Below, piece after piece: positions 1 through 64,000 of a stretch of DNA of 64,000 bases (positions are counted from its first letter, which is position 1; the number at the start of each line of letters is the position of its first letter). A model generated the notes under the pieces. That model was not told the DNA's origin. It ran no database searches and saw nothing but the letters and a program-made list of their open reading frames with translations. Position numbers and translations under genes: made by a program. The DNA comes from Sisyra terminalis (lineage: Eukaryota > Arthropoda > Insecta > Neuroptera > Sisyridae): assembly GCA_958496175.1 (NCBI GenBank), contig OY292274.1, positions 26,823,482 to 26,887,481 of the forward strand. The letters run 5' to 3'.

Positions 1-3000
1 ATGTAGGGGCGTAAACTGTTTTTACACCCTGTCTGACATACGTTACTGGCGACACATGATTTAAGAGATGACATTCCAAAGAAAACTAATCGCACATACT
101 CATATTTCAAAAGAGAGAATTTGAGGCCTTTAACATCTACTTGAAAACCTATATTTTTTTTACTTTTTTTGAATGAATATGTAAAGCGGATATTAGTTTT
201 AACGCAAATATCAATTAACGCTTAAAAGAAGACCATTCACGGTGGATGAAATGAAAGACTTGCCCAACCCTTACTTGCGAATTGTAAAATTCTTTGTATA
301 TTCAATATAAATAATGAGATTAATATTAACGAGTATAATCTGCAAGTTGCGTGCATTGGCATTGGTTCGATAAATGAATTTCCGGTGATGTGGCAGCTTC
401 CGTCCGGAAATCTATTCTAATTGAACGTAGCAATTTAATAATTAAGATGAGTCATTTATTTCAGTTCGAGTATGATACACATTTATATTTCAAATAAAAG
501 ATTCATAAACTATTTTTTTTTCCACTAGCAGTTTCAATAAACTTTTGATTATGCTCTTTAATTTTTTCCAACTCTTATTTTATGAAGTGGTATACAAGAG
601 CTTTTGAAATTCAAGTAGAATCATGTTTGCATATTGAATAATTACAGTGCACATTTATGCCGACAAGTGGGTAAAACAATCAAACACCTAACCTTTGTGT
701 TTATAAATTGTAAGTTATTAATCAAATTCAAAAGGCTCTTTGTGGATCAATAGTAAATCTTTGCCTTACATTCACAAAAATAAGTGTTCAAAATAATCGC
801 AGTTAAACTAATCAATATCGATACAAAATATTATTTTTCTTTTTACAATAAAATCCTTAAAAATCCCAAAATTCGTTACATTTTTTGTAATGAATAATTT
901 AATTGACACGGTTACATCACTAATAGACTTTTCATACTTCAGAAGTAGAATACCACAGCTAGGTAAGCCCAGGGAAGCTTAGATGCCAAAAGATTTTGGA
1001 GGAGCCGGAGCTATACCTTTTTTTTTGTAAGACGGAGTTTCAATATTTATAATTCTAGCTTCTAATAACCTTAAGTTGCATAGATTACTAAAGAAATTTA
1101 TTTTTTGGAAAAAAAGACATTCATAATTCAGAAAGCAACTAAGTTAAACCAAAATTGAAACATTTTTGGGTGCGCAAAATATTTTAACCAAATTTATATC
1201 ACTTCCTTGACTTGGGAACATTATCGTTTTTTTATTTGAAATAGTATTAGTTTTAAAGAAAGTAATTTCTTTAAATGATATTTTTAACAAGTATAAATCT
1301 AAATTGCTTTAGCTTTAAGTTAAGTGCTTAGTGTTCATTTTTACAAAATTTTATATTTTTTTCCCCATAACCTTCCTTGACTGCCTAATTGTAATTTACA
1401 GAAATAAGTATTTTATTATTTTCGAGTCACAATTAATTAATTATTATTTCTTTCAAATGACTTAATATTCTTTATTCTTTTCTCAACGCTTGCTGTCATC
1501 GTGAGGTGTTGAATTAATCATTTACAGAAATTTGATATATTTACGATTTTTTCAACGACTTGTGGTTGATTAAACTCTAAACTTCAACACATTAATATTT
1601 AACACACAATTTACTGTACCTACAAACAAGGGCGGATTTAGGATTTCTTTCTGGGGGGGGGGGGCACAATATCATTTTTCATTTGCAAGTGCGTGAAAGA
1701 GATACAACGAAAATTCGCAATTACAACCAGAAATAGACTAGAGTTTCACTAATGTTCTTTCTGTTATTTTATTCATATATTTTAACAACTCTAATAGTTT
1801 GATTTGCTTCTAAGTATGTACTGTGATGGAATCTTCAATTTTTTAACTTTTATTATCTATAAAATATAAACTATTAAACGTATTCAACTAAAGATACATA
1901 ATATATTCTAGTTCAATGGAGTTTTCATCTTAACGATAAATATATTTGGTTTTCTGTCAATTTATTTTCCCCCAACTATGCTTTTTCTAGATCTCTCCCT
2001 AGAATTCTCTCTACATGTACTTATAGGTACAATTACAATTTAATGGACTTTCAGCTTTGAATACCTGTATTAGGACACAAGTATAACGATGTATACGACC
2101 TATTGATAAGTTAATTAATGGTATTTCAAACAACCAATAAATTATTTTGTTCGAGATAATTTCGGTTTCGGTTTTCTTTTCTCAGATGTTTTTCCATAGC
2201 CTCAAATGAAATATTTAAAACAAAATATGTTAAAGTCGTTTTTAACGACTTTAAAGGTGCTTTTATATGCTTAATTTTACCAAAAAATATATAAACATTA
2301 ATTCAGTTTTTGTGGTTTTAAAAAAACCAACATTTCTTCCAAATGCTGGAAAAATAATAAATCCCAACGACAACAGCGTCAGCGTAAATGTCTCGACGCC
2401 ATTATTCAGACTTATAATCGAGAACAATACGGTTTCATAACGACCCTCATAAAACAGTTATCAACATCATCTGTTTATATGGCGGTTTTTTACATTTCAA
2501 ATTGCATCTGAAGAACAGGAGATAATAACCACTTTTAGATGATAAATATGTAAATAAAAATGTTTTGAATACAGGAAACAAGAAAGAAAATTCTACATAC
2601 GTTTAAGGAAAACCTTCGTTTAAGTTTAAACATGCGTTTGATACTTTTGTGGATGAATGTTTCATCTATTTTTAAATATACATGTGTTTAGTGTATTTTG
2701 TTTTGAAGATTTTAAACTTTATAAAATTTATTAGGTGGAATTAATTTGTTTGTGCTTTCTAATTTTTACTGATAAGTTATGGTCTTAACTATGAAGAAAA
2801 ATGTTTTCAATCCGTTTTTAATGCAGGTCGTTATTTATAAGTGAAGAAAATCTATTTAAATTTTCTAAATAAGTTACTATGTTTATCAATTTTAAGTATA
2901 AAAAGGGTGAACTTCTTTTTTTAGATTTTCCAAAGTCAATTTCATTTCGATTACGAGTGCGTGAAAGAATTTAGTAAAAATTATAATTTTTGGAAATAAA

Positions 3001-3614
3001 ACAATGGCGATTTATTATGTCTAGATACTATAAAATAATAAGTCGTTACTTATTTTACAATTAAATTTATTTACAAGGCTATCGTCGTTAATGTTCTAAC
3101 GGAAAATTATAAATGGAAAATCATTTTTTAGTTGAAGTTCTTTCGAAAACACGTAAGATATTTAATTTTTAGTCGCACATTTAAGTTGAAAAAATAAAAA
3201 AGCTTTTATTTAAATAAACCACAAATGTTTTTAAATAGAAAATTTTTCCGTTATACTGTGTAAAAACTAAAAACCTTTTGCAAAACTTGGAAAATCACGA
3301 ATTTTGTTTCCTTTACAAAAAAACGATGTGTTGTGTGCAGGATGTACAAGCGCGGTTGTTTTATTGGATAATTCTATTTAAATATGTTTACTCAAATCAA
3401 ACATTAGTAAGTAGTAATATTAACTGATAAAATTCTTAATGCAGATACCTTTATGAAACGTTTTAATAACTTCCAACACCAATTTTAAACATTTCAGATA
3501 TTAATTACCGGAAAATTTTGATTAGATTAAAATAAATGGGAAATTGAAAAGATAGTTTTGTAAATATGTTTTATATTGAGAACATAAAACACGTTTTCTT
3601 ACATTTATTTATGT

Positions 3615-3631
3615 CACGTGTGTCACACGTG
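3615..3631. promoter_or_regulatory. Perfect 17-bp palindrome with two E-boxes
   Basis: The sequence CACGTGTGTCACACGTG is a perfect inverted repeat around a central T, with a CACGTG E-box core at each end. Such sites are bound by bHLH and bHLH-PAS factors. It is 5 kb from the nearest gene, so regulatory use is only a possibility. Confidence 0.25.
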
Positions 3632-6600
3632 CGAACTATGCAACATTGATCATTTATTTATCTTCAATAAACGCGACTTCAAAGATTTGCATTATTACCA
3701 AAAAAAAAAAAAAATGATAAAAAAACTAGTTTTCTTTCAGGAAAATAAATAATAATAATAATCGGTGGGGAATGTTACATAAACATACATTAACGCACTT
3801 AGGTAAAATATTTATACTTTATCGAATTATTTTAATTAATTGAAAATTCAATGAATTCATTTATGACAAATACAATTTATTTATTCCGACTGTCCTTCAT
3901 TAAAAGCAATCAAATTAATTAACAAGAAATCTTTACTAATTGAGCATAATCGTTCAAGTTGCAATAGCAATTTGAAATATTTGTTAAAAAAATCTTAATT
4001 ATACTGCCAAGAATGTATAATGCTGTCACGTTAACATGTGTCAATAAAGTTTCAGTAAGTATACAGATTGAATAATTGTGAATTAAATTTTCAAAAGTTT
4101 TTTTTTTATAACACTGAATGGTTGATCTTCTTTTCGGTTCGAATCATTTGTAATGTCAAACCGGAGGGCAATTGATAATCATTTTGAAGACGTACGAAAT
4201 ACTCAAAAGATATAATTATAAAAGTGACGTAAAACACATCTGCTTCAAGTTATACAGCGATAAAAATTTTATCGGAAAATTGAAGGATCAAGTTAAATGT
4301 AATTAGAGTTGAAAATAATGAAATGTTGTAATAATCTTATGTAAGAAGCATTTATTGACTTCTTTAGTATAAATTGCATGCGGTTCCAATTCAGTGAACT
4401 GAAATGAAGAAAATCTTTGTATTTTATTCGTGTCATGATGAATGATGTTTTCGGATGTAATTTTTCTTTATTTCAATAAACTTTTTTTATATTCATTATA
4501 ATACGAATATGTGTGCAATGTAAGACACAGTAAGATTGTTTAAAGTTTTTTTAGTACAAAACTTATTATTATATTTGCTATTTAATAAAGTAATTCGATT
4601 TTGCATATGAAAATATTTCAAAGTAGGTTCCTAAAAGAGTGTAATACTTGTACCAATAAAAATAGCTTTTTAATTTAATTCCTCATGCTACTGTAGTTCA
4701 CGTGCACGTATTTAAGTTTCATAAACTTTTATCCAAATAACAGATATTAAGCAAGAGGATGCATTAAAGTTTGAGCTTTATTGTTCTAAAATATGCATTG
4801 TTCACAGCTTTCATTTCAAATGAGAAATGCTGTTTTGTGGTTTCATTCTACGATCTCAATCATTAATTAGTAGGTAAATTCTTGTTTAACTCTTTAGAAA
4901 ATAGATTTTAAAAAAGTAAATAAAACTGAAGTTATTCAGTTAAGTTCATTGTTATTTTATAAAAATATTTGATTAGTTGATTAATGTACTGAAAGTTTAA
5001 ATATTTATGGATAACCTATGCAAAACGAAATAATGCTTTATAAAAAATGCAGCTTTAATATGAAGTCAAAATTTTATTTACAAATTTTTAGGAACAGTTT
5101 AATCCTGATATTAAGGAAAATATTAACTAATTTTCCTTATAAATATCAACTAACTTAGAACGAAAGCTTTTCGAGTTAAAGCTTTCGTGTAGGAAATTAA
5201 ATAGATAGTCAAATATGCCTTCCTCAAAAAAAAAAAAAAAAAAAAAAGATATAAGTCAATAGTATTATACATAGATATTATTTTAAACGTTTTAACAATG
5301 AATGACTCATCTTTTACATTAGTATTGTAGCTCAAACTTGGATTATTTTTTAGATGCGTCATACTACAATTTAGGTTCCACCCCATTCATAAATCTATTA
5401 CAGATTACTAAAATTGCTTCTTCGAGGTTTACAATGCATATTGAACTTAATAAGTTGTTTTATCAGTGTTTTATTAACTTACACGTCTTAAAAATTGAGA
5501 AACAATTACGGATAAAAAAATATGTCACTGTTTAGTTAATATTTTATAAGTCTTAGTAAGGGTTCTCGAGGGAGCTTTTAAATCCTGCAGGGTCTCAAGA
5601 TTATAGTTTATAACAATGTTAACAGTTTTTATGACTAATTTAAAAATAATTAGAATTAAAATCAAATTAGATTTTTTCCGCTGACTTTTGACAGTTATAC
5701 AATAAGTAAAATATAATACAATGGTCCTTTTTATGTAATATAATTTACAAAAGTAAACTATAAACATAAATTTGAATAAACGCTCAAACTATTGTATTTT
5801 TGACATATTCTCCAGAAACATATTTATCGATTTAGCAGTTACAATGGCCGATCTAATACTACTTGATGAGCACAGAGGACGATTGCTTGGCAATCGAAAT
5901 ATATATCAGAGAAAATTTATGGTTATAGTTTAATTTTGTAAATTATCTTACATAAATTTTATCAAAAAATATTTTATGTATTGTTTAATTAGAATTAATT
6001 TAAAAAATATATATTTGGTAAAAATTATAACAACAATGCTTATATTTTTTTAACTTTAAAGCAGTTTCATCGATTTCCCTGAAATTAACTATAGTATTTA
6101 GATGAAATTCATTGTTTTATAGTAGCACTATATAAATCGTTACAGAAGAAAAGACCAAATATCATGATTTCTTCATTTCAATCAACAAGTGATAAATTTA
6201 CGATTCTTGTGCTTCTTCTTTAAGAAAGGGTAATTTTTAGTATGGAAAAATACTGTCGATATATCGTCTGTTACGCGGAGGAAATAGATAGCGTTATTGG
6301 CTAATTTATTTATAAATTTTCGTTCTCTACTTTTCTATTATTCAGGTCAAATTATCCATGAACTCCCATTACTAACATTTATGAATTTTTTAAAATCGTG
6401 TTTTTTTTTATTTATTCAGTACAAAATTTTTACACGCACTATCAATCTGGTATTTTCCTTATTTCCAAGGTCAAGAAAATTATTTTATGAAGTTTATGGA
6501 GCTTTGGTTCCTTCATTGGTTTTGTGATTTTTAAAATAGCTAATCAAAATATTTGAGATATTATGTGTAAGAAATGTAAAAGTATTAAAGAAAGAGTACC

Positions 6601-7119
6601 CTATTAATTTCCTTCGAAGTTGTTGATATAATATAACAATATAACATTTATGTTAAAAAAAAGCATTAATTTTATGACAAATATTTGCAATTGTTGCATA
6701 TGAAAAAATCGTATGAATATAGAAGTGAGTAAATGTTGTAGACGCAATGGGCGGCCGCGTGCTGTATGTTCCGGCATGCGAGAAGTAGTTTTCTTTTCAT
6801 TTTGCTTCCATAAAATTGTGCATTTCATTCATGTGGTATGTAATGTAAATATTTTATTTATTTATATTATTATCACGGTTTTATTTATAATAGTCGGTTC
6901 AAAAGTATGTCAGTGTTCCGTCTATTCATTTGAAAGACAAACCGTCTGATACAAACAGGAAAATATCACAAATAATTATTCATATTGGCTAATATTTTTT
7001 TAAATATAATCCTGATTAACTACTTTAAATAAAATTCCAATTATCATTTTTTTCTTCTTAAGATTTATTTTTCGGTCTGCACTAGTATTAGACAACTTAT
7101 TGAAGAAATAAAAATTCCA

Positions 7120-7195
7120 ATAGTGGCAGGGTTCGAGCCTAAACCCACTGGCATATATAAGCGGTGATTATGACCATACTCCATGGCTTCATTAA
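7120..7195 (-). repeat. Possible tRNA-derived SINE head
   Basis: Read on the minus strand, this stretch has a B-box-like GGCTCGAACCC preceded at tRNA-like spacing by a degenerate A-box region (around TGGAGTATGGT). This is the layout of an RNA polymerase III promoter in a tRNA-derived SINE. It differs from the SINE family seen at 27-51 kb. The A-box is weak, so the call is tentative. Confidence 0.35.
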
Positions 7196-8571
7196 GTTGG
7201 CTTCACAACTTTTTGTTGCTTATATTTTTTGTTTATTTTTATTGGAGAATAACTATATTTGTTTAATTTTCTTTAGCCAAACAGTATAAACCTATACAAA
7301 TAATTTGTTATTTTCACTATAATTCCATTAATGTACATAAGAATAAAAAATTATTAAAACACCATGTTTTCTAGAAAAAGAAATAACTAAAAATAAGAAG
7401 ATACAATTTGAAACATAATATGTTTTTGTAAAATCGGGACAATAAGAAGAAATATAACATATATAAGCCCTAATCTACCTAGTACGATTACACTGTATTA
7501 TTGACGTATACCTATTATATGTGAAAGTTAAGAACCAATTACATGCTGAATATACAATAAGTACCAAATGATTAAAATCTCCACAAAGAAGACTATAAAA
7601 GTTCATTCAATATCAAAATTGACAAAAAGGAAACTCTCAAAACCATATAATATAAAAATAAATTTAAAATTTGAAATAAGAGGGTAAATTGTGACGCTTT
7701 TATAACACCTGGTTTTAAAAAACCCAAATATCAAATTTCGAGCTTCACAAATTTGGCAGATGGTTCAATTCTTAATTAAACTATTAACCCTATTAAGATT
7801 AGAATAATCTAGATCAAAGGTTTTAAAATTTATTACATTTTAATAATGGTTATAGCGAAAGAAGACTATAAAGTAACATTAGAAATTGCTATCGTATGTG
7901 AACCGCGGAAATTGTGATATTTTGGCCCGAGAATCTTGTTATAACTTCCTATTAAAACTAAAGTTAAAGTAAGGAAACTTAAATTTAACTCATAAATATC
8001 TTGTGTTAATATCTAGTTAATTCTAGCGGTGATTACAAACTTACCTAATAGAGATAGCTTAATCCTTTGTAAGCTTTTAACAATTTTGAAATAAATAATT
8101 TCCTTAGTTTTGGATGAGTGAAAAGTTTAGGATGTTGAGAAAGGAATGATTTTTTTTCTCAAATACTGAAATATCGCTTATTATTTTATAATTGCATATT
8201 AAAACGTAATAAATTTCCTATTATCTCATTGTTAGTTTAATTTTTAATCTATTCATTAGCTAAAACCAATAGTAATGAATAAGTAAGAGGAAATTACTGT
8301 TATTAAAGCTTTTTGCGTCCTTTACTACAACTTCGATTCGTTCTTAGTTGATGACTGTTTCCGAAACAATTAAGTGTTTTCCATATATTTTAATCCAGTA
8401 TGTAAATCCACTTAAAATTTTTTGTCTTTTACAATAAGGGAAAAGTAAGATAATTTTTACAGTAGATGCAAACGTATTGAAAATCGTCGAGCTTCTTGAA
8501 TAATAAAAAGTAATTTGTGGTTTTATTTTAAAACAGTACAAAGTAGAGGGTAAACACACCTTGTCCATAAG

Positions 8572-11500
8572 ATGGACGATACGGAGATTCAAGAAACAGT
8601 CGAGGCCATTCTTGGTAAGGGCGCCAAAGTGGTCGATTGTGAAAAGAAGTCTTCGATCAAAGAAGAAGAGGTATTGCTCATTAATGGATTACCTGTCGCA
8701 TTAGAAGGTCGTGATGGTATGGCGATTAAGCAAGCCCTGATAACGGGTCAAGTGCCTCCATGCGACCTCCTCAACACGATCCTTATCAAAGCTGGAATCC
8801 TTCGAGCGCCAGTGCATTTGGAAACATCACTCTCCGTGAAAAAAAGTGTCGTTACCAAAGAAGAAATCAGCGTATCGAAAGGTGGTAAAGTCGTTGATGA
8901 AAGAAGTCGGGAAACGAAAGAAAATAATTTCTACACGAGTGCCACCAGTGAAATATGGGAACCTGTGAATATTTTACCTACAAATCAATTGCCAAATGAC
9001 TGTATTATGTCTTTATCGGGAAATCCAACATCTACATCCACATCTGATTCAAGTATACCAAAAACAAATCTGCGGACAAATATTTATCGAAGCGAAACAG
9101 AAAGTTACGGGCCAAAAGACAAACGCAAATACAATTCAGTTTGCACAGATTCCAGTGGTTCGAGTTATGAATCGAATGACGAAAACCAAAGTCCAATTTT
9201 ATTAAAAAGTGCTGCTTCCATTACCAAAAATGATTATTTTCCACATAGTCTTAGTCGAGATTCGGGTCACGAATTATCGGAAAGCGTATCCATCACAAGT
9301 ACTCGAGTGCCAGGGCCTGATGGCCGATTTTGCGGAAACACATTTACACCAACGTCTGTGAGCTCATTGAGTTCGTATGATGAGACTGATTTTACTACAG
9401 ATTTATCGTCACGATTTAAAAACGGATGTGATTTGAAAAATAAATTCCCGACACGCCCGTACACTGGGGTAAGTTGCTTAAGACGTACAAAAAAAACTTT
9501 ATTTTTAATCAAAAGATTAGATTTTTCGTATTCGAAAGGATTATTTCTTTGCCAGGTAGATTGTTAAGTATAAAAAAGATCAATGTAAGCAACTAATAAA
9601 TTCGGCTTTGATTTTATTGTTAAAGTCGTCGAACTTTTTCAAAGACGCAAGTTGACAAACTACTATTCAAGATATTACAGTGGCGTACAAATATGTATTT
9701 TTAAATATGTATTTTCTAAATCCTTTCAATCTGCTTACCCTTTTACCATTGTTTATGCATTGTTATTTTTTAAACCTTAAGTTTAAGAAGTCTCTAGCAC
9801 TCGGTTGGAGACATTAATATTCAAATTTAGTAGAAGTAACGCACAATTTACATTCTGTGACGAGTATCTTACGATCACAAAACCAGTAGTAGCTTCTCTT
9901 TTTTAATTACTAATATTTTTTATTTTACTCATTGTATATATATACGACCTGTAGGACTACGCAATTTTTCTGTCTTCGTTGCATTATTTTAAAAATCCTG
10001 AAACCTAATGTGTTTAGTTGTATTTGTATTGTGCCCAAATTCACAATAAACCATTGTACATGAAATATAAACATAGGAATGGGGAACCGAACTTTTTTCA
10101 ACTCGCCCTCCCCCCTTGGTAAAATTTTGTTCGACTCACTCCCCTAATACCAAGTGAGATTTTTCAAAATTCGTATTTGCAATGTATATGAGTTAATCTG
10201 TGCTTCGATTACATTAGATTTATTTAAAAAACAATTTTGAAAAATATCGTGATATTTTCCGAGACCATCTTTTCCTCCACGTGAGGTTTTGCTCAATTCC
10301 TTCTCACTCCTAAACGCCTCACGTAATTAATGGATGCCCCCTAACAGAACCGAAGAGGAAGCCACCGAATTTATGCTGGCTCTATATTATGAGGAATACA
10401 GTATAGTGATTACGTTAAAAATATATCGGTTTTTGATGGTATAGTAACCAGGTATATGGAATACGCATAAAAGCTATAACACTAAAGACTGAAGCTTGAA
10501 TCGGAGCTTAAGCTAGGGTCAACGATTAGCTCTAGACCCGGAACAAGAGTCAACTAATTTAGATCAGCACTTCAGTCATGGTTGTGCAATGAAAATTTGT
10601 AAACGTACTCAAGAATAAACATAATTTAATTAATTGTAAAAATAATTCTGTGAAATTTTGTTTTGCATTTAGTTTTCGACAATATTACAAAGATCGAAGT
10701 ATTTTTCCAAAAAACAGTTTTGTGAATTTACGACAAAGAATATAATATTATTTCTCCTTCACTGACTAATTTTACTCAATATTTTATTTACTATTCTGAG
10801 GCACGATCTCGTCTATATGCACCGCTTTTTCCTTATATAGAATCGTTTGTGGACAGTTTTGCTTGTGCTTCGGTACAAGAGAGGAGAGGCTGTGAAACCG
10901 GTTGAATATATTCGAAAAAAAGTACTTATATTGCACGAATAAGCCAATATTTTATGCAGATAGAAAATCATTTGAGATTGTATCGATCCCACACCCTCTA
11001 CGGAAAACTTAACTTATAATTAATTGATTTGATAAATCTAAAAGATTTTCTTTTATACGACAACCTCTATACATTATTTGATTTTGATATGTAAAGTTTA
11101 ATGTACAAAACAACTCATTAAATAATACACATCATTAAACCTTGACACTAAATTTTAATGAATAATGTTAAAATTGTCACTTATTCAAGCCCTTGTTTTT
11201 GTTGGTTTAGTTTTAGCTCATTAAAGTATTACTATAAAAATGCAAAAATCAACTATTTCAGTAGCAATTATATACTGACAATCAATATAGATGCAATAGT
11301 TAAGCTAATATTAACACAGCTATTGTAAAAGCAGATACTTCAATCCTTTGTAAAATTATCGGAAGTTGATATTTATTAAGGACTTTAACTATTGCACTAT
11401 ACGACTACAAATAAAACTAAAAATAATATTCAACTTTATTTTACTCTACACTAGTTTAAATTTATTAAAATCTATGGTAATTTTGAAAAACAAATTCTAC

Positions 11501-14500
11501 AGTCGAAATAAATTCATAAAATGTTAAGGTCAAATGCTGAGGTTAATCATGAGCAAGAGTTATACCAGACAAGTTTAAAATATTAAAGCTGATTTTGTTG
11601 AACATGTACAAACAATAAAAATGTCACGCTAAATAAAAAATAAAGAACTCATCTTGGTTTTAATTTTTAAGGCTTTAGACAATTTTTTTGTGTACAATAA
11701 TTTGGAAACTGCTAATGATTTCATGTTCCATTTTAACTACAATTTTACTTAAAAAAATGTTTCATTATTAATATCTTTGTTTTTTTTTTTACTTTTAGCC
11801 CACAATTTTTGGGACGGTAGCTTCAGATCAGACTCCAAAAGATGGGGCTAACAGAAGAGTAAGTATAATAGATTTAATTAATAACAAATAAGGTGTACTT
11901 AATTTATTGGGAATATTTATTGGAAATGTAAACCTAAGATTTCAAAATTATTATTCTATAAACAGAAAACTTATTAGGAAATGTATAATTAATGTTTCTT
12001 TATGAAATGATAAAATGTAACCCAGATAATCTAAATGTGTTTATAAATCTTTCATAATAGCTATGTTTTCTAATTAAAAGTATAAAAATAATTAAGTCCA
12101 AATATTTTAGATAACATTTTCTCGTTATATTTTATTATTAGGCGCTCATTAAAATCATATATAGTTTAATAGTTTACCTAGATATAATACTTGACTATGA
12201 ATTCTAAAAAAATATGTGGTATGTCAATCAATCAATGTATCATTCATAACATTTCTTTTACCTATAACTTAAGCAATTCCTCAATAATCACAACTACTAC
12301 TAACTTTGGAGTTTACTTAAATTTCACTTTTACGGACTTTCTAGTGTATGTACCAGGTACCTACATAATATATCCTCTAGGTTTCAGAACTATTGAGTTT
12401 AATAAAAAACAACAGAAATATTACACTAAATCGTTTCCAGTAAATGAATTTTTACTTATTTTTCAAAATATATGGATTTTGAAAGCATTAGATCAAATTT
12501 AAGCACTAACAAAATTCAATAATGAAATAATATTTTTTAAAATCTTAAAGTCTTTACTAATACAAACATAAAGAATTTTTTATATATGTACTTTAATAAT
12601 TTTCAGACTAAGCAAATGTTTCTGTTAACTTTTTATACACATACGTTTTTGCTATAACTATTAACTCAGTAAATTGCCATTAATCTGTCAGCATATTATG
12701 AACCCCATGCATTTGATAAGTTTGTTATATTTTTATATGTGAATAAAATAACACGTGTTTTTCTTGTACGTGACATTAGTAAAAATATTTATTTTCTCGT
12801 ATATTTTAAAAGTTATTTTATATTTGTTTATGATCCATAAATGTAGGTACTTATTCATTTACATTTTTGCTTGTATTAAATTTTAAAATCATATTAATGG
12901 CTTTTTTACAGTTTATGTTTTAAAAACCTATAAAGCAAAATCAAATTTTCAATTTTAGCCACAACTAGAGCAAAAAATAGCATATTACTTTTTATTTTAC
13001 CATTTTTTTTCTGAGGTAATTTTTATGAAGGTACTAATAAATTTATATTTTGATTGCTGGAATTAATTAAATCGTCCTGAAATCCACTAAACTTTCCAAT
13101 TTAAAATATATTTTAATACACCGAGAAACTAAAATTCCCATTGTTAAATTTTATTGTTGTAGGACCAAAGTTTGAAATCAATAGATTTAAGAATTTTGAG
13201 TTTGGTACATTTTTAATTTCTCAATTTTATTAATATATTTGAAAGTTTCTATTCGTAATTTAACTATTTTTGAACTGTAATATATATTTTTAAATACCTA
13301 ACCTACTAAACTTATTATTTAATTAGTATAACGTAATGGGTTTTATTAATCTACTTTTCAGTAATCATTTTGTAACACAGAAACGTGTTTATAGAAATTG
13401 TAAAAGTAATTTTAATACTTACATTTCTAATTGATTTTTGTTTAAGGCTAATTGAAAAAATGAAATTATTTTTATTTGCAGAGTTTACCTCAAACACCCC
13501 AAAGCAGTAAAAACTTCTCAGCGTTATATAATGGGAGCGGTGAAAATGGCAGTGGAGCAAATATTGAAAATCTATCCGAATCCGAATTTTCTGCTGATAA
13601 TGTTAGTACATAATTCAAACTAAATAAGTACCTGTCCTGTTTTTTTTTCAAAAGATATATTTAACTTTCCAATTATAAGACAAAATATTACTATCACAGA
13701 TTTTAATTACGAAAAGTCCTGGAGAGTTGTGTGGTTTTTTTATAATTTTGTCTTTATTTATCTGAGTTTATTTAAGAAATATTGTTTTCTTATATTCTTA
13801 ATTATTAATAAGCTTAAAAAATTTGTAGGCATTGGTATATCGAGATGGAAATTTAGTGTCGGGGTCGTTGGAAGCTTTGATTCAACATATGGTTCCAACT
13901 AATCAATACTATCCGGATAGAGCTTACTTATTTGCATTTCTTCTTAGTTCTCGCCTGTATATTAAACCGCATGAGTTACTTGCTAGGATTTGTACTCTTT
14001 GTGATAATCAACAGCGACTTAAAGATTCCCTATTAACGGGAACAAATACGACTGCTATTGATGGTCATGCTAGTAAGTTGAATTTTCAGTTAATTAATTT
14101 ACAGATAGAGTTTAATATCTATTATTTTGTCTTAGAAATCGAAAGCTGTTCAGTAACCGCAATCGCTCCGCCGGCCGCATTTGCAGAAGGACATAACAAT
14201 TGTGAAACATCGGCGGCGCCAGCAAATTCATTACAATTCACGACATATCTGATTCAATTATTGGCCGAATGGACGGAAACGTTTCCCTACGATTTTCGAG
14301 ACGAGCGCGTAATGCAACACGTACGCAATATTTCACAAAAGTGTGTAGCGCTAAATCCAGTTTTGTGTCGTGATGTCTCCAGTCTTCTTCAAAACCTCTT
14401 ACAACGATTGACTACATTAGAGAATTATGAAGAGTTTTTGCAAAAACTTAGCACAACAGAGCAAGAAAATGACAATAACATAGACATTACAGAAATATGT

Positions 14501-15721
14501 CCTGACGCTGGAGTTTTAGCCCAACAATTAACACATATTGAGTTAGAACGACTATCTTATATTGGGCCTGAAGAATTTGTACAAGCGTTTGCTAAAGAAA
14601 ACCCGCATTTAGAAACTTCTTTCAAGGACATGAAAAAAACTAAAAACTTAGAGTCATATGTTCAATGGTTTAATCGTCTCAGCTATTTTGTAGCTACTGA
14701 AGTTTGCAAAGTAAGATAATTCCCAACTTGTTTGAACTATATGAGACTAATAATAATTCCTTTGTAGCATCCTAAGAAAAAACAAAGGGTCAAAGTGGTT
14801 GAATTTTGGATTGAAACGGCTCAAAAATGTTTCAATATAGGCAATTTCAATTCTTTAATGGCTATTATCGCTGGCTTAAACATGTCACCAATTTCTCGAC
14901 TAAAAAAAACTGTAAGTGTTAACATATAAACAGAATTAGTATACCAAGGAACATAGTCACTTCTGTATAATACTTATTTCTTCTATATATAAAATCTAAG
15001 CAAAAAAATGACCGGAAATCTATTTTTATTACACTTTCTTGAATACTTTTTACCTATATCCTATCCTTAAAACTAAAACATACAAGTGGTGAATTTTACA
15101 AACATTTGATTGTATTTGTATTTTGCGAATTGTAAATAATGTCACACGCCACAATAATTTTCGAATCCAAAATATTAAATTAAATTAACCCTTTATTACT
15201 TTTTTTCTAATTTTAGTGGAGCAAAATTCATTCTGGTAAATTCTCTATACTTGAACATCAAATGGATCCGACCAGTAATTTTTCAAGTTATCGATCTACC
15301 TTAAAAGCAGCTATGTGGCGTTCAGCGGGAGCCCGAGATGAACGACAACGAATTGTAATTCCATTTTTCAGTTTACTGGTCAAAGATTTATACTTCTTGA
15401 ACGAGGGATGCTCCAATAAGTAATAAAATAAGCTTAATTATTTTTTTTTATATAATAATTATTCCTTCTTTTAGATTACCCAATGGTCATATTAATTTCG
15501 AAAAATTCTGGCAGCTAGCAAAACAAGTCACTGAATTCATGGCATGGAAACAAGTTACATGTCCTTTTGAGAAAAATCCTCGTGTCATAACTTTACTCCA
15601 GACCAACACGGTTTTAAGTGAAAATGCATTAGCATTGGCTAGTTTTGAATGCGAACAACCCGAGAATAATCAAGAACGAGAGCGATATAAAAGTTTAAAA
15701 GCAGAAGCTAACAATTCTTAA
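8572..15721 (+). CDS. Rasgef1: RasGEF domain-containing family member 1 (Ras/Rap guanine nucleotide exchange factor)
   Basis: Eight coding exons give 829 aa: 8572-9468, 11799-11858, 13482-13601, 13829-14072, 14136-14710, 14768-14911, 15217-15419 and 15475-15721; every junction is GT-AG and phase is kept. Residues 1-359 are a Ser/Thr/Asn-rich, probably disordered region. About 360-560 forms the REM (N-terminal exchange) module, with SGSLEALIQHMVP and EWTETFPYDFRDERVM. About 565-815 is the catalytic Cdc25-homology domain, with LAQQLTHIELERLSYIGPEE, FNIGNFNSLMAIIAGLNMSP, FFSLLVKDLYFLNEG and LPNGHINFEKFW, all typical of RasGEF1A/B/C. These proteins load GTP on small GTPases, Rap2 being the reported target of vertebrate members. 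Vertebrate RasGEF1 proteins are near 470 aa, so the first 300 residues or so are extra. The start is the first ATG of the long open exon; an upstream exon is possible. Confidence 0.9.
9469..11798. other. Large first intron of RasGEF1
   Basis: This 2.3-kb intron shows no coding content. It includes a C-rich patch near 10110-10145 and a less AT-rich patch near 10487-10580 that begins and ends with a short inverted GACTGAAG/CTTCAGTC pair, possibly an old MITE. Introns 2 (11859-13481) and 3 (13602-13828) are plain AT-rich DNA. Confidence 0.5.
14073..14135 (+). other. 63-base stopless intron inside RasGEF1
   Basis: This intron has a good donor (gtaagt) and acceptor (cttag), is a multiple of three long and has no in-frame stop. 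Retention would add 21 residues between the REM and the rest of the protein without breaking the frame. Splicing gives the better match to the family, so I treat it as an intron. Confidence 0.6.
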
Positions 15722-15868
15722 ATTATTTTTCGTTGGATTTACTTTTTTTGAACAAGATATTCAAAAAATGAGCTTTATCACAATCACGTAGAATTATTCA
15801 AAAGAGAAGCACTTACTATAATGATAAATTCCAAAAAGTTATGAAAAAAAAATACATAAACACTATGC

Positions 15869-15874
15869 AATAAA
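15869..15874 (+). promoter_or_regulatory. Candidate polyadenylation signal of RasGEF1
   Basis: An AATAAA hexamer lies about 150 bases after the RasGEF1 stop codon on the same strand. AT-rich DNA gives many chance matches, so this is plausible but not certain. Confidence 0.4.
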
Positions 15875-17441
15875 AGTTTCAAATGTTTGCCATTTAACTG
15901 AATAGTTAATCTTTCCTGCCTACATAGATTTATATATATATTTGAATTTCAATATAGTATAAGCTGATTAAGTAATGTAAATTATTTTATTTTTGAAACT
16001 ATATTTCTGCTGCCATTGATGATATGTGTTTTATGAGAATAGTCGTCGCGATAAAAAAGCATGTGATTATAATTTTTGTAATAATTTTTAAAGTTTAACT
16101 AAAGGTATTCGTCATTGATTGTAAATGTACTAAATAATTTAAGATCTATTTTTTATGCTCATTAATGTGAGATTTGATTTATTTCAGTTGCACTTATGGT
16201 TTTTACTTTTAAATTCTATCAACCTATTTTACAAATAAAATATTTACGATAATTTATATTAAAATTAACGTCTTGGTCGTTGTTCTGTATTATAACTAAT
16301 ATTCATGTGGTTAATTTGTCTATTTTTATAAAATTTTATACTGAAAATTTTCAAATAATGAATCTTTTTATACTCGTATATTTAAACAATTTCATTTAAA
16401 TGTAAGGCTAAAGACCAAGTAAATTCTTTCCGTTGAACGGTAAAACGTAACACCATAGAAAATAATAAGCAATCCATTCATATAGAAAGTTCAAAAGTAG
16501 TTTATATATAATAATATTCCTTAATGCGATTAATTCATTAAATATCAATTTATTTTATTTATTTATTGTCAACAGTTTTTATAAAAAATAACATTCCTCA
16601 AGCAATATACTGCTTTAAAAGATAATTAACAGCCTCAGATTCATCTTATATAGAAAAATTATAATAGTTATATATTGAAACTAAAGAATCACACAAAGAA
16701 AACAAATTTACACCAGAAATAGTTAATATAATAGTTAAATAACTTTGTGTAATATACAAAACTAAATTAACTTTCAAAATACTCGGAGCTATTTTCCACA
16801 AAAACTTGATTATACACTCTTATTTATTTCATTATAAAACTTTATAATAAATGAGATCAAAAAAGACTTAATATTATCAGTATTCTAGTCATTAGTTTTA
16901 ATTTAGTTTATAACAAATCTAAATGTTGTACTTGTATCATTAAAACAATATATTGTATAAAATCATTTGTATCATGTACTCTTTGTTTAAATAAAACGTA
17001 TTTAAAATAATTGTATTAATGTCGTTTAATTTCAGTTTTCCTCAAAGTGTGGTTCGCGTCGTTCGCGTATTCCCAGGAGTATGAAAAGAATTAATTGATA
17101 GTACGCGCTATATCATATTCTGACTAAGTTGAAAATACCAAATGATCCAGACTGCTCAAAAAATTATAGCGATTAAATAGAGAAGTGGAGTTTTCCGGAG
17201 TCTTTAAAATATTATATTGTTCTGAGAAAATATACTGAAAATTTTACTTATTTGTTTTTATAGTTTCATTAAAAGAAACTATCGTTCTAGGTTAAACGAA
17301 AATATTTACCGCATTATTTCGTAAAGGACTACAATTATTCACCAAAATATTACATGAAGGGTAAAAACGGTATTATTTCTCCAGAAAGATATTTTAATGA
17401 TACTTAAAAGGTATGTAGTTACTTATTAAATACATACTAAA

Positions 17442-17602
17442 GCATTCACGCTTCGACTTGCAGTCCAACTAGCCGAACTACTAGTTGGATCGCCTACATG
17501 ATCCGCTAGACATCCAACTTCCAACACCATTCACGGTCCGATTTTAGATCCAACTTCGAAAGTCCGACCACTAGTTGGAGTGCAAGTCGGAGCGTGAATG
17601 GC
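17442..17602. repeat. Short inverted-repeat (MITE-like) element
   Basis: About 31 bases at the left end (17442-17472) are matched, inverted, by the right end (17571-17602) with only a few differences. Both arms run through CATTCACGCT and end at CCAACTAG. Degenerate copies of the same words (CATTCACGGTCCGA, GATCCAACTT) recur inside. The block is clearly less AT-rich than its surroundings. This is the form of a non-autonomous DNA element; the superfamily cannot be told. Confidence 0.65.
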
Positions 17603-18471
17603 CTGCTTAAGATCCTAGAAGTTGCATATCTCTGCCTCAATTAGTTTTAAAAAATAATGAGTTGAAAAACAGAAGATTTTTTTTTTTTCAAAAATAAAAA
17701 ACAAAAGAATTTTTTTTCTCAGAAATTACTTTATGATGCTTTTTTTATAAGAAAAAAAATACAGCCCCTCTGACATCAATATCTGGTAACGTTTCATTTT
17801 CTTCTGTGTTGTTAATTTAATTGGCCAAAAATGGAACCGTAATGAAAATTTAACACCAAGAGTGAAAACTATAGCATGATAGTGATAATAATAATACGAT
17901 AATAATAAATTGACAAAAAAATCGCGAATTGAATAGAAAGCAAAGTAAAAAAAGTTCCTAAATATTTAAAAACACGAGCAAAATGAGCCATAAAAAGAAT
18001 TAATATATGCATTTAAATTTTGTCATATGATAAAACGGAAAAAACAAACACACTTATCAATGACTATATTATAAATTACTTCAAACTATTAACTTTAGCT
18101 GACTTTAGCGATCGTAATATTGTTATAGTAATAGTCAGAGTTATATAGTACTTGAAATAGTTGTCTAAAGGAAAATAACTATTTACAGCCCATTTAGCCA
18201 TAACCATGGGAAAAACATTTTGAAAAACCCCGCGTATTTATTTAGTGGTACAATAGCGCCATAACGTCAAGTTTGCTAATTATAATCCTGCGACAGAAAG
18301 AAATTTTATTGAATTCTGTTCAATTTTTATCAGCGTGTTCTAAACTAATTATATAAAATAAAAATAATGTTTATCTATTAAAAAATTATTAGTGTGAACG
18401 CTGTAATTTATAATTTGTTCCTTTTTATTTTTACTAACATTGGTTTTGTGATTTTTGTGTAGTAATTTATA

Positions 18472-19629
18472 ATGGGGAACGTCCATGCTGCATCAGGTCC
18501 TTCAAATCCCAATTTGAATATGCCTCAAACGGATTGTTTTGATCCAGTTTGTGATCCTAAAGTGGAAAATCCGGGCACTATGGAGGATTTGCACAAGAAA
18601 TGCAAAGGTTCGTGTATATCTTTTTACATACCGGGAACCTAACCTAGAAATGTAAAGGAGTATGTACTTATTTAATTTATTCTTACGGTTTTAGATGTAT
18701 TTCCCACTTGTTTTGATGGTGCTAAATTATTGATCAATAAAGGATTGAGTAGTCATTTTCAAGTTTCTCATACAATCAATATGAGTAGCGTTATGCCTAG
18801 TGGGTATCGTTTTGGAGCTACATACGTAGGAACGAAACAACTATCTCCAACAGAAGCTTTCCCAGTCCTATTAGGTGATATTGACCCCTCGGGTAATCTA
18901 AATGCCAACATAATCCACCAAATAGGCAATCGAATTCGATGCAAATTCGCAGCACAAGTACGATAATGATACTAAATGACTCGTACAATAGAATGATAAT
19001 TTCTATTTTTTTATTTCAGATTCAAAGTAACAAATACACTGCCTGTCAATACTCCTTAGATTATCGTGGAAACGATTTTACTAGTAGTATCACATTGGGG
19101 AACCCTGATATATTTACAAATTCTGGTGTTGCTGTATTGCATTATCTCCAATCAATCACAAAAAATTTAGCTTTGGGTGCAGAGCTTGCTTATCAAAGAG
19201 GTCCTCAAGTACCAACTGGTGAAATAGCCGTTCTAAGTGCAGCAGCTAGATACACGGGTAGCAATTGGATAGCTTCGGGAACTCTTGGACAGGCCGGCTT
19301 GCATGTATGTTACTGGCAGAAGGCATCAGAACAACTACAACTTGGCGTAGAATTGGAAACAAATTTTAGATTGCAAGAATCAGTCGCAACGATCGGTTAC
19401 CAAGTAGATTTACCGAGAACAGATTTAGTTTTTAGAGGTAAAATTTCGGTACTATATTTTATATGAACTCAAAATGTTTGTGTTTTCAGCTATGGTTGAC
19501 TCAAACTGGAATGTTGGCGCTGTATTTGAGAAACGATTGCAACCTTTACCATTCACGTTCGCACTTAGTGGTACATTGAATCATAATAAAAATCAGTTTC
19601 GGTTAGGAGCTGGGGTTGTAATTGGTTGA
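18472..19629 (+). CDS. Tom40: Mitochondrial import receptor subunit TOM40
   Basis: Four exons (18472-18607, 18695-18957, 19020-19437, 19490-19629) join in phase to 318 aa. The protein is the beta-barrel channel of the TOM complex, through which nearly all nuclear-encoded mitochondrial proteins cross the outer membrane. Recognisable features are the short N-terminal arm, FDGAKLLINKGLSSHFQVSH near residue 55, PSGYRFGATYVG, the barrel strands in the middle, and a C-terminal strand ending RLGAGVVIG that fits the beta-signal read by the SAM machinery (polar-x-G-x-x-hydrophobic-x-hydrophobic). Length is slightly below the 340-360 residues usual in animals, mainly from a shorter N-terminus. The ATG chosen is the first in frame. 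Whether this is the only Tom40 gene or a paralogue cannot be judged from one locus. Confidence 0.93.
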
Positions 19630-19677
19630 AGTATATTTGACATATATGTCTATAGATGTAACTAATTATCAAAATTA

Positions 19678-19683
19678 AATAAA
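19678..19683 (+). promoter_or_regulatory. Candidate polyadenylation signal of Tom40
   Basis: AATAAA about 50 bases past the Tom40 stop codon, on the same strand and at usual spacing for a short 3' untranslated region. Confidence 0.5.
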
Positions 19684-22600
19684 CTCTTAAGTTGTTCTTA
19701 TTAAATGTCAAAATGTTCACATTTCACTTAGTCACAAGTCATTCATAATATACAAAACCAACTTTTGCTCCTTAAAACATTTTTTATTTTTATTTAATTC
19801 TTTAAAAGATCAACTGTACAGCATTTTCAAACATTTCAACTTACACTTATTTTAATATTAAGAACGAAAATTATTAAAGAGGTTAAAAATAAAGAGTCAA
19901 CTGTAATTATTTGATTCAAAATCAACAATTTTTGTATATTCGTGCAATTTTAACCCATTTAACAATACAATTTTCCATCATTTGCAATTGTATTGTTCGT
20001 AAAACGTTATATGTATGAACGAAAAAGAAATTACATTTAGTTGATAAAGATGTTGTATCAACAAATATTTAACTGAAATCAATTATGCATTTATACCTTT
20101 TTTGTTAAGGCATTCTGTACAGTACTGTAGAAAAAATTATTTGAAATATATTGTTGAAATAAATGACATATTATTTATAAAGCCTTTTTATCAATTTGAA
20201 GGAGCCCGTTATACTGGGACAACGTATGTTTGTATTAAGACATCAATTAAGTTATACTTTTGATGATTTTTTTTAAATTGAATTATTAATAACGAATATA
20301 TTAAAGAACTTGAAAATTTTGTTAATTAATAACATGTTTTCTTCTTGACATTAAAAAAATTCAAAGTATTGGTAAAATTTGAAAACATATAAGTTTAGGT
20401 TTTCAATTAAGAATGAAGGAAAATAATGTTTTCTATGTCAAAAATTAACTATTATATATTGAAACCGTTACTTTATACAATTGAAAGTTTTTAGAGACTC
20501 TTGCATTCATCAATGTTAAGCAAAACCGTTGAAAATTTATCCGTTAATGGATTCACATTCAGGGGAATGTGTTTTTGACGGTGTAAAATTAAAACACTTG
20601 GAAAAAAGAAATTGCATTTTTATTTTTATTTTTTTGACCCTAAAATAAATATTTATTTAATATATGTTATCATTTCTATTCATAGTTAATACATATTCTT
20701 TTATTTTTATAAAATTTGATTTCAATATAATTTTTACACATACTTTTTTAGGATAATGCTTTGATCGGTGTAATACGCCTTTAAATATTGTGCAATATTT
20801 CAAATAATATTTGCATAACATCAAATACAATAGGTGATTAAATCTTAGGCAACCCTTAAACGATTAACATTCACGTCAAAATATTGCCTAATATTTTGTA
20901 TAATTGTTTTATTTAGCTAACCTACACCATAGAACATTATTGTTCAATAAATCAGTTCACAGCTGAATTTTTTGCCAGTTAAATGTAAAATGTAGAATAT
21001 TACATAGAACTGCATCCGTATTGTGCCATATTGCATATAAATAATGCATTTTTTGTAGACTGCACATGAAAAACTAAACTCTTATATCTATAATTCTATA
21101 TACTCACTGATGATATTGGATAGTTTTTCCAATGTGATCTATATATATTTAATATTATTGTACAACTGTAGTGTTGATATTTTTCGTTTAAAGGTCACTT
21201 TACAATAAGATAGTTGACAGTTTTGGTTATTCCGGTTATTCATAGTGTGTAGAAGATTCAAAATTTCAATATTCCAACTAAAAGCAAACATTTAGATTTA
21301 CATTTTTTTTGGTGGTTTTTCAAATAAATTCAAATTTCTCAAACATGCGTATTTTAATCAATATGTGTAAGTCGCAATGTATAGGATTTATTCAAGAAAT
21401 AATTTATTATTTATTGAATAGCTATCTTAAGGATATGCTCCGCTCCATCCAGTGATGTAATGCATGTTTTCACTGCCCGGGGTCAAACGAAAATTCGTTA
21501 CCCCTATTTTCATCATTAGTCAAGAAAATTGGTAAAAAGGGAATTATCTTTATTTTTTTTATTATTTAAAAATATACTCTTCGTTTTTTTCTCAAAGGAA
21601 AATATAATATTTTATGCAATTGCTAATATCAATATGGCGCCCCATTTTCATGTCCCACCTGGGGCCATGGCCCTCCTGCACCCCCTTTTCTTCACTATTG
21701 AATCTATTTATCCATGCATCAATACTGGACCTTAGAGCATAGGTTTTTGCAATCAGCAGCAATTAGCAGGAACCATACAAGGACATTTTAACACTACTTT
21801 ATATGGAAAAATTAATATTTGTCTAAAAAGAAAATATAATTATCTAAATTTAATTTTTTCTCAACATACTTAATAAGAAAAGTAAAAAGAGTAGTTGAAA
21901 AGTCAATTATTTTTAATTAAAAGGTGGTTTGAAAGTTTCGAAAATTTTACTCAACTGATGTAGAAATCCATTTTTCATACATAATACAATTTTTGGAAAA
22001 CAATAAAATTTACAAAAATTAATCTGCTCAGTACTTTAATGTACAAACTTCATCACTTTGTTTCGTTGGAAATTCCCATTTCTAAACATTTCCCTATTAA
22101 AATAGATGACTAGGGAAACCTAAGGCTTTTGAAGTCGTTTTTTGAATAATTTTAACAATAGGTTGATACAGATAACAATAATAGAAAAAATAATAACGCG
22201 TGGCTAAAAAGCGCAGTTATAACTGATGATGATCATATGAAATTTATTCTTAAATTCTTTATTTTATTCTTAAAAGACCTAAAAATTATCTAAACGAGTT
22301 ACCAATTTTGTAGTTGATAACGACTTCAAAAGATATAAATAAAACAGCTTCCCAGTGACTCGAGTTCACTTTATATGATGGTCGTATTGGTATTTTTTGC
22401 TCATTGGTTTTCCTATCATTCACTTCTTTATCAATCTACTATTATTGTTGAAATTATTCAAAAAACGACTTCAAAAGCTTTAATATTGAAACTGTCTTTT
22501 TTAACAGAGTATACCTATATTGCATACAAAATTGATTACAAAAACCTGCCTAAACATATCCGATTTTTTGTTGAATCAGAATTTAACTCTTTGCAAACCT

Positions 22601-22818
22601 AGTTTTTTATAAAAGTTTTCCAATAACGTTTCAAAAGAAAATTACATTTTGAGGAAATCTACTCCATATCCTACCATTGGCATTTAATATTAATTTTCCA
22701 AATATTAGTTTCAACAAATAAACTAATGTTGGGTTTTAGACTTTTACTGAGAAATAATAAATTAGGTTTTTTCTTTCAGTTTTAGTTTCCTAGTGTCAAA
22801 TTCCCTAATGGTTTATAT
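19684..22818. other. Spacer between Tom40 and the IR93a array
   Basis: AT-rich DNA without a recognised gene. It contains a C/G-rich patch at about 21640-21700, which resembles transposon-end sequence, and an element with inverted termini at 22119-22485. The 3' untranslated region of the first IR93a gene enters from the right. Confidence 0.5.
22119..22485. repeat. Element with about 36-bp terminal inverted repeats
   Basis: The left end reads CTTTTGAAGTCGTTTTTTGA and onward, and the right end carries the near-perfect inverse over about 36 bases (22445-22485). A third, shorter inverse copy of the AACGACTTCAAAAG core is at about 22318-22332. No transposase is seen in the roughly 365 bp, so it looks like a non-autonomous element. 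Confidence 0.55.
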
Positions 22819-25800
22819 TTAAGGATGAAATTGGTGTCTTGGAAAAACAGAAATATGGGAAACTTTGGGTAATTTGTCATTAATTGGCTTGAATGTTTTT
22901 CCAATCGTAACAACTTTTGGTGACTCTGGCCGGGGCGGTTCTTTTTTGTTAGGCGCTTTTAAATCTTGAACTTGATTTTTCTCCTTTTGTTTATAATAAA
23001 ATATTTCTCCCGCTAAAGTAATCATTGCTAATGCCAAACCGAAAAGTGTAGCAATGAAAACTCCACCTAAACTTCGCAAAGTAATTCCTTCACTTTCTTC
23101 GGTATTAGCACATTCGCCACGTGCAGAAAAATTCCAATATTTTGCGTTCAAATTTTCAAAATAACGATCTCTTTGTAAATCTAAAACACTGTTAGAATAA
23201 TTGATTGAAAATGGAGTCTGTGCAAAATTTTCATATTTTTTTTTACATTTTACTAATTTCCTCTTGTAAATGACTGCCCTGTTGAACAGCGACTGCATAA
23301 GGTTGTTCTGCAAACGTTTCACCTACTATCGAAAAGTTGCAATTACGACTTACTTCATAACGAATTTCAGATGAATCATGAATAAATGCGAAATCTGCGT
23401 CTGCATGCTCTAAAACCTAAAATTTTTAAAAAATGTTTGTAATTATTATTATCTTCGTATGGGCGTATTTAGGTATGTTTAAGGAAGGCAGATTTGTTCA
23501 TTATTAGTTAAAATAAAGTTCTCGTGGAAAAAAGATTAGATAAAAACAGGATGTTAAAATGCATATAAATAAAGAAATCTGAATGTTGTAAAAAAAGCTT
23601 TAACTTTAAAATAAAGTATCCGTTATACTTATGCTATATTTATCCATTTATAGCGTGCTTTAAGCTTATATATGAGTTTTGCAACAATGGATGAATTTCG
23701 TAGTGCGATATGTACTGAATAAATTAATGGTTTTTCCTTGTCTGCTCCTCTTGACAAAATTTCTGTCCACTCCCTTGTTTTCTTACCTTTTGAAATCCTA
23801 CAGATGCATTAGGCACTGGTTCCGTTTCTTCAATGGCTAAAAGTATATGTCCGTATTGTTCTTTTATTGGGTAATCCCAAATACGGTACTTAGTTTGATC
23901 ACTTGACGCATTTAAAGTTAACTCTTTCCACATACTAAAATTTTTTTAACAATAAGAACAAACATCATTGTAGAAATATTTGCTTTACAAACTTGTATAA
24001 TGTATCTTCTGCATTTTTCATGTTAAGAAAATATTGATGCGCCATGGAATCTGCGACAACAGTGTAATTGATTCTTGATTGACGAGCAAGTTGTTCTAAA
24101 GATTGAACTGGTGTCTAAAAATTATTAATATATGCGTTTTAATCAATCTTTAAGTCTTTCTAAAAACAATTACGACCCCTTTTCAATTCTTTTACTTCGA
24201 AGTTTAAACGAATCCATTATAAAGATATTTATATTTTTGCTATTGAAAGTTTCATTGCATTGAAAATTCTTAGCAATAAATATTAAAGGAAAATCTTATA
24301 ACTTTCAAATATTTCGGTGTCATTACATAAAATCTAAAAGTTCCGTGAGTTTCTGTGGTGCAAAATATTGTCCACTATATTATCACTTTTAGTAATAAGT
24401 TCAATCTTACTCGTTATAAATCAGTTTAACTTTGTTTAAACAAGGTGAGAGTTTTTTAATTACTTACTTGCATTCTTTCTACTGTTAAAAATGCAGCTAA
24501 ATTAGCTGTAAAAGTAGCTAACATTAATACAACAAATAACCAATACGCGGCGACAATTGTTCGACCGGAAAGAGCTTTGGGAGCTTCTCCACCTCCTTGA
24601 GGTGTGAAAGATGTCAATGCAAACCAAAAGCTTTCTTTTAGTGTAAAATCTCTAAAACATATAGAGAAGAATATATATATAATGGTTTAATCATTACAGT
24701 AAAAGTTTTTAAACCTGCAAGGGTATGGATAAAGTTTCTTGTTATTTTTTGCAGAATAGGGTGAATATTTGTCCAAAATCCAAATCATTATAGCAGTAAC
24801 AGTAAGAGCTCCTAAAATACTCAGCCATACTTCCATTTTTAAAACAGTCATGAATTTAAATAGAGATGTTGATCGAACTGGTTTTCTGATTACTGAAAAA
24901 GGCATATATTTTTTTAAAAGAAAAATAATAATATGTGAAATGAAAAAAACCTATTAATATTCCAGTTTGTTCAAAATATGGAGCAACAAAATCGATAACT
25001 TCTTCTCGATCTGCTGTCATTGTTAAAGCAGCTACAACCAAATCCGTTTTCTGAAAAAAATGGGGAGTTATATTTTTTATATAAGTCCCTAAATGTTTTT
25101 ATAATTACCCCTTTCATAAGATCTCCTACAAGTCCATTCCAAGTTCCATTGTTTAATTTTTTTCCAAATTCTCCACTCGTTGGAAACACTAATTCGTAAT
25201 CAAAATTTAACTTTTCCGAAAGAGCTTGTATAAGATCGATACAGTATCCAGTCCAAATTACTGAACCGTCACTATTAAACATAACTTCTCCTGTATCTGG
25301 ATCTCTCATCTTCATCGTCCACGGAACAGCCTACAAATATTGTGTTTTTAAAAAGAAGTAAATCATTTCAGTAAAAGTTAATTACTTCGACGGTTCCAAC
25401 TCGAAAAAATAAACGTGTTTGAATAATTTGTTTATTTGGTTCAACTTGAAGGCCTTTTTCTATAGACCAGGTGGCAAGTTTACCAAGCTGATCATTCATA
25501 TCGTATGTGACAATTTCCATTTGGAATTTAAAAATAAATAGTTTTTTAATCGAATTAAATTTGAATAAATCAGAAACTTTCAAATCGTCAATTATTTTAT
25601 CATTAAAAGACTTGGAAATAGATTCATCAAAAACAGATTGCATGTTTGAGCAATTTATAATCTTTGTAGACATATCCATTTCGGCAGCCACCAAGCTTAA
25701 CATAACTCTCATTACATAGTCCAAAAAAGTTTTGAACAATTCTTTTTGAACATTAAAATCATCGGGACAAGAACAACCACTTGCTTGTAATATTTTGCAA

Positions 25801-28800
25801 CATATACTAGTTGAAGGATAAATATATGTCATGTTTTCAGTAAACGTTTTCCTCAGTAAGCTTTGTTTAAAATCTGTACTCACAAAATTCCATCGATCTT
25901 GCCTATAGACTAGTCCATGTTCTTTCGCCTGAAACCATATTGTTACAAATAGGGTTACTTGTAAATTGTACAAATTTTATTTTAAAAACAATTACGTATT
26001 CATATAAATTCTTTAAAGCGTCAGTAGGAGCTATTATAGCCCAATAAGATGGGGGAGGATTCATATTCTTTAGACCTGCTGTAGATTTAGCATCTAAACC
26101 GTCAACAACCATAATTCTCAAATTAGAATAGTCGATAAAGTAAAATAAAACTTGATCAACGCCTGAAAATAATAAAATTCAATTAGTATGTAATAGAGAA
26201 AGAATTTATCGGGAAAAAATCACTAAAAATTTAAAATATAATACACAGACACGAATACAGAGGGGGAGGTACGGTATGCAATTGTCTCTTCCTCCATGAC
26301 CCAGAATCAAAGCACTTCAAAGAAAAAAAACTAAATCAAAAGTAAATAGTAGATTATTTAACATATATTTTATGCAAGTTCAATTTAATGAATGGATACA
26401 ATGTTCAATTTGGGTATATGAGGGCAAATACTATTATTGTCATTAATATTAAGTAAAATTAGTTTATTGTGCATTATGAGATATGGTTTTTAAAATCAAT
26501 CTGTGCGATTTAAGATACCAGTCGTTCAAACCTTACTTTTGTTTTCCTTTTGAAAAAGTTTGTAAAACTATAAAAACAGCTTTAAAAATATATGTTGTAT
26601 AAAATATATTTGATTCTTAGACAGGCTTACCGAAATTTTAAACTATGTATAATTTTTTAAGTGATACGATTTTGCCTTTTTTCTCCAGAGATAGTTGAAA
26701 AATGTATTTTAATAGAAATTGCCAATAGTTTTTTATATTTTCTATTTCAAATAAAAAATACAAAACAATTTTTCATTTATATTTAAAATACTAAATGCAA
26801 AATACGTACTTTCAAAATACTTTCTAAATCTTTATCTTATTAGGTTTTTATTTAAATAAAGGATTAATTATTGTTATTATTATTGTTAATCTTTCTTCCA
26901 GCATTATTTTGTATATCTTTAAAACAATACTTTAATATCATTTAGGCGGGAAAACCACAGATGTAACTATCCATACTATACTAGCTGTGTATATTCTTTC
27001 TTACACGTTCGTTACACGTGGCGTACGCTTACGTGTTTACGTGGCGTAAACTATTTTCTTTTTTTGGTTTTAGTGGTCTAAAAACAGAACAGTTTACTTC
27101 ATTTAGGTCAGTATTGTCTTTGGTTCCATCGTGAATAAAAAAAAATAAAAGTCTATTCTTCGCCACATTAGTTTACAGTTGACAAATTTTATCAAGCCTA
27201 CTGGTGGCCGAGTGGTCAAGGTGAGCGCTCCAAAACTGGTAAATTTTGGGTTCGATCCTTGTAGCGAGCAAATTATCGATATTTCTCGATTACGGATTTG
27301 ATAAACCCTAGAGTCCCTAAAGACCTTACTAGTTGTAAAGCGATGGTACATAAGAATTAAAAAAAATATCAAAATGTAATTTGAATTTTGCAAATAAAAA
27401 ACATGGCCTAAAAGATATTTCAAATAAAATATAAATTACTTTTCTAAAAAAAGTATTTAAATACAAAATGGAAATAGGTATTTTGTATTTTGCATTTCAA
27501 GTATTACTACTTTGAAAATATCTTATCTCTGTCTTTCTCTTATATAAGCTGAATGTGAATACAATAATTTCAGGCAGAAAATAAGTGCATAGACTCATAA
27601 GCTAAGCTTTAATAATAAAACCATAAAAACCACAGAAAATAGTATTGTAATGAAATCAATACAGCGTAAACGTGTTAAAACATTTTCGTGTATTTATTTA
27701 GTCAAAACCAACAATGAAATAAAAGGTATAAACTAAATAATATCTTATCAAAAACAAAGAGATTATACTATTGAACTTAATGTTCACAAAAATGAAATGA
27801 AAAGAACAAATATTAAATGACACAAAATATAACGTAGTAGTATATAACGTAGTTATGCTAATTTGATGGACGTCAATTTCTTATACAGAAAAATTAGCCT
27901 ATCTACGGATGGCTAAAATATTAAGTTCAATTTCGAATTTAATACAAATTCAAATTTGAATCTCTTATCGAGCAAATTTTTAATATTTCTCAATTTACGG
28001 ATTTTTGTTAACCCTAGAGACTATGTTAGAGTCACCAAAGACCTTAATACCTTGCCATATTTCTTGTGATAGATTCATAATTTTAAAGAATGATGTAAGT
28101 TATTTCCTGTTTCTTCAAATATAAGATTCAGACTTTTATTAATTTTACGGCGATAAAACTCAACAGATTTTATTTCGAGAGACTCATTTTTTAGCGAGAA
28201 AACCCAAAGGCAATAAATTATTCACTATTCACCCAAATCTACTTTATCCTCCATCTCTCTCTAAAACCACAATAAAAAAACAATGAGTGTAATGAGTATA
28301 AACTTATAAACGACGCTTTTAAAGACAAAATTTAGAATTAACTAAAATAAGATTGTATTAATGTGAATCTAAATCCAAAAATTTGGTTAGGAAATTTAGT
28401 TTTTCCACTACGTCTTATTTTCAAGGTAAGATTTGTATTGAAATATTCCCGAATTTTAAGGTAGATCTTATTTTTGAGGTATGCCATATATTCGTGAAAA
28501 CACGGTGGTTCTTGTAGAGGTATTAAACTTTGTACTTGTTTATCGACGAAGCCGACGACCCTAAAGATTGTCACTTGACAAGTAATTCTTTTTGCCTTTG
28601 GATACACTTTTGGCTGGATTTCTATTGTTTTAATTATTCTAGAATTTTCATTTCCTTAAGTTCAATTAAAACATGTGCGCTAGTGTCATTTAATAACGAT
28701 TACTTAAGTAAAAACAATAGAAAAATATCAACGTAAGTATGAGTTCACAATTTAATATGCAAAATATTCGAGATATATAGTAAGTAAAAATCACGGTTTC

Positions 28801-29583
28801 TCTACCTGAAATGTTGCAAATTAAAATATTTCGAGTAGGTATAGGAGTACGTATTATTTTGTTGGTTCAAATTCCTTTTAAGCCATAGGTCCCTATTGCC
28901 TCGATATTGCCAAATGTTAATTTTTTTTAAACGGGATCAGTGTCTTACTGCCTAGTGTATTCTATGTTTTTGTTTTAGAAAAAAATTATAAAAATTTACA
29001 ATTATTTATAAATACTGTTTCTATAGTACCTTTTTCATCTTCTGCTATTATTGCACAATCCGTCGCATTACGTTGTTCAAGATATTTATCCAAAGCTTCG
29101 ACGAATGGAGCAGTTGATATATCTATTCGTAAATATGGAATTTTCTTACTTTTTGCCATGCTAAAGATTAGATCAAATCCACTAATTGATATATCCAAAA
29201 TAATACTGACACCCGCTGAGTTGATGGAACTGCAAACTATTTAAATATTGTATAAATTTATTATTCTTGCTCCTTATCATGAAAGTCAATTGTTATACAT
29301 TCGTCCAATATCTCATTTTCTTTTGTTCGATCAAGTACAATTACTGTTTTAGTGATTTTCATATTTTTATTGATTTCTTCAATATCATGAAAAATGTCGG
29401 TAGCCCACTCAGAAACCATTGTATAGTACTCTTCCAGGATGAAAACTAAAATATATTTTATTAAAAAATATTGCATTATTGTTGTACCTAGTACGGGTTA
29501 TGATTACCAATATTGTATTCCATTGTTGTCTGAGTTTTTCCACCAGTAGTTAAAATAATTAGAACAAAAATTTGTAGAAACAT
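22819..29583 (-). CDS. Ir93a: Ionotropic receptor of IR93a type, copy 1 (canonical-looking)
   Basis: Thirteen exons read on the minus strand: 29583-29508, 29445-29299, 29236-29030, 26162-25996, 25928-25386, 25330-25109, 25050-24951, 24892-24715, 24651-24468, 24114-23993, 23934-23787, 23416-23247 and 23188-22819. They join in phase to 877 aa. Residues 1-17 or so are a signal peptide, and the amino-terminal domain runs to about 380. S1 of the ligand-binding domain follows (GTVEAVPW, WTGYCIDLI, AALTMTADREEVIDF). The first membrane segment is near 500-525. The pore/second membrane region is LTSFTPQGGGEAP to TFTANLAAFLTVERM, about 555-607. S2 includes IWDYPIKEQYGHILLAI and FAEQPYAVAVQQGSH, and the last helix is GGVFIATLFGLALAMITL, about 796-818. 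These motifs match IR93a rather than IR25a or IR8a. IR93a is a dendritic co-receptor that in Drosophila works with IR25a in temperature and humidity sensing. Confidence 0.88.
27199..27368 (+). repeat. tRNA-derived SINE, copy S1
   Basis: Starts TACTGGTGGCCGAGTGGTC, containing an A-box (TGGCCGAGTGG, 27205-27215), with a B-box (GGTTCGATCC) at 27249-27258. A non-tRNA body follows (TCTCGATTACGGATTT, CCCTAGAG, CTAAAGACCTTA, GTAAAGCGATGGTA) and the tail is A-rich. Box sequences resemble leucine or serine tRNA. It lies in intron 3 of IR93a copy 1, opposite to gene direction. Confidence 0.8.
27962..28095 (+). repeat. SINE tail fragment, copy S4
   Basis: Shares the body of the S1 family (GAGCAAATTTTTAATATTTC, TTACGGATTTTT, ACCCTAGAG, ACCAAAGACCTTA) but lacks the tRNA-like head. 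A truncated copy in the same intron as S1. Confidence 0.6.
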
Positions 29584-30582
29584 TATCCTTAAAAATTACA
29601 AATCGCAAAATAAAAGAAAAAACTATTTGATGGTAATTAGAAGAATGATTTTATTGAATTAAACTTGAAAATTACTCAAACAATTATGAATAATTTCTCC
29701 ACCGTGCTAGCAATATATTAAACGTATGAATACGTTTATCTAATGAAACTACTACCTGTACTATGTAATGAAAACTATATTTGAAGAAATCAATGTAGCT
29801 TTAAAAAATAATTTTATTTGTCACTCATATTTAACTTGAAAATTACTCTTTTTATTAAAATGTCATGCGCTTTTTTAAAAGTAAAGATTGCCCCATTTTA
29901 CTTTGAAATAATTGGGTTATTTAATAATTTGTCAACATAAGTACACTTATTGTTAACATTAGCTTCAATAACTAAAATATTCCGTGAACAAAGAAACGAA
30001 ATACACATTTGTATGGCTGAAGAGGCGCTTATCTTTCTTATTGGTGTATGTAAATAAAATTGAAAAGAAATTGCTATAAGGCTGTCAAGTATTATGGACA
30101 GATTTTAATATTTAACACACTATACTTAGGCAAGGTAGGTAGATAATCAATATTGTGGCAATAAATTCCTATAATCATATTACTTTTTCAATAGATTATA
30201 GCTTTAATAAGCTTTGCCTTGAAATAAATAGGTAAGCTTTTAATGAAAGGGTTGAGATTTATGGTAAACTACGTAATATAAATATGAAAGTTTTTTTAAC
30301 TTCATGTTATGAATTTTTTATTTCTATTTACCAATTTGGAGGAAGCTTTAATAATGTCGATATACAAAACGAGATTTTCTTCAGTAATTGTAATTTTTAT
30401 ACATGACCTCTTAAAAACTATAAGGCATGTGCTTATACTTACGCAGTTGTAAAATTTAAAAGCTTTTGGAGAAGTTAAAGAAAGGTTAAATATCCTTTTA
30501 AATAAATATGTATATTGTACAATGTACATAGAATGCAAAAAGTAATAGATTATTAGTTTTTAACGTTTATCACTAACCATAC

Positions 30583-31967
30583 CATGAATTGGTTACTACT
30601 TAAAAGTAACCAATCAGATAGGATAGGTGCTTTATAAACTACATTTCATTATTGCTTAATACCTTATTATTATTTTAATTTAAACTAATTAAAACTGCGT
30701 TAAGTTAAAAGGAAAAATACTTTTATTTTATAATTTTATCTCGTACTTATAAGTTATAACGTTTTTATTGATAAAAGTCATCAGTACATACGAAGAGCCA
30801 AGCCCCTAAGTCTTAATTCTACAAACTTCTATAAACGTTTGGAAGAGTTATGCCATGACACACCATTTAATACTAGTAACTTAATTATTGTTTATGCATA
30901 CATACATCTACATCTTTTTAAATTAAACGTGTAATTATTGCATGTGTATTTATATTTTGGTTTCTGGGAACGGCTGTAACGGTTTGGATGAAACTGTAAT
31001 TTAATATTGCTCATAATTTTATTGCTAAAAAGCCATCAAACCGTTTTAAGAGTCAAGCCCCTAATTTTTAATACTACTCATCCTACATTTTGACCAAAAA
31101 GTATAGCTTGGTTATTTCATAGAAGATTTGTATGATACAATATTCAGGATTACTACTCAATTCGTTCCATTACTTCATGGGATTTGGGAACCATAAATGC
31201 TTCTCCTTAAAATTAGAAGAAAGCTATATACAATTATAAGTACCTACTTGATTTACTAAGCTTCATCTCACCTTATTGTTTTTTTGTTTGTTTTATTTTG
31301 TATTTAATTTTCTAGAAGTTTATGGTTCTAGAAGGGACATGAGTCAGCAGTTCAAACTAATTGTTGTTAATTGTTATATTAGTCTAGATTCACACCAGCA
31401 GTAATAGAAAAAAATTGTACCAAGAGATGACGCAATATTTTTTTCGTTTTTCGTGGAAATTCGTGTTTAAAATTATAAAGTGTGGTAAAATTATAAAGCA
31501 AAATATTATCAGAACCAATATCAAATTTCATCCAAATCGTTTCCAGAAACCAAAGTGTAAGTATCTATCCATGCAAGAATTACTCATTTAATGCAATAAG
31601 ATTCATGTTTGTATGAATAAATAATAATGAAGTCATTAGTATTTAATGGGTTGTGATGCAATACCTCTATGAAACGATCAGGCTATACTTTTTGGTCAAG
31701 ATGCTTGTAGAAGTTTGTAGAATTAGAACTTAAGGGCTTGGCTCTTTATACATTCTGATAATGTTACAGCAATAAAAGTGTTATGAACTTATAAGTACGA
31801 AACAAAATTCTGAAATAAAAATCTCTTAACGTTTTTTACGTAGCACAGTTTTAATTAGTTGTTTCATAGTTAATAAAGTATAAATCAATAAAAAAATGCA
31901 GTAACTATAAAGCATCTATTCTATCAGATTTCTATCATACTATTAAGAAGCAATTAATGATACGGTA
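30583..31967. mobile_element. Large foldback (palindromic) element
   Basis: The left arm (about 30583-31020) and right arm (about 31470-31967) are imperfect inverted copies. Shared words include AATTAAAACTG, CGTACTTATAAGTT, AGAGCCAAGCCC, CTAATTCTACAAACTTCT, GTAATTATTGCATG/GTAATTCTTGCATG and GGTTTCTGG. Inside, about 31040-31135 repeats part of the arm again in direct orientation (CAAGCCCCTAA, TTGACCAAAAAGTATAGC). The structure is a foldback transposable element with a nested partial duplication. No transposase is seen. Confidence 0.7.
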
Positions 31968-32670
31968 ACTCAACTAGAATTTTGATCACAAAATTTTCTT
32001 CATTTCTTTTTCTTTTCATTCATTACTTTTAAAACTTTCTCTGTACATTGTTTAAAAAACATATTTATTTTAAATGTTTTCAAGGATATTAAACTTTTAT
32101 TTAATTTTTCTAAAGCTTTTAAACTTTACATCTGCGTAAGTATACGCACATACAGACTGGTTACATAGTTTAAATAAAAAGAAATCATTCAACGCTTTTT
32201 TCGAAAATTGGTTGTTCTTGTTTCAAAGAACAGATTTATCGTTTATTTTCTTCATTATTTTTTTGGTATCTCCTGGTAATATCTTTTAAAGTGACGGAGT
32301 CTTTGTGAAAATTGTATAGGTAAATTGAAATAATTATTAAAGAAAACAACTTATATCCAGTAAATTTATTGTTTTTATTGAAGTTACACAGAAATGAGGT
32401 TTTAATATTAGCAATCATAAAATTGTTAAACCTAAATCATCAAACTGCAAATGATGTACTGGTGATGGGAAACCCTTTGACATTTAGACGTATTGTGAAT
32501 CAATATTATTAGGTGATAATATTTAAAATCAATCATATAAGAAGTCATTAAATTTTGCATTTCAGTTAAGAGTGTTTTTCGAATTGTTATTACAATATAG
32601 TTAATTTTTTTTCCTGATGCAATAATTTTAATAAGTATATTGTAAATTGAACCCTGACAACTCACACTTA

Positions 32671-33087
32671 GAGTCCGACCAATATTAATGCTCATATTTT
32701 GACCGAAACCAATTGTTTGTCATCTAAAATTTCGACTAAAAGTTTGTAAAATTGACCAATTTTATAAAATATCATGAACCTTATAGTTAACAAGTAGTGC
32801 AAATACTATGGTCACATGATCTGAGAAACAAAATTAAAAACAATTCTACGTAGTTGATCACTGAAGGATTAAAAGTCAAATTCCATTGTAATTAAAAAAG
32901 TTTAAATACAAAACTTAACTTTTAATGTTTGAATCTATTTGCTATTTGCTTTGCAACTAACGATATATGATACAGATGTGTTTGTACACTTATATCTGCT
33001 TGGGATAGTTAATACTTCATACAAAACTTCGGTTTCAGCCAAACCTTTGACTGATTTTTGACCAAAGCTGAAGCTTCGGTCGAACTC
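32671..33087. repeat. Possible MITE with GAGTYCGACC termini
   Basis: GAGTCCGACC at 32671-32680 faces its inverse GGTCGAACTC at 33078-33087. Further in, both ends carry words related to GGTCAAAA and CCGAAAC/CGGTTTC in inverted order. The arms are short and diverged. Confidence 0.35.
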
Positions 33088-33190
33088 TATTAACATAACT
33101 TTAAAAATCACAACATTATATTGGTGTTTGCAAAACTATAAGGTAACACCAAAAAGATTTTTCGCAAATCAAGTGCAGAAAAATTAAACC

Positions 33191-33196
33191 TTTATT
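33191..33196 (-). promoter_or_regulatory. Candidate polyadenylation signal of IR93a copy 2
   Basis: TTTATT on the plus strand gives AATAAA on the gene strand, 13 bases after the stop codon at 33211-33209. The very short spacing would make a minimal 3' untranslated region. Confidence 0.45.
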
Positions 33197-33208
33197 CCCC
33201 ATTCTAAT

Positions 33209-36200
33209 TTATTTCTCTGGTTCCTCTACTTGATCTTTCGTACTTTTTGTGTTCTCTTCATTTTCTATTTTCTTTTTTTCTTTGCGTCGTAAGTATAATA
33301 CTTCGACGCCCAAAGTACACATCGAAACAAAAAGCCCGAAAATTGTCGCAATAAAAACACCACCTAAACTTCTTAATGTTATGCCTTCGTTATCAGCAGA
33401 GTTTGGACACTCTCCTCGTACGGAATAGTTCCAGTATTTGTCCTTTAAATTCTCGAAATAACGATACTTTTGCCATTCTGAAAGACTATAAATTTATTTT
33501 TAAATTATGAATTGCAAATAAATTGATTTATTTACAGTTGACCAATTTCATGTTGAATAGGACTGCCTTGCTTAACTGCAATAGCGTATGGATGTTCACC
33601 AAATGGTTGTCCTATTGTCGTTAGGTTACAATTCTTACTTATTTCATATTCAATTTCTGCAGAATCATGAATTAGAATAAAATCACTATTTTGATGCTCT
33701 AAAACCTATTTTGTTTATAGTACAAAAACAACACGTAAAATATTTATCTATACCTCTTTAAATCCTGCTTTTGAACTGCCAATTGTACCATAATTGTAGA
33801 GACCATCTAGTAATGGATAATACAGTTCTGAAATTGGATAATCCCATACTTGGTATTGATCTTGATCATGATCAAGATTTAAAGCAAGATCTTTCCACAT
33901 GCTAAAATAGTATTAAATTACTGTAAATAAATTACTAAAATAATATAATTTATTCAGGTGTGTTTAACTTATAAAGATCTTCTTCAGCATTTTTCATATT
34001 TTCTATGAACCTATACGTTGATGAACGAGACACAACTGTATAGTTGATAAGTTTTTGCCTTACTAATTGCTCTAGAGATTGTACAGGCGTTTGCATTCTT
34101 TCAACAGTAAGAAAAGCAGCTAAATTAGCAGTAAAAGTGGCCAACATTAGTACCACAAACAACCAATAAGAAGCCACAATTGCACGTCCAGAAAGAGCCT
34201 TGGGAGTTTCCCCTCCACCCTGAGGGGTAAAGGAAGTTAGTGCAAACCAAAAGCTTTCCTTCAGTGTAAAATCCCTAAAAACATATTAAAGGTCACACAA
34301 AATTCAAGGTTAATTAATTATTAGACTGTTTACCTGAAAGGTTGCGTATAAAAACCTTTTCGATTTTTAGCAGAATACGGTGATAATTTTTCTAAAGCCC
34401 AAATTAAAATTGCTGTTACAGAAAGTGCGCCTAATATACTTAGCCATACTTCTAGTCTAAGTACAGTCATGAATTTAAAAATGGAAGTTGTTCTGTACGT
34501 TTTTCGTATAACTAAAACAAATAATTACCATCATCTTAAAGTTAAGATTTTCAAAAATTCCTTTCCAATCTTTGATTTTTTTTTAATTTAAGGTAGAAAA
34601 ATATAATTATCTTCGATAAAAATTTTATGAAAGTAATCTTTTACCTAAAGTATGTCCTGAGAAGCCAATATACGGTGATACAAAATCAACTACTTTTTCA
34701 CGTTCCTCAGAAAAAGAAAGTGCAGCAAAAGCCATATCAATTGTCTAAAAGCGTATTTTTTAAATTAAAGAATAATAAATGGATTACCACCAATGAAAAA
34801 ATACTTCGTCTACTAAATCCCCAATTAAACCATTCCATATTATTCCATTTGTATCAGTTTTCATACTTTCACCATAAGTTCCATACTTGGGAACGACAAT
34901 TTCATAATCAAAATCTAAAGCTTTAGAAATGTCTTTCAGAATTTCAATACAATATCCAGTCCATATTGGTTGTTGATCATCATCCAAAATAAGTTCATCC
35001 GTCTCCTCATCTCGTTTTCTATATGCCCAAGGAACGTACTATAATACTTACAATAAATTAAAAAATCAAAGGTTATTTTACTAGCACCATACTTCAATTG
35101 TTCCAACTTGATAAAATCGTCGAAGTTTCGGTATAACCGCGTGATTATCTACTTGAATGCCATATTTAGTACTCCAGTTTCCATAAACATAAGTTTTGCT
35201 TTTGGAAATATATTTAACAATATTTAAAATTAAATTCAGTTGTAATAACGATGTTTCTTTATCGTAGCTCAAAATATCAGATTTTGTAATATCTGATATG
35301 ACCGTAGACTCTATTGATTCTTTCCAAGATGCATTAAATTGTGATTCAAAATCATTACAGTTCGTTTGTATGAAATTAATTTCAAGTGGTGATTTTTGAA
35401 ATTGTTGGTATATTATTTTTACGATGTATTGCATTGAAACTGTAAGTATGTCATCAGGTAAGTCACTTTTTCCAGAACAGATACAGTCATCTTTATATCC
35501 TTTTATTACGCAACAAATTTTGGAGTGAAGATATAATAAACTCATATCTTCATTTAAATTAAAATCTTCAAATTGTGTGTCTGATTGAAAATCGGTTATC
35601 AGAAAATTCCATTCGTTAAAGTCGTATACAAATCCATTTAATTGAAACTTAAAGTTAAAATTAATCCCATTAATCAAAATGCCTGAATCGCAATTATGGG
35701 TTTGTTCCCCATTTATATGTTTACTATTTAATTTCGACTCGGAAAGTATTCGTCAACTCTACTACTACGTAATAAACCAATTGAAATTCAATAAAACTGT
35801 TCAAGATTATGTTCGTTTGATTCAGACATACCTATGATTATGTCTAGTGACAACTAATATACTACTTTTCTAATAGATATTAAATAGCAAACATATAAAT
35901 AAGAGACAAACCAAACTTAGTTTTATATTTAGCAGAAAGATTAAAAAAAAATATTTTTCAAGTTTTCACTTTGCTGTTGACATCGAATTCCACCCTGTTT
36001 CAAAAAGATATTTAAAAGCACTTGGAAATCTTTACATTTCAAATGCCTCTTATAACTTTAAATGGCTTCAATTTGAACATTAAAATGCGTTTATATGCCT
36101 TTTTGCTACCACTTCAAAATGACAAAAACGCAACCGTAATATGCATTGAACGCTAAGAAAACATGAGATAAGAGATATATATGCTATCTTTTTTATACTC

Positions 36201-39200
36201 TTATCAGGAGTTGTCGATTTGCTTCTGTGAAGGCAAAGCTGGGTTGAGTTATTAATAGCGGAAAAATAAAAAATCAAATAGCATCCTTATTATATATTGA
36301 AAATTCTCTCAGTGTACACGTTCTGTAGCAAAAAATATATAAAATTATGAATTTTTTATTGATTCCGATCCTGTAGTCTATCTTCAATTTTTTGTAGTTC
36401 CAAGAGTTTGAGGATCTTTATATTATTAAATAATTTTTACATTTTTTGCAACGTTTTGCAGTTTATTATTGCTTTTTCGAACGATTATAAATAACAGTAT
36501 AAATGTATAAAGCATAAGTTTTTAACCAAATGTCATTTATATTGATATCGAATTATTTATGTTATTTATAATCGCTTGAAAAAGCAGTAATAAACTGCGA
36601 AACATTGCAAAAAAAACAAAGTATAAATTATTTAAAAACAAAAAAAAAAACTTACAATCCTCGAAACAACAACAGATTGAGTATACAAAATATTTTCAAA
36701 TAATTTAGTTTCAAAGCAAAAATAAGTTATTTGAAGTAAATGAATGACGTTTACCAAAAACTAAATAAATTGATGCTACGAAATTGCAATCGCGACCTGG
36801 AAAGTTTTGAAAGGGACATAACAAAGTCTATTTGAAAAGGAGTCGTGAGATTAGCTGTGTTATTAATCGTGGCAAAATATAAATTTAATTGACATCTATT
36901 TTTAAATCTAAAAAAATAATGAATACACATTCTCAATTCTTTGCTATTTTTAATTTAATAGAATCTTAATTACGATATTATTTAAAAATACAGTTATGAA
37001 TTTGTATTTTGATGTTGAGATAAAATAAAAAATCACTTAAATATACGTTATGAAATAGAAAAGAATATGAGAAAATATATAGAAGTCAATGGTAAAAAAT
37101 ATGCGACTGATGCGTAGCTTTTCGTAGCATGTTTAATCACCTGCCATATTTATGTCTATGTCCTTTTTGTTGCATGTATGTATTATCAGCTTTCATATCA
37201 CTTATTTGTCTATCAATTTTATTTATCTATCAACCAAATTTAAATTTGAATTACTTTGTTTTAACTGGGCTATGTTGCATTGAATGACCCCCCATGCTAG
37301 ATAAGTAAATAGATGGTTTGAAACTAAATGTATTGCTTTACTATTGAATATTTCTTTTAACCCACGGTGGAAATAAAAATCTTAAGTATGGTCCTTCACA
37401 AAATCATATTAGACACCCCTGATTTAGAATGCTCATTACTTACTTTATACTTCACCTAAATCGGGTAAAATGAAGCCCTATTTGTCTAATTTTACGCATT
37501 TAAATAAAAATCAAACATATAAAAAAAGACAGATTGGCCATTGCTGTTGATATATAGAGCTGCGGAAAAAGTATGGTTAGCATAAAACATGTGCATTTTG
37601 TTCATACCTCGGCGATTTTTTAGCAGAAAAGTATAGCGAACATTTTACACAAAGAATTATAAAATTATTTATGCTTACCAATTTAAAGACACTCGATATA
37701 AGTTTAGAATTCATAATTATAGCGAAATTTTGAGTTGAAGGATTTATTTTCATCAAATATTTAAAAAATGTTGGCGTTAAATCAAAAGGTGTAATAAATA
37801 TCAAGTCCATAGTTGAAGACTTTGTAAAATATGATAAGGCCATGTTTATGTCTAAAAATGTAAATTTAAATTAATAAACTTATTACTCAAATTATATTTA
37901 CAAAATTAAAAAATACCAAGTTCTGTAGGTAAAACAAATAAAGCATTGTTTGAGTTCTTGTGTTCTAAATAGTTGTACATTGCTTGAATAAAAAGTAAGT
38001 TTGAAATGTCGATTCGAAAATACAAAATATTATATTTTTTTGCGATATCCTGCAATATTTCCCAACCTGTCATTGTCATATCCAAAAATACTGTAACTCC
38101 CATATTTTCCATTAAACTACAAACTGAAAAAAAAATTTTTTGGCGTCTTACATCCTTGTTAACTATAATTAGTTTGTTCGATTTTTTACAAGAGTATATT
38201 TTTATTAATGTCCATGTCTTTTATACGTAAACATAATTTTCTAACGCTCTGCCAATTTCGAAATTTTTGTCAAACATACCTTCAACGTCTATGGTTTCGA
38301 TATTTTTTTAAAAATAAGAAAATAATAAAGAAGTATGAGTACTTTCCAACGTTTAGTAAACTCCAAAGATATAGGTACATTTTGTAACAGAGGAATTATA
38401 ATATCCCTGTTGGGATGATTGCTATCTAATAGTTGAAATACTAACAATGATTACGTATTATACTCGTAACGATGAGGAAAAATTTAGGTACATAAAATAA
38501 TGTAAATCTAGTCGCCTACAGCCAAACTAACGAAATTATAAAAAAGTGCATCCATCTGGAAAAATACTAATGGAAACGCGATGATTTTTCCAATCGCCAC
38601 ATACGCTTGTAAGCTTGGTCCATAAAAAAAAAAACAACAAGCAAAAGATTGAAGCCTTTGAACTATAGGCATGAACATAAATGCAAACTAATACTAAGAT
38701 CCTTAGGGACAGAGAAAAGAACTAAGCATACATGATAAACTCATAAGTAGAATGAACAAGGCATACTTGCCTTGTACTGGTATTTCGATCATATGGCTTG
38801 GAAAACTGGAAAAAGGAACTACTTACTTATAGTTGAAGGGTAACTGGAAGGCAAATATAGCAGAGGAAAATTCTCCGCACGATGTTTGAGTGTATAAAAG
38901 AGCTAACTGGTCACTTATAGCCTGAAACCGCATATCTAGTACAGAACATTGAAACAGAAAATTATATCACCAAAATCTTTAGGGTGAGAAGAACAGATGA
39001 GAGAGAGTCACAAATATTGAGTGCTTCAAATTAACCTAGCAAAGCCACATTTCAAATAAAATCAAAGAAGCCATTCCTAGACTCATCCAACTATACCCAC
39101 TTATCAACAGAAGGTCTTGTCTAAGTATGGAATGTTCAATGATGAAAAACAAATCAGTTTATAGATCATTTCTCACATATTCGTGCGCAGTCTGGCTTCC

Positions 39201-42200
39201 ATCAAACAACCAAATTCATCCCGAAATGAACGTCCCATACATAAAAGACTTTCTAATCCAACTCACAAGGAATTTCCTTAACGACCTAGAAAATTGTCCT
39301 AGTGCAGTAGAACTAGGCTTGGGGAAAACTATAAATCAAAGAGGGCTTAAGCGGAAACACCCTCAAGAGCTTCAAGAAATAGCAGTTGCTTGACCACAAG
39401 GTCAAGAACAATCAGTAAATAAAAAAAAACAGAGGAATAAAGTTCGACTCCTCCAGCTACTTAAGCCCCGCTAAAGATCAATTACCTGCTATCACCATCA
39501 GGAAATAGCGACACATTGCTGAACTAGTACAAATTACATAAAAGTCCACAAAAAAAAATTCGACCTCAATGAATTATGAATGTATCAAACCGACTTGCGT
39601 AAAAATATTAGCTCATGTTTATAAGTCATCATAAATCTTATTATAAATCATGTACACTATCTTTGTTTGTTTCTTACCAATACTGGTGAATCTACGCAAA
39701 AATTTGGGGGTACTATAAATCATTTTTTCAAACATTTTATTTTTAAATTATTAAGCAAAAATACATAAAGGAATGGAAGAAAAGTGATGTTCTCCAAAAA
39801 ATAGAAGACTGCTTGTCCGTAGAATGAGGTGTAAAGGTAACTTTAAGGCTTCTCAAAGGAACCGGAGCTTTTAAAGACCTATAATCCAGGTGTGAATTGT
39901 GATGTATTCAAATTTCGAACAAGTACAAGAGTTTAAAATGTGATAGTCGCTAATGACTCTGGCCGTTGAAACGACTATAAATAACTGAGGGAAAACAAAT
40001 ATACCCTATACAATGAAAATAGATAGTACTTTGGAATTTAATTCGCTAGGTACTTTGCATATTTAAAATTCGCCAGAGTCACACAAGGGTACGAATCTAT
40101 AAGCTCAGTTCCTTTACAATGACATCTCGTTTAATATTGATAAATTAATAACAAATTTATAATTAGTACCTAATGGTTTTGAATAAAATTTCAAATTTAT
40201 GTACAATGATTATAAAAATTAAAATTGTATGTTCTACCATTTATGACGTATTTTTAAATATACTGAAATAAATAAAAATCTCTAATTTCGATTTCTTATA
40301 TTAAAGGTTGATAATTTTGATAGCAATAATGAAAGAGAAAAAATATTTTTTTCCTAAATTATTTATTAATATTGCTTAAAAATTTGCAATTAGAAATGCT
40401 AAAAAAAATATAGAATATAGGTTAAAAAGCTAAGAAAAGAATATAAAATTTGGAGGCTTACAATAAGTATCGGATAACAGATTACAAGTTCAAATTTGGA
40501 AAATAAAATTCGTAAAAGCTGGCAAACTTTCAAATATTTGGGATCAACTATTCATCGGGGTGGTATTTGCTTAAGAGAAAAAAAATAAAAATGGCGCAGG
40601 AAAAGCAAGCTACAAAACAATCACAAAACATCACAAAAGTTAATATGAAATAAGACACTTATCAAAGAAAACAAAAATACGAAATCTTTTAAAGTTTAAC
40701 CCAAAATATAGCTTTGTACGGAGCAGGAGTATGGCAAATGACAACGACCATAGAAACAAATTAAGAACATAAAATTAGACTATTTTAAAAGATTTTTAAA
40801 AGTCACAAGAAATCATAAAATAAGAACAGAAGAAACATGGCGACGATTGGAGGTTAAATGGTCTATGACAAGGCCACTAGAAAAAGGGCATTACAATGGT
40901 CATATCCAAAAAATGCCAGATTACAGATGACCAAAAAGAGTATTAAATTGGAAACCCCAGGAAAGAGACAAAAAGGAAGACCAGTTCTACCAACGGAAAC
41001 TTACATCAGATAAACTATGGTAGAGAAAGATCTAAGCATTCTAAGACAGGGACATTGAAAAATCAAAGAATTCGTAATGGGAAAATGCCAAAGATGAGAA
41101 AGAAGAAATGGTATAAGTTAGGTGGATAACATAGATATAATAATTATAAGTAGAACTAAACAATTGTGAACCAATGTTTAGTTAACAAAGTATGTAGATA
41201 TAAAGTAAATGGAAAAAGTATTTAGAAATTAAAATTGGTCGATCAGACACAGGAAATATAATATGAGCATTGCAATTTGCATGGATAAAAACGTTATAAA
41301 CTGTGGCTCTTTTATGAAAACATTGCAAAGTATTATTTGACCTTCCTTATCTTTTCTATATTTTATATACTTTATTAAATTTATATACTTATATATAGAC
41401 TTTTATGTTTTGATCTTCAAATAATATATTTGTCTAGACTCTGGAGTAATGATCTTCAACCCTATGCCTGCGGATACCATGGCGCCTCCCGACCGTTTCA
41501 CGTGTACCCGCCGCTGTGCGACCACATTAAAAATATTTCTTTATTATAAATGTTTTGAAAAAAATTATATCGTTATAAATTTTCCCTTTGAAATAGCATC
41601 ATCTAGGTGTAGTTTGGTTTGTTTCCGTTTGTGTTAAAACGTTCTCCAGTGGTGCGTTCTTCCAATTCAGCTCAATTGGCAGAATTTTATGCTTTATATT
41701 TTTTTTGGAACTAAATATTTTTTATGTATTACCTACATGTATGTATTATTGGCTTTGGCCAAATGTAAAAATATCTTGAAAATTTTGGATAATTTTTCAC
41801 TTCAAAAAGGAAGTGTTATAAAAGCTATACAAAAGATATATAAACAAAAATGAATTCTTACTTTTACTGACGTAAACAAAATCGAACAGACTAAATAAAG
41901 TTAAAAATCATAGATGTTTATTACTTATCACACTCATATCTAGTACAATGGCTAAGAAATATAATTACAGAAGCTGAGATACTTTGGTAATTCAATTAAA
42001 CAATTTCCAAATTTGCAACGTTTCGTCAGCTAGTCGCTAACTTTTTCAGGAGAAATTTGAATGTTGATTGATTGAAGTTCAAATTTCCTGTGAAGAAGGT
42101 AACAACTAATCAACTAAACGTTGCAAATTTGAAAATTGTTTGAACTGCTAAATTGTTCCTCATAATTTTTTTGACCGATGTTAAATTTTTAAAATAAAAT

Positions 42201-42585
42201 TTCTTCATAATATTTTGCTCCCAAAAAGTTTTTAGTTTTTATTTTTTTGAAAGTTAAAAAAAGGGGAGCTTACAACCTAACTGATAAACGTTACAAAAAT
42301 TTACCTTTATTGTAAGAGTAAACTTCATTGTGATGATTTAGAAGGACTAGATCAGTTTCCGTTTCTAAATTTGCATACTTATTTTGAAGATTAAAAGCAA
42401 GTCTTTTTAATAGAAGAGAAAAATCTCTATGTTGCTCTTCACCAATCAAAACTAAAATATTTTATTTCCTTAATTTTAAAGCTCAAAAACAAGTATAAAT
42501 ACTTACTCATTTTCAAAACAAGTTTATTTTGAGCTTCTATTGAAGAAGTAGTTAAAATTATAAACAATAGTAATTTTGTTAACAT
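33209..42585 (-). CDS. Ir93a-like: Ionotropic receptor of IR93a type, copy 2
   Basis: Twelve exons on the minus strand: 42585-42507, 42451-42305, 38123-37917, 37851-37679, 35647-35093, 35038-34805, 34744-34645, 34511-34334, 34274-33969, 33901-33754, 33705-33536 and 33485-33209. They join in phase to 857 aa. A signal peptide (LLLFIILTTSSIEA) opens the protein. The amino-terminal domain to about 387 is poorly similar to copy 1. S1 carries IWTGYCIEIL and SFSEEREKVVDFVSP. The membrane core is almost as in copy 1: LTSFTPQGGGETPKALSGR, WLFVVLMLATFTANLAAF, LTVERMQTPVQSLEQL. S2 has WDYPISELY and FGEHPYAIAVKQGS, and the last helix is GGVFIATIFGLFVSMCTL. Most exon lengths equal those of copy 1. The pore/second-membrane exon is one 306-base exon where copy 1 has 184+122, so one intron is exactly missing. 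The acceptor of exon 5 (at 35648) is AT-rich and less sure. No disabling change is visible. Confidence 0.83.
35648..37678. other. Long intron of IR93a copy 2 with a hairpin
   Basis: A 2-kb intron that contains the strong palindrome at about 36405-36672 and no recognised coding region. Stretches at 36190-36290 and 36825-36925 share weak similarity with each other and may be older repeats. Confidence 0.5.
36405..36672. repeat. Hairpin-forming inverted repeat
   Basis: The arms, about 36420-36496 and 36557-36640, are inverse copies with few differences, both running through TTGCAACGTTTTGCAGTTTA-like and CGATTATAAATAA words. Weaker pairing (GAGTTTGAGGAT facing ATCCTCGAAAC) extends outwards. The loop is about 60 bases. 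It fits a foldback MITE inside an intron of IR93a copy 2. Confidence 0.7.
38690..38990 (+). mobile_element. Degenerate LINE 3' end (endonuclease-reverse transcriptase, RTE/L2-like C-terminus)
   Basis: Translations in broken frames give LEGKYSRGKF followed by IKELTGHL and later ETAYLVQNIETENYITKI. This is the order of the C-terminal block (EGKRSRGR, IKxLTG, aQdRexWR) of many insect endonuclease-reverse transcriptases. Several stops and frameshifts show it is dead. Confidence 0.55.
38991..39425 (+). mobile_element. Degenerate Jockey-type LINE 3' end
   Basis: In one frame from about 39050 it reads KEAIPRLIQLYPLINRRS, LS, then YRSFLTYSCAVW and VPYIKDFLIQLTRNFLNDLE. This matches the stretch after the reverse-transcriptase palm in Jockey-clade elements (LYPLxxRRSxLS, YkSxLtYgcpvW, and the ixeYIkxLaxkFf tail). 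An A-rich run follows at 39419. It is truncated at the 5' side, as is usual for LINEs. Confidence 0.65.
40460..41150 (+). mobile_element. Degenerate LINE 3' end (endonuclease-reverse transcriptase)
   Basis: Fragments FKYLGSTIHRGGIC near 40530, GHYNGHIQKMPD near 40890 and KRVLNWKPQ near 40940 appear in the order found at the C-terminus of insect endonuclease-reverse transcriptases (FKYLGSxI, GHxxRMpd, RPxRGRPr, W). Frameshifts and stops break it throughout. Confidence 0.65.
41985..42155. repeat. Near-perfect hairpin
   Basis: The left arm (41985-42061) and right arm (42077-42155) are inverse copies around a short loop, with shared words CAAATTTGCAACGTTT and TCAGGAGAAATTTGAA/TTCAAATTTCCTGTGA. 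It sits 150 bases from exon 2 of IR93a copy 2, within its intron. Confidence 0.7.
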
Positions 42586-43087
42586 TTTTGAAAAGCTCAA
42601 CGTTGACTATTGAGAACCTTTGATTTTCAAACTGTATAGGAATTCAAAACATTTGTGTAAAATTGTACTTTTAAACTATTATGGCTATATTAGTTTAAAA
42701 GCTTTTTACAATTATTTATGTAAGAGCTTTTGAAAATATAAAACATATTAAATTTTAAACATAAAATACATTTTATTTTCAAATGGATCTTGTCAAGTTC
42801 TTTTTTTGAAGGAATAAAGAGAGTTATTTTTCTAACTACTAATACATTTTCAAATTACATGTTTCAAGCATAATGTTGAATATTTTATGTGTAGGTAATG
42901 ATTATAAACATGAAAACCGTCCCTATTATTCTGTACTGATATCAGGGGGTATAAGATGCATATAATTAATTTAATGGGAATACATTTTTTTGAAAAAAGT
43001 TTTGCAATACAAAAAACATATTTATTTTTATTCATTTATAGCTATGTACATATAAAGTTTAAATGAATAATGTATATTTTTTATTGT

Positions 43088-43237
43088 TATTTACCATCGC
43101 TTTATAATTAATAAAATATTTAGCAACTCTAGGATTAATAAAATTCCATAAATCGAGAAAAATATATAAAATTCGCGGATTCGAATTCAACACGTACCAG
43201 TTTTGGAGCGATCATCTTGACCACTCGGCCACCAGTA
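43088..43237 (-). repeat. tRNA-derived SINE, copy S2
   Basis: On the minus strand it begins TACTGGTGGCCGAGTGGTC, has GCTCCAAAACTGGTA, a damaged B-box (AATTCGAATCC) and the family body to CCTAGAGTTGCTAAA and TAAAGCGATGGTAA. It is about the length of S1, so it is near full length. Confidence 0.8.
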
Positions 43238-44127
43238 CGCTTAATATATTGACCACTGAAATGAAGTTTTTATTAAAACAGAAAAATAAATACTTTAATA
43301 AATGTACCTATCCTAAGGGGCATTTCACGAGCAGTTTCACGTACCTGTGGAAAAAAGGAATTTCTGAAATTTGTTACATTTATTATACTTCCAGAGAACC
43401 TAAATGTATATTTACCTGATTATTTACGTAACATCACTTTATATCAATCAGATATTTATATCATAATGTTTAATTTTCTTCTAATAAACACCTAAAAATC
43501 CTGTTGAAATTTTAGAATTTAATTTATTTTTTTGGAGTTTTGACTTTTTTCATTCTTATTTCGCAACAATGACAAAAACATTGTGTTCGACTGTTCGATG
43601 GATGCCAACATATTTACAATACCAAATTTTATGATCGTTAAATTAAAAAAATAAGTCAACAGACTGTTCCTGACTTTTGCTTCCAAAAACAGGCTTTAGT
43701 GTTGAAATCTATTGTTTTATTGTACAGAACTCTCAAAATCGAAAAAAAATCGTTTCTCCATTTAGCGATACACTATGGCCACGGCCCTTCAATCTTTGTA
43801 CTAGATTTCGCTAACTTCAATCCGCTTCTACTCGTGCTATTGTTATAAACTTGTCAAAATCATAATTTCCATGCAATTATAGTTATTTTTTTAAGAAAAA
43901 CCGTTGAACAGCTTATACCGAAAGATTAATTATTCAAAGTATGATTTCTTGAGTGCAATGAACCATTCCTGTACCTAGTCGAATTTAATCGATCAAGAAA
44001 TAGAAAAAAATTCAGATAGTAAATTGCCTTTTAACATAGATCTTGTAAGTAAGAAATATTGATTTAAATGTACCATAAAATATGATTCCTAATATCGGCA
44101 TTTTAAAAAAGTCTAAAAATTCGATCA

Positions 44128-44236
44128 TTGTATCGAGAAAATTTTCAATATTTTTCGAATACGGATTTTTATTAGCCCTAAAGTTGCTAAAAACCTTGGT
44201 TATTATAAAGCGATCGTAAAAAGCAATTAAAAAAAA
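44128..44236 (+). repeat. SINE tail fragment, copy S5
   Basis: Contains the family body only: ATCGAGAAAATTTTCAATAT, ATACGGATTTTTATTA, GCCCTAAAGTTGCTAAA, ACCTTGGTTATTATAAAGCG, then an A-rich tail. The tRNA-like head is missing. Confidence 0.6.
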
Positions 44237-44898
44237 GTATGTGGTATTGGAATTTGGAGATGAAGAATAGACTATATCACCGTTTTATGACGCAATTTTA
44301 CATCATTTTGATGAAGATTGGTTTCTAATAATAAAATTTAAAAGTTTTAAATTTTATTACGACTCTGTTTTTTCAGTGTTTGTTTCACGTGAAATGTTCC
44401 ATAAATAAAAATATATTGCAGTAGTACTGCAATATTATGTAATATCATTTACCAAACTTTACCTTAACGTTTATTGATGTATTGCTTCAAATAAATATTT
44501 GGAATGCCAAGTCATTATTTCAGAATTGTTTTGGGTTTTTCCATTTCTTTCCATTTTTCCATTTCCATTTCCATATAACAATTTACCCTCTAATGTTTTT
44601 AATGATTCATGGTTAAGTGAATTAACTATAATGTTGAAAAAGTTCAATACTAAATACTTGTCGATCCCAGAAGAAGAATACTTGGTAATCGAAATACGTT
44701 TCTGGAGGAACATTGACTTAATGTCCTGTTTATATCTATTTTTTGACTAGATACTACCATAAATGATAATATTTGTATTGTAAATAAAGTGTACACTTTG
44801 CCAAAAAATCTAATTTAATTTTAACTAGTAATAAGAAGTGATTTGAAACACTTAAGCTTGAACAAGATTATTATTTTTATCCATTAATTTTTTAGTAC

Positions 44899-47800
44899 TT
44901 ATTTTTTCTTACGTAGTTCCAATACTAAGGAAATAATTGCTAACAAATAAGTGACACTAGCGACAATAAAAATTCCTCCTGAAATAGTAATAGTTAATGT
45001 TTTGATAGTATAATTCGAAAAAAATCGTCCAAAAATAATAAATTTACCAAAATTTTTAAAACCCACACTGTATTCGTCTGAGGAGAAATCTTTGTTGCAA
45101 TTATTATTTTTTCCTGAATTCCAGTATTTTTTTCTTAAGGAAGAAAAAAATTTTTGCTCGTGCAATATAGAAATGCTAAAATAAATATGAATTATATTTT
45201 CAACATTAATTTGTTGAATTGAAAAATACGTTTTTGTTAAATTTTTGGTGAGTTGACTTTTCTTTTGTACGGCTAACGCGATGGGAGCAACAGCAAACAT
45301 AGATCCTGAAGTTATTAAGTCACAATGCAGTTTCGAAGCATACATTACTTCATCGGAATCATGAATTAATATATATTGACCTTCCGTATCATCTAAAAGC
45401 TAGTTGAAAGTAATAATAATAAAAAAGTTATTAATTATATTATTAAATACTCTCTGAGCAGCTTCTGCGAAAGTTTTAGATAAATTATAACGTTTCATTT
45501 CATTTACCATCGGAAGAAAACGATCGAATGTTGGATAACGCCAAATACGATATTTTTTACGATCATTCATTTCTTTTAAAGTTTTATTTCTCCAAAGGCT
45601 ATGAATATATAAATAAAAATATAAAAATAAAAAGACAAACATTAAGAAACTATCATTGTTACATATAACATTTTACTTGAAAATAGTTTTTTCTGCTTCG
45701 ACGCATTTTTTGAAATATTTCAATGTATATGAATCATTAACTCCGATAAGTTGTACTTCTTCTTGTATCAAAACATCATCGATTGTATTTAGTTTCACCT
45801 ACATTAATATAAGTAAACTTCTATTAAAACTGGAAAAGACAATCAAATGAAAACATTACAAATATACCGTTTTTTTTTCAGTTGTTAAATATGAGGCAAA
45901 ATTAGCTGTAAATATTGTCAAAACCAAAACGGAAAATATCCAAAATATAATGACAAGTAATCGAGCTGATAATGATTGTGGTGGTTCACCACCTCCTTGG
46001 GGCGTAAGTGATGTCGCCACAAACCAAAAGCTTTCCCGCAAAGAAAAATGTCTAAAATAATTTTATGTAAAAATGTCTTATAATGAATGCAATAATCGGT
46101 TTTCCATGCCTCATTGATGTATTAGAGCCATAACTGTTTCTTGCAGAATACGGAGAGTATTTATCCAAAATCCAAAGTGCAATTGATGTAGAAATAAGGC
46201 CAAATAAAATAGCAAACCACACAATTGGTTTTAATACAATCAAAAATTCAAAAAGTGAATGCTCCTTAGCAATTACTCTCATCACTGCAAATAATTAAAA
46301 AAAAAATATAACTTTTTGATTTTCTCTTTTGTCTGTAAAGTTTCATCATGGACCGAGTTATTCGCGGAGTAAATTAAAAATAAAATATAAAATGCAACAT
46401 TGCCAAATATTGATGGAACTTGAGCCATTTTTTAATTTCTGCTGATAATTTTAAATTGACTTATCATACTCAATAGAATTTTTGGCATTGGTATACTTTT
46501 GACCAGTCATACTTAACCTTAAGCCCGTGGGCTGCATGGTTAACAAGTCGGTTAACAAGTTGCAAATTTTACAGAAGAATTAGAATTATGGTTATAGTGT
46601 ATAAAGTGTCTAAATCTACAGAGACTCTTATTTTCAATTCTTAGTTTGCAGCCCCAAAATCATTTCTTATAAAGTACTTATACGCATAATGCAAATATAT
46701 TCAACATAATAAATTTAAGATATCCAAAATGTGGCAGGATAACTGTTCCCTCGTAAATATTTGGCGATGCCTATTTTATATATAATGTAAACAGCATGTT
46801 ATATTATTACTTACGCATTAAGGATCCAATTTGATGAAATGAAGGAGTTATAAAATCAACAACGCTTTTACGATGTCTTGTCATAACGAGGTCTGTTACG
46901 GCTATGTCTAGATACTAATATTTCAAAAAGAAATAATGAAAATATGAGATTATATGGTATGTTTTACCACTATTTATACTTTTTCCGACAAATTTCCTAT
47001 AAGTCCAGTCCATGAACCATTTACAGATTTACCATAATCAAATTTAGAAAAAGTAATAATTTTGTAATCAAAGTTCATCATTTCGGCTAATTTTTTAATA
47101 AAGTCTAACGAAAATCCTCTTTTTTCTAGGACGTTGTCATTATTTTCGTTTTCAACTTCATAATACCATGGTTCCTTCTGAAATCAAAGTACGAATATTA
47201 AATTATATGAACGCTTACTGTCAATGTATTTAATGGAAAATCTTACCATTATAACACCAATACGTAAAAATGGTTTTAATGTATAATCATCCTTAACATT
47301 TACTATTCCGAAACTATGCACCCATTGTTTTATTATTACTGGTTCTAGATTGTCGTTTATTTGAATAATGTCAAATTTTACCGAAACTTCCACCTCAAAT
47401 CTTTTAATATCATATGCTAAGAATTTATAATTTAAAAAATATTCATCCATAATTTTTGAAAATACGTATGCCAGTTTTCTATCAGAATCAGAACTCTTGC
47501 TATGATTACAAAAAATTTGCTTTGATTTTATTTCAGAGGAATGGATTGCTGAAAAGTGCAATAATATATCTGAGATTGTTGCAAAGAATGCCTGCATTGT
47601 TTGTTCACGAAAAAATTCATTTTCGTCGATACAATCACAATCAGTTTGCATGTATTTGATAAGACAACACATTGCTTTATTTGCTTGCAAAATAATCATT
47701 TTTGGTTTCAATATTTTTATATTATCGAGGCTACTGTAGTCCTCAAGAATTAAAATCCATTTTTCTGGTTTTATGTAACCTACTTGTGGCTGAATCTTAA

Positions 47801-49702
47801 AAAAATAAAATAAACAAATTTTAGTTTCCTAGGTATATAGTTTTTCATCTAAAAATACAGAACTCAAAATAATTTTTTTAGTAGATCATTTTACTTTGCA
47901 ATATTTTGTATAAATTATTTTTTATTTTTCAGACATATAACTTTTAAGATAGTTGATAGATAATCGGATAGTATAAACTGATTCTTGGTCATTTATCTAA
48001 ATTGGATCTACCAAAAACTGTTTTCTAAAAAGATTTTTTGCCAAATATGTTTTTATTAACTTTGGTAAACGTAACTCAGTTTAATATACATCTTTAATCC
48101 GCTTAGGTAGAGATAGCCGGGCTTTTTCCGTAATCCGTAACTTTGTACGTAAATCCATCTTGCTGTATAAGAATTACTTTTGTAATAGTTATTACCTTTT
48201 GAAATAAAGTTGTTACATTATTGGAATGAGCAAAAAGCGCATAATGTGATGGTTCTGGGAAAATTCGTGTCGAATTAAAATTTAATGCATTGATTATTCT
48301 AACTTCAGATTGCCCAAAAAAATATATATAAGATTGCTCTAGTTCTGAAATTGAAAAATTATTAAAAGTTTTCTTAAGTGTATTACAAGCTATGGCAATT
48401 AAAGTGAAAATACAAGGATTTTTCTAACTAATCAAAAACTGGAATTCATAACATACGCTTAATTAAAAGTCAAAGTATTCATATGTGATTAATGTTACTG
48501 AAAAGAAAATCTATTTAAGCACTAAATTTTAGGGATAAAAATCAAAACTGAATTGATACTAATTATTCGGCAGTTCTTCGAATAGTGATTCCCAAAGTTG
48601 ATTAGACCACAATTTTCCTCACAAAAAAACTTCCAAATTTGGGACTCTTCTCTTGGTTTTCATGACTTGACAAAAAAAGGACTAAACTATATGAATGAAG
48701 TAAAATTCAAACAAGAAAAAAACTTCACTTTAAATCGAAAATTTGATTTCACGAACAACTCAATATTTTTCGCGACCTATGCTTTAAGAAATACTGTTTT
48801 AGAGAAAATACTGTTTTTTATTTATAAATTTAAATAACTATTACTGTAATTTTGTAAGTTTGTGTTAGGTCAAGTGAGAAACATTAAGTGGAAGCTTTTC
48901 AAATTTGAACTTTGAACATTAAGCATTGACATTCACTGGTGATTGTTAGGCGATACTTACTAAATACATTTACAAATACATACCAAAAAGAAATACTCAT
49001 TTCTTACATACATGCTAGCGAAGAGCTTTTTTTTCATTAAATTTTATTAAAAAAATATTTACTTACCATTTTCTTCTTCAAAAAATAAAACCGCATCATT
49101 TCCGTTAACTGTTTCAAAATATCGTTTGAAAACTTTCAAAACTGGTACTAAAGAAATATCAAACCGAATATATGGAATCCCAAAAATGCTGCAAACATCT
49201 TTTGCAATTTGCATTCCATGCCAAGTTATATCAATTACAATACTTAAATGATTCGATGGTAACAAACTACAAACTTTTATAAACACGTGAATATTTGACG
49301 TAATTGATAAATTATACAAATCATTTCTTACAGTTTGTGGCCTTTATAGATGAATTATCAGAAATATAAATCGTATCGATATTTATTAACGGTTGAGTTT
49401 TATAAACCTTTTTATTAAGTGCGTTAACAATCCAGCTTAGCTCTTTTACACTTTCATGTGATTCTTTGAGAATAACTGAAAGTATAAAAGATTACGAGTA
49501 TTAGTTCAAAATATATGTAAATGTATAGTCAATATATTTTAAAAAAATAATTAAATGAATAAAATTATTATTTTATTTTAATATATTTAATAAAACAATT
49601 AGTTGGATTAGTAATTTTACCTAGAGTTATATTTACTTTAGAGTCAGTTTTGGGCACGATTATGATAAAAATGCTCAAAAGATAATATTTTGAAAACCAC
49701 AT
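44899..49702 (-). CDS. Ir93a-like: Divergent ionotropic receptor of the IR93a lineage, copy 3
   Basis: Thirteen exons on the minus strand: 49702-49621, 49475-49332, 49273-49067, 48344-48196, 47789-47247, 47177-46980, 46914-46815, 46284-46110, 46051-45868, 45798-45677, 45598-45451, 45399-45230 and 45175-44899. They join in phase to 832 aa. Exon order and most lengths equal copies 1 and 2 (207, 543, 100, 184, 122, 148, 170, 277), so it is a true paralogue. The pore loop is kept (VATSLTPQGGGEPPQSLSAR), but the next helix reads LVLTIFTANFASYLTTEKKT. The S1 region equivalent to AALTMTADREEVIDF is TDLVMTRHRKSVVDF. The S2 motif equivalent to FAEQPYAVAVQQGS is MFAVAPIALAVQKKS. The cysteine-rich part of the amino-terminal domain is altered (AMCCLIKY, CDCIDE). 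The intron 46109-46052 appears to be GC-AG. It could be a functional receptor with new specificity or a young pseudogene still open. Confidence 0.78.
46052..46109 (-). other. Apparent GC-AG intron in IR93a copy 3
   Basis: Between exons 8 and 9 of copy 3 no GT donor exists in the right place. Using GAG|GC as donor and TTTTAG as acceptor gives a 58-base intron, keeps the phase and rebuilds the same split arginine codon (AG|A) as in copies 1 and 2. Confidence 0.6.
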
Positions 49703-50462
49703 TTTGTCTTGAAGAAAACAAATTTCCATTATATAATGCACTTTCCATGTATTTATTTTTTTTCATATTTTTATAAATCCATTTTTACATATTCCCATAA
49801 ATCTTTCTGATAATATCTTAGTTTTACTATGATTTATTACGATTTTTTTATCGTAATATGATCATTTAATGATACCAAAAACAAATTTTTTTATAAGAAA
49901 TTATATATTAATCAATACATAACTATGAATTATTATACTTTGTATAAATTTTTTTTAGAAATCTAGTAAAATTATTAAACTTGATTAAAAAATACACGCT
50001 AAATTCAAGCTTATGGAAAAACTGTTTATTTAAATATCTTAATATTCGTCACAAGAGCTTTATCATTTTTCTTTATCATAAACAAAGCTTTACGTATTTT
50101 AAATTCTGTTGGGAAATAGACTCATTGGACATCCATTGTTAGTAATAATACCATTGATAGGAAATATGGGCAGCAATTCATAATAGATTTATTGTTAAAA
50201 AATAAAAGTAATATCCATTTTTTTCCTCTCAAAATCCTTCTCTTAGCCGATGTATAGTTACTATTAGATATGTATGATATGTAAGACGCAAATTTTAGGT
50301 CTTTCAGGTCATATATGTTTTATCCATTGGAGTTTTTTTTTTGGCTATAACCATTGTGAATAGATACGACTTATTATACCCAGCGAAGTCAGAAAAAAGT
50401 ATCTTAATTGCTTTAAAGTATCTAAGATTTTGTATCTTAGTTCCTTTCTTTTTTAGCCAAGT

Positions 50463-50524
50463 GTAACTAGTATACACTTCTAGTATACTTCTAGTAACTA
50501 GTATACACTAGTATTATACACTTC
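50463..50524. repeat. Local tandem/inverted ACTAGTATACAC repeats
   Basis: Words of the form CTAGTATACACTT follow each other several times in both senses. This is low-complexity expansion, probably within a degenerate MITE. Confidence 0.5.
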
Positions 50525-51094
50525 TTTAAATGAACTATATCTTGCAACTAAAAAAGTATCTTAGATACTGAAAAGCAACTTTAGATACCGCGAGATGAGA
50601 TACAGAGTTTTGTTTTGCTTTGTTCTATAAGATTCAATGTACACCTCTTCTCTGTTATCGTTTCTAAAGATTGTTGTGTTTGCAGGGAATTAGACAAACA
50701 GACTTTATTTTAATTCATTAAGTTAAGAAATATATTACCTGCTTACCTAAGAATTTCACCTAATAAGTTACGAAACTTAGTACGAATATAGTATAAAAAG
50801 TAACTAAAAAAAGTTTTTTTTCAGTGTCTTAAAAATTAAGAAAAGTGTTTAAGTTTCTTTTTAGAAGTAACTATGTAGCCAAATTAACTTGGGATACTTT
50901 TTAAAACAGTAACTTATATAGTTTCTAGATACTTTCCGAAAGCTTTAACTTATCTGCTTATACAACACATTATTGAAAAGGATTTAAAGAAGACTTTGTA
51001 AGCCAATTACAAAAATCAGAATTCTTGTGGAAGTAAAAATATTATCAGCAAATTTTCTACTTTCCAAAGACTGCACAACGTATTTTTTTTAAAT

Positions 51095-51244
51095 TATTTT
51101 TAGCGTTGTTTTTGTAACTACTAAGGTCTTTAGTGATTCCAGAGATAATAAAAATCAAAAATATTGATAATTTCCTCGATACGAGGATAGAACCCAAAAC
51201 TTACCAGTTTTGGAGCGGTCACCTGGACCACTTGGCCACCAGTA
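51095..51244 (-). repeat. tRNA-derived SINE, copy S3
   Basis: On the minus strand it reads TACTGGTGGCCAAGTGGTCC, GCTCCAAAACTGGTAAG, TTTTGGGTTCTATCCTCG (B-box with one change) and the family body to CACTAAAGACCTTAGTAG. It is near full length. Confidence 0.8.
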
Positions 51245-52284
51245 GGATCAACGTATTTTATTCAAACCAAATATGTTTAAAACCATTTTTAAGTCCTTTA
51301 ATTCTGGGTACTGGATACATTTTAATACTGGAAAATTTAGATAGAGAAAATAAACTTTCTTAACATTAACTCCCAAACTATTGTTTAAAACGAAAAAAAA
51401 ATACACTAGTCAATGAGACTAGTATCATTAATCTTATCAAATTATATCTCACACGCATATGTACACCGATTTTTTTCATATTTCATGTATTGAATAGATT
51501 TTAGTTCCTTCTTTTTTTCTTAATTTTTACCCTATCATAAAACGTTTTATAAAGTATACCTTCCTTGAAAACCTCATATTTATGAAGTCAATAGTTTTCG
51601 AATAAAATAACTGTGATAAACGGACAGACAAGCATAATAAAATTATGAGAGAACCATAGTAAGAACAAAATCCTCAAAATATAGGAAGACGAATTGTAGC
51701 AGAACCACGCAGAAGGTTAAAAACAATATAATGCATAAAAATAATTAACTTTACAAAACGTGTACCAAAAATGTGAACAGAAAAACACATAATTCTTAAG
51801 TATAAAAATGAGCAACATAAATTATAAGGAAGTATAATTGATAATACTACCACTACTTATCCTGTTAAATATACCTCGAAAAATTCTACTGCGACAGGTT
51901 TGAATTTAACCAAATCTTATCAATATCGATAATTTTGTAACAATCGATTTTCACGAAAAAAACATTTTCTCAATAATCATAGAAGTTTTTTAATGAACGA
52001 CACTTACCGATGATTAATATTTAAATTCAATTCAAAATAATGAAAGCAATTTTTATTTTAAAATTTTATTTGGATAATTGGTAAATGCATCATGTGGATA
52101 CATTAAATTGATTTGTTTCCAACAAAATAATGTAATTAAATACTTAAATGCTACAATTTATACCTGATAGGTCAAAATTAATTAAATCTTTACTTTAAGT
52201 AAAATATTTTAATACATTTTTTCAGCAGAAATTAAATAGAATTTAATTCAGTAAAATTAATCAGTAAAAAAGTAATAAATTGGC

Positions 52285-52290
52285 TTTATT
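52285..52290 (-). promoter_or_regulatory. Candidate polyadenylation signal of the Lys/His-rich gene
   Basis: TTTATT on the plus strand is AATAAA on the gene strand, about 45 bases beyond the stop codon. Confidence 0.45.
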
Positions 52291-52335
52291 ATAAGTATAT
52301 AAAACATCAATTATTAATTAAAGTTAATTAGTTTT

Positions 52336-53223
52336 TTAAGAATGATTTTTTTTCATCCATTTATTCGTTTTTACAAAGTGGGATTCACCATTGTGACCGC
52401 CAGCTTCGGTTTTCATTTTCTTAATGTTGTGTTCTTTATGGGTTTTTCCTTCTTTTCCATATTTGTCTGTATATTTTCCAGCTCTGTATTTTCCTGTTTC
52501 TGTTTTATCATGATGATAGCCGTGATGTTTGGAGTTGTCTTCCCCAAAATGATGATATTCTCCTTTTTTATCTTTAGTGCTGTAGAAACTATCTCGTTTT
52601 CTGTGTTCTTTTTTATGATATTTTTCTTGGAATGCCTGCAATTAAAAATGGTAGAAATATAATAAAAAATATTAATTGAAATAAATTGAAATAGCGTTTG
52701 TTTTACCTTTAAGACATTATGCTTTGAAGCCTTCTTTGAGTCCTCATGTTTATTTTCATGTACCGATTTTTCAGTTGATTGTTGGTGATGTGATAAGTCT
52801 ACTTTTTCAACATGGGAAGTTTTTTTTCCTTTTTCTTCATTTTTTTCTTTTTTATGATGAACTTTAGTTTTTTGACCTTTTAGCGCTTTTTCGTTAGTAT
52901 GGTGCGATAAAGTTCCATGTTCATCTTTTGATTCATGATGCTTATTTAAATCCTCATGATTATTAGTGACTCCAACATGCTTTTTAGCATAACTTTTATG
53001 GATTTTTTTTGGATATTTACTCTTATGATCCTTGAAATCTGTATCTGTAATTTTAAAAAAAATCATGCGATTATAAACAGTTCTTTATGTGAGCATCAAA
53101 TAAAAAGAGCGAAACTAATTATTTCTTACGTTCTGAAACTTCATATGTGTGTTTTGTGTCGTCACGTTTTTCTGGGTGGTGAGCTTTTGCAGATACGAAA
53201 TTTAATCCAATGATAGCGACCAT
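52336..53223 (-). CDS. Secreted lysine/histidine-rich low-complexity protein
   Basis: Three exons on the minus strand (53223-53130, 53044-52707, 52635-52336) join in phase to 243 aa from the ATG at 53223. The start LMVAIIGLNFVSAKA is a signal peptide core with a likely cut after SAKA. A good acceptor lies just before this ATG (cag, then TTTTTA ATG), so the true first codons may come from a small upstream exon. The mature chain is almost wholly Lys, His, Glu, Asp, Gly and Tyr, with runs such as HHKKEKNEEKGKK and YHHFGEDNSKHHGYHHDKTE, and has no hydrophobic core, so it is probably disordered. Composition and the GKYTDKYGKEGKTHKEH end recall the insect-specific DUF4779-type proteins, but I do not recognise it with certainty and assign no function. 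Metal binding by the His clusters is a possibility. Confidence 0.75.
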
Positions 53224-56200
53224 TAAAAACTGAAATACAAAATAGACATTTCTAATTATTGTTATACATTATCTTGTGTGAGCTCTCTTTATTGAAGCGG
53301 TTAAACTTCAAAAAGACACTAATTCTTTAATATAAAAATTTAATTATATTTCTCTATTTATAGAAGAAACAAATAGCCTCATCGTTTCACGTTTAAGCAA
53401 TACAAATGATGAAATACTTATAAATTATTCTCTATTGTCTTATTAATTAATCATATTTTCAGTAACAATACAATAGCATAAAAACTTTTCAAAGTTTGAC
53501 TATAATTAGTTTTTGCTGATACAAACGTATGTATTACGAAATCAATGTTTAATTATTGTTAATTTCTTCTTTACTTTGTCGAAGATAATTAATTTGTGCA
53601 AAATATTTTTCGCATAATAAAAGTATAAGTTTCAACAGATAAGAAGTTACAAAATTTACACAACAATTTTGAATCATTTTTTAAAAAAAATTATTGCTGG
53701 AAAATTTAAGAGTGACACAAATTTGTTTTATAAATATCCATGTTCCAAATGTGATGTTGTCACAACTTTAAAAGATTTTTTTCGAGTGAAAATATAACTA
53801 AGCTAGAAATGAAGATCTAAGAAAATCCACGTGGTTTTTGAGAAGAAAATTAAGCATATGGCATCCAATTTACATTTAGGTACTATATTTTGCCAATCAT
53901 TGTGAATAAATTTAGGTTTCCTAGTATTCTAACACAATTAATCAAATAATTGGATGCAAATTGAGAGCTAAATAATATTCTAAAGGCGGGGTTATATATA
54001 GTTTGAAGATAACGAAAATTAAAACGTAATTAAAGTCAAGTTTTTTTTTTCGTTTTTGTTAATTTGAATGTTCGTGTTTAGATAAAATCGTTTCTAATAA
54101 TAAACGACATCGTTTTTGTACCCTCTAAGAAATTATGTATTAAATCAAATAACAATGTAGTAATTATTGGTTTAACATAGGTACAATTTTTTTGTTGATT
54201 CTATCCAAAGGCAAGTTTAGAAAAACATAAAGTTTATTTCGACGAAGAGTAGAAGACGTTTCAACTTGATAAATCTTGTTCGTGGTTATTAAATATTTAA
54301 AACGTCGTTAAGAGTGATGTATATACGCTATACCTGAAATAATTCAAAATATATACGGTTCTTATATAACTACCTACTTCTTAAAGCCATCTTACACACT
54401 AAATTTTAATTTCTATAGCTTATGATGATATTTCAAAGAATATAAGTATTCGCTATTTAAAGGATTTAAAGGAAAATTTGACTACATATATTTGTTTTGG
54501 TTATTTAAAACTACAAATAAAATTTTAAATTTTTCTTAAGTTGAATTAGAAATTTATGTAACAAAATATAAGTAATAAATTTGTAAAAATCACTAAATTA
54601 AGAAAAAAACGTTTTTGCGTTTTATCCGTGTTTGAGGTGTTAAGGTGAGTAACCATCCTAATAATCTATTTTCTGCCTATAAAAGTTTTTCATACCTTAA
54701 AATTATTTTTTGTTTATATTAACAATGTTCTTTATCGATTAAAAAAAATAAAAAATGTGTATTTGTTGGTCTATTGAACCTAAAATATCAAGGAACAAAA
54801 ATATCCTGTTTTTTACAGTACTTAAACTATTCTAAAAAAACAGGATTTGGTAAAAAGATGGTTTACTGTGCAATATCTGAAGAAAATGGTGGATGTTGGT
54901 CAATTTAATAATACAATTCCCATAATTTTAATTGTATTAAGGCATCCGCTCGATAAAGCGCATTTAGCGTTATAGTAATGGAAAATTATTACTTTTTGAT
55001 TGTCCAAAACCGGACTAGTTTCTCAAATAACCGTCTTAAATCTTGTAAGCTACTGGCAAGACAAGTATTCCATAATTAACGCACCGCATTGGACTAGCTG
55101 GATGAATGATTCCCCTGTAGCCTTACCAACAGATTACAATAGCTCTATGTATTTATAGTTGATTTTCCTGCTTATTTTGCGTTAAACATTGCAAAACAAA
55201 ATGAAATTCTTTATTGCTATCGAGTAATTGACAAAAAATTTTTGGTACCTGCGAGAAAAGATATAGCTACATTCATGTGGTTTTATTCCTTTTGGTCAAG
55301 AAACGTGGAAGTTATTACATAACAAACGTAGCGTTTTTTTCGGGCTTGATATTTTAAAGCAAAATCTCAATTTCTCAATCGACTAAACTATTTCTTTGAT
55401 ATTCGGAAGACAAAAGCAGAATTTAAATAATACGAAAATGTTTTGTGCTATTCTAAATCGTGTCTTTCCCTAATTAAATATAGCATTACATTCTGCAAAT
55501 ATACATTATCGTTCTCCATTTAAAAAAACATTTCCCCAAAGTGTAAATTGATTTGTTTGATTGATATTTTATTATTATTTATTTTTCCTATTAAAAATCC
55601 AATAATAATTACTTTCTTAAAAGTCAAAGGGAAATTACTAATATTAGTGGGTTTTAAAATTCTTGGAAAAGCAAAATTACTTAAAACTTTTTTAATGGGT
55701 GATAAATCATACTATTCCAATTTTTCATTTGAATTATTTTGCAGTATTATAAATTCAGAAAACAATAAGTATTTTTAATATAAAAAAAAATATTTTGTGC
55801 GTAGTAAAATTTATCACTTTATATATTCAAGCACGGGCAAAGCTCGCGACTAATGAGGGATATTTCTGAACATAAGTTATAAAGATTATATTGTTTAGTT
55901 TTTATAATCATTTTTAAAGATAACAATTATAATAAACAACAACTCGATATCAAAATCAAAATGAATAACAACGAAAATAGTCTTCATATGTATTATAATA
56001 AAAGGATTTTTTTTATATTTTTCAATCAAATACAATTATCACTAATCAGCAACGAGAATAAAAAAATGTTTTTTCCAGAAAATATTCCAAGTTTTCAAAG
56101 GTGTAAAACCGAAAATGTATCATTATTTTTAGTCAATTATTTTTAGTACTTCTTGTATAAAAATTTCAGCGTTTTAAGAAAAAACGAGTTCAACATCAAA

Positions 56201-56529
56201 ATAGGGTCAATTTTCTTTGTAATTTGATCCATTTTCTTTGATCATTTGAATTCCTTTCGAACGTAAATTTTGTTTCAAAATTTTAAAACTTTACGTTAGA
56301 TGCTTAAAATGAGATCGAGAAAATTTGAAATTAATTAACTGTAGTGTTACGAAATTATTACAAACAGTGAAATTTCTCATACTTTAATAGCATAAGTAAA
56401 ATACAATTTTTTAAAGGAGACAATGTTTGGAAACAATGTTATAGAACTGTTGGAAATGGAACAGATCTCAGAAAAATATTACAAAAATTGTTTAAGGAAC
56501 GGAAATTTTGTAGTTATTATATAGTAAGA
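53224..56529. other. Gene-free AT-rich DNA right of the Lys/His-rich gene
   Basis: No coding region was recognised on either strand. The block at about 54940-55330 is somewhat less AT-rich than its surroundings but gives no protein I know. A short G/C-rich word group at 55831-55852 looks like a transposon end. Confidence 0.45.
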
Positions 56530-57278
56530 CTAGTTGACCCGGCAAACTTCGTAGTGCCTAACAGGAATTGAACGTAGTGTTTTTTATGAACGAATATTTT
56601 AGCTACTCTTAATTTATAATTTTAATAACAAACTAATACGAATACAATTATGAAGTTCAATATTTAATTAGAACAATATTATATAATAATATTATATTAT
56701 ACAATGGGAGTAAAAATTATTAATAAAAAACAAAAATTAGTTAATTCAATGGCATGTCAACAATTCATTTAATTTATTGAAGCTATGAATTTTGGTGCAT
56801 GCATTGTCCTCAGATTGATTCTCCTCATTGAAGTACGTTGCTATTACATTGACATACGATTTGTCAAATCAAATATCTTAAATATACTAAATAAAGTCAG
56901 GTTATTTAGATCATTTTTTAACTAAAAAATTACTGGACTGATTTTGATGATTAATGATTAGTTCAATTCACCATCGCTCCAAATAGCAGAGTAACTATAA
57001 CATATCTTAATAATACACGTAAAAATTTGAATAAAATCAGTTTTTAAATAATTAGGCTTGGAATTTTCCGTAGTTGGCAGTTCACGTGACCCACAATTTG
57101 ATGTCAATGCTTTCAATTTCATATTATCTGTAACTCTTTCTTAAAGGCATATAACGATAGTTATTGAAAGATCTATCTTCGCATTGACTCAATATGTTTT
57201 GAAAGCGCAATGATTTTGTTGTTGGTGATTTCCTCCAGTGCCAAGTATTCCAAGATGGAATTCTACCAATAAAATAAA

Positions 57279-58450
57279 TACTTGCTTAAAATCATAAAAT
57301 CTGTGGCACAATGTGAAGAAATTTCAATTGGAGACATGAGGCATGCGTTGTGGAATGATCAATCTGCTGAAAAATTTCCCAAGCAAATGTTGAATATCGG
57401 TAATAACCATGTTCTTGTCAACGAATCGAGCGTATTGATTTCATTTCCTTTGAATTTTTGGGATTTCGTCTCATTCAAAATTTTTACATAATTGCTAGCT
57501 TTTTCACAAAACCGCTGAATAATGTTTTAGTAAACTTAATTTGAATAAAAATTCAAACAATGAACACGGCCATTTATTAATTTCTTGGAGAAATCATCAG
57601 CAGAAGGATCGTTCAGCAATACAATTTTCTTGTTTTCTTCCATCTGAAGTTTATTTATATGGTACCAGATATTTGATAATTTAAAGCAAGCATTTATTTT
57701 ATCGACAACAGTCGATCCTTAATGTCTGAAGTCGTCCACAGTATGGAAATATTTAAAAACAATCAAATTAAACTCGAAAATGTAATTCGAATTGCAGAAT
57801 AACTAATTTAGAAAAGTGTTTTCCAAACAATTGATCGATATTAGTAATGGCAAAATTTCTGTTGACACATTACCTGCATACATTACATTCTTTGCCAATT
57901 TTTTCACTTTACTAAATCAAAGACCGAACTCATCGAGAGGGTGTTCCCAAACTTGGTTACAAATTACAAAAATCATGTTTGGTTGAGAGAACGTGTTATA
58001 TTGACCCCAAAAAACGTTGTCAACGAAAATGATATTAATTAAATAGATAGTTCAGATTCAAAATAGGAAAACTGGCGAATTAGAGACCTGCAATTCGGTT
58101 GATTGCGTTACTAATAAAGATGATGTTTTCAATTATGGATAGAATTTTAAATTTGCTGAAATTATCCGGGTTACCGCCTCATAATCCAATTAAAAATTGG
58201 ATCAGTAATCCTTATGTTGTGGAATATATAGATCAACCACGTTTTGGTCATAACACCCGACTTGCGGTGAAAAAATTAATGAGCAACCTTATCGAAGTTA
58301 CAAATTGAATTGAAAATACAAAGCAGAAGACATTTTGATTCCACATATCCCAATTTTCCGAACGACGTGTCGTGTGACTTTAATCGACTACAATTTTCTG
58401 CATTTTCAGATACCTCCGTAGTTTTCGGACAATGATTCGTTTTATTGTTT
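57279..58450 (+). pseudogene. Helitron helicase C-terminal fragment (plus strand)
   Basis: Broken frames give, in order, CLKS (stop) NLWHNVKKFQLET, NDQSAEKFPKQMLNIGNNHV, TELIERVFPNLVTNYKNHVW then LRERVILTPKN, LLKLSGLPPHN, and YIDQPRFGHNTRLAVKKLM. These are successive landmarks of the Pif1-like helicase of Helitron RepHel proteins. Stops and frameshifts lie between them. The direction is opposite to that of the enclosing Helitron ends, so it comes from a second insertion or an inversion. Confidence 0.75.
57575..57716 (-). pseudogene. Helitron helicase fragment (minus strand)
   Basis: The minus strand reads INACFKLSNIWYHINKLQME and then NDPSADDFSKKLINGRVH. This is the same helicase segment as the plus-strand fragment at 57279-57380, but from a different copy. 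Its direction agrees with the outer Helitron ends, so it is the likely remnant of that element's own gene. Confidence 0.65.
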
Positions 58451-58929
58451 ATGTTTACGGATTATGAATACAACGCCTATCAATTTCTGTATCTGTATTG
58501 CTCATAAAATACATTTGTAAGATTTGATGATCTAGTAGTGGTAACAGCGCTTTCAGTAAGTGATAAATTTGTTGCATTTGTTTAAGATTTTCTTAAATTA
58601 TTTGAAAAATAAAAATTAATTTAAATGTTATCCAAAAATTATTATGGAATTATACCTTGAAGGGGGACATGAATTTATCCAGCACAATATGCGTTGCCCC
58701 AAACGACGTTGTTTGTAATCAACTGTTATATTTTTGAGTTTTGGTCCAGAAATTTTAAGAATCATTTCCTAGCCTATAATCTAATGAGCGTAACGGATCT
58801 GGTGATGGGACCAATTGTGGCAATTTTACTTTTCCACCAGCTCAACATAACCCAGTATATTCACAGCTGTAGTTATGGTTGTTTAGAAGTGCGGTGGGGA
58901 AAATGAGAGTGAGGGCGGTTTCCCTATGC

Positions 58930-59236
58930 TTACACAATGGGCATTGTAGTTATATCATTTTGATAACAGAAATTTAAATAACGCCATTTCACTTAATTAT
59001 TATGTAAGTTTATGTAGTAGGGGAACTTATACCAAATACCATAGAGGCGGTTTTTAATTTTTATTTGTTTCTTAACAAAGAAACTTTTTATAATCTTTGT
59101 TTTATGAACCAATCAACAATCAAACTTTTTAAAATCTAATTTTTATGAACTAATGATTGCAACCTGGAGAAATTATATATTCTGCAGAAAAGCATTATGG
59201 AAGCAATTTTTTGTCATATTTCATTATCATCAATAA

Positions 59237-59330
<94 letters not shown>

Positions 59331-59620
59331 TTTCTATGCTAACTCTTCTTCGGTATTTAGAACTATGTGAAAACCAATTGTTGTTATATGACAAAAAATT
59401 GCTTCCATAATGCTTTTTAGCAGAATATATAATTGCTCCAGTTCACAATTATTGGTTCATAAAAATTAGATTTTAAAAAGTTTGATTGTTGAAAAACAAA
59501 CAAAAATTAAAAACCGCCTCTATGGTATTTGATATAAGTACCTACTACCTAAACTCTCATACTAATTAAGTGAAATGACGTTATTTAAAATGCTGTAGTT
59601 AAAATTATATAACAAAAACA
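58930..59620. mobile_element. Foldback element with a (TA)n loop
   Basis: The left arm (about 58936-59218) and right arm (about 59372-59615) are long inverse copies. Words shared in opposite sense include TTTAAATAACG, CATTTCACTTAATTA, ATACCATAGAGGCGG, TCAAACTTTTTAAAATCTAA, GCATTATGGAAGCAATTTTT and TATATAATTGCTCCAG/CTGGAGAAATTATATA. The space between the arms is mainly a TA microsatellite. A transcript or single strand would form a hairpin of well over 200 bp. It lies inside the Helitron remnant. Confidence 0.8.
59237..59331. repeat. (TA)n microsatellite
   Basis: An almost pure TA dinucleotide run of roughly 90 bases, interrupted only near its left end by AAAT. It forms the loop of the foldback element around it. 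Its real length may vary and may be collapsed in assembly. Confidence 0.95.
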
Positions 59621-60330
59621 GACACTTATTGTTAATTATTCATTTATTTGTAAATTACACTTATTAAATTCAAAATTTCGATTGTTGATTAACTCTACAT
59701 TTTCTCAAAGAAACTTAATCACCCCAATTCACTCTTTTAGGGCAGGAATTTTAAAAAAAAAATATTTTCACATGCCTACTTCTTATAAGGAACACACCGA
59801 ATATTAAAATTTTATCTGGCAGAGGAGATATATAATTACACGATTTTATGTATGCACGGTTTTTAAAACGTTTTTACTTTAAGCTTTATTAAAATAATTA
59901 TTTTTTTACTACTACTGTTACTTTTTTCGTTAATATTTCGTTAAAATAGGGGTTGATCGTAGAAGGGTGAAAATTAAGAGTAATATGATTTTTTGTTATT
60001 CTAAGTCATGACAAAATAAAAATCTAGCCAAAAAAATTAAAGTTTTTAATTAATAAAAAAATAAGGGTTGATCATAGAGGGGTGAAAATTTAGGGTTGTA
60101 TGTATTTTTGTATGATGTATCATAAAAAAATAAAAACAAAAAATTTTATCCAAAAAATAAAAAAAAAAATTTAAGGGTGGACCACCCTTACCATTTAGGG
60201 GGATGAAAAATAGATGTTGTCCGATTCTCATGCCTACCGAATATACATAGAAAATTTTATGAAAATCGGTCCAGCCGTTTCGGAGGAGTTTAATTACGCA
60301 CCCCGTGACACGAGAATTTTATATATTAGA

Positions 60331-63300
60331 TATGTATAATGTTATTTAAAAGAGACTGGTTTATTGTAGAATTACCATTAACGAAGTAAAAGATTTTTGA
60401 AATAAGAAATAATTTAAATAAAATTTTTAAATAAATAAAAAGCTGCTCATATATTTATAATGCTTTAAAATTGTTATTTTTAAGATTTTTAAATTAAAAT
60501 TGAATGGTAGAAATTAGTAAAAAAAAATAAAAAACTTATTAATATTCTTTAATGACGTTAAATATAATAGTTTTTGTATTCGTTAACTTATTTTTAAGTG
60601 AAAAATTTGGATACAACTGAACCAACAGGATCGTTGTTTTCTTTTAGGTTTGGTCCTGAATTAGCATAATTTTCAAGAGATTTTTTTTTAATTTCAGCTA
60701 ATGATTTTAATTGTTATAATATAAATATACATTGGTGCATATAACTGTAATTAAATGAATTGGAATAATATTTTTCCAAAAATTAAATAGAAAATCAAAG
60801 TTTTAAGAAACTACCTACCTATAATTTCATAAACGGAATTTTATGTGAAGCACTGTTATAGCGAAGTGTTAGAAATAATTCATACAATTTTTCATTCAAA
60901 CGGTTCATCCTAACTTACTTATTTATTGTTATGTATTTAGTTATTTTAAAAATAACTGGTTTTCATTAAAATATATAATTTAAAATACTTGATCTGAAAT
61001 CTATTTGTGTTTTTAATGAGGTAGAAAATATTCTATAATCTGTTGTTTGCTTGAAGCAATTCGCTTTTTGCTGAAATTGTATCAAGGCAAATAACTTATA
61101 ACGATAGTTCCTAGTTGATCATGTAACGAATAGTTTTCAATCATCAAAAATTATGAAAATAAGTTTCAATTAATTATTAAACACAATATATCAATTAAAT
61201 TCATAGTAAATCAATAAGATATAACATCGATATGACTGAAAACATTATAAGCATGTACAGATGTGATAAAAATAGTCAACATTTTTCACGGTTCAAATTG
61301 TTCCATGCTTTTTTAAAAAAAATAAAAATCGGTTTTTTACTTTAATAATAGAGTATATGACTAATTTGGAAAATTGCTTGAAATTATTCTATATTAATTA
61401 TATTATAAACACAGTAAATTGATATTTCGGGAATATCTACAGATTTTTCAATTTAAAACTATGTTTAAGTTTAAAATCCCAAAACCACGCCGAAAACGCT
61501 ATTATGTAATGGTGGTAACGTGTGACGTCATTTGCAAGTAAACAAGATAACCTATGTTAAATCAAATAAAGTGAATTTTGTATTTTTTTTTCAAATGAAT
61601 TAGATAGAATGGTAATAATGTATAGTGCATCAATGTATAAATACGTTTGCAAAAACTCCACATCAATAGTTTTTTTCTGTTCCAACGAATCCCAAAAAAT
61701 ATAGTTATTTTAAAATTTTTGTCGACAGAACCCAAAATGAGGTTTTACAAAAGTTCTGAATGAGCACACAAACGATTGCAAATAAGTAATTCTCTTTCTA
61801 TCTTCTGTCAATCTTAGGTTATAAGTCACTGTTATCAGCTCGCACAAAATTTGGTGTCATTTAAAGGTACAAAATTAATATGGTCACACTTGGCAAAAGA
61901 TTTTATAAAAAAAATCATCTTTGTTCTTTAGGTGTCATGATCGATACGATGGTTGATTATGAAGTTTTTACTGGCTAGTAGATTAACTAATGTTATTTTA
62001 TTTACTACATCCCGGAATAATTGTTTTGACGATTTGCCAAACCACGTATTTAAATTCTTCAGTTATTTTGCGTACACTTCTTTTCCCCATATTTTCCCTT
62101 GAACTACCTATTAAGTATAAAAAAATGATCAAAAAACTAAACCAGCTATAGCTCGAAGATGAAATATAACACTTAGAAAACAAAAAGCCCCACCGACAAT
62201 CAATCATGGAAGGGTTGTTTACTTGCATATGACGTCACTGAAGTTACAACCAATTACAAGCCGTTCTCATTTCCGTTGAAATTTCAAAAAAATTCATATT
62301 TATTTCGTGAAATTTACAAAAACCCTACTCTTTTTTAACGTTAATGTATGATAAATTACAACAATTTGTACTATATTTTCAGCAATATCAACTCTTTTAC
62401 TAATAATTATAAAAATTATTCATTGATTTAATTTATTCTTAATTTAAGAATTTTGATTATTAAAAAAGGAAAATAGTAAAGGAAGTAGATAAAACATTGG
62501 GTTAGAAGTTTTTAAATAGTTTTCATTTTTATATTCACCGGGATCCCAAAACTATATCTGATCTGATCTATAACTGATCTGTAAGTTCGAAAAAAGCATG
62601 CAAACGTAATTGTTTACACGAGTACTTTAAAATTCTTCTTTTTTTAAACTAGTTACAAGTGATCAAGGTTTTTATTTAGCTTGATATTTCATTATTTAGT
62701 TTGCTTGTAATAATAAACTGTTGATTTTTAGTCAATATATACAACCGATGCTATAATATTTAATCTTTTCGAATATAATTAGTCCGAAAAATTATCACCA
62801 ATTGAAATATGAAATATAAAAAAGTATTTGGCAATGGATAAAATTATACCGCAATTAAATGTTCAATAAATGAAACTATAAAATGATTTGAAGTTAAAAT
62901 TAATTTTTGATTTTGCTGCTAGTACCTGTATTTATTCTATTGGTAAATGTATAATTACTTTCATATTTATTGGATAATTATATCATGAATTACAAAAGAT
63001 CTTTGATTTGTGAGCATGAAATAAGTCTATGACAGTGTTTGTAGATTATTTTTACTTTTTTAAATGATTCATTGCTAATGTTAACTTTTAATATTAGTTT
63101 GTCTGTAGATAATGATTACATTTGATTGAGTTTTTGATATTAGAAAGATAATATTATCAGTAATACATGTATTCTATTCTTATTAAACTTAGATAAAAAT
63201 ACTTCCTTAATTATGTTGATTTAAATAAATAAAAATATTCTCTAATTATGAACTATAATTTGAGATTTTTATGAAATTAAGTTTACACGAATTAAATAAT

Positions 63301-64000
63301 ATTTAAGGTTATTTAGTTTTTCGAAAAGAGTCGCAAAATTTCAAGGAAATCGATTTGAGAAATATTTAAATTGCATATTTATAAACTATTCGTAAGTATA
63401 TTTTAGCTTTGACACCAAAATATCTGTTTCATTATCGCCAAAAACCAATTCGTAACTACGCAATTTATTGATTAAAATTATCTTTGTTAAAAACCAACTG
63501 GATTTTATATGGGTAGGTACGGTGTATTTGTACAGTTATATTTTTAAATGTATATACATTGTGGTATGTTTTCATTCATTCAATTATTGAAAATTCCTTG
63601 AGTTCTTACGTTTTTTGTTCAAGAACTAAATAAATATATGGAAGCAAAATTCTCAATTGTAACCTTGCAATACGATGTTAATTACCCTTAACCTTTCACA
63701 AACGAGATACGCTCATTGAGTTTATACGAAGGCTTATAATTGTAGTACCCATTGTAGACATACTGTAATCAGTAGACGTCAACAGTATTCGAAAAAATAA
63801 AGCTTCGTTCTTTTCTTATTTTTTAACAATACAATAGAATAGCTTTTGCAAAAAAAAATAGGTCAAAAATTCAATGTTATATTATAAACTATTTAAATAT
63901 AAATTATTTATAGTACATAACTAATTATAATATAAACATTAGCTGCATTACAAGTTATTCATGTTCTTCAAGAAACCGTTCGGTTTATTTTTCATTTCGT
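60331..64000. other. Gene-free right end of the window
   Basis: AT-rich DNA without a recognised gene. It contains the inverted-terminus element at about 61490-62265. Nothing else stood out. Confidence 0.5.
61490..62265. repeat. DNA element with inverted ends carrying TGACGTCA
   Basis: GTGACGTCATTTGCAAGTAA (from 61521) is matched inversely at about 62211-62236 by TTGTTTACTTGCATATGACG, continuing TCAC. Weaker pairing continues outside (GTAATGGTGGTAAC facing GTTACAACCAATTAC). The interior of roughly 650 bp has no recognised protein. It looks like a non-autonomous DNA transposon. Confidence 0.6.

What the first reader, a model, noticed from the sequence alone, without database searches (positions are those of the whole stretch)
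22819..49702. Tandem triplication of the normally single-copy IR93a co-receptor gene
Three intact head-to-tail genes share exon order and mostly identical exon lengths, and all carry IR93a-type motifs (TPQGGGE pore loop, FTAN(L/F)A helix, VGTVE-PW-type S1 entry). IR93a is generally a conserved one-copy antennal receptor needed with IR25a for temperature and humidity sensing. A three-gene array with graded divergence suggests division of labour or a new role, and I know of no description of such an array.
Basis: partly seen in the sequence, partly recalled or inferred. Interest (0 to 1): 0.88.

Follow-up and report, generated by a model that had tools for sequence, protein, structure and literature searches.

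The report
Tandem IR8a co-receptor trio, not IR93a
An insect, probably a lacewing relative, carries three neighbouring copies of the smell co-receptor gene IR8a (not of the temperature and humidity gene IR93a), of which one is conventional and two have changed strongly while staying intact.

Summary
The window holds three intact, head-to-tail genes on the minus strand with shared intron positions and phases, at the stated coordinates. The identity given is wrong: they belong to the IR8a co-receptor clade. TPQGGGE occurs in 158 of 158 fetched IR8a-type and 0 of 120 fetched IR93a-type proteins. A tree puts all three with IR8a (support 99/96); grouping them with IR93a is rejected (AU p 0.004). 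The genome's own IR93a is a separate locus on another chromosome-scale contig.

Copy A is a conventional IR8a. Copy B (857 aa) is its sister with a far longer branch; it is the only one of 148 compared sequences without the N-glycosylation sequon in the co-receptor extra loop, and it lacks the IR8a C-terminal tail. Copy C (811 aa) is extremely divergent. Synonymous divergence is saturated, yet both frames are open, so both are probably functional.

Best reading: an old triplication of the normally single-copy acid-sensing co-receptor, A keeping the ancestral role, B and C specialised. Specialisation is inferred; expression is unknown. The genome is neuropterid, possibly Sisyra-like. New variant of a known kind.

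The parts
22819..29583 (-). Copy A, canonical IR8a, 877 aa. Exons 29583-29508, 29445-29299, 29236-29030, 26162-25996, 25928-25386, 25330-25109, 25050-24951, 24892-24715, 24651-24468, 24114-23993, 23934-23787, 23416-23247, 23188-22819.
   Evidence: Spliced alignment to an IR8a profile, ends set by hand; 55% identity over 98% to Blattella IR8a; deviates at 4 of 219 near-invariant IR8a columns.
33209..42585 (-). Copy B, divergent IR8a paralogue, 857 aa. Exons 42585-42507, 42451-42305, 38123-37917, 37851-37679, 35647-35093, 35038-34805, 34744-34645, 34511-34334, 34274-33969, 33901-33754, 33705-33536, 33485-33209.
   Evidence: Intact model; sister of A in a full-length tree without C, 99/96; deviates at 39 of 219 columns.
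44899..49702 (-). Copy C, highly divergent IR8a paralogue, 811 aa. Exons 49702-49621, 49475-49332, 49273-49067, 48344-48196, 47795-47247, 47177-46980, 46914-46815, 46284-46110, 46051-45868, 45798-45677, 45598-45451, 45399-45230, 45175-45048, 44978-44899. Retaining the last intron also stays open (834 aa).
   Evidence: Intact model; with the IR8a clade 99/96; deviates at 102 of 219 columns, 3 of them gaps.
23787..23934 (-). Copy A exon 11, within the co-receptor extra loop: sequon NAS at the usual place
   Evidence: sequon 6 residues after the reference Trp, as in 126 of 145 references.
33754..33901 (-). Copy B exon 10, same loop kept (LALNLDHDQ) but without any N-glycosylation sequon
   Evidence: the only one of 148 sequences (145 references + A, B, C) without it.
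45451..45598 (-). Copy C exon 11, same loop, sequon NKT shifted four residues upstream
   Evidence: same shifted place as in 19 of 145 references; Aedes is one (alignment).
33969..34274 (-). Copy B exon 9: precise fusion of two exons (306 nt = 184 + 122 of copies A and C), an intron lost in B
46052..46109 (-). Copy C 58-nt intron with a GC donor (GC-AG)
   Evidence: Chosen by the spliced alignment although GC donors were penalised (flanks). Read through, the upstream frame runs into a stop at the end of this intron (frame 46294-46055). That this intron is spliced is not shown.

Best explanation
This is an old tandem triplication of the IR8a gene, the co-receptor that in Drosophila assembles with acid-sensing tuning IRs and carries them to the sensory cilium. 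Shown: three intact IR8a-clade genes in one 27-kb array, with no further copy found in the assembly; A conventional; B and C strongly diverged but still encoding a hydrophobic start, amino-terminal domain (ATD), ligand-binding domain (LBD) and channel. Inferred: A keeps the general co-receptor role. B is a modified co-receptor, a natural counterpart of the Drosophila IR8a N669Q sequon mutant, that leaves the ER only with some tuning partners or when assembled with A. C is neofunctionalised, either as a narrowly used co-receptor or as a subunit that joins A-containing channels.
For: Identity: the listed hits of B (best 120 of 1699) and A (best 120 of 389) are IR8a-type; some carry the source label 'ionotropic receptor 25a', but those used in the tree (for example Diprion, Athalia, Anoplophora) group with the named IR8a of Aedes, Bombyx and Blattella. 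IR8a profile bits A 1307, B 949, C 544, own IR93a 75; IR93a profile bits own IR93a 1278, A 113, B 104, C 73. Tree support 99/96 and AU rejection of an IR93a placement. ATD cysteine pattern (CC, 4-12 residues, C.C) in A, B, C and 138 of 158 IR8a-type proteins, 0 of 120 IR93a-type. Confined to the array: among the 44 places matching A in the genome (52 of 57 candidates scored), every match that begins before residue 402 of A lies in the array. Function kept: dS saturated in all three pairs (1.4-1.6) with dN 0.50 (A-B), 0.75 (A-C), 0.79 (B-C), and open frames where simulated neutral drift of A at 0.3 substitutions per site gives a mean of 35 stops, at least 19 in 200 runs. In the A/B pore/M3 part dN is about 0.09 while synonymous sites are saturated, so selection and not gene conversion keeps it alike. 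B mechanism: sequon in 145 of 145 references, absent in B; in flies the N669Q mutant reaches cilia with IR75c and IR84a but not with IR64a or IR75a, and wild-type IR8a complements it (PMC6472016, 12 of 25 passages incl. much of the abstract).
Against: No expression data. C needs a GC-AG intron. C scores only slightly above the genome's own IR25a on the IR8a profile (544 against 507 bits, the latter for an LBD/TM part only). C's place is unstable: A+C neither supported nor rejected, p 0.20. On the LBD/TM alignment A, B and C are not recovered as one clade, though this is not rejected, p 0.30; the bootstrap of that tree had not settled. dN/dS uses saturated dS and is only an upper bound. The IR8a references are best hits of A and B, so divergent paralogues in other species could be hidden. 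B also lacks the tail, so the sequon need not be the change that matters. In Drosophila IR75c responses were reduced with N669Q, so 'tolerant' partners are not all fully so.
Confidence: 0.6

Rival explanations
1. The array is a triplicated IR93a, needed for temperature and humidity sensing.
For: Family resemblance only; the copies are iGluR/IR channels.
Against: Motifs, profiles, tree and AU test; the true IR93a is elsewhere in the genome.
Confidence: 0.01
2. C, and perhaps B, have stopped being co-receptors and are now ligand-tuned subunits assembling with A or IR25a.
For: C deviates at 102 of 219 near-invariant IR8a columns, many in the membrane part, B at 39; tails lost; outside the pore/M3 part B has changed far more than within it.
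Against: Both keep the long ATD, the co-receptor extra loop, the S1 Arg and S2 Asp.
Confidence: 0.27
3. B and C are decaying duplicates without function.
For: Fast evolution, lost tails, GC donor in C.
Against: Complete open frames at saturated synonymous divergence; simulated drift gives dozens of stops.
Confidence: 0.08
4. C is older than the insect orders: an ancient second IR8a-like gene kept here and lost elsewhere.
For: In the LBD/TM tree C branches before all 26 sampled IR8a.
Against: Its branch is 3 to 10 changes per column, so long-branch attraction is expected; it sits in the array with the same intron phases; one clade with A and B is not rejected and is recovered by the quick full-length tree, SH-aLRT 96.7, with a warning that long branches meet.
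Confidence: 0.12
5. Assembly artefact (uncollapsed haplotypes or misjoin).
For: None seen.
Against: Copies differ at 57-74% of aligned residues with saturated dS, and lie inside a 71-Mb contig.
Confidence: 0.01

Closest known systems
Insect IR8a co-receptor (single gene)
   Same: ATD, LBD with co-receptor extra loop, TPQGGGE pore, FTANLAAFLTVER M3 (A, B); A has the IR8a C-terminal tail.
   Different: Three tandem genes instead of one; B lacks the loop's sequon and the tail; C deviates at 102 of 219 near-invariant columns and also lacks the tail.
IR8a N669Q (engineered Drosophila mutant, PMC6472016, passages)
   Same: Loop kept, sequon missing, as in B.
   Different: B is natural and differs at many other sites.
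IR8a.1/IR8a.2 of Aphidius gifuensis (PMC5479799, passages)
   Same: More than one IR8a reported in one species.
   Different: Two antennal transcripts with contig names of one cluster (CL75), 705 and 843 aa, possibly isoforms (my reading); no genomic array in the passages seen.
IR25a co-receptor
   Same: TPQGGGE pore and co-receptor role.
   Different: The locus read as the genome's own IR25a (by recalled motifs, not by a named hit) is on C3 and falls outside the clade of the copies.
IR93a
   Same: Same superfamily.
   Different: Different pore (QQGGM), M3 and no ATD cysteine pattern; separate locus on C4.

Membership tests
IR8a | Falls in the IR8a clade in a tree with other IRs/iGluRs | tested here: met
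   copies + 26 IR8a rows, 99/96, IR25a outside. Only one IR25a row (LBD/TM part, named by motif) was used; bootstrap not settled.
IR8a | Orthologue-level similarity (copy A) | tested here: met
   48-58% identity to the listed 120 (one more at 66% over 59% of A); 4 of 219 near-invariant columns changed.
IR8a | Co-receptor extra loop with N-glycosylation sequon | tested here: inconclusive
   A yes, C yes (shifted by four), B has the loop but no sequon.
IR8a | ATD with cysteine pattern CC..C.C | tested here: met
   A, B, C; 138 of 158 IR8a-type proteins; 0 of 120 IR93a-type.
IR8a | C-terminal tail ending in an SYISVFP-like motif | tested here: inconclusive
   A yes, B and C no; found in only 89 of 145 references with the pattern used.
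IR8a | Co-receptor function with acid-sensing tuning IRs | not testable with these tools
   Needs expression in neurons or oocytes.
IR93a | Falls in the IR93a clade | tested here: not met
   (AU p 0.004).
IR93a | IR93a pore and M3 motifs (QQGGM; [YC][CSN]GNL) | tested here: not met
   none of A, B, C; 89 and 116 of 120 IR93a-type proteins.
IR25a | Groups with IR25a rather than IR8a | tested here: not met
   with one IR25a row; the separate test of C with IR25a did not finish and was not rerun.

The most novel reading that the evidence does not exclude
The insect uses a combinatorial co-receptor code: instead of one IR8a for all acid-sensing channels it has a general one (A), one that naturally lacks the trafficking sugar and so sorts only with some tuning receptors or with A (B), and one turned into a new kind of ATD-bearing subunit (C), giving different neurons different IR8a cores.
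Probability: 0.25. Interest if true: 0.8.

Novelty: new variant of a known kind. Interest (0 to 1): 0.5.

Why it matters
[quoted passage not shown] Three old, intact and unequally evolving copies would show that a co-receptor, not only the tuning receptors, can diversify. Copy B is a natural test of a known question, whether the sugar on the co-receptor extra loop decides which IR complexes leave the ER.

Tried and rejected
IR93a identity: rejected. Recent gene conversion as the cause of the 94% identical A/B pore block (60 of 64 residues): rejected, since synonymous sites there are as saturated as elsewhere. Loss of the S2 threonine in A as a change of ligand binding: dropped, because only 64 of 145 references have Thr there. 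Shared repeats at 27.2, 43.1, 44.1 and 51.1 kb as the recombination substrate of the array: dropped, because they belong to a genome-wide family of about 190 bp (3581 first-look candidates, 40 scored). A fourth copy or relic in the window: none seen, all 63 tblastn hits of A, B, C overlap modelled exons. What the trnC order says within Neuroptera is mostly recalled. Structure prediction was not run.

Literature: an IR8a array was not seen in the listings of searches (40 of 57 papers listed; 5 of 5; 40 of 157; 25 of 1,174; 15 of 421; 25 of 27; 20 of 8,157), of which I saw titles and the start of abstracts; passages were read of PMC6472016, PMC6175461, PMC5479799, PMC3694914, PMC7570057 and PMC2924276. 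Only open-licence papers are held, so this does not show absence from print.
Full report
WHAT IS THERE. The results are A 877 aa, B 857 aa and C 811 aa, all without internal stops. Donors are GT and acceptors AG except one GC donor in C. The exon plan is the same in all three; B has lost one intron exactly (306 = 184 + 122), and C may have one extra intron in its last exon, whose retention is also open.

WHAT IT IS. Protein searches with a rough B (7992 candidates scored, best 120 of 1699 listed) and A (best 120 of 389 listed) returned IR8a-type insect proteins, under various source names; together 158 were kept. The genome was searched with the Pfam ion-channel family (60 places) and with A (44 places, 52 of 57 candidates scored). 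Matches to the amino-terminal part of A occur only in the array; matches elsewhere begin at residue 402 or later. Twenty loci, covering 31 of the 57 places outside the array, were fetched and read. By motifs that I recalled, they include IR25a (L002), kainate- and AMPA-type receptors, NMDA-type receptors, a likely IR76b (L016) and IR75-type tuning receptors (L011, L014, L015, L018, L019). Only L009 was checked by a search of its own: it is IR93a, 52% to Tribolium IR93a and 61% over 74% to Chrysoperla IR93a (7993 candidates scored, best 120 of 204 listed).

TEST OF IR93a VERSUS IR8a. On an IR8a profile A, B and C score 1307, 949 and 544 bits and own IR93a 75; on an IR93a profile own IR93a scores 1278 and A, B, C 113, 104 and 73. 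Own IR25a, of which only the LBD/TM part was modelled, scores 507 on the IR8a profile, close to C, so C's membership rests on the tree, its ATD, its exon plan and its place. TPQGGGE is in 158 of 158 IR8a-type and 0 of 120 IR93a-type proteins; own IR25a has it too. The LBD/TM tree (44 rows: 26 of the 158 IR8a-type and 7 of the 120 IR93a-type proteins, the three copies and eight own receptors) joins A, B, C and IR8a at 99/96, with IR93a apart at 100/100 (bootstrap not settled, long branches flagged). Forcing the copies together with IR93a is rejected, p 0.004.

HISTORY. Without C, the full-length tree makes A and B sisters (99/96) next to beetles (83/90), with B's branch 2.45 against 0.47 for A; this fits a duplication in the neuropterid line. 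C's branch is about 10 changes per column in the full-length trees, and its place is not fixed: with A alone, A+C is not found but not rejected (p 0.20); with A and B a quick tree makes the three one clade (SH-aLRT 96.7), but with a warning that long branches meet, and the careful tree did not finish. In the LBD/TM tree the three are not one clade, and A and B are not sisters; holding together all three (p 0.30), A+B (p 0.37) or B+C (p 0.30) is not rejected. Synonymous sites are saturated in all three pairs, so the copies are old.

ARE THE COPIES FUNCTIONAL? Simulated drift of A's coding sequence at 0.3 substitutions per site gave on average 35 stops, at least 19 in 200 runs; B and C have none at far larger divergence. 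A/B dN falls to about 0.09 in the pore/M3 part. All three keep the S1 arginine and the S2 aspartate. Expression is unknown.

WHAT CHANGED. Among 219 columns that are at least 97% invariant in 145 IR8a references (145 of 158, chosen by length 780-960), A deviates at 4, B at 39 and C at 102 (3 of these are gaps); the references deviate at a median of 0 and at most 9, gaps not counted. These references are best hits, which makes the contrast look somewhat sharper than it may be. The co-receptor extra loop is kept in all three. Its sequon is present in 145 of 145 references (126 at the usual place, 19 four residues upstream), in A at the usual place and in C at the shifted place, and is absent in B. 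The tail motif is present in A and absent in B and C, but my pattern also misses it in 56 of 145 references.

HOW IT PROBABLY WORKS. In Drosophila, loss of the loop's sequon keeps IR8a with IR64a or IR75a out of the cilia, apparently trapped in the ER, but allows transport with IR75c and IR84a (with reduced IR75c responses), and wild-type IR8a complements the mutant, because a complex holds at least two IR8a subunits (PMC6472016, 12 of 25 passages). By analogy B would be a co-receptor with restricted partners, or one that travels with A. C has changed so much in the membrane part that a new role is more likely than redundancy. These steps are inference.

KNOWN OR NEW. Croset et al. 2010 (PMC2924276, passages) report a single gene per species for most orthologous groups; the thrips genome paper says that like most other insects it has single orthologues of IR8a, 25a, 76b, 21a, 40a, 68a and 93a (PMC7570057, passage); the German cockroach paper gives single orthologues of Ir8a and 93a (PMC6175461, passages). 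Two IR8a transcripts are reported in Aphidius gifuensis (PMC5479799, passages), and a source name 'Ionotropic receptor 8a.1' exists in Athetis dissimilis. No IR8a array was seen in searches (capped listings). Hence a new variant of a known kind; interest 0.5, higher if B and C prove to work with different tuning receptors.

Noticed in passing
window 13829-15718, + strand: Gene with RasGEF_N and RasGEF domains beside the array (the piece 13829-14716 was scanned).
   Followed up: partly
window 18676-19463, + strand: Gene with a eukaryotic porin (Porin_3) domain (the piece 18897-19463 was scanned); looks like TOM40 (name recalled).
   Followed up: partly
window 27173-27368, 43069-43261, 44120-44236, 51077-51257: Dispersed repeat of about 190 bp, SINE-like, with many copies genome-wide (3581 first-look candidates, 40 scored).
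   Followed up: partly
window 30427-30972 and 31538-32151: Inverted repeat pair (67.6% over 624 columns) between genes A and B.
   Followed up: no
L012 4359-5468 (G000:C1, about 128 kb below the window start): Divergent IR in a 617-aa open frame without introns on the same contig; about twenty frames of 590 aa or more stand in the table.
   Followed up: no
L027 (G000:C10, first 9,900 of 16,212 bp): Unplaced contig with a tandem repeat: near-identical open frames recur about every 335 bp.
   Followed up: no
window 52416-53084, - strand: Lysine- and histidine-rich open frame of 223 aa.
   Followed up: no
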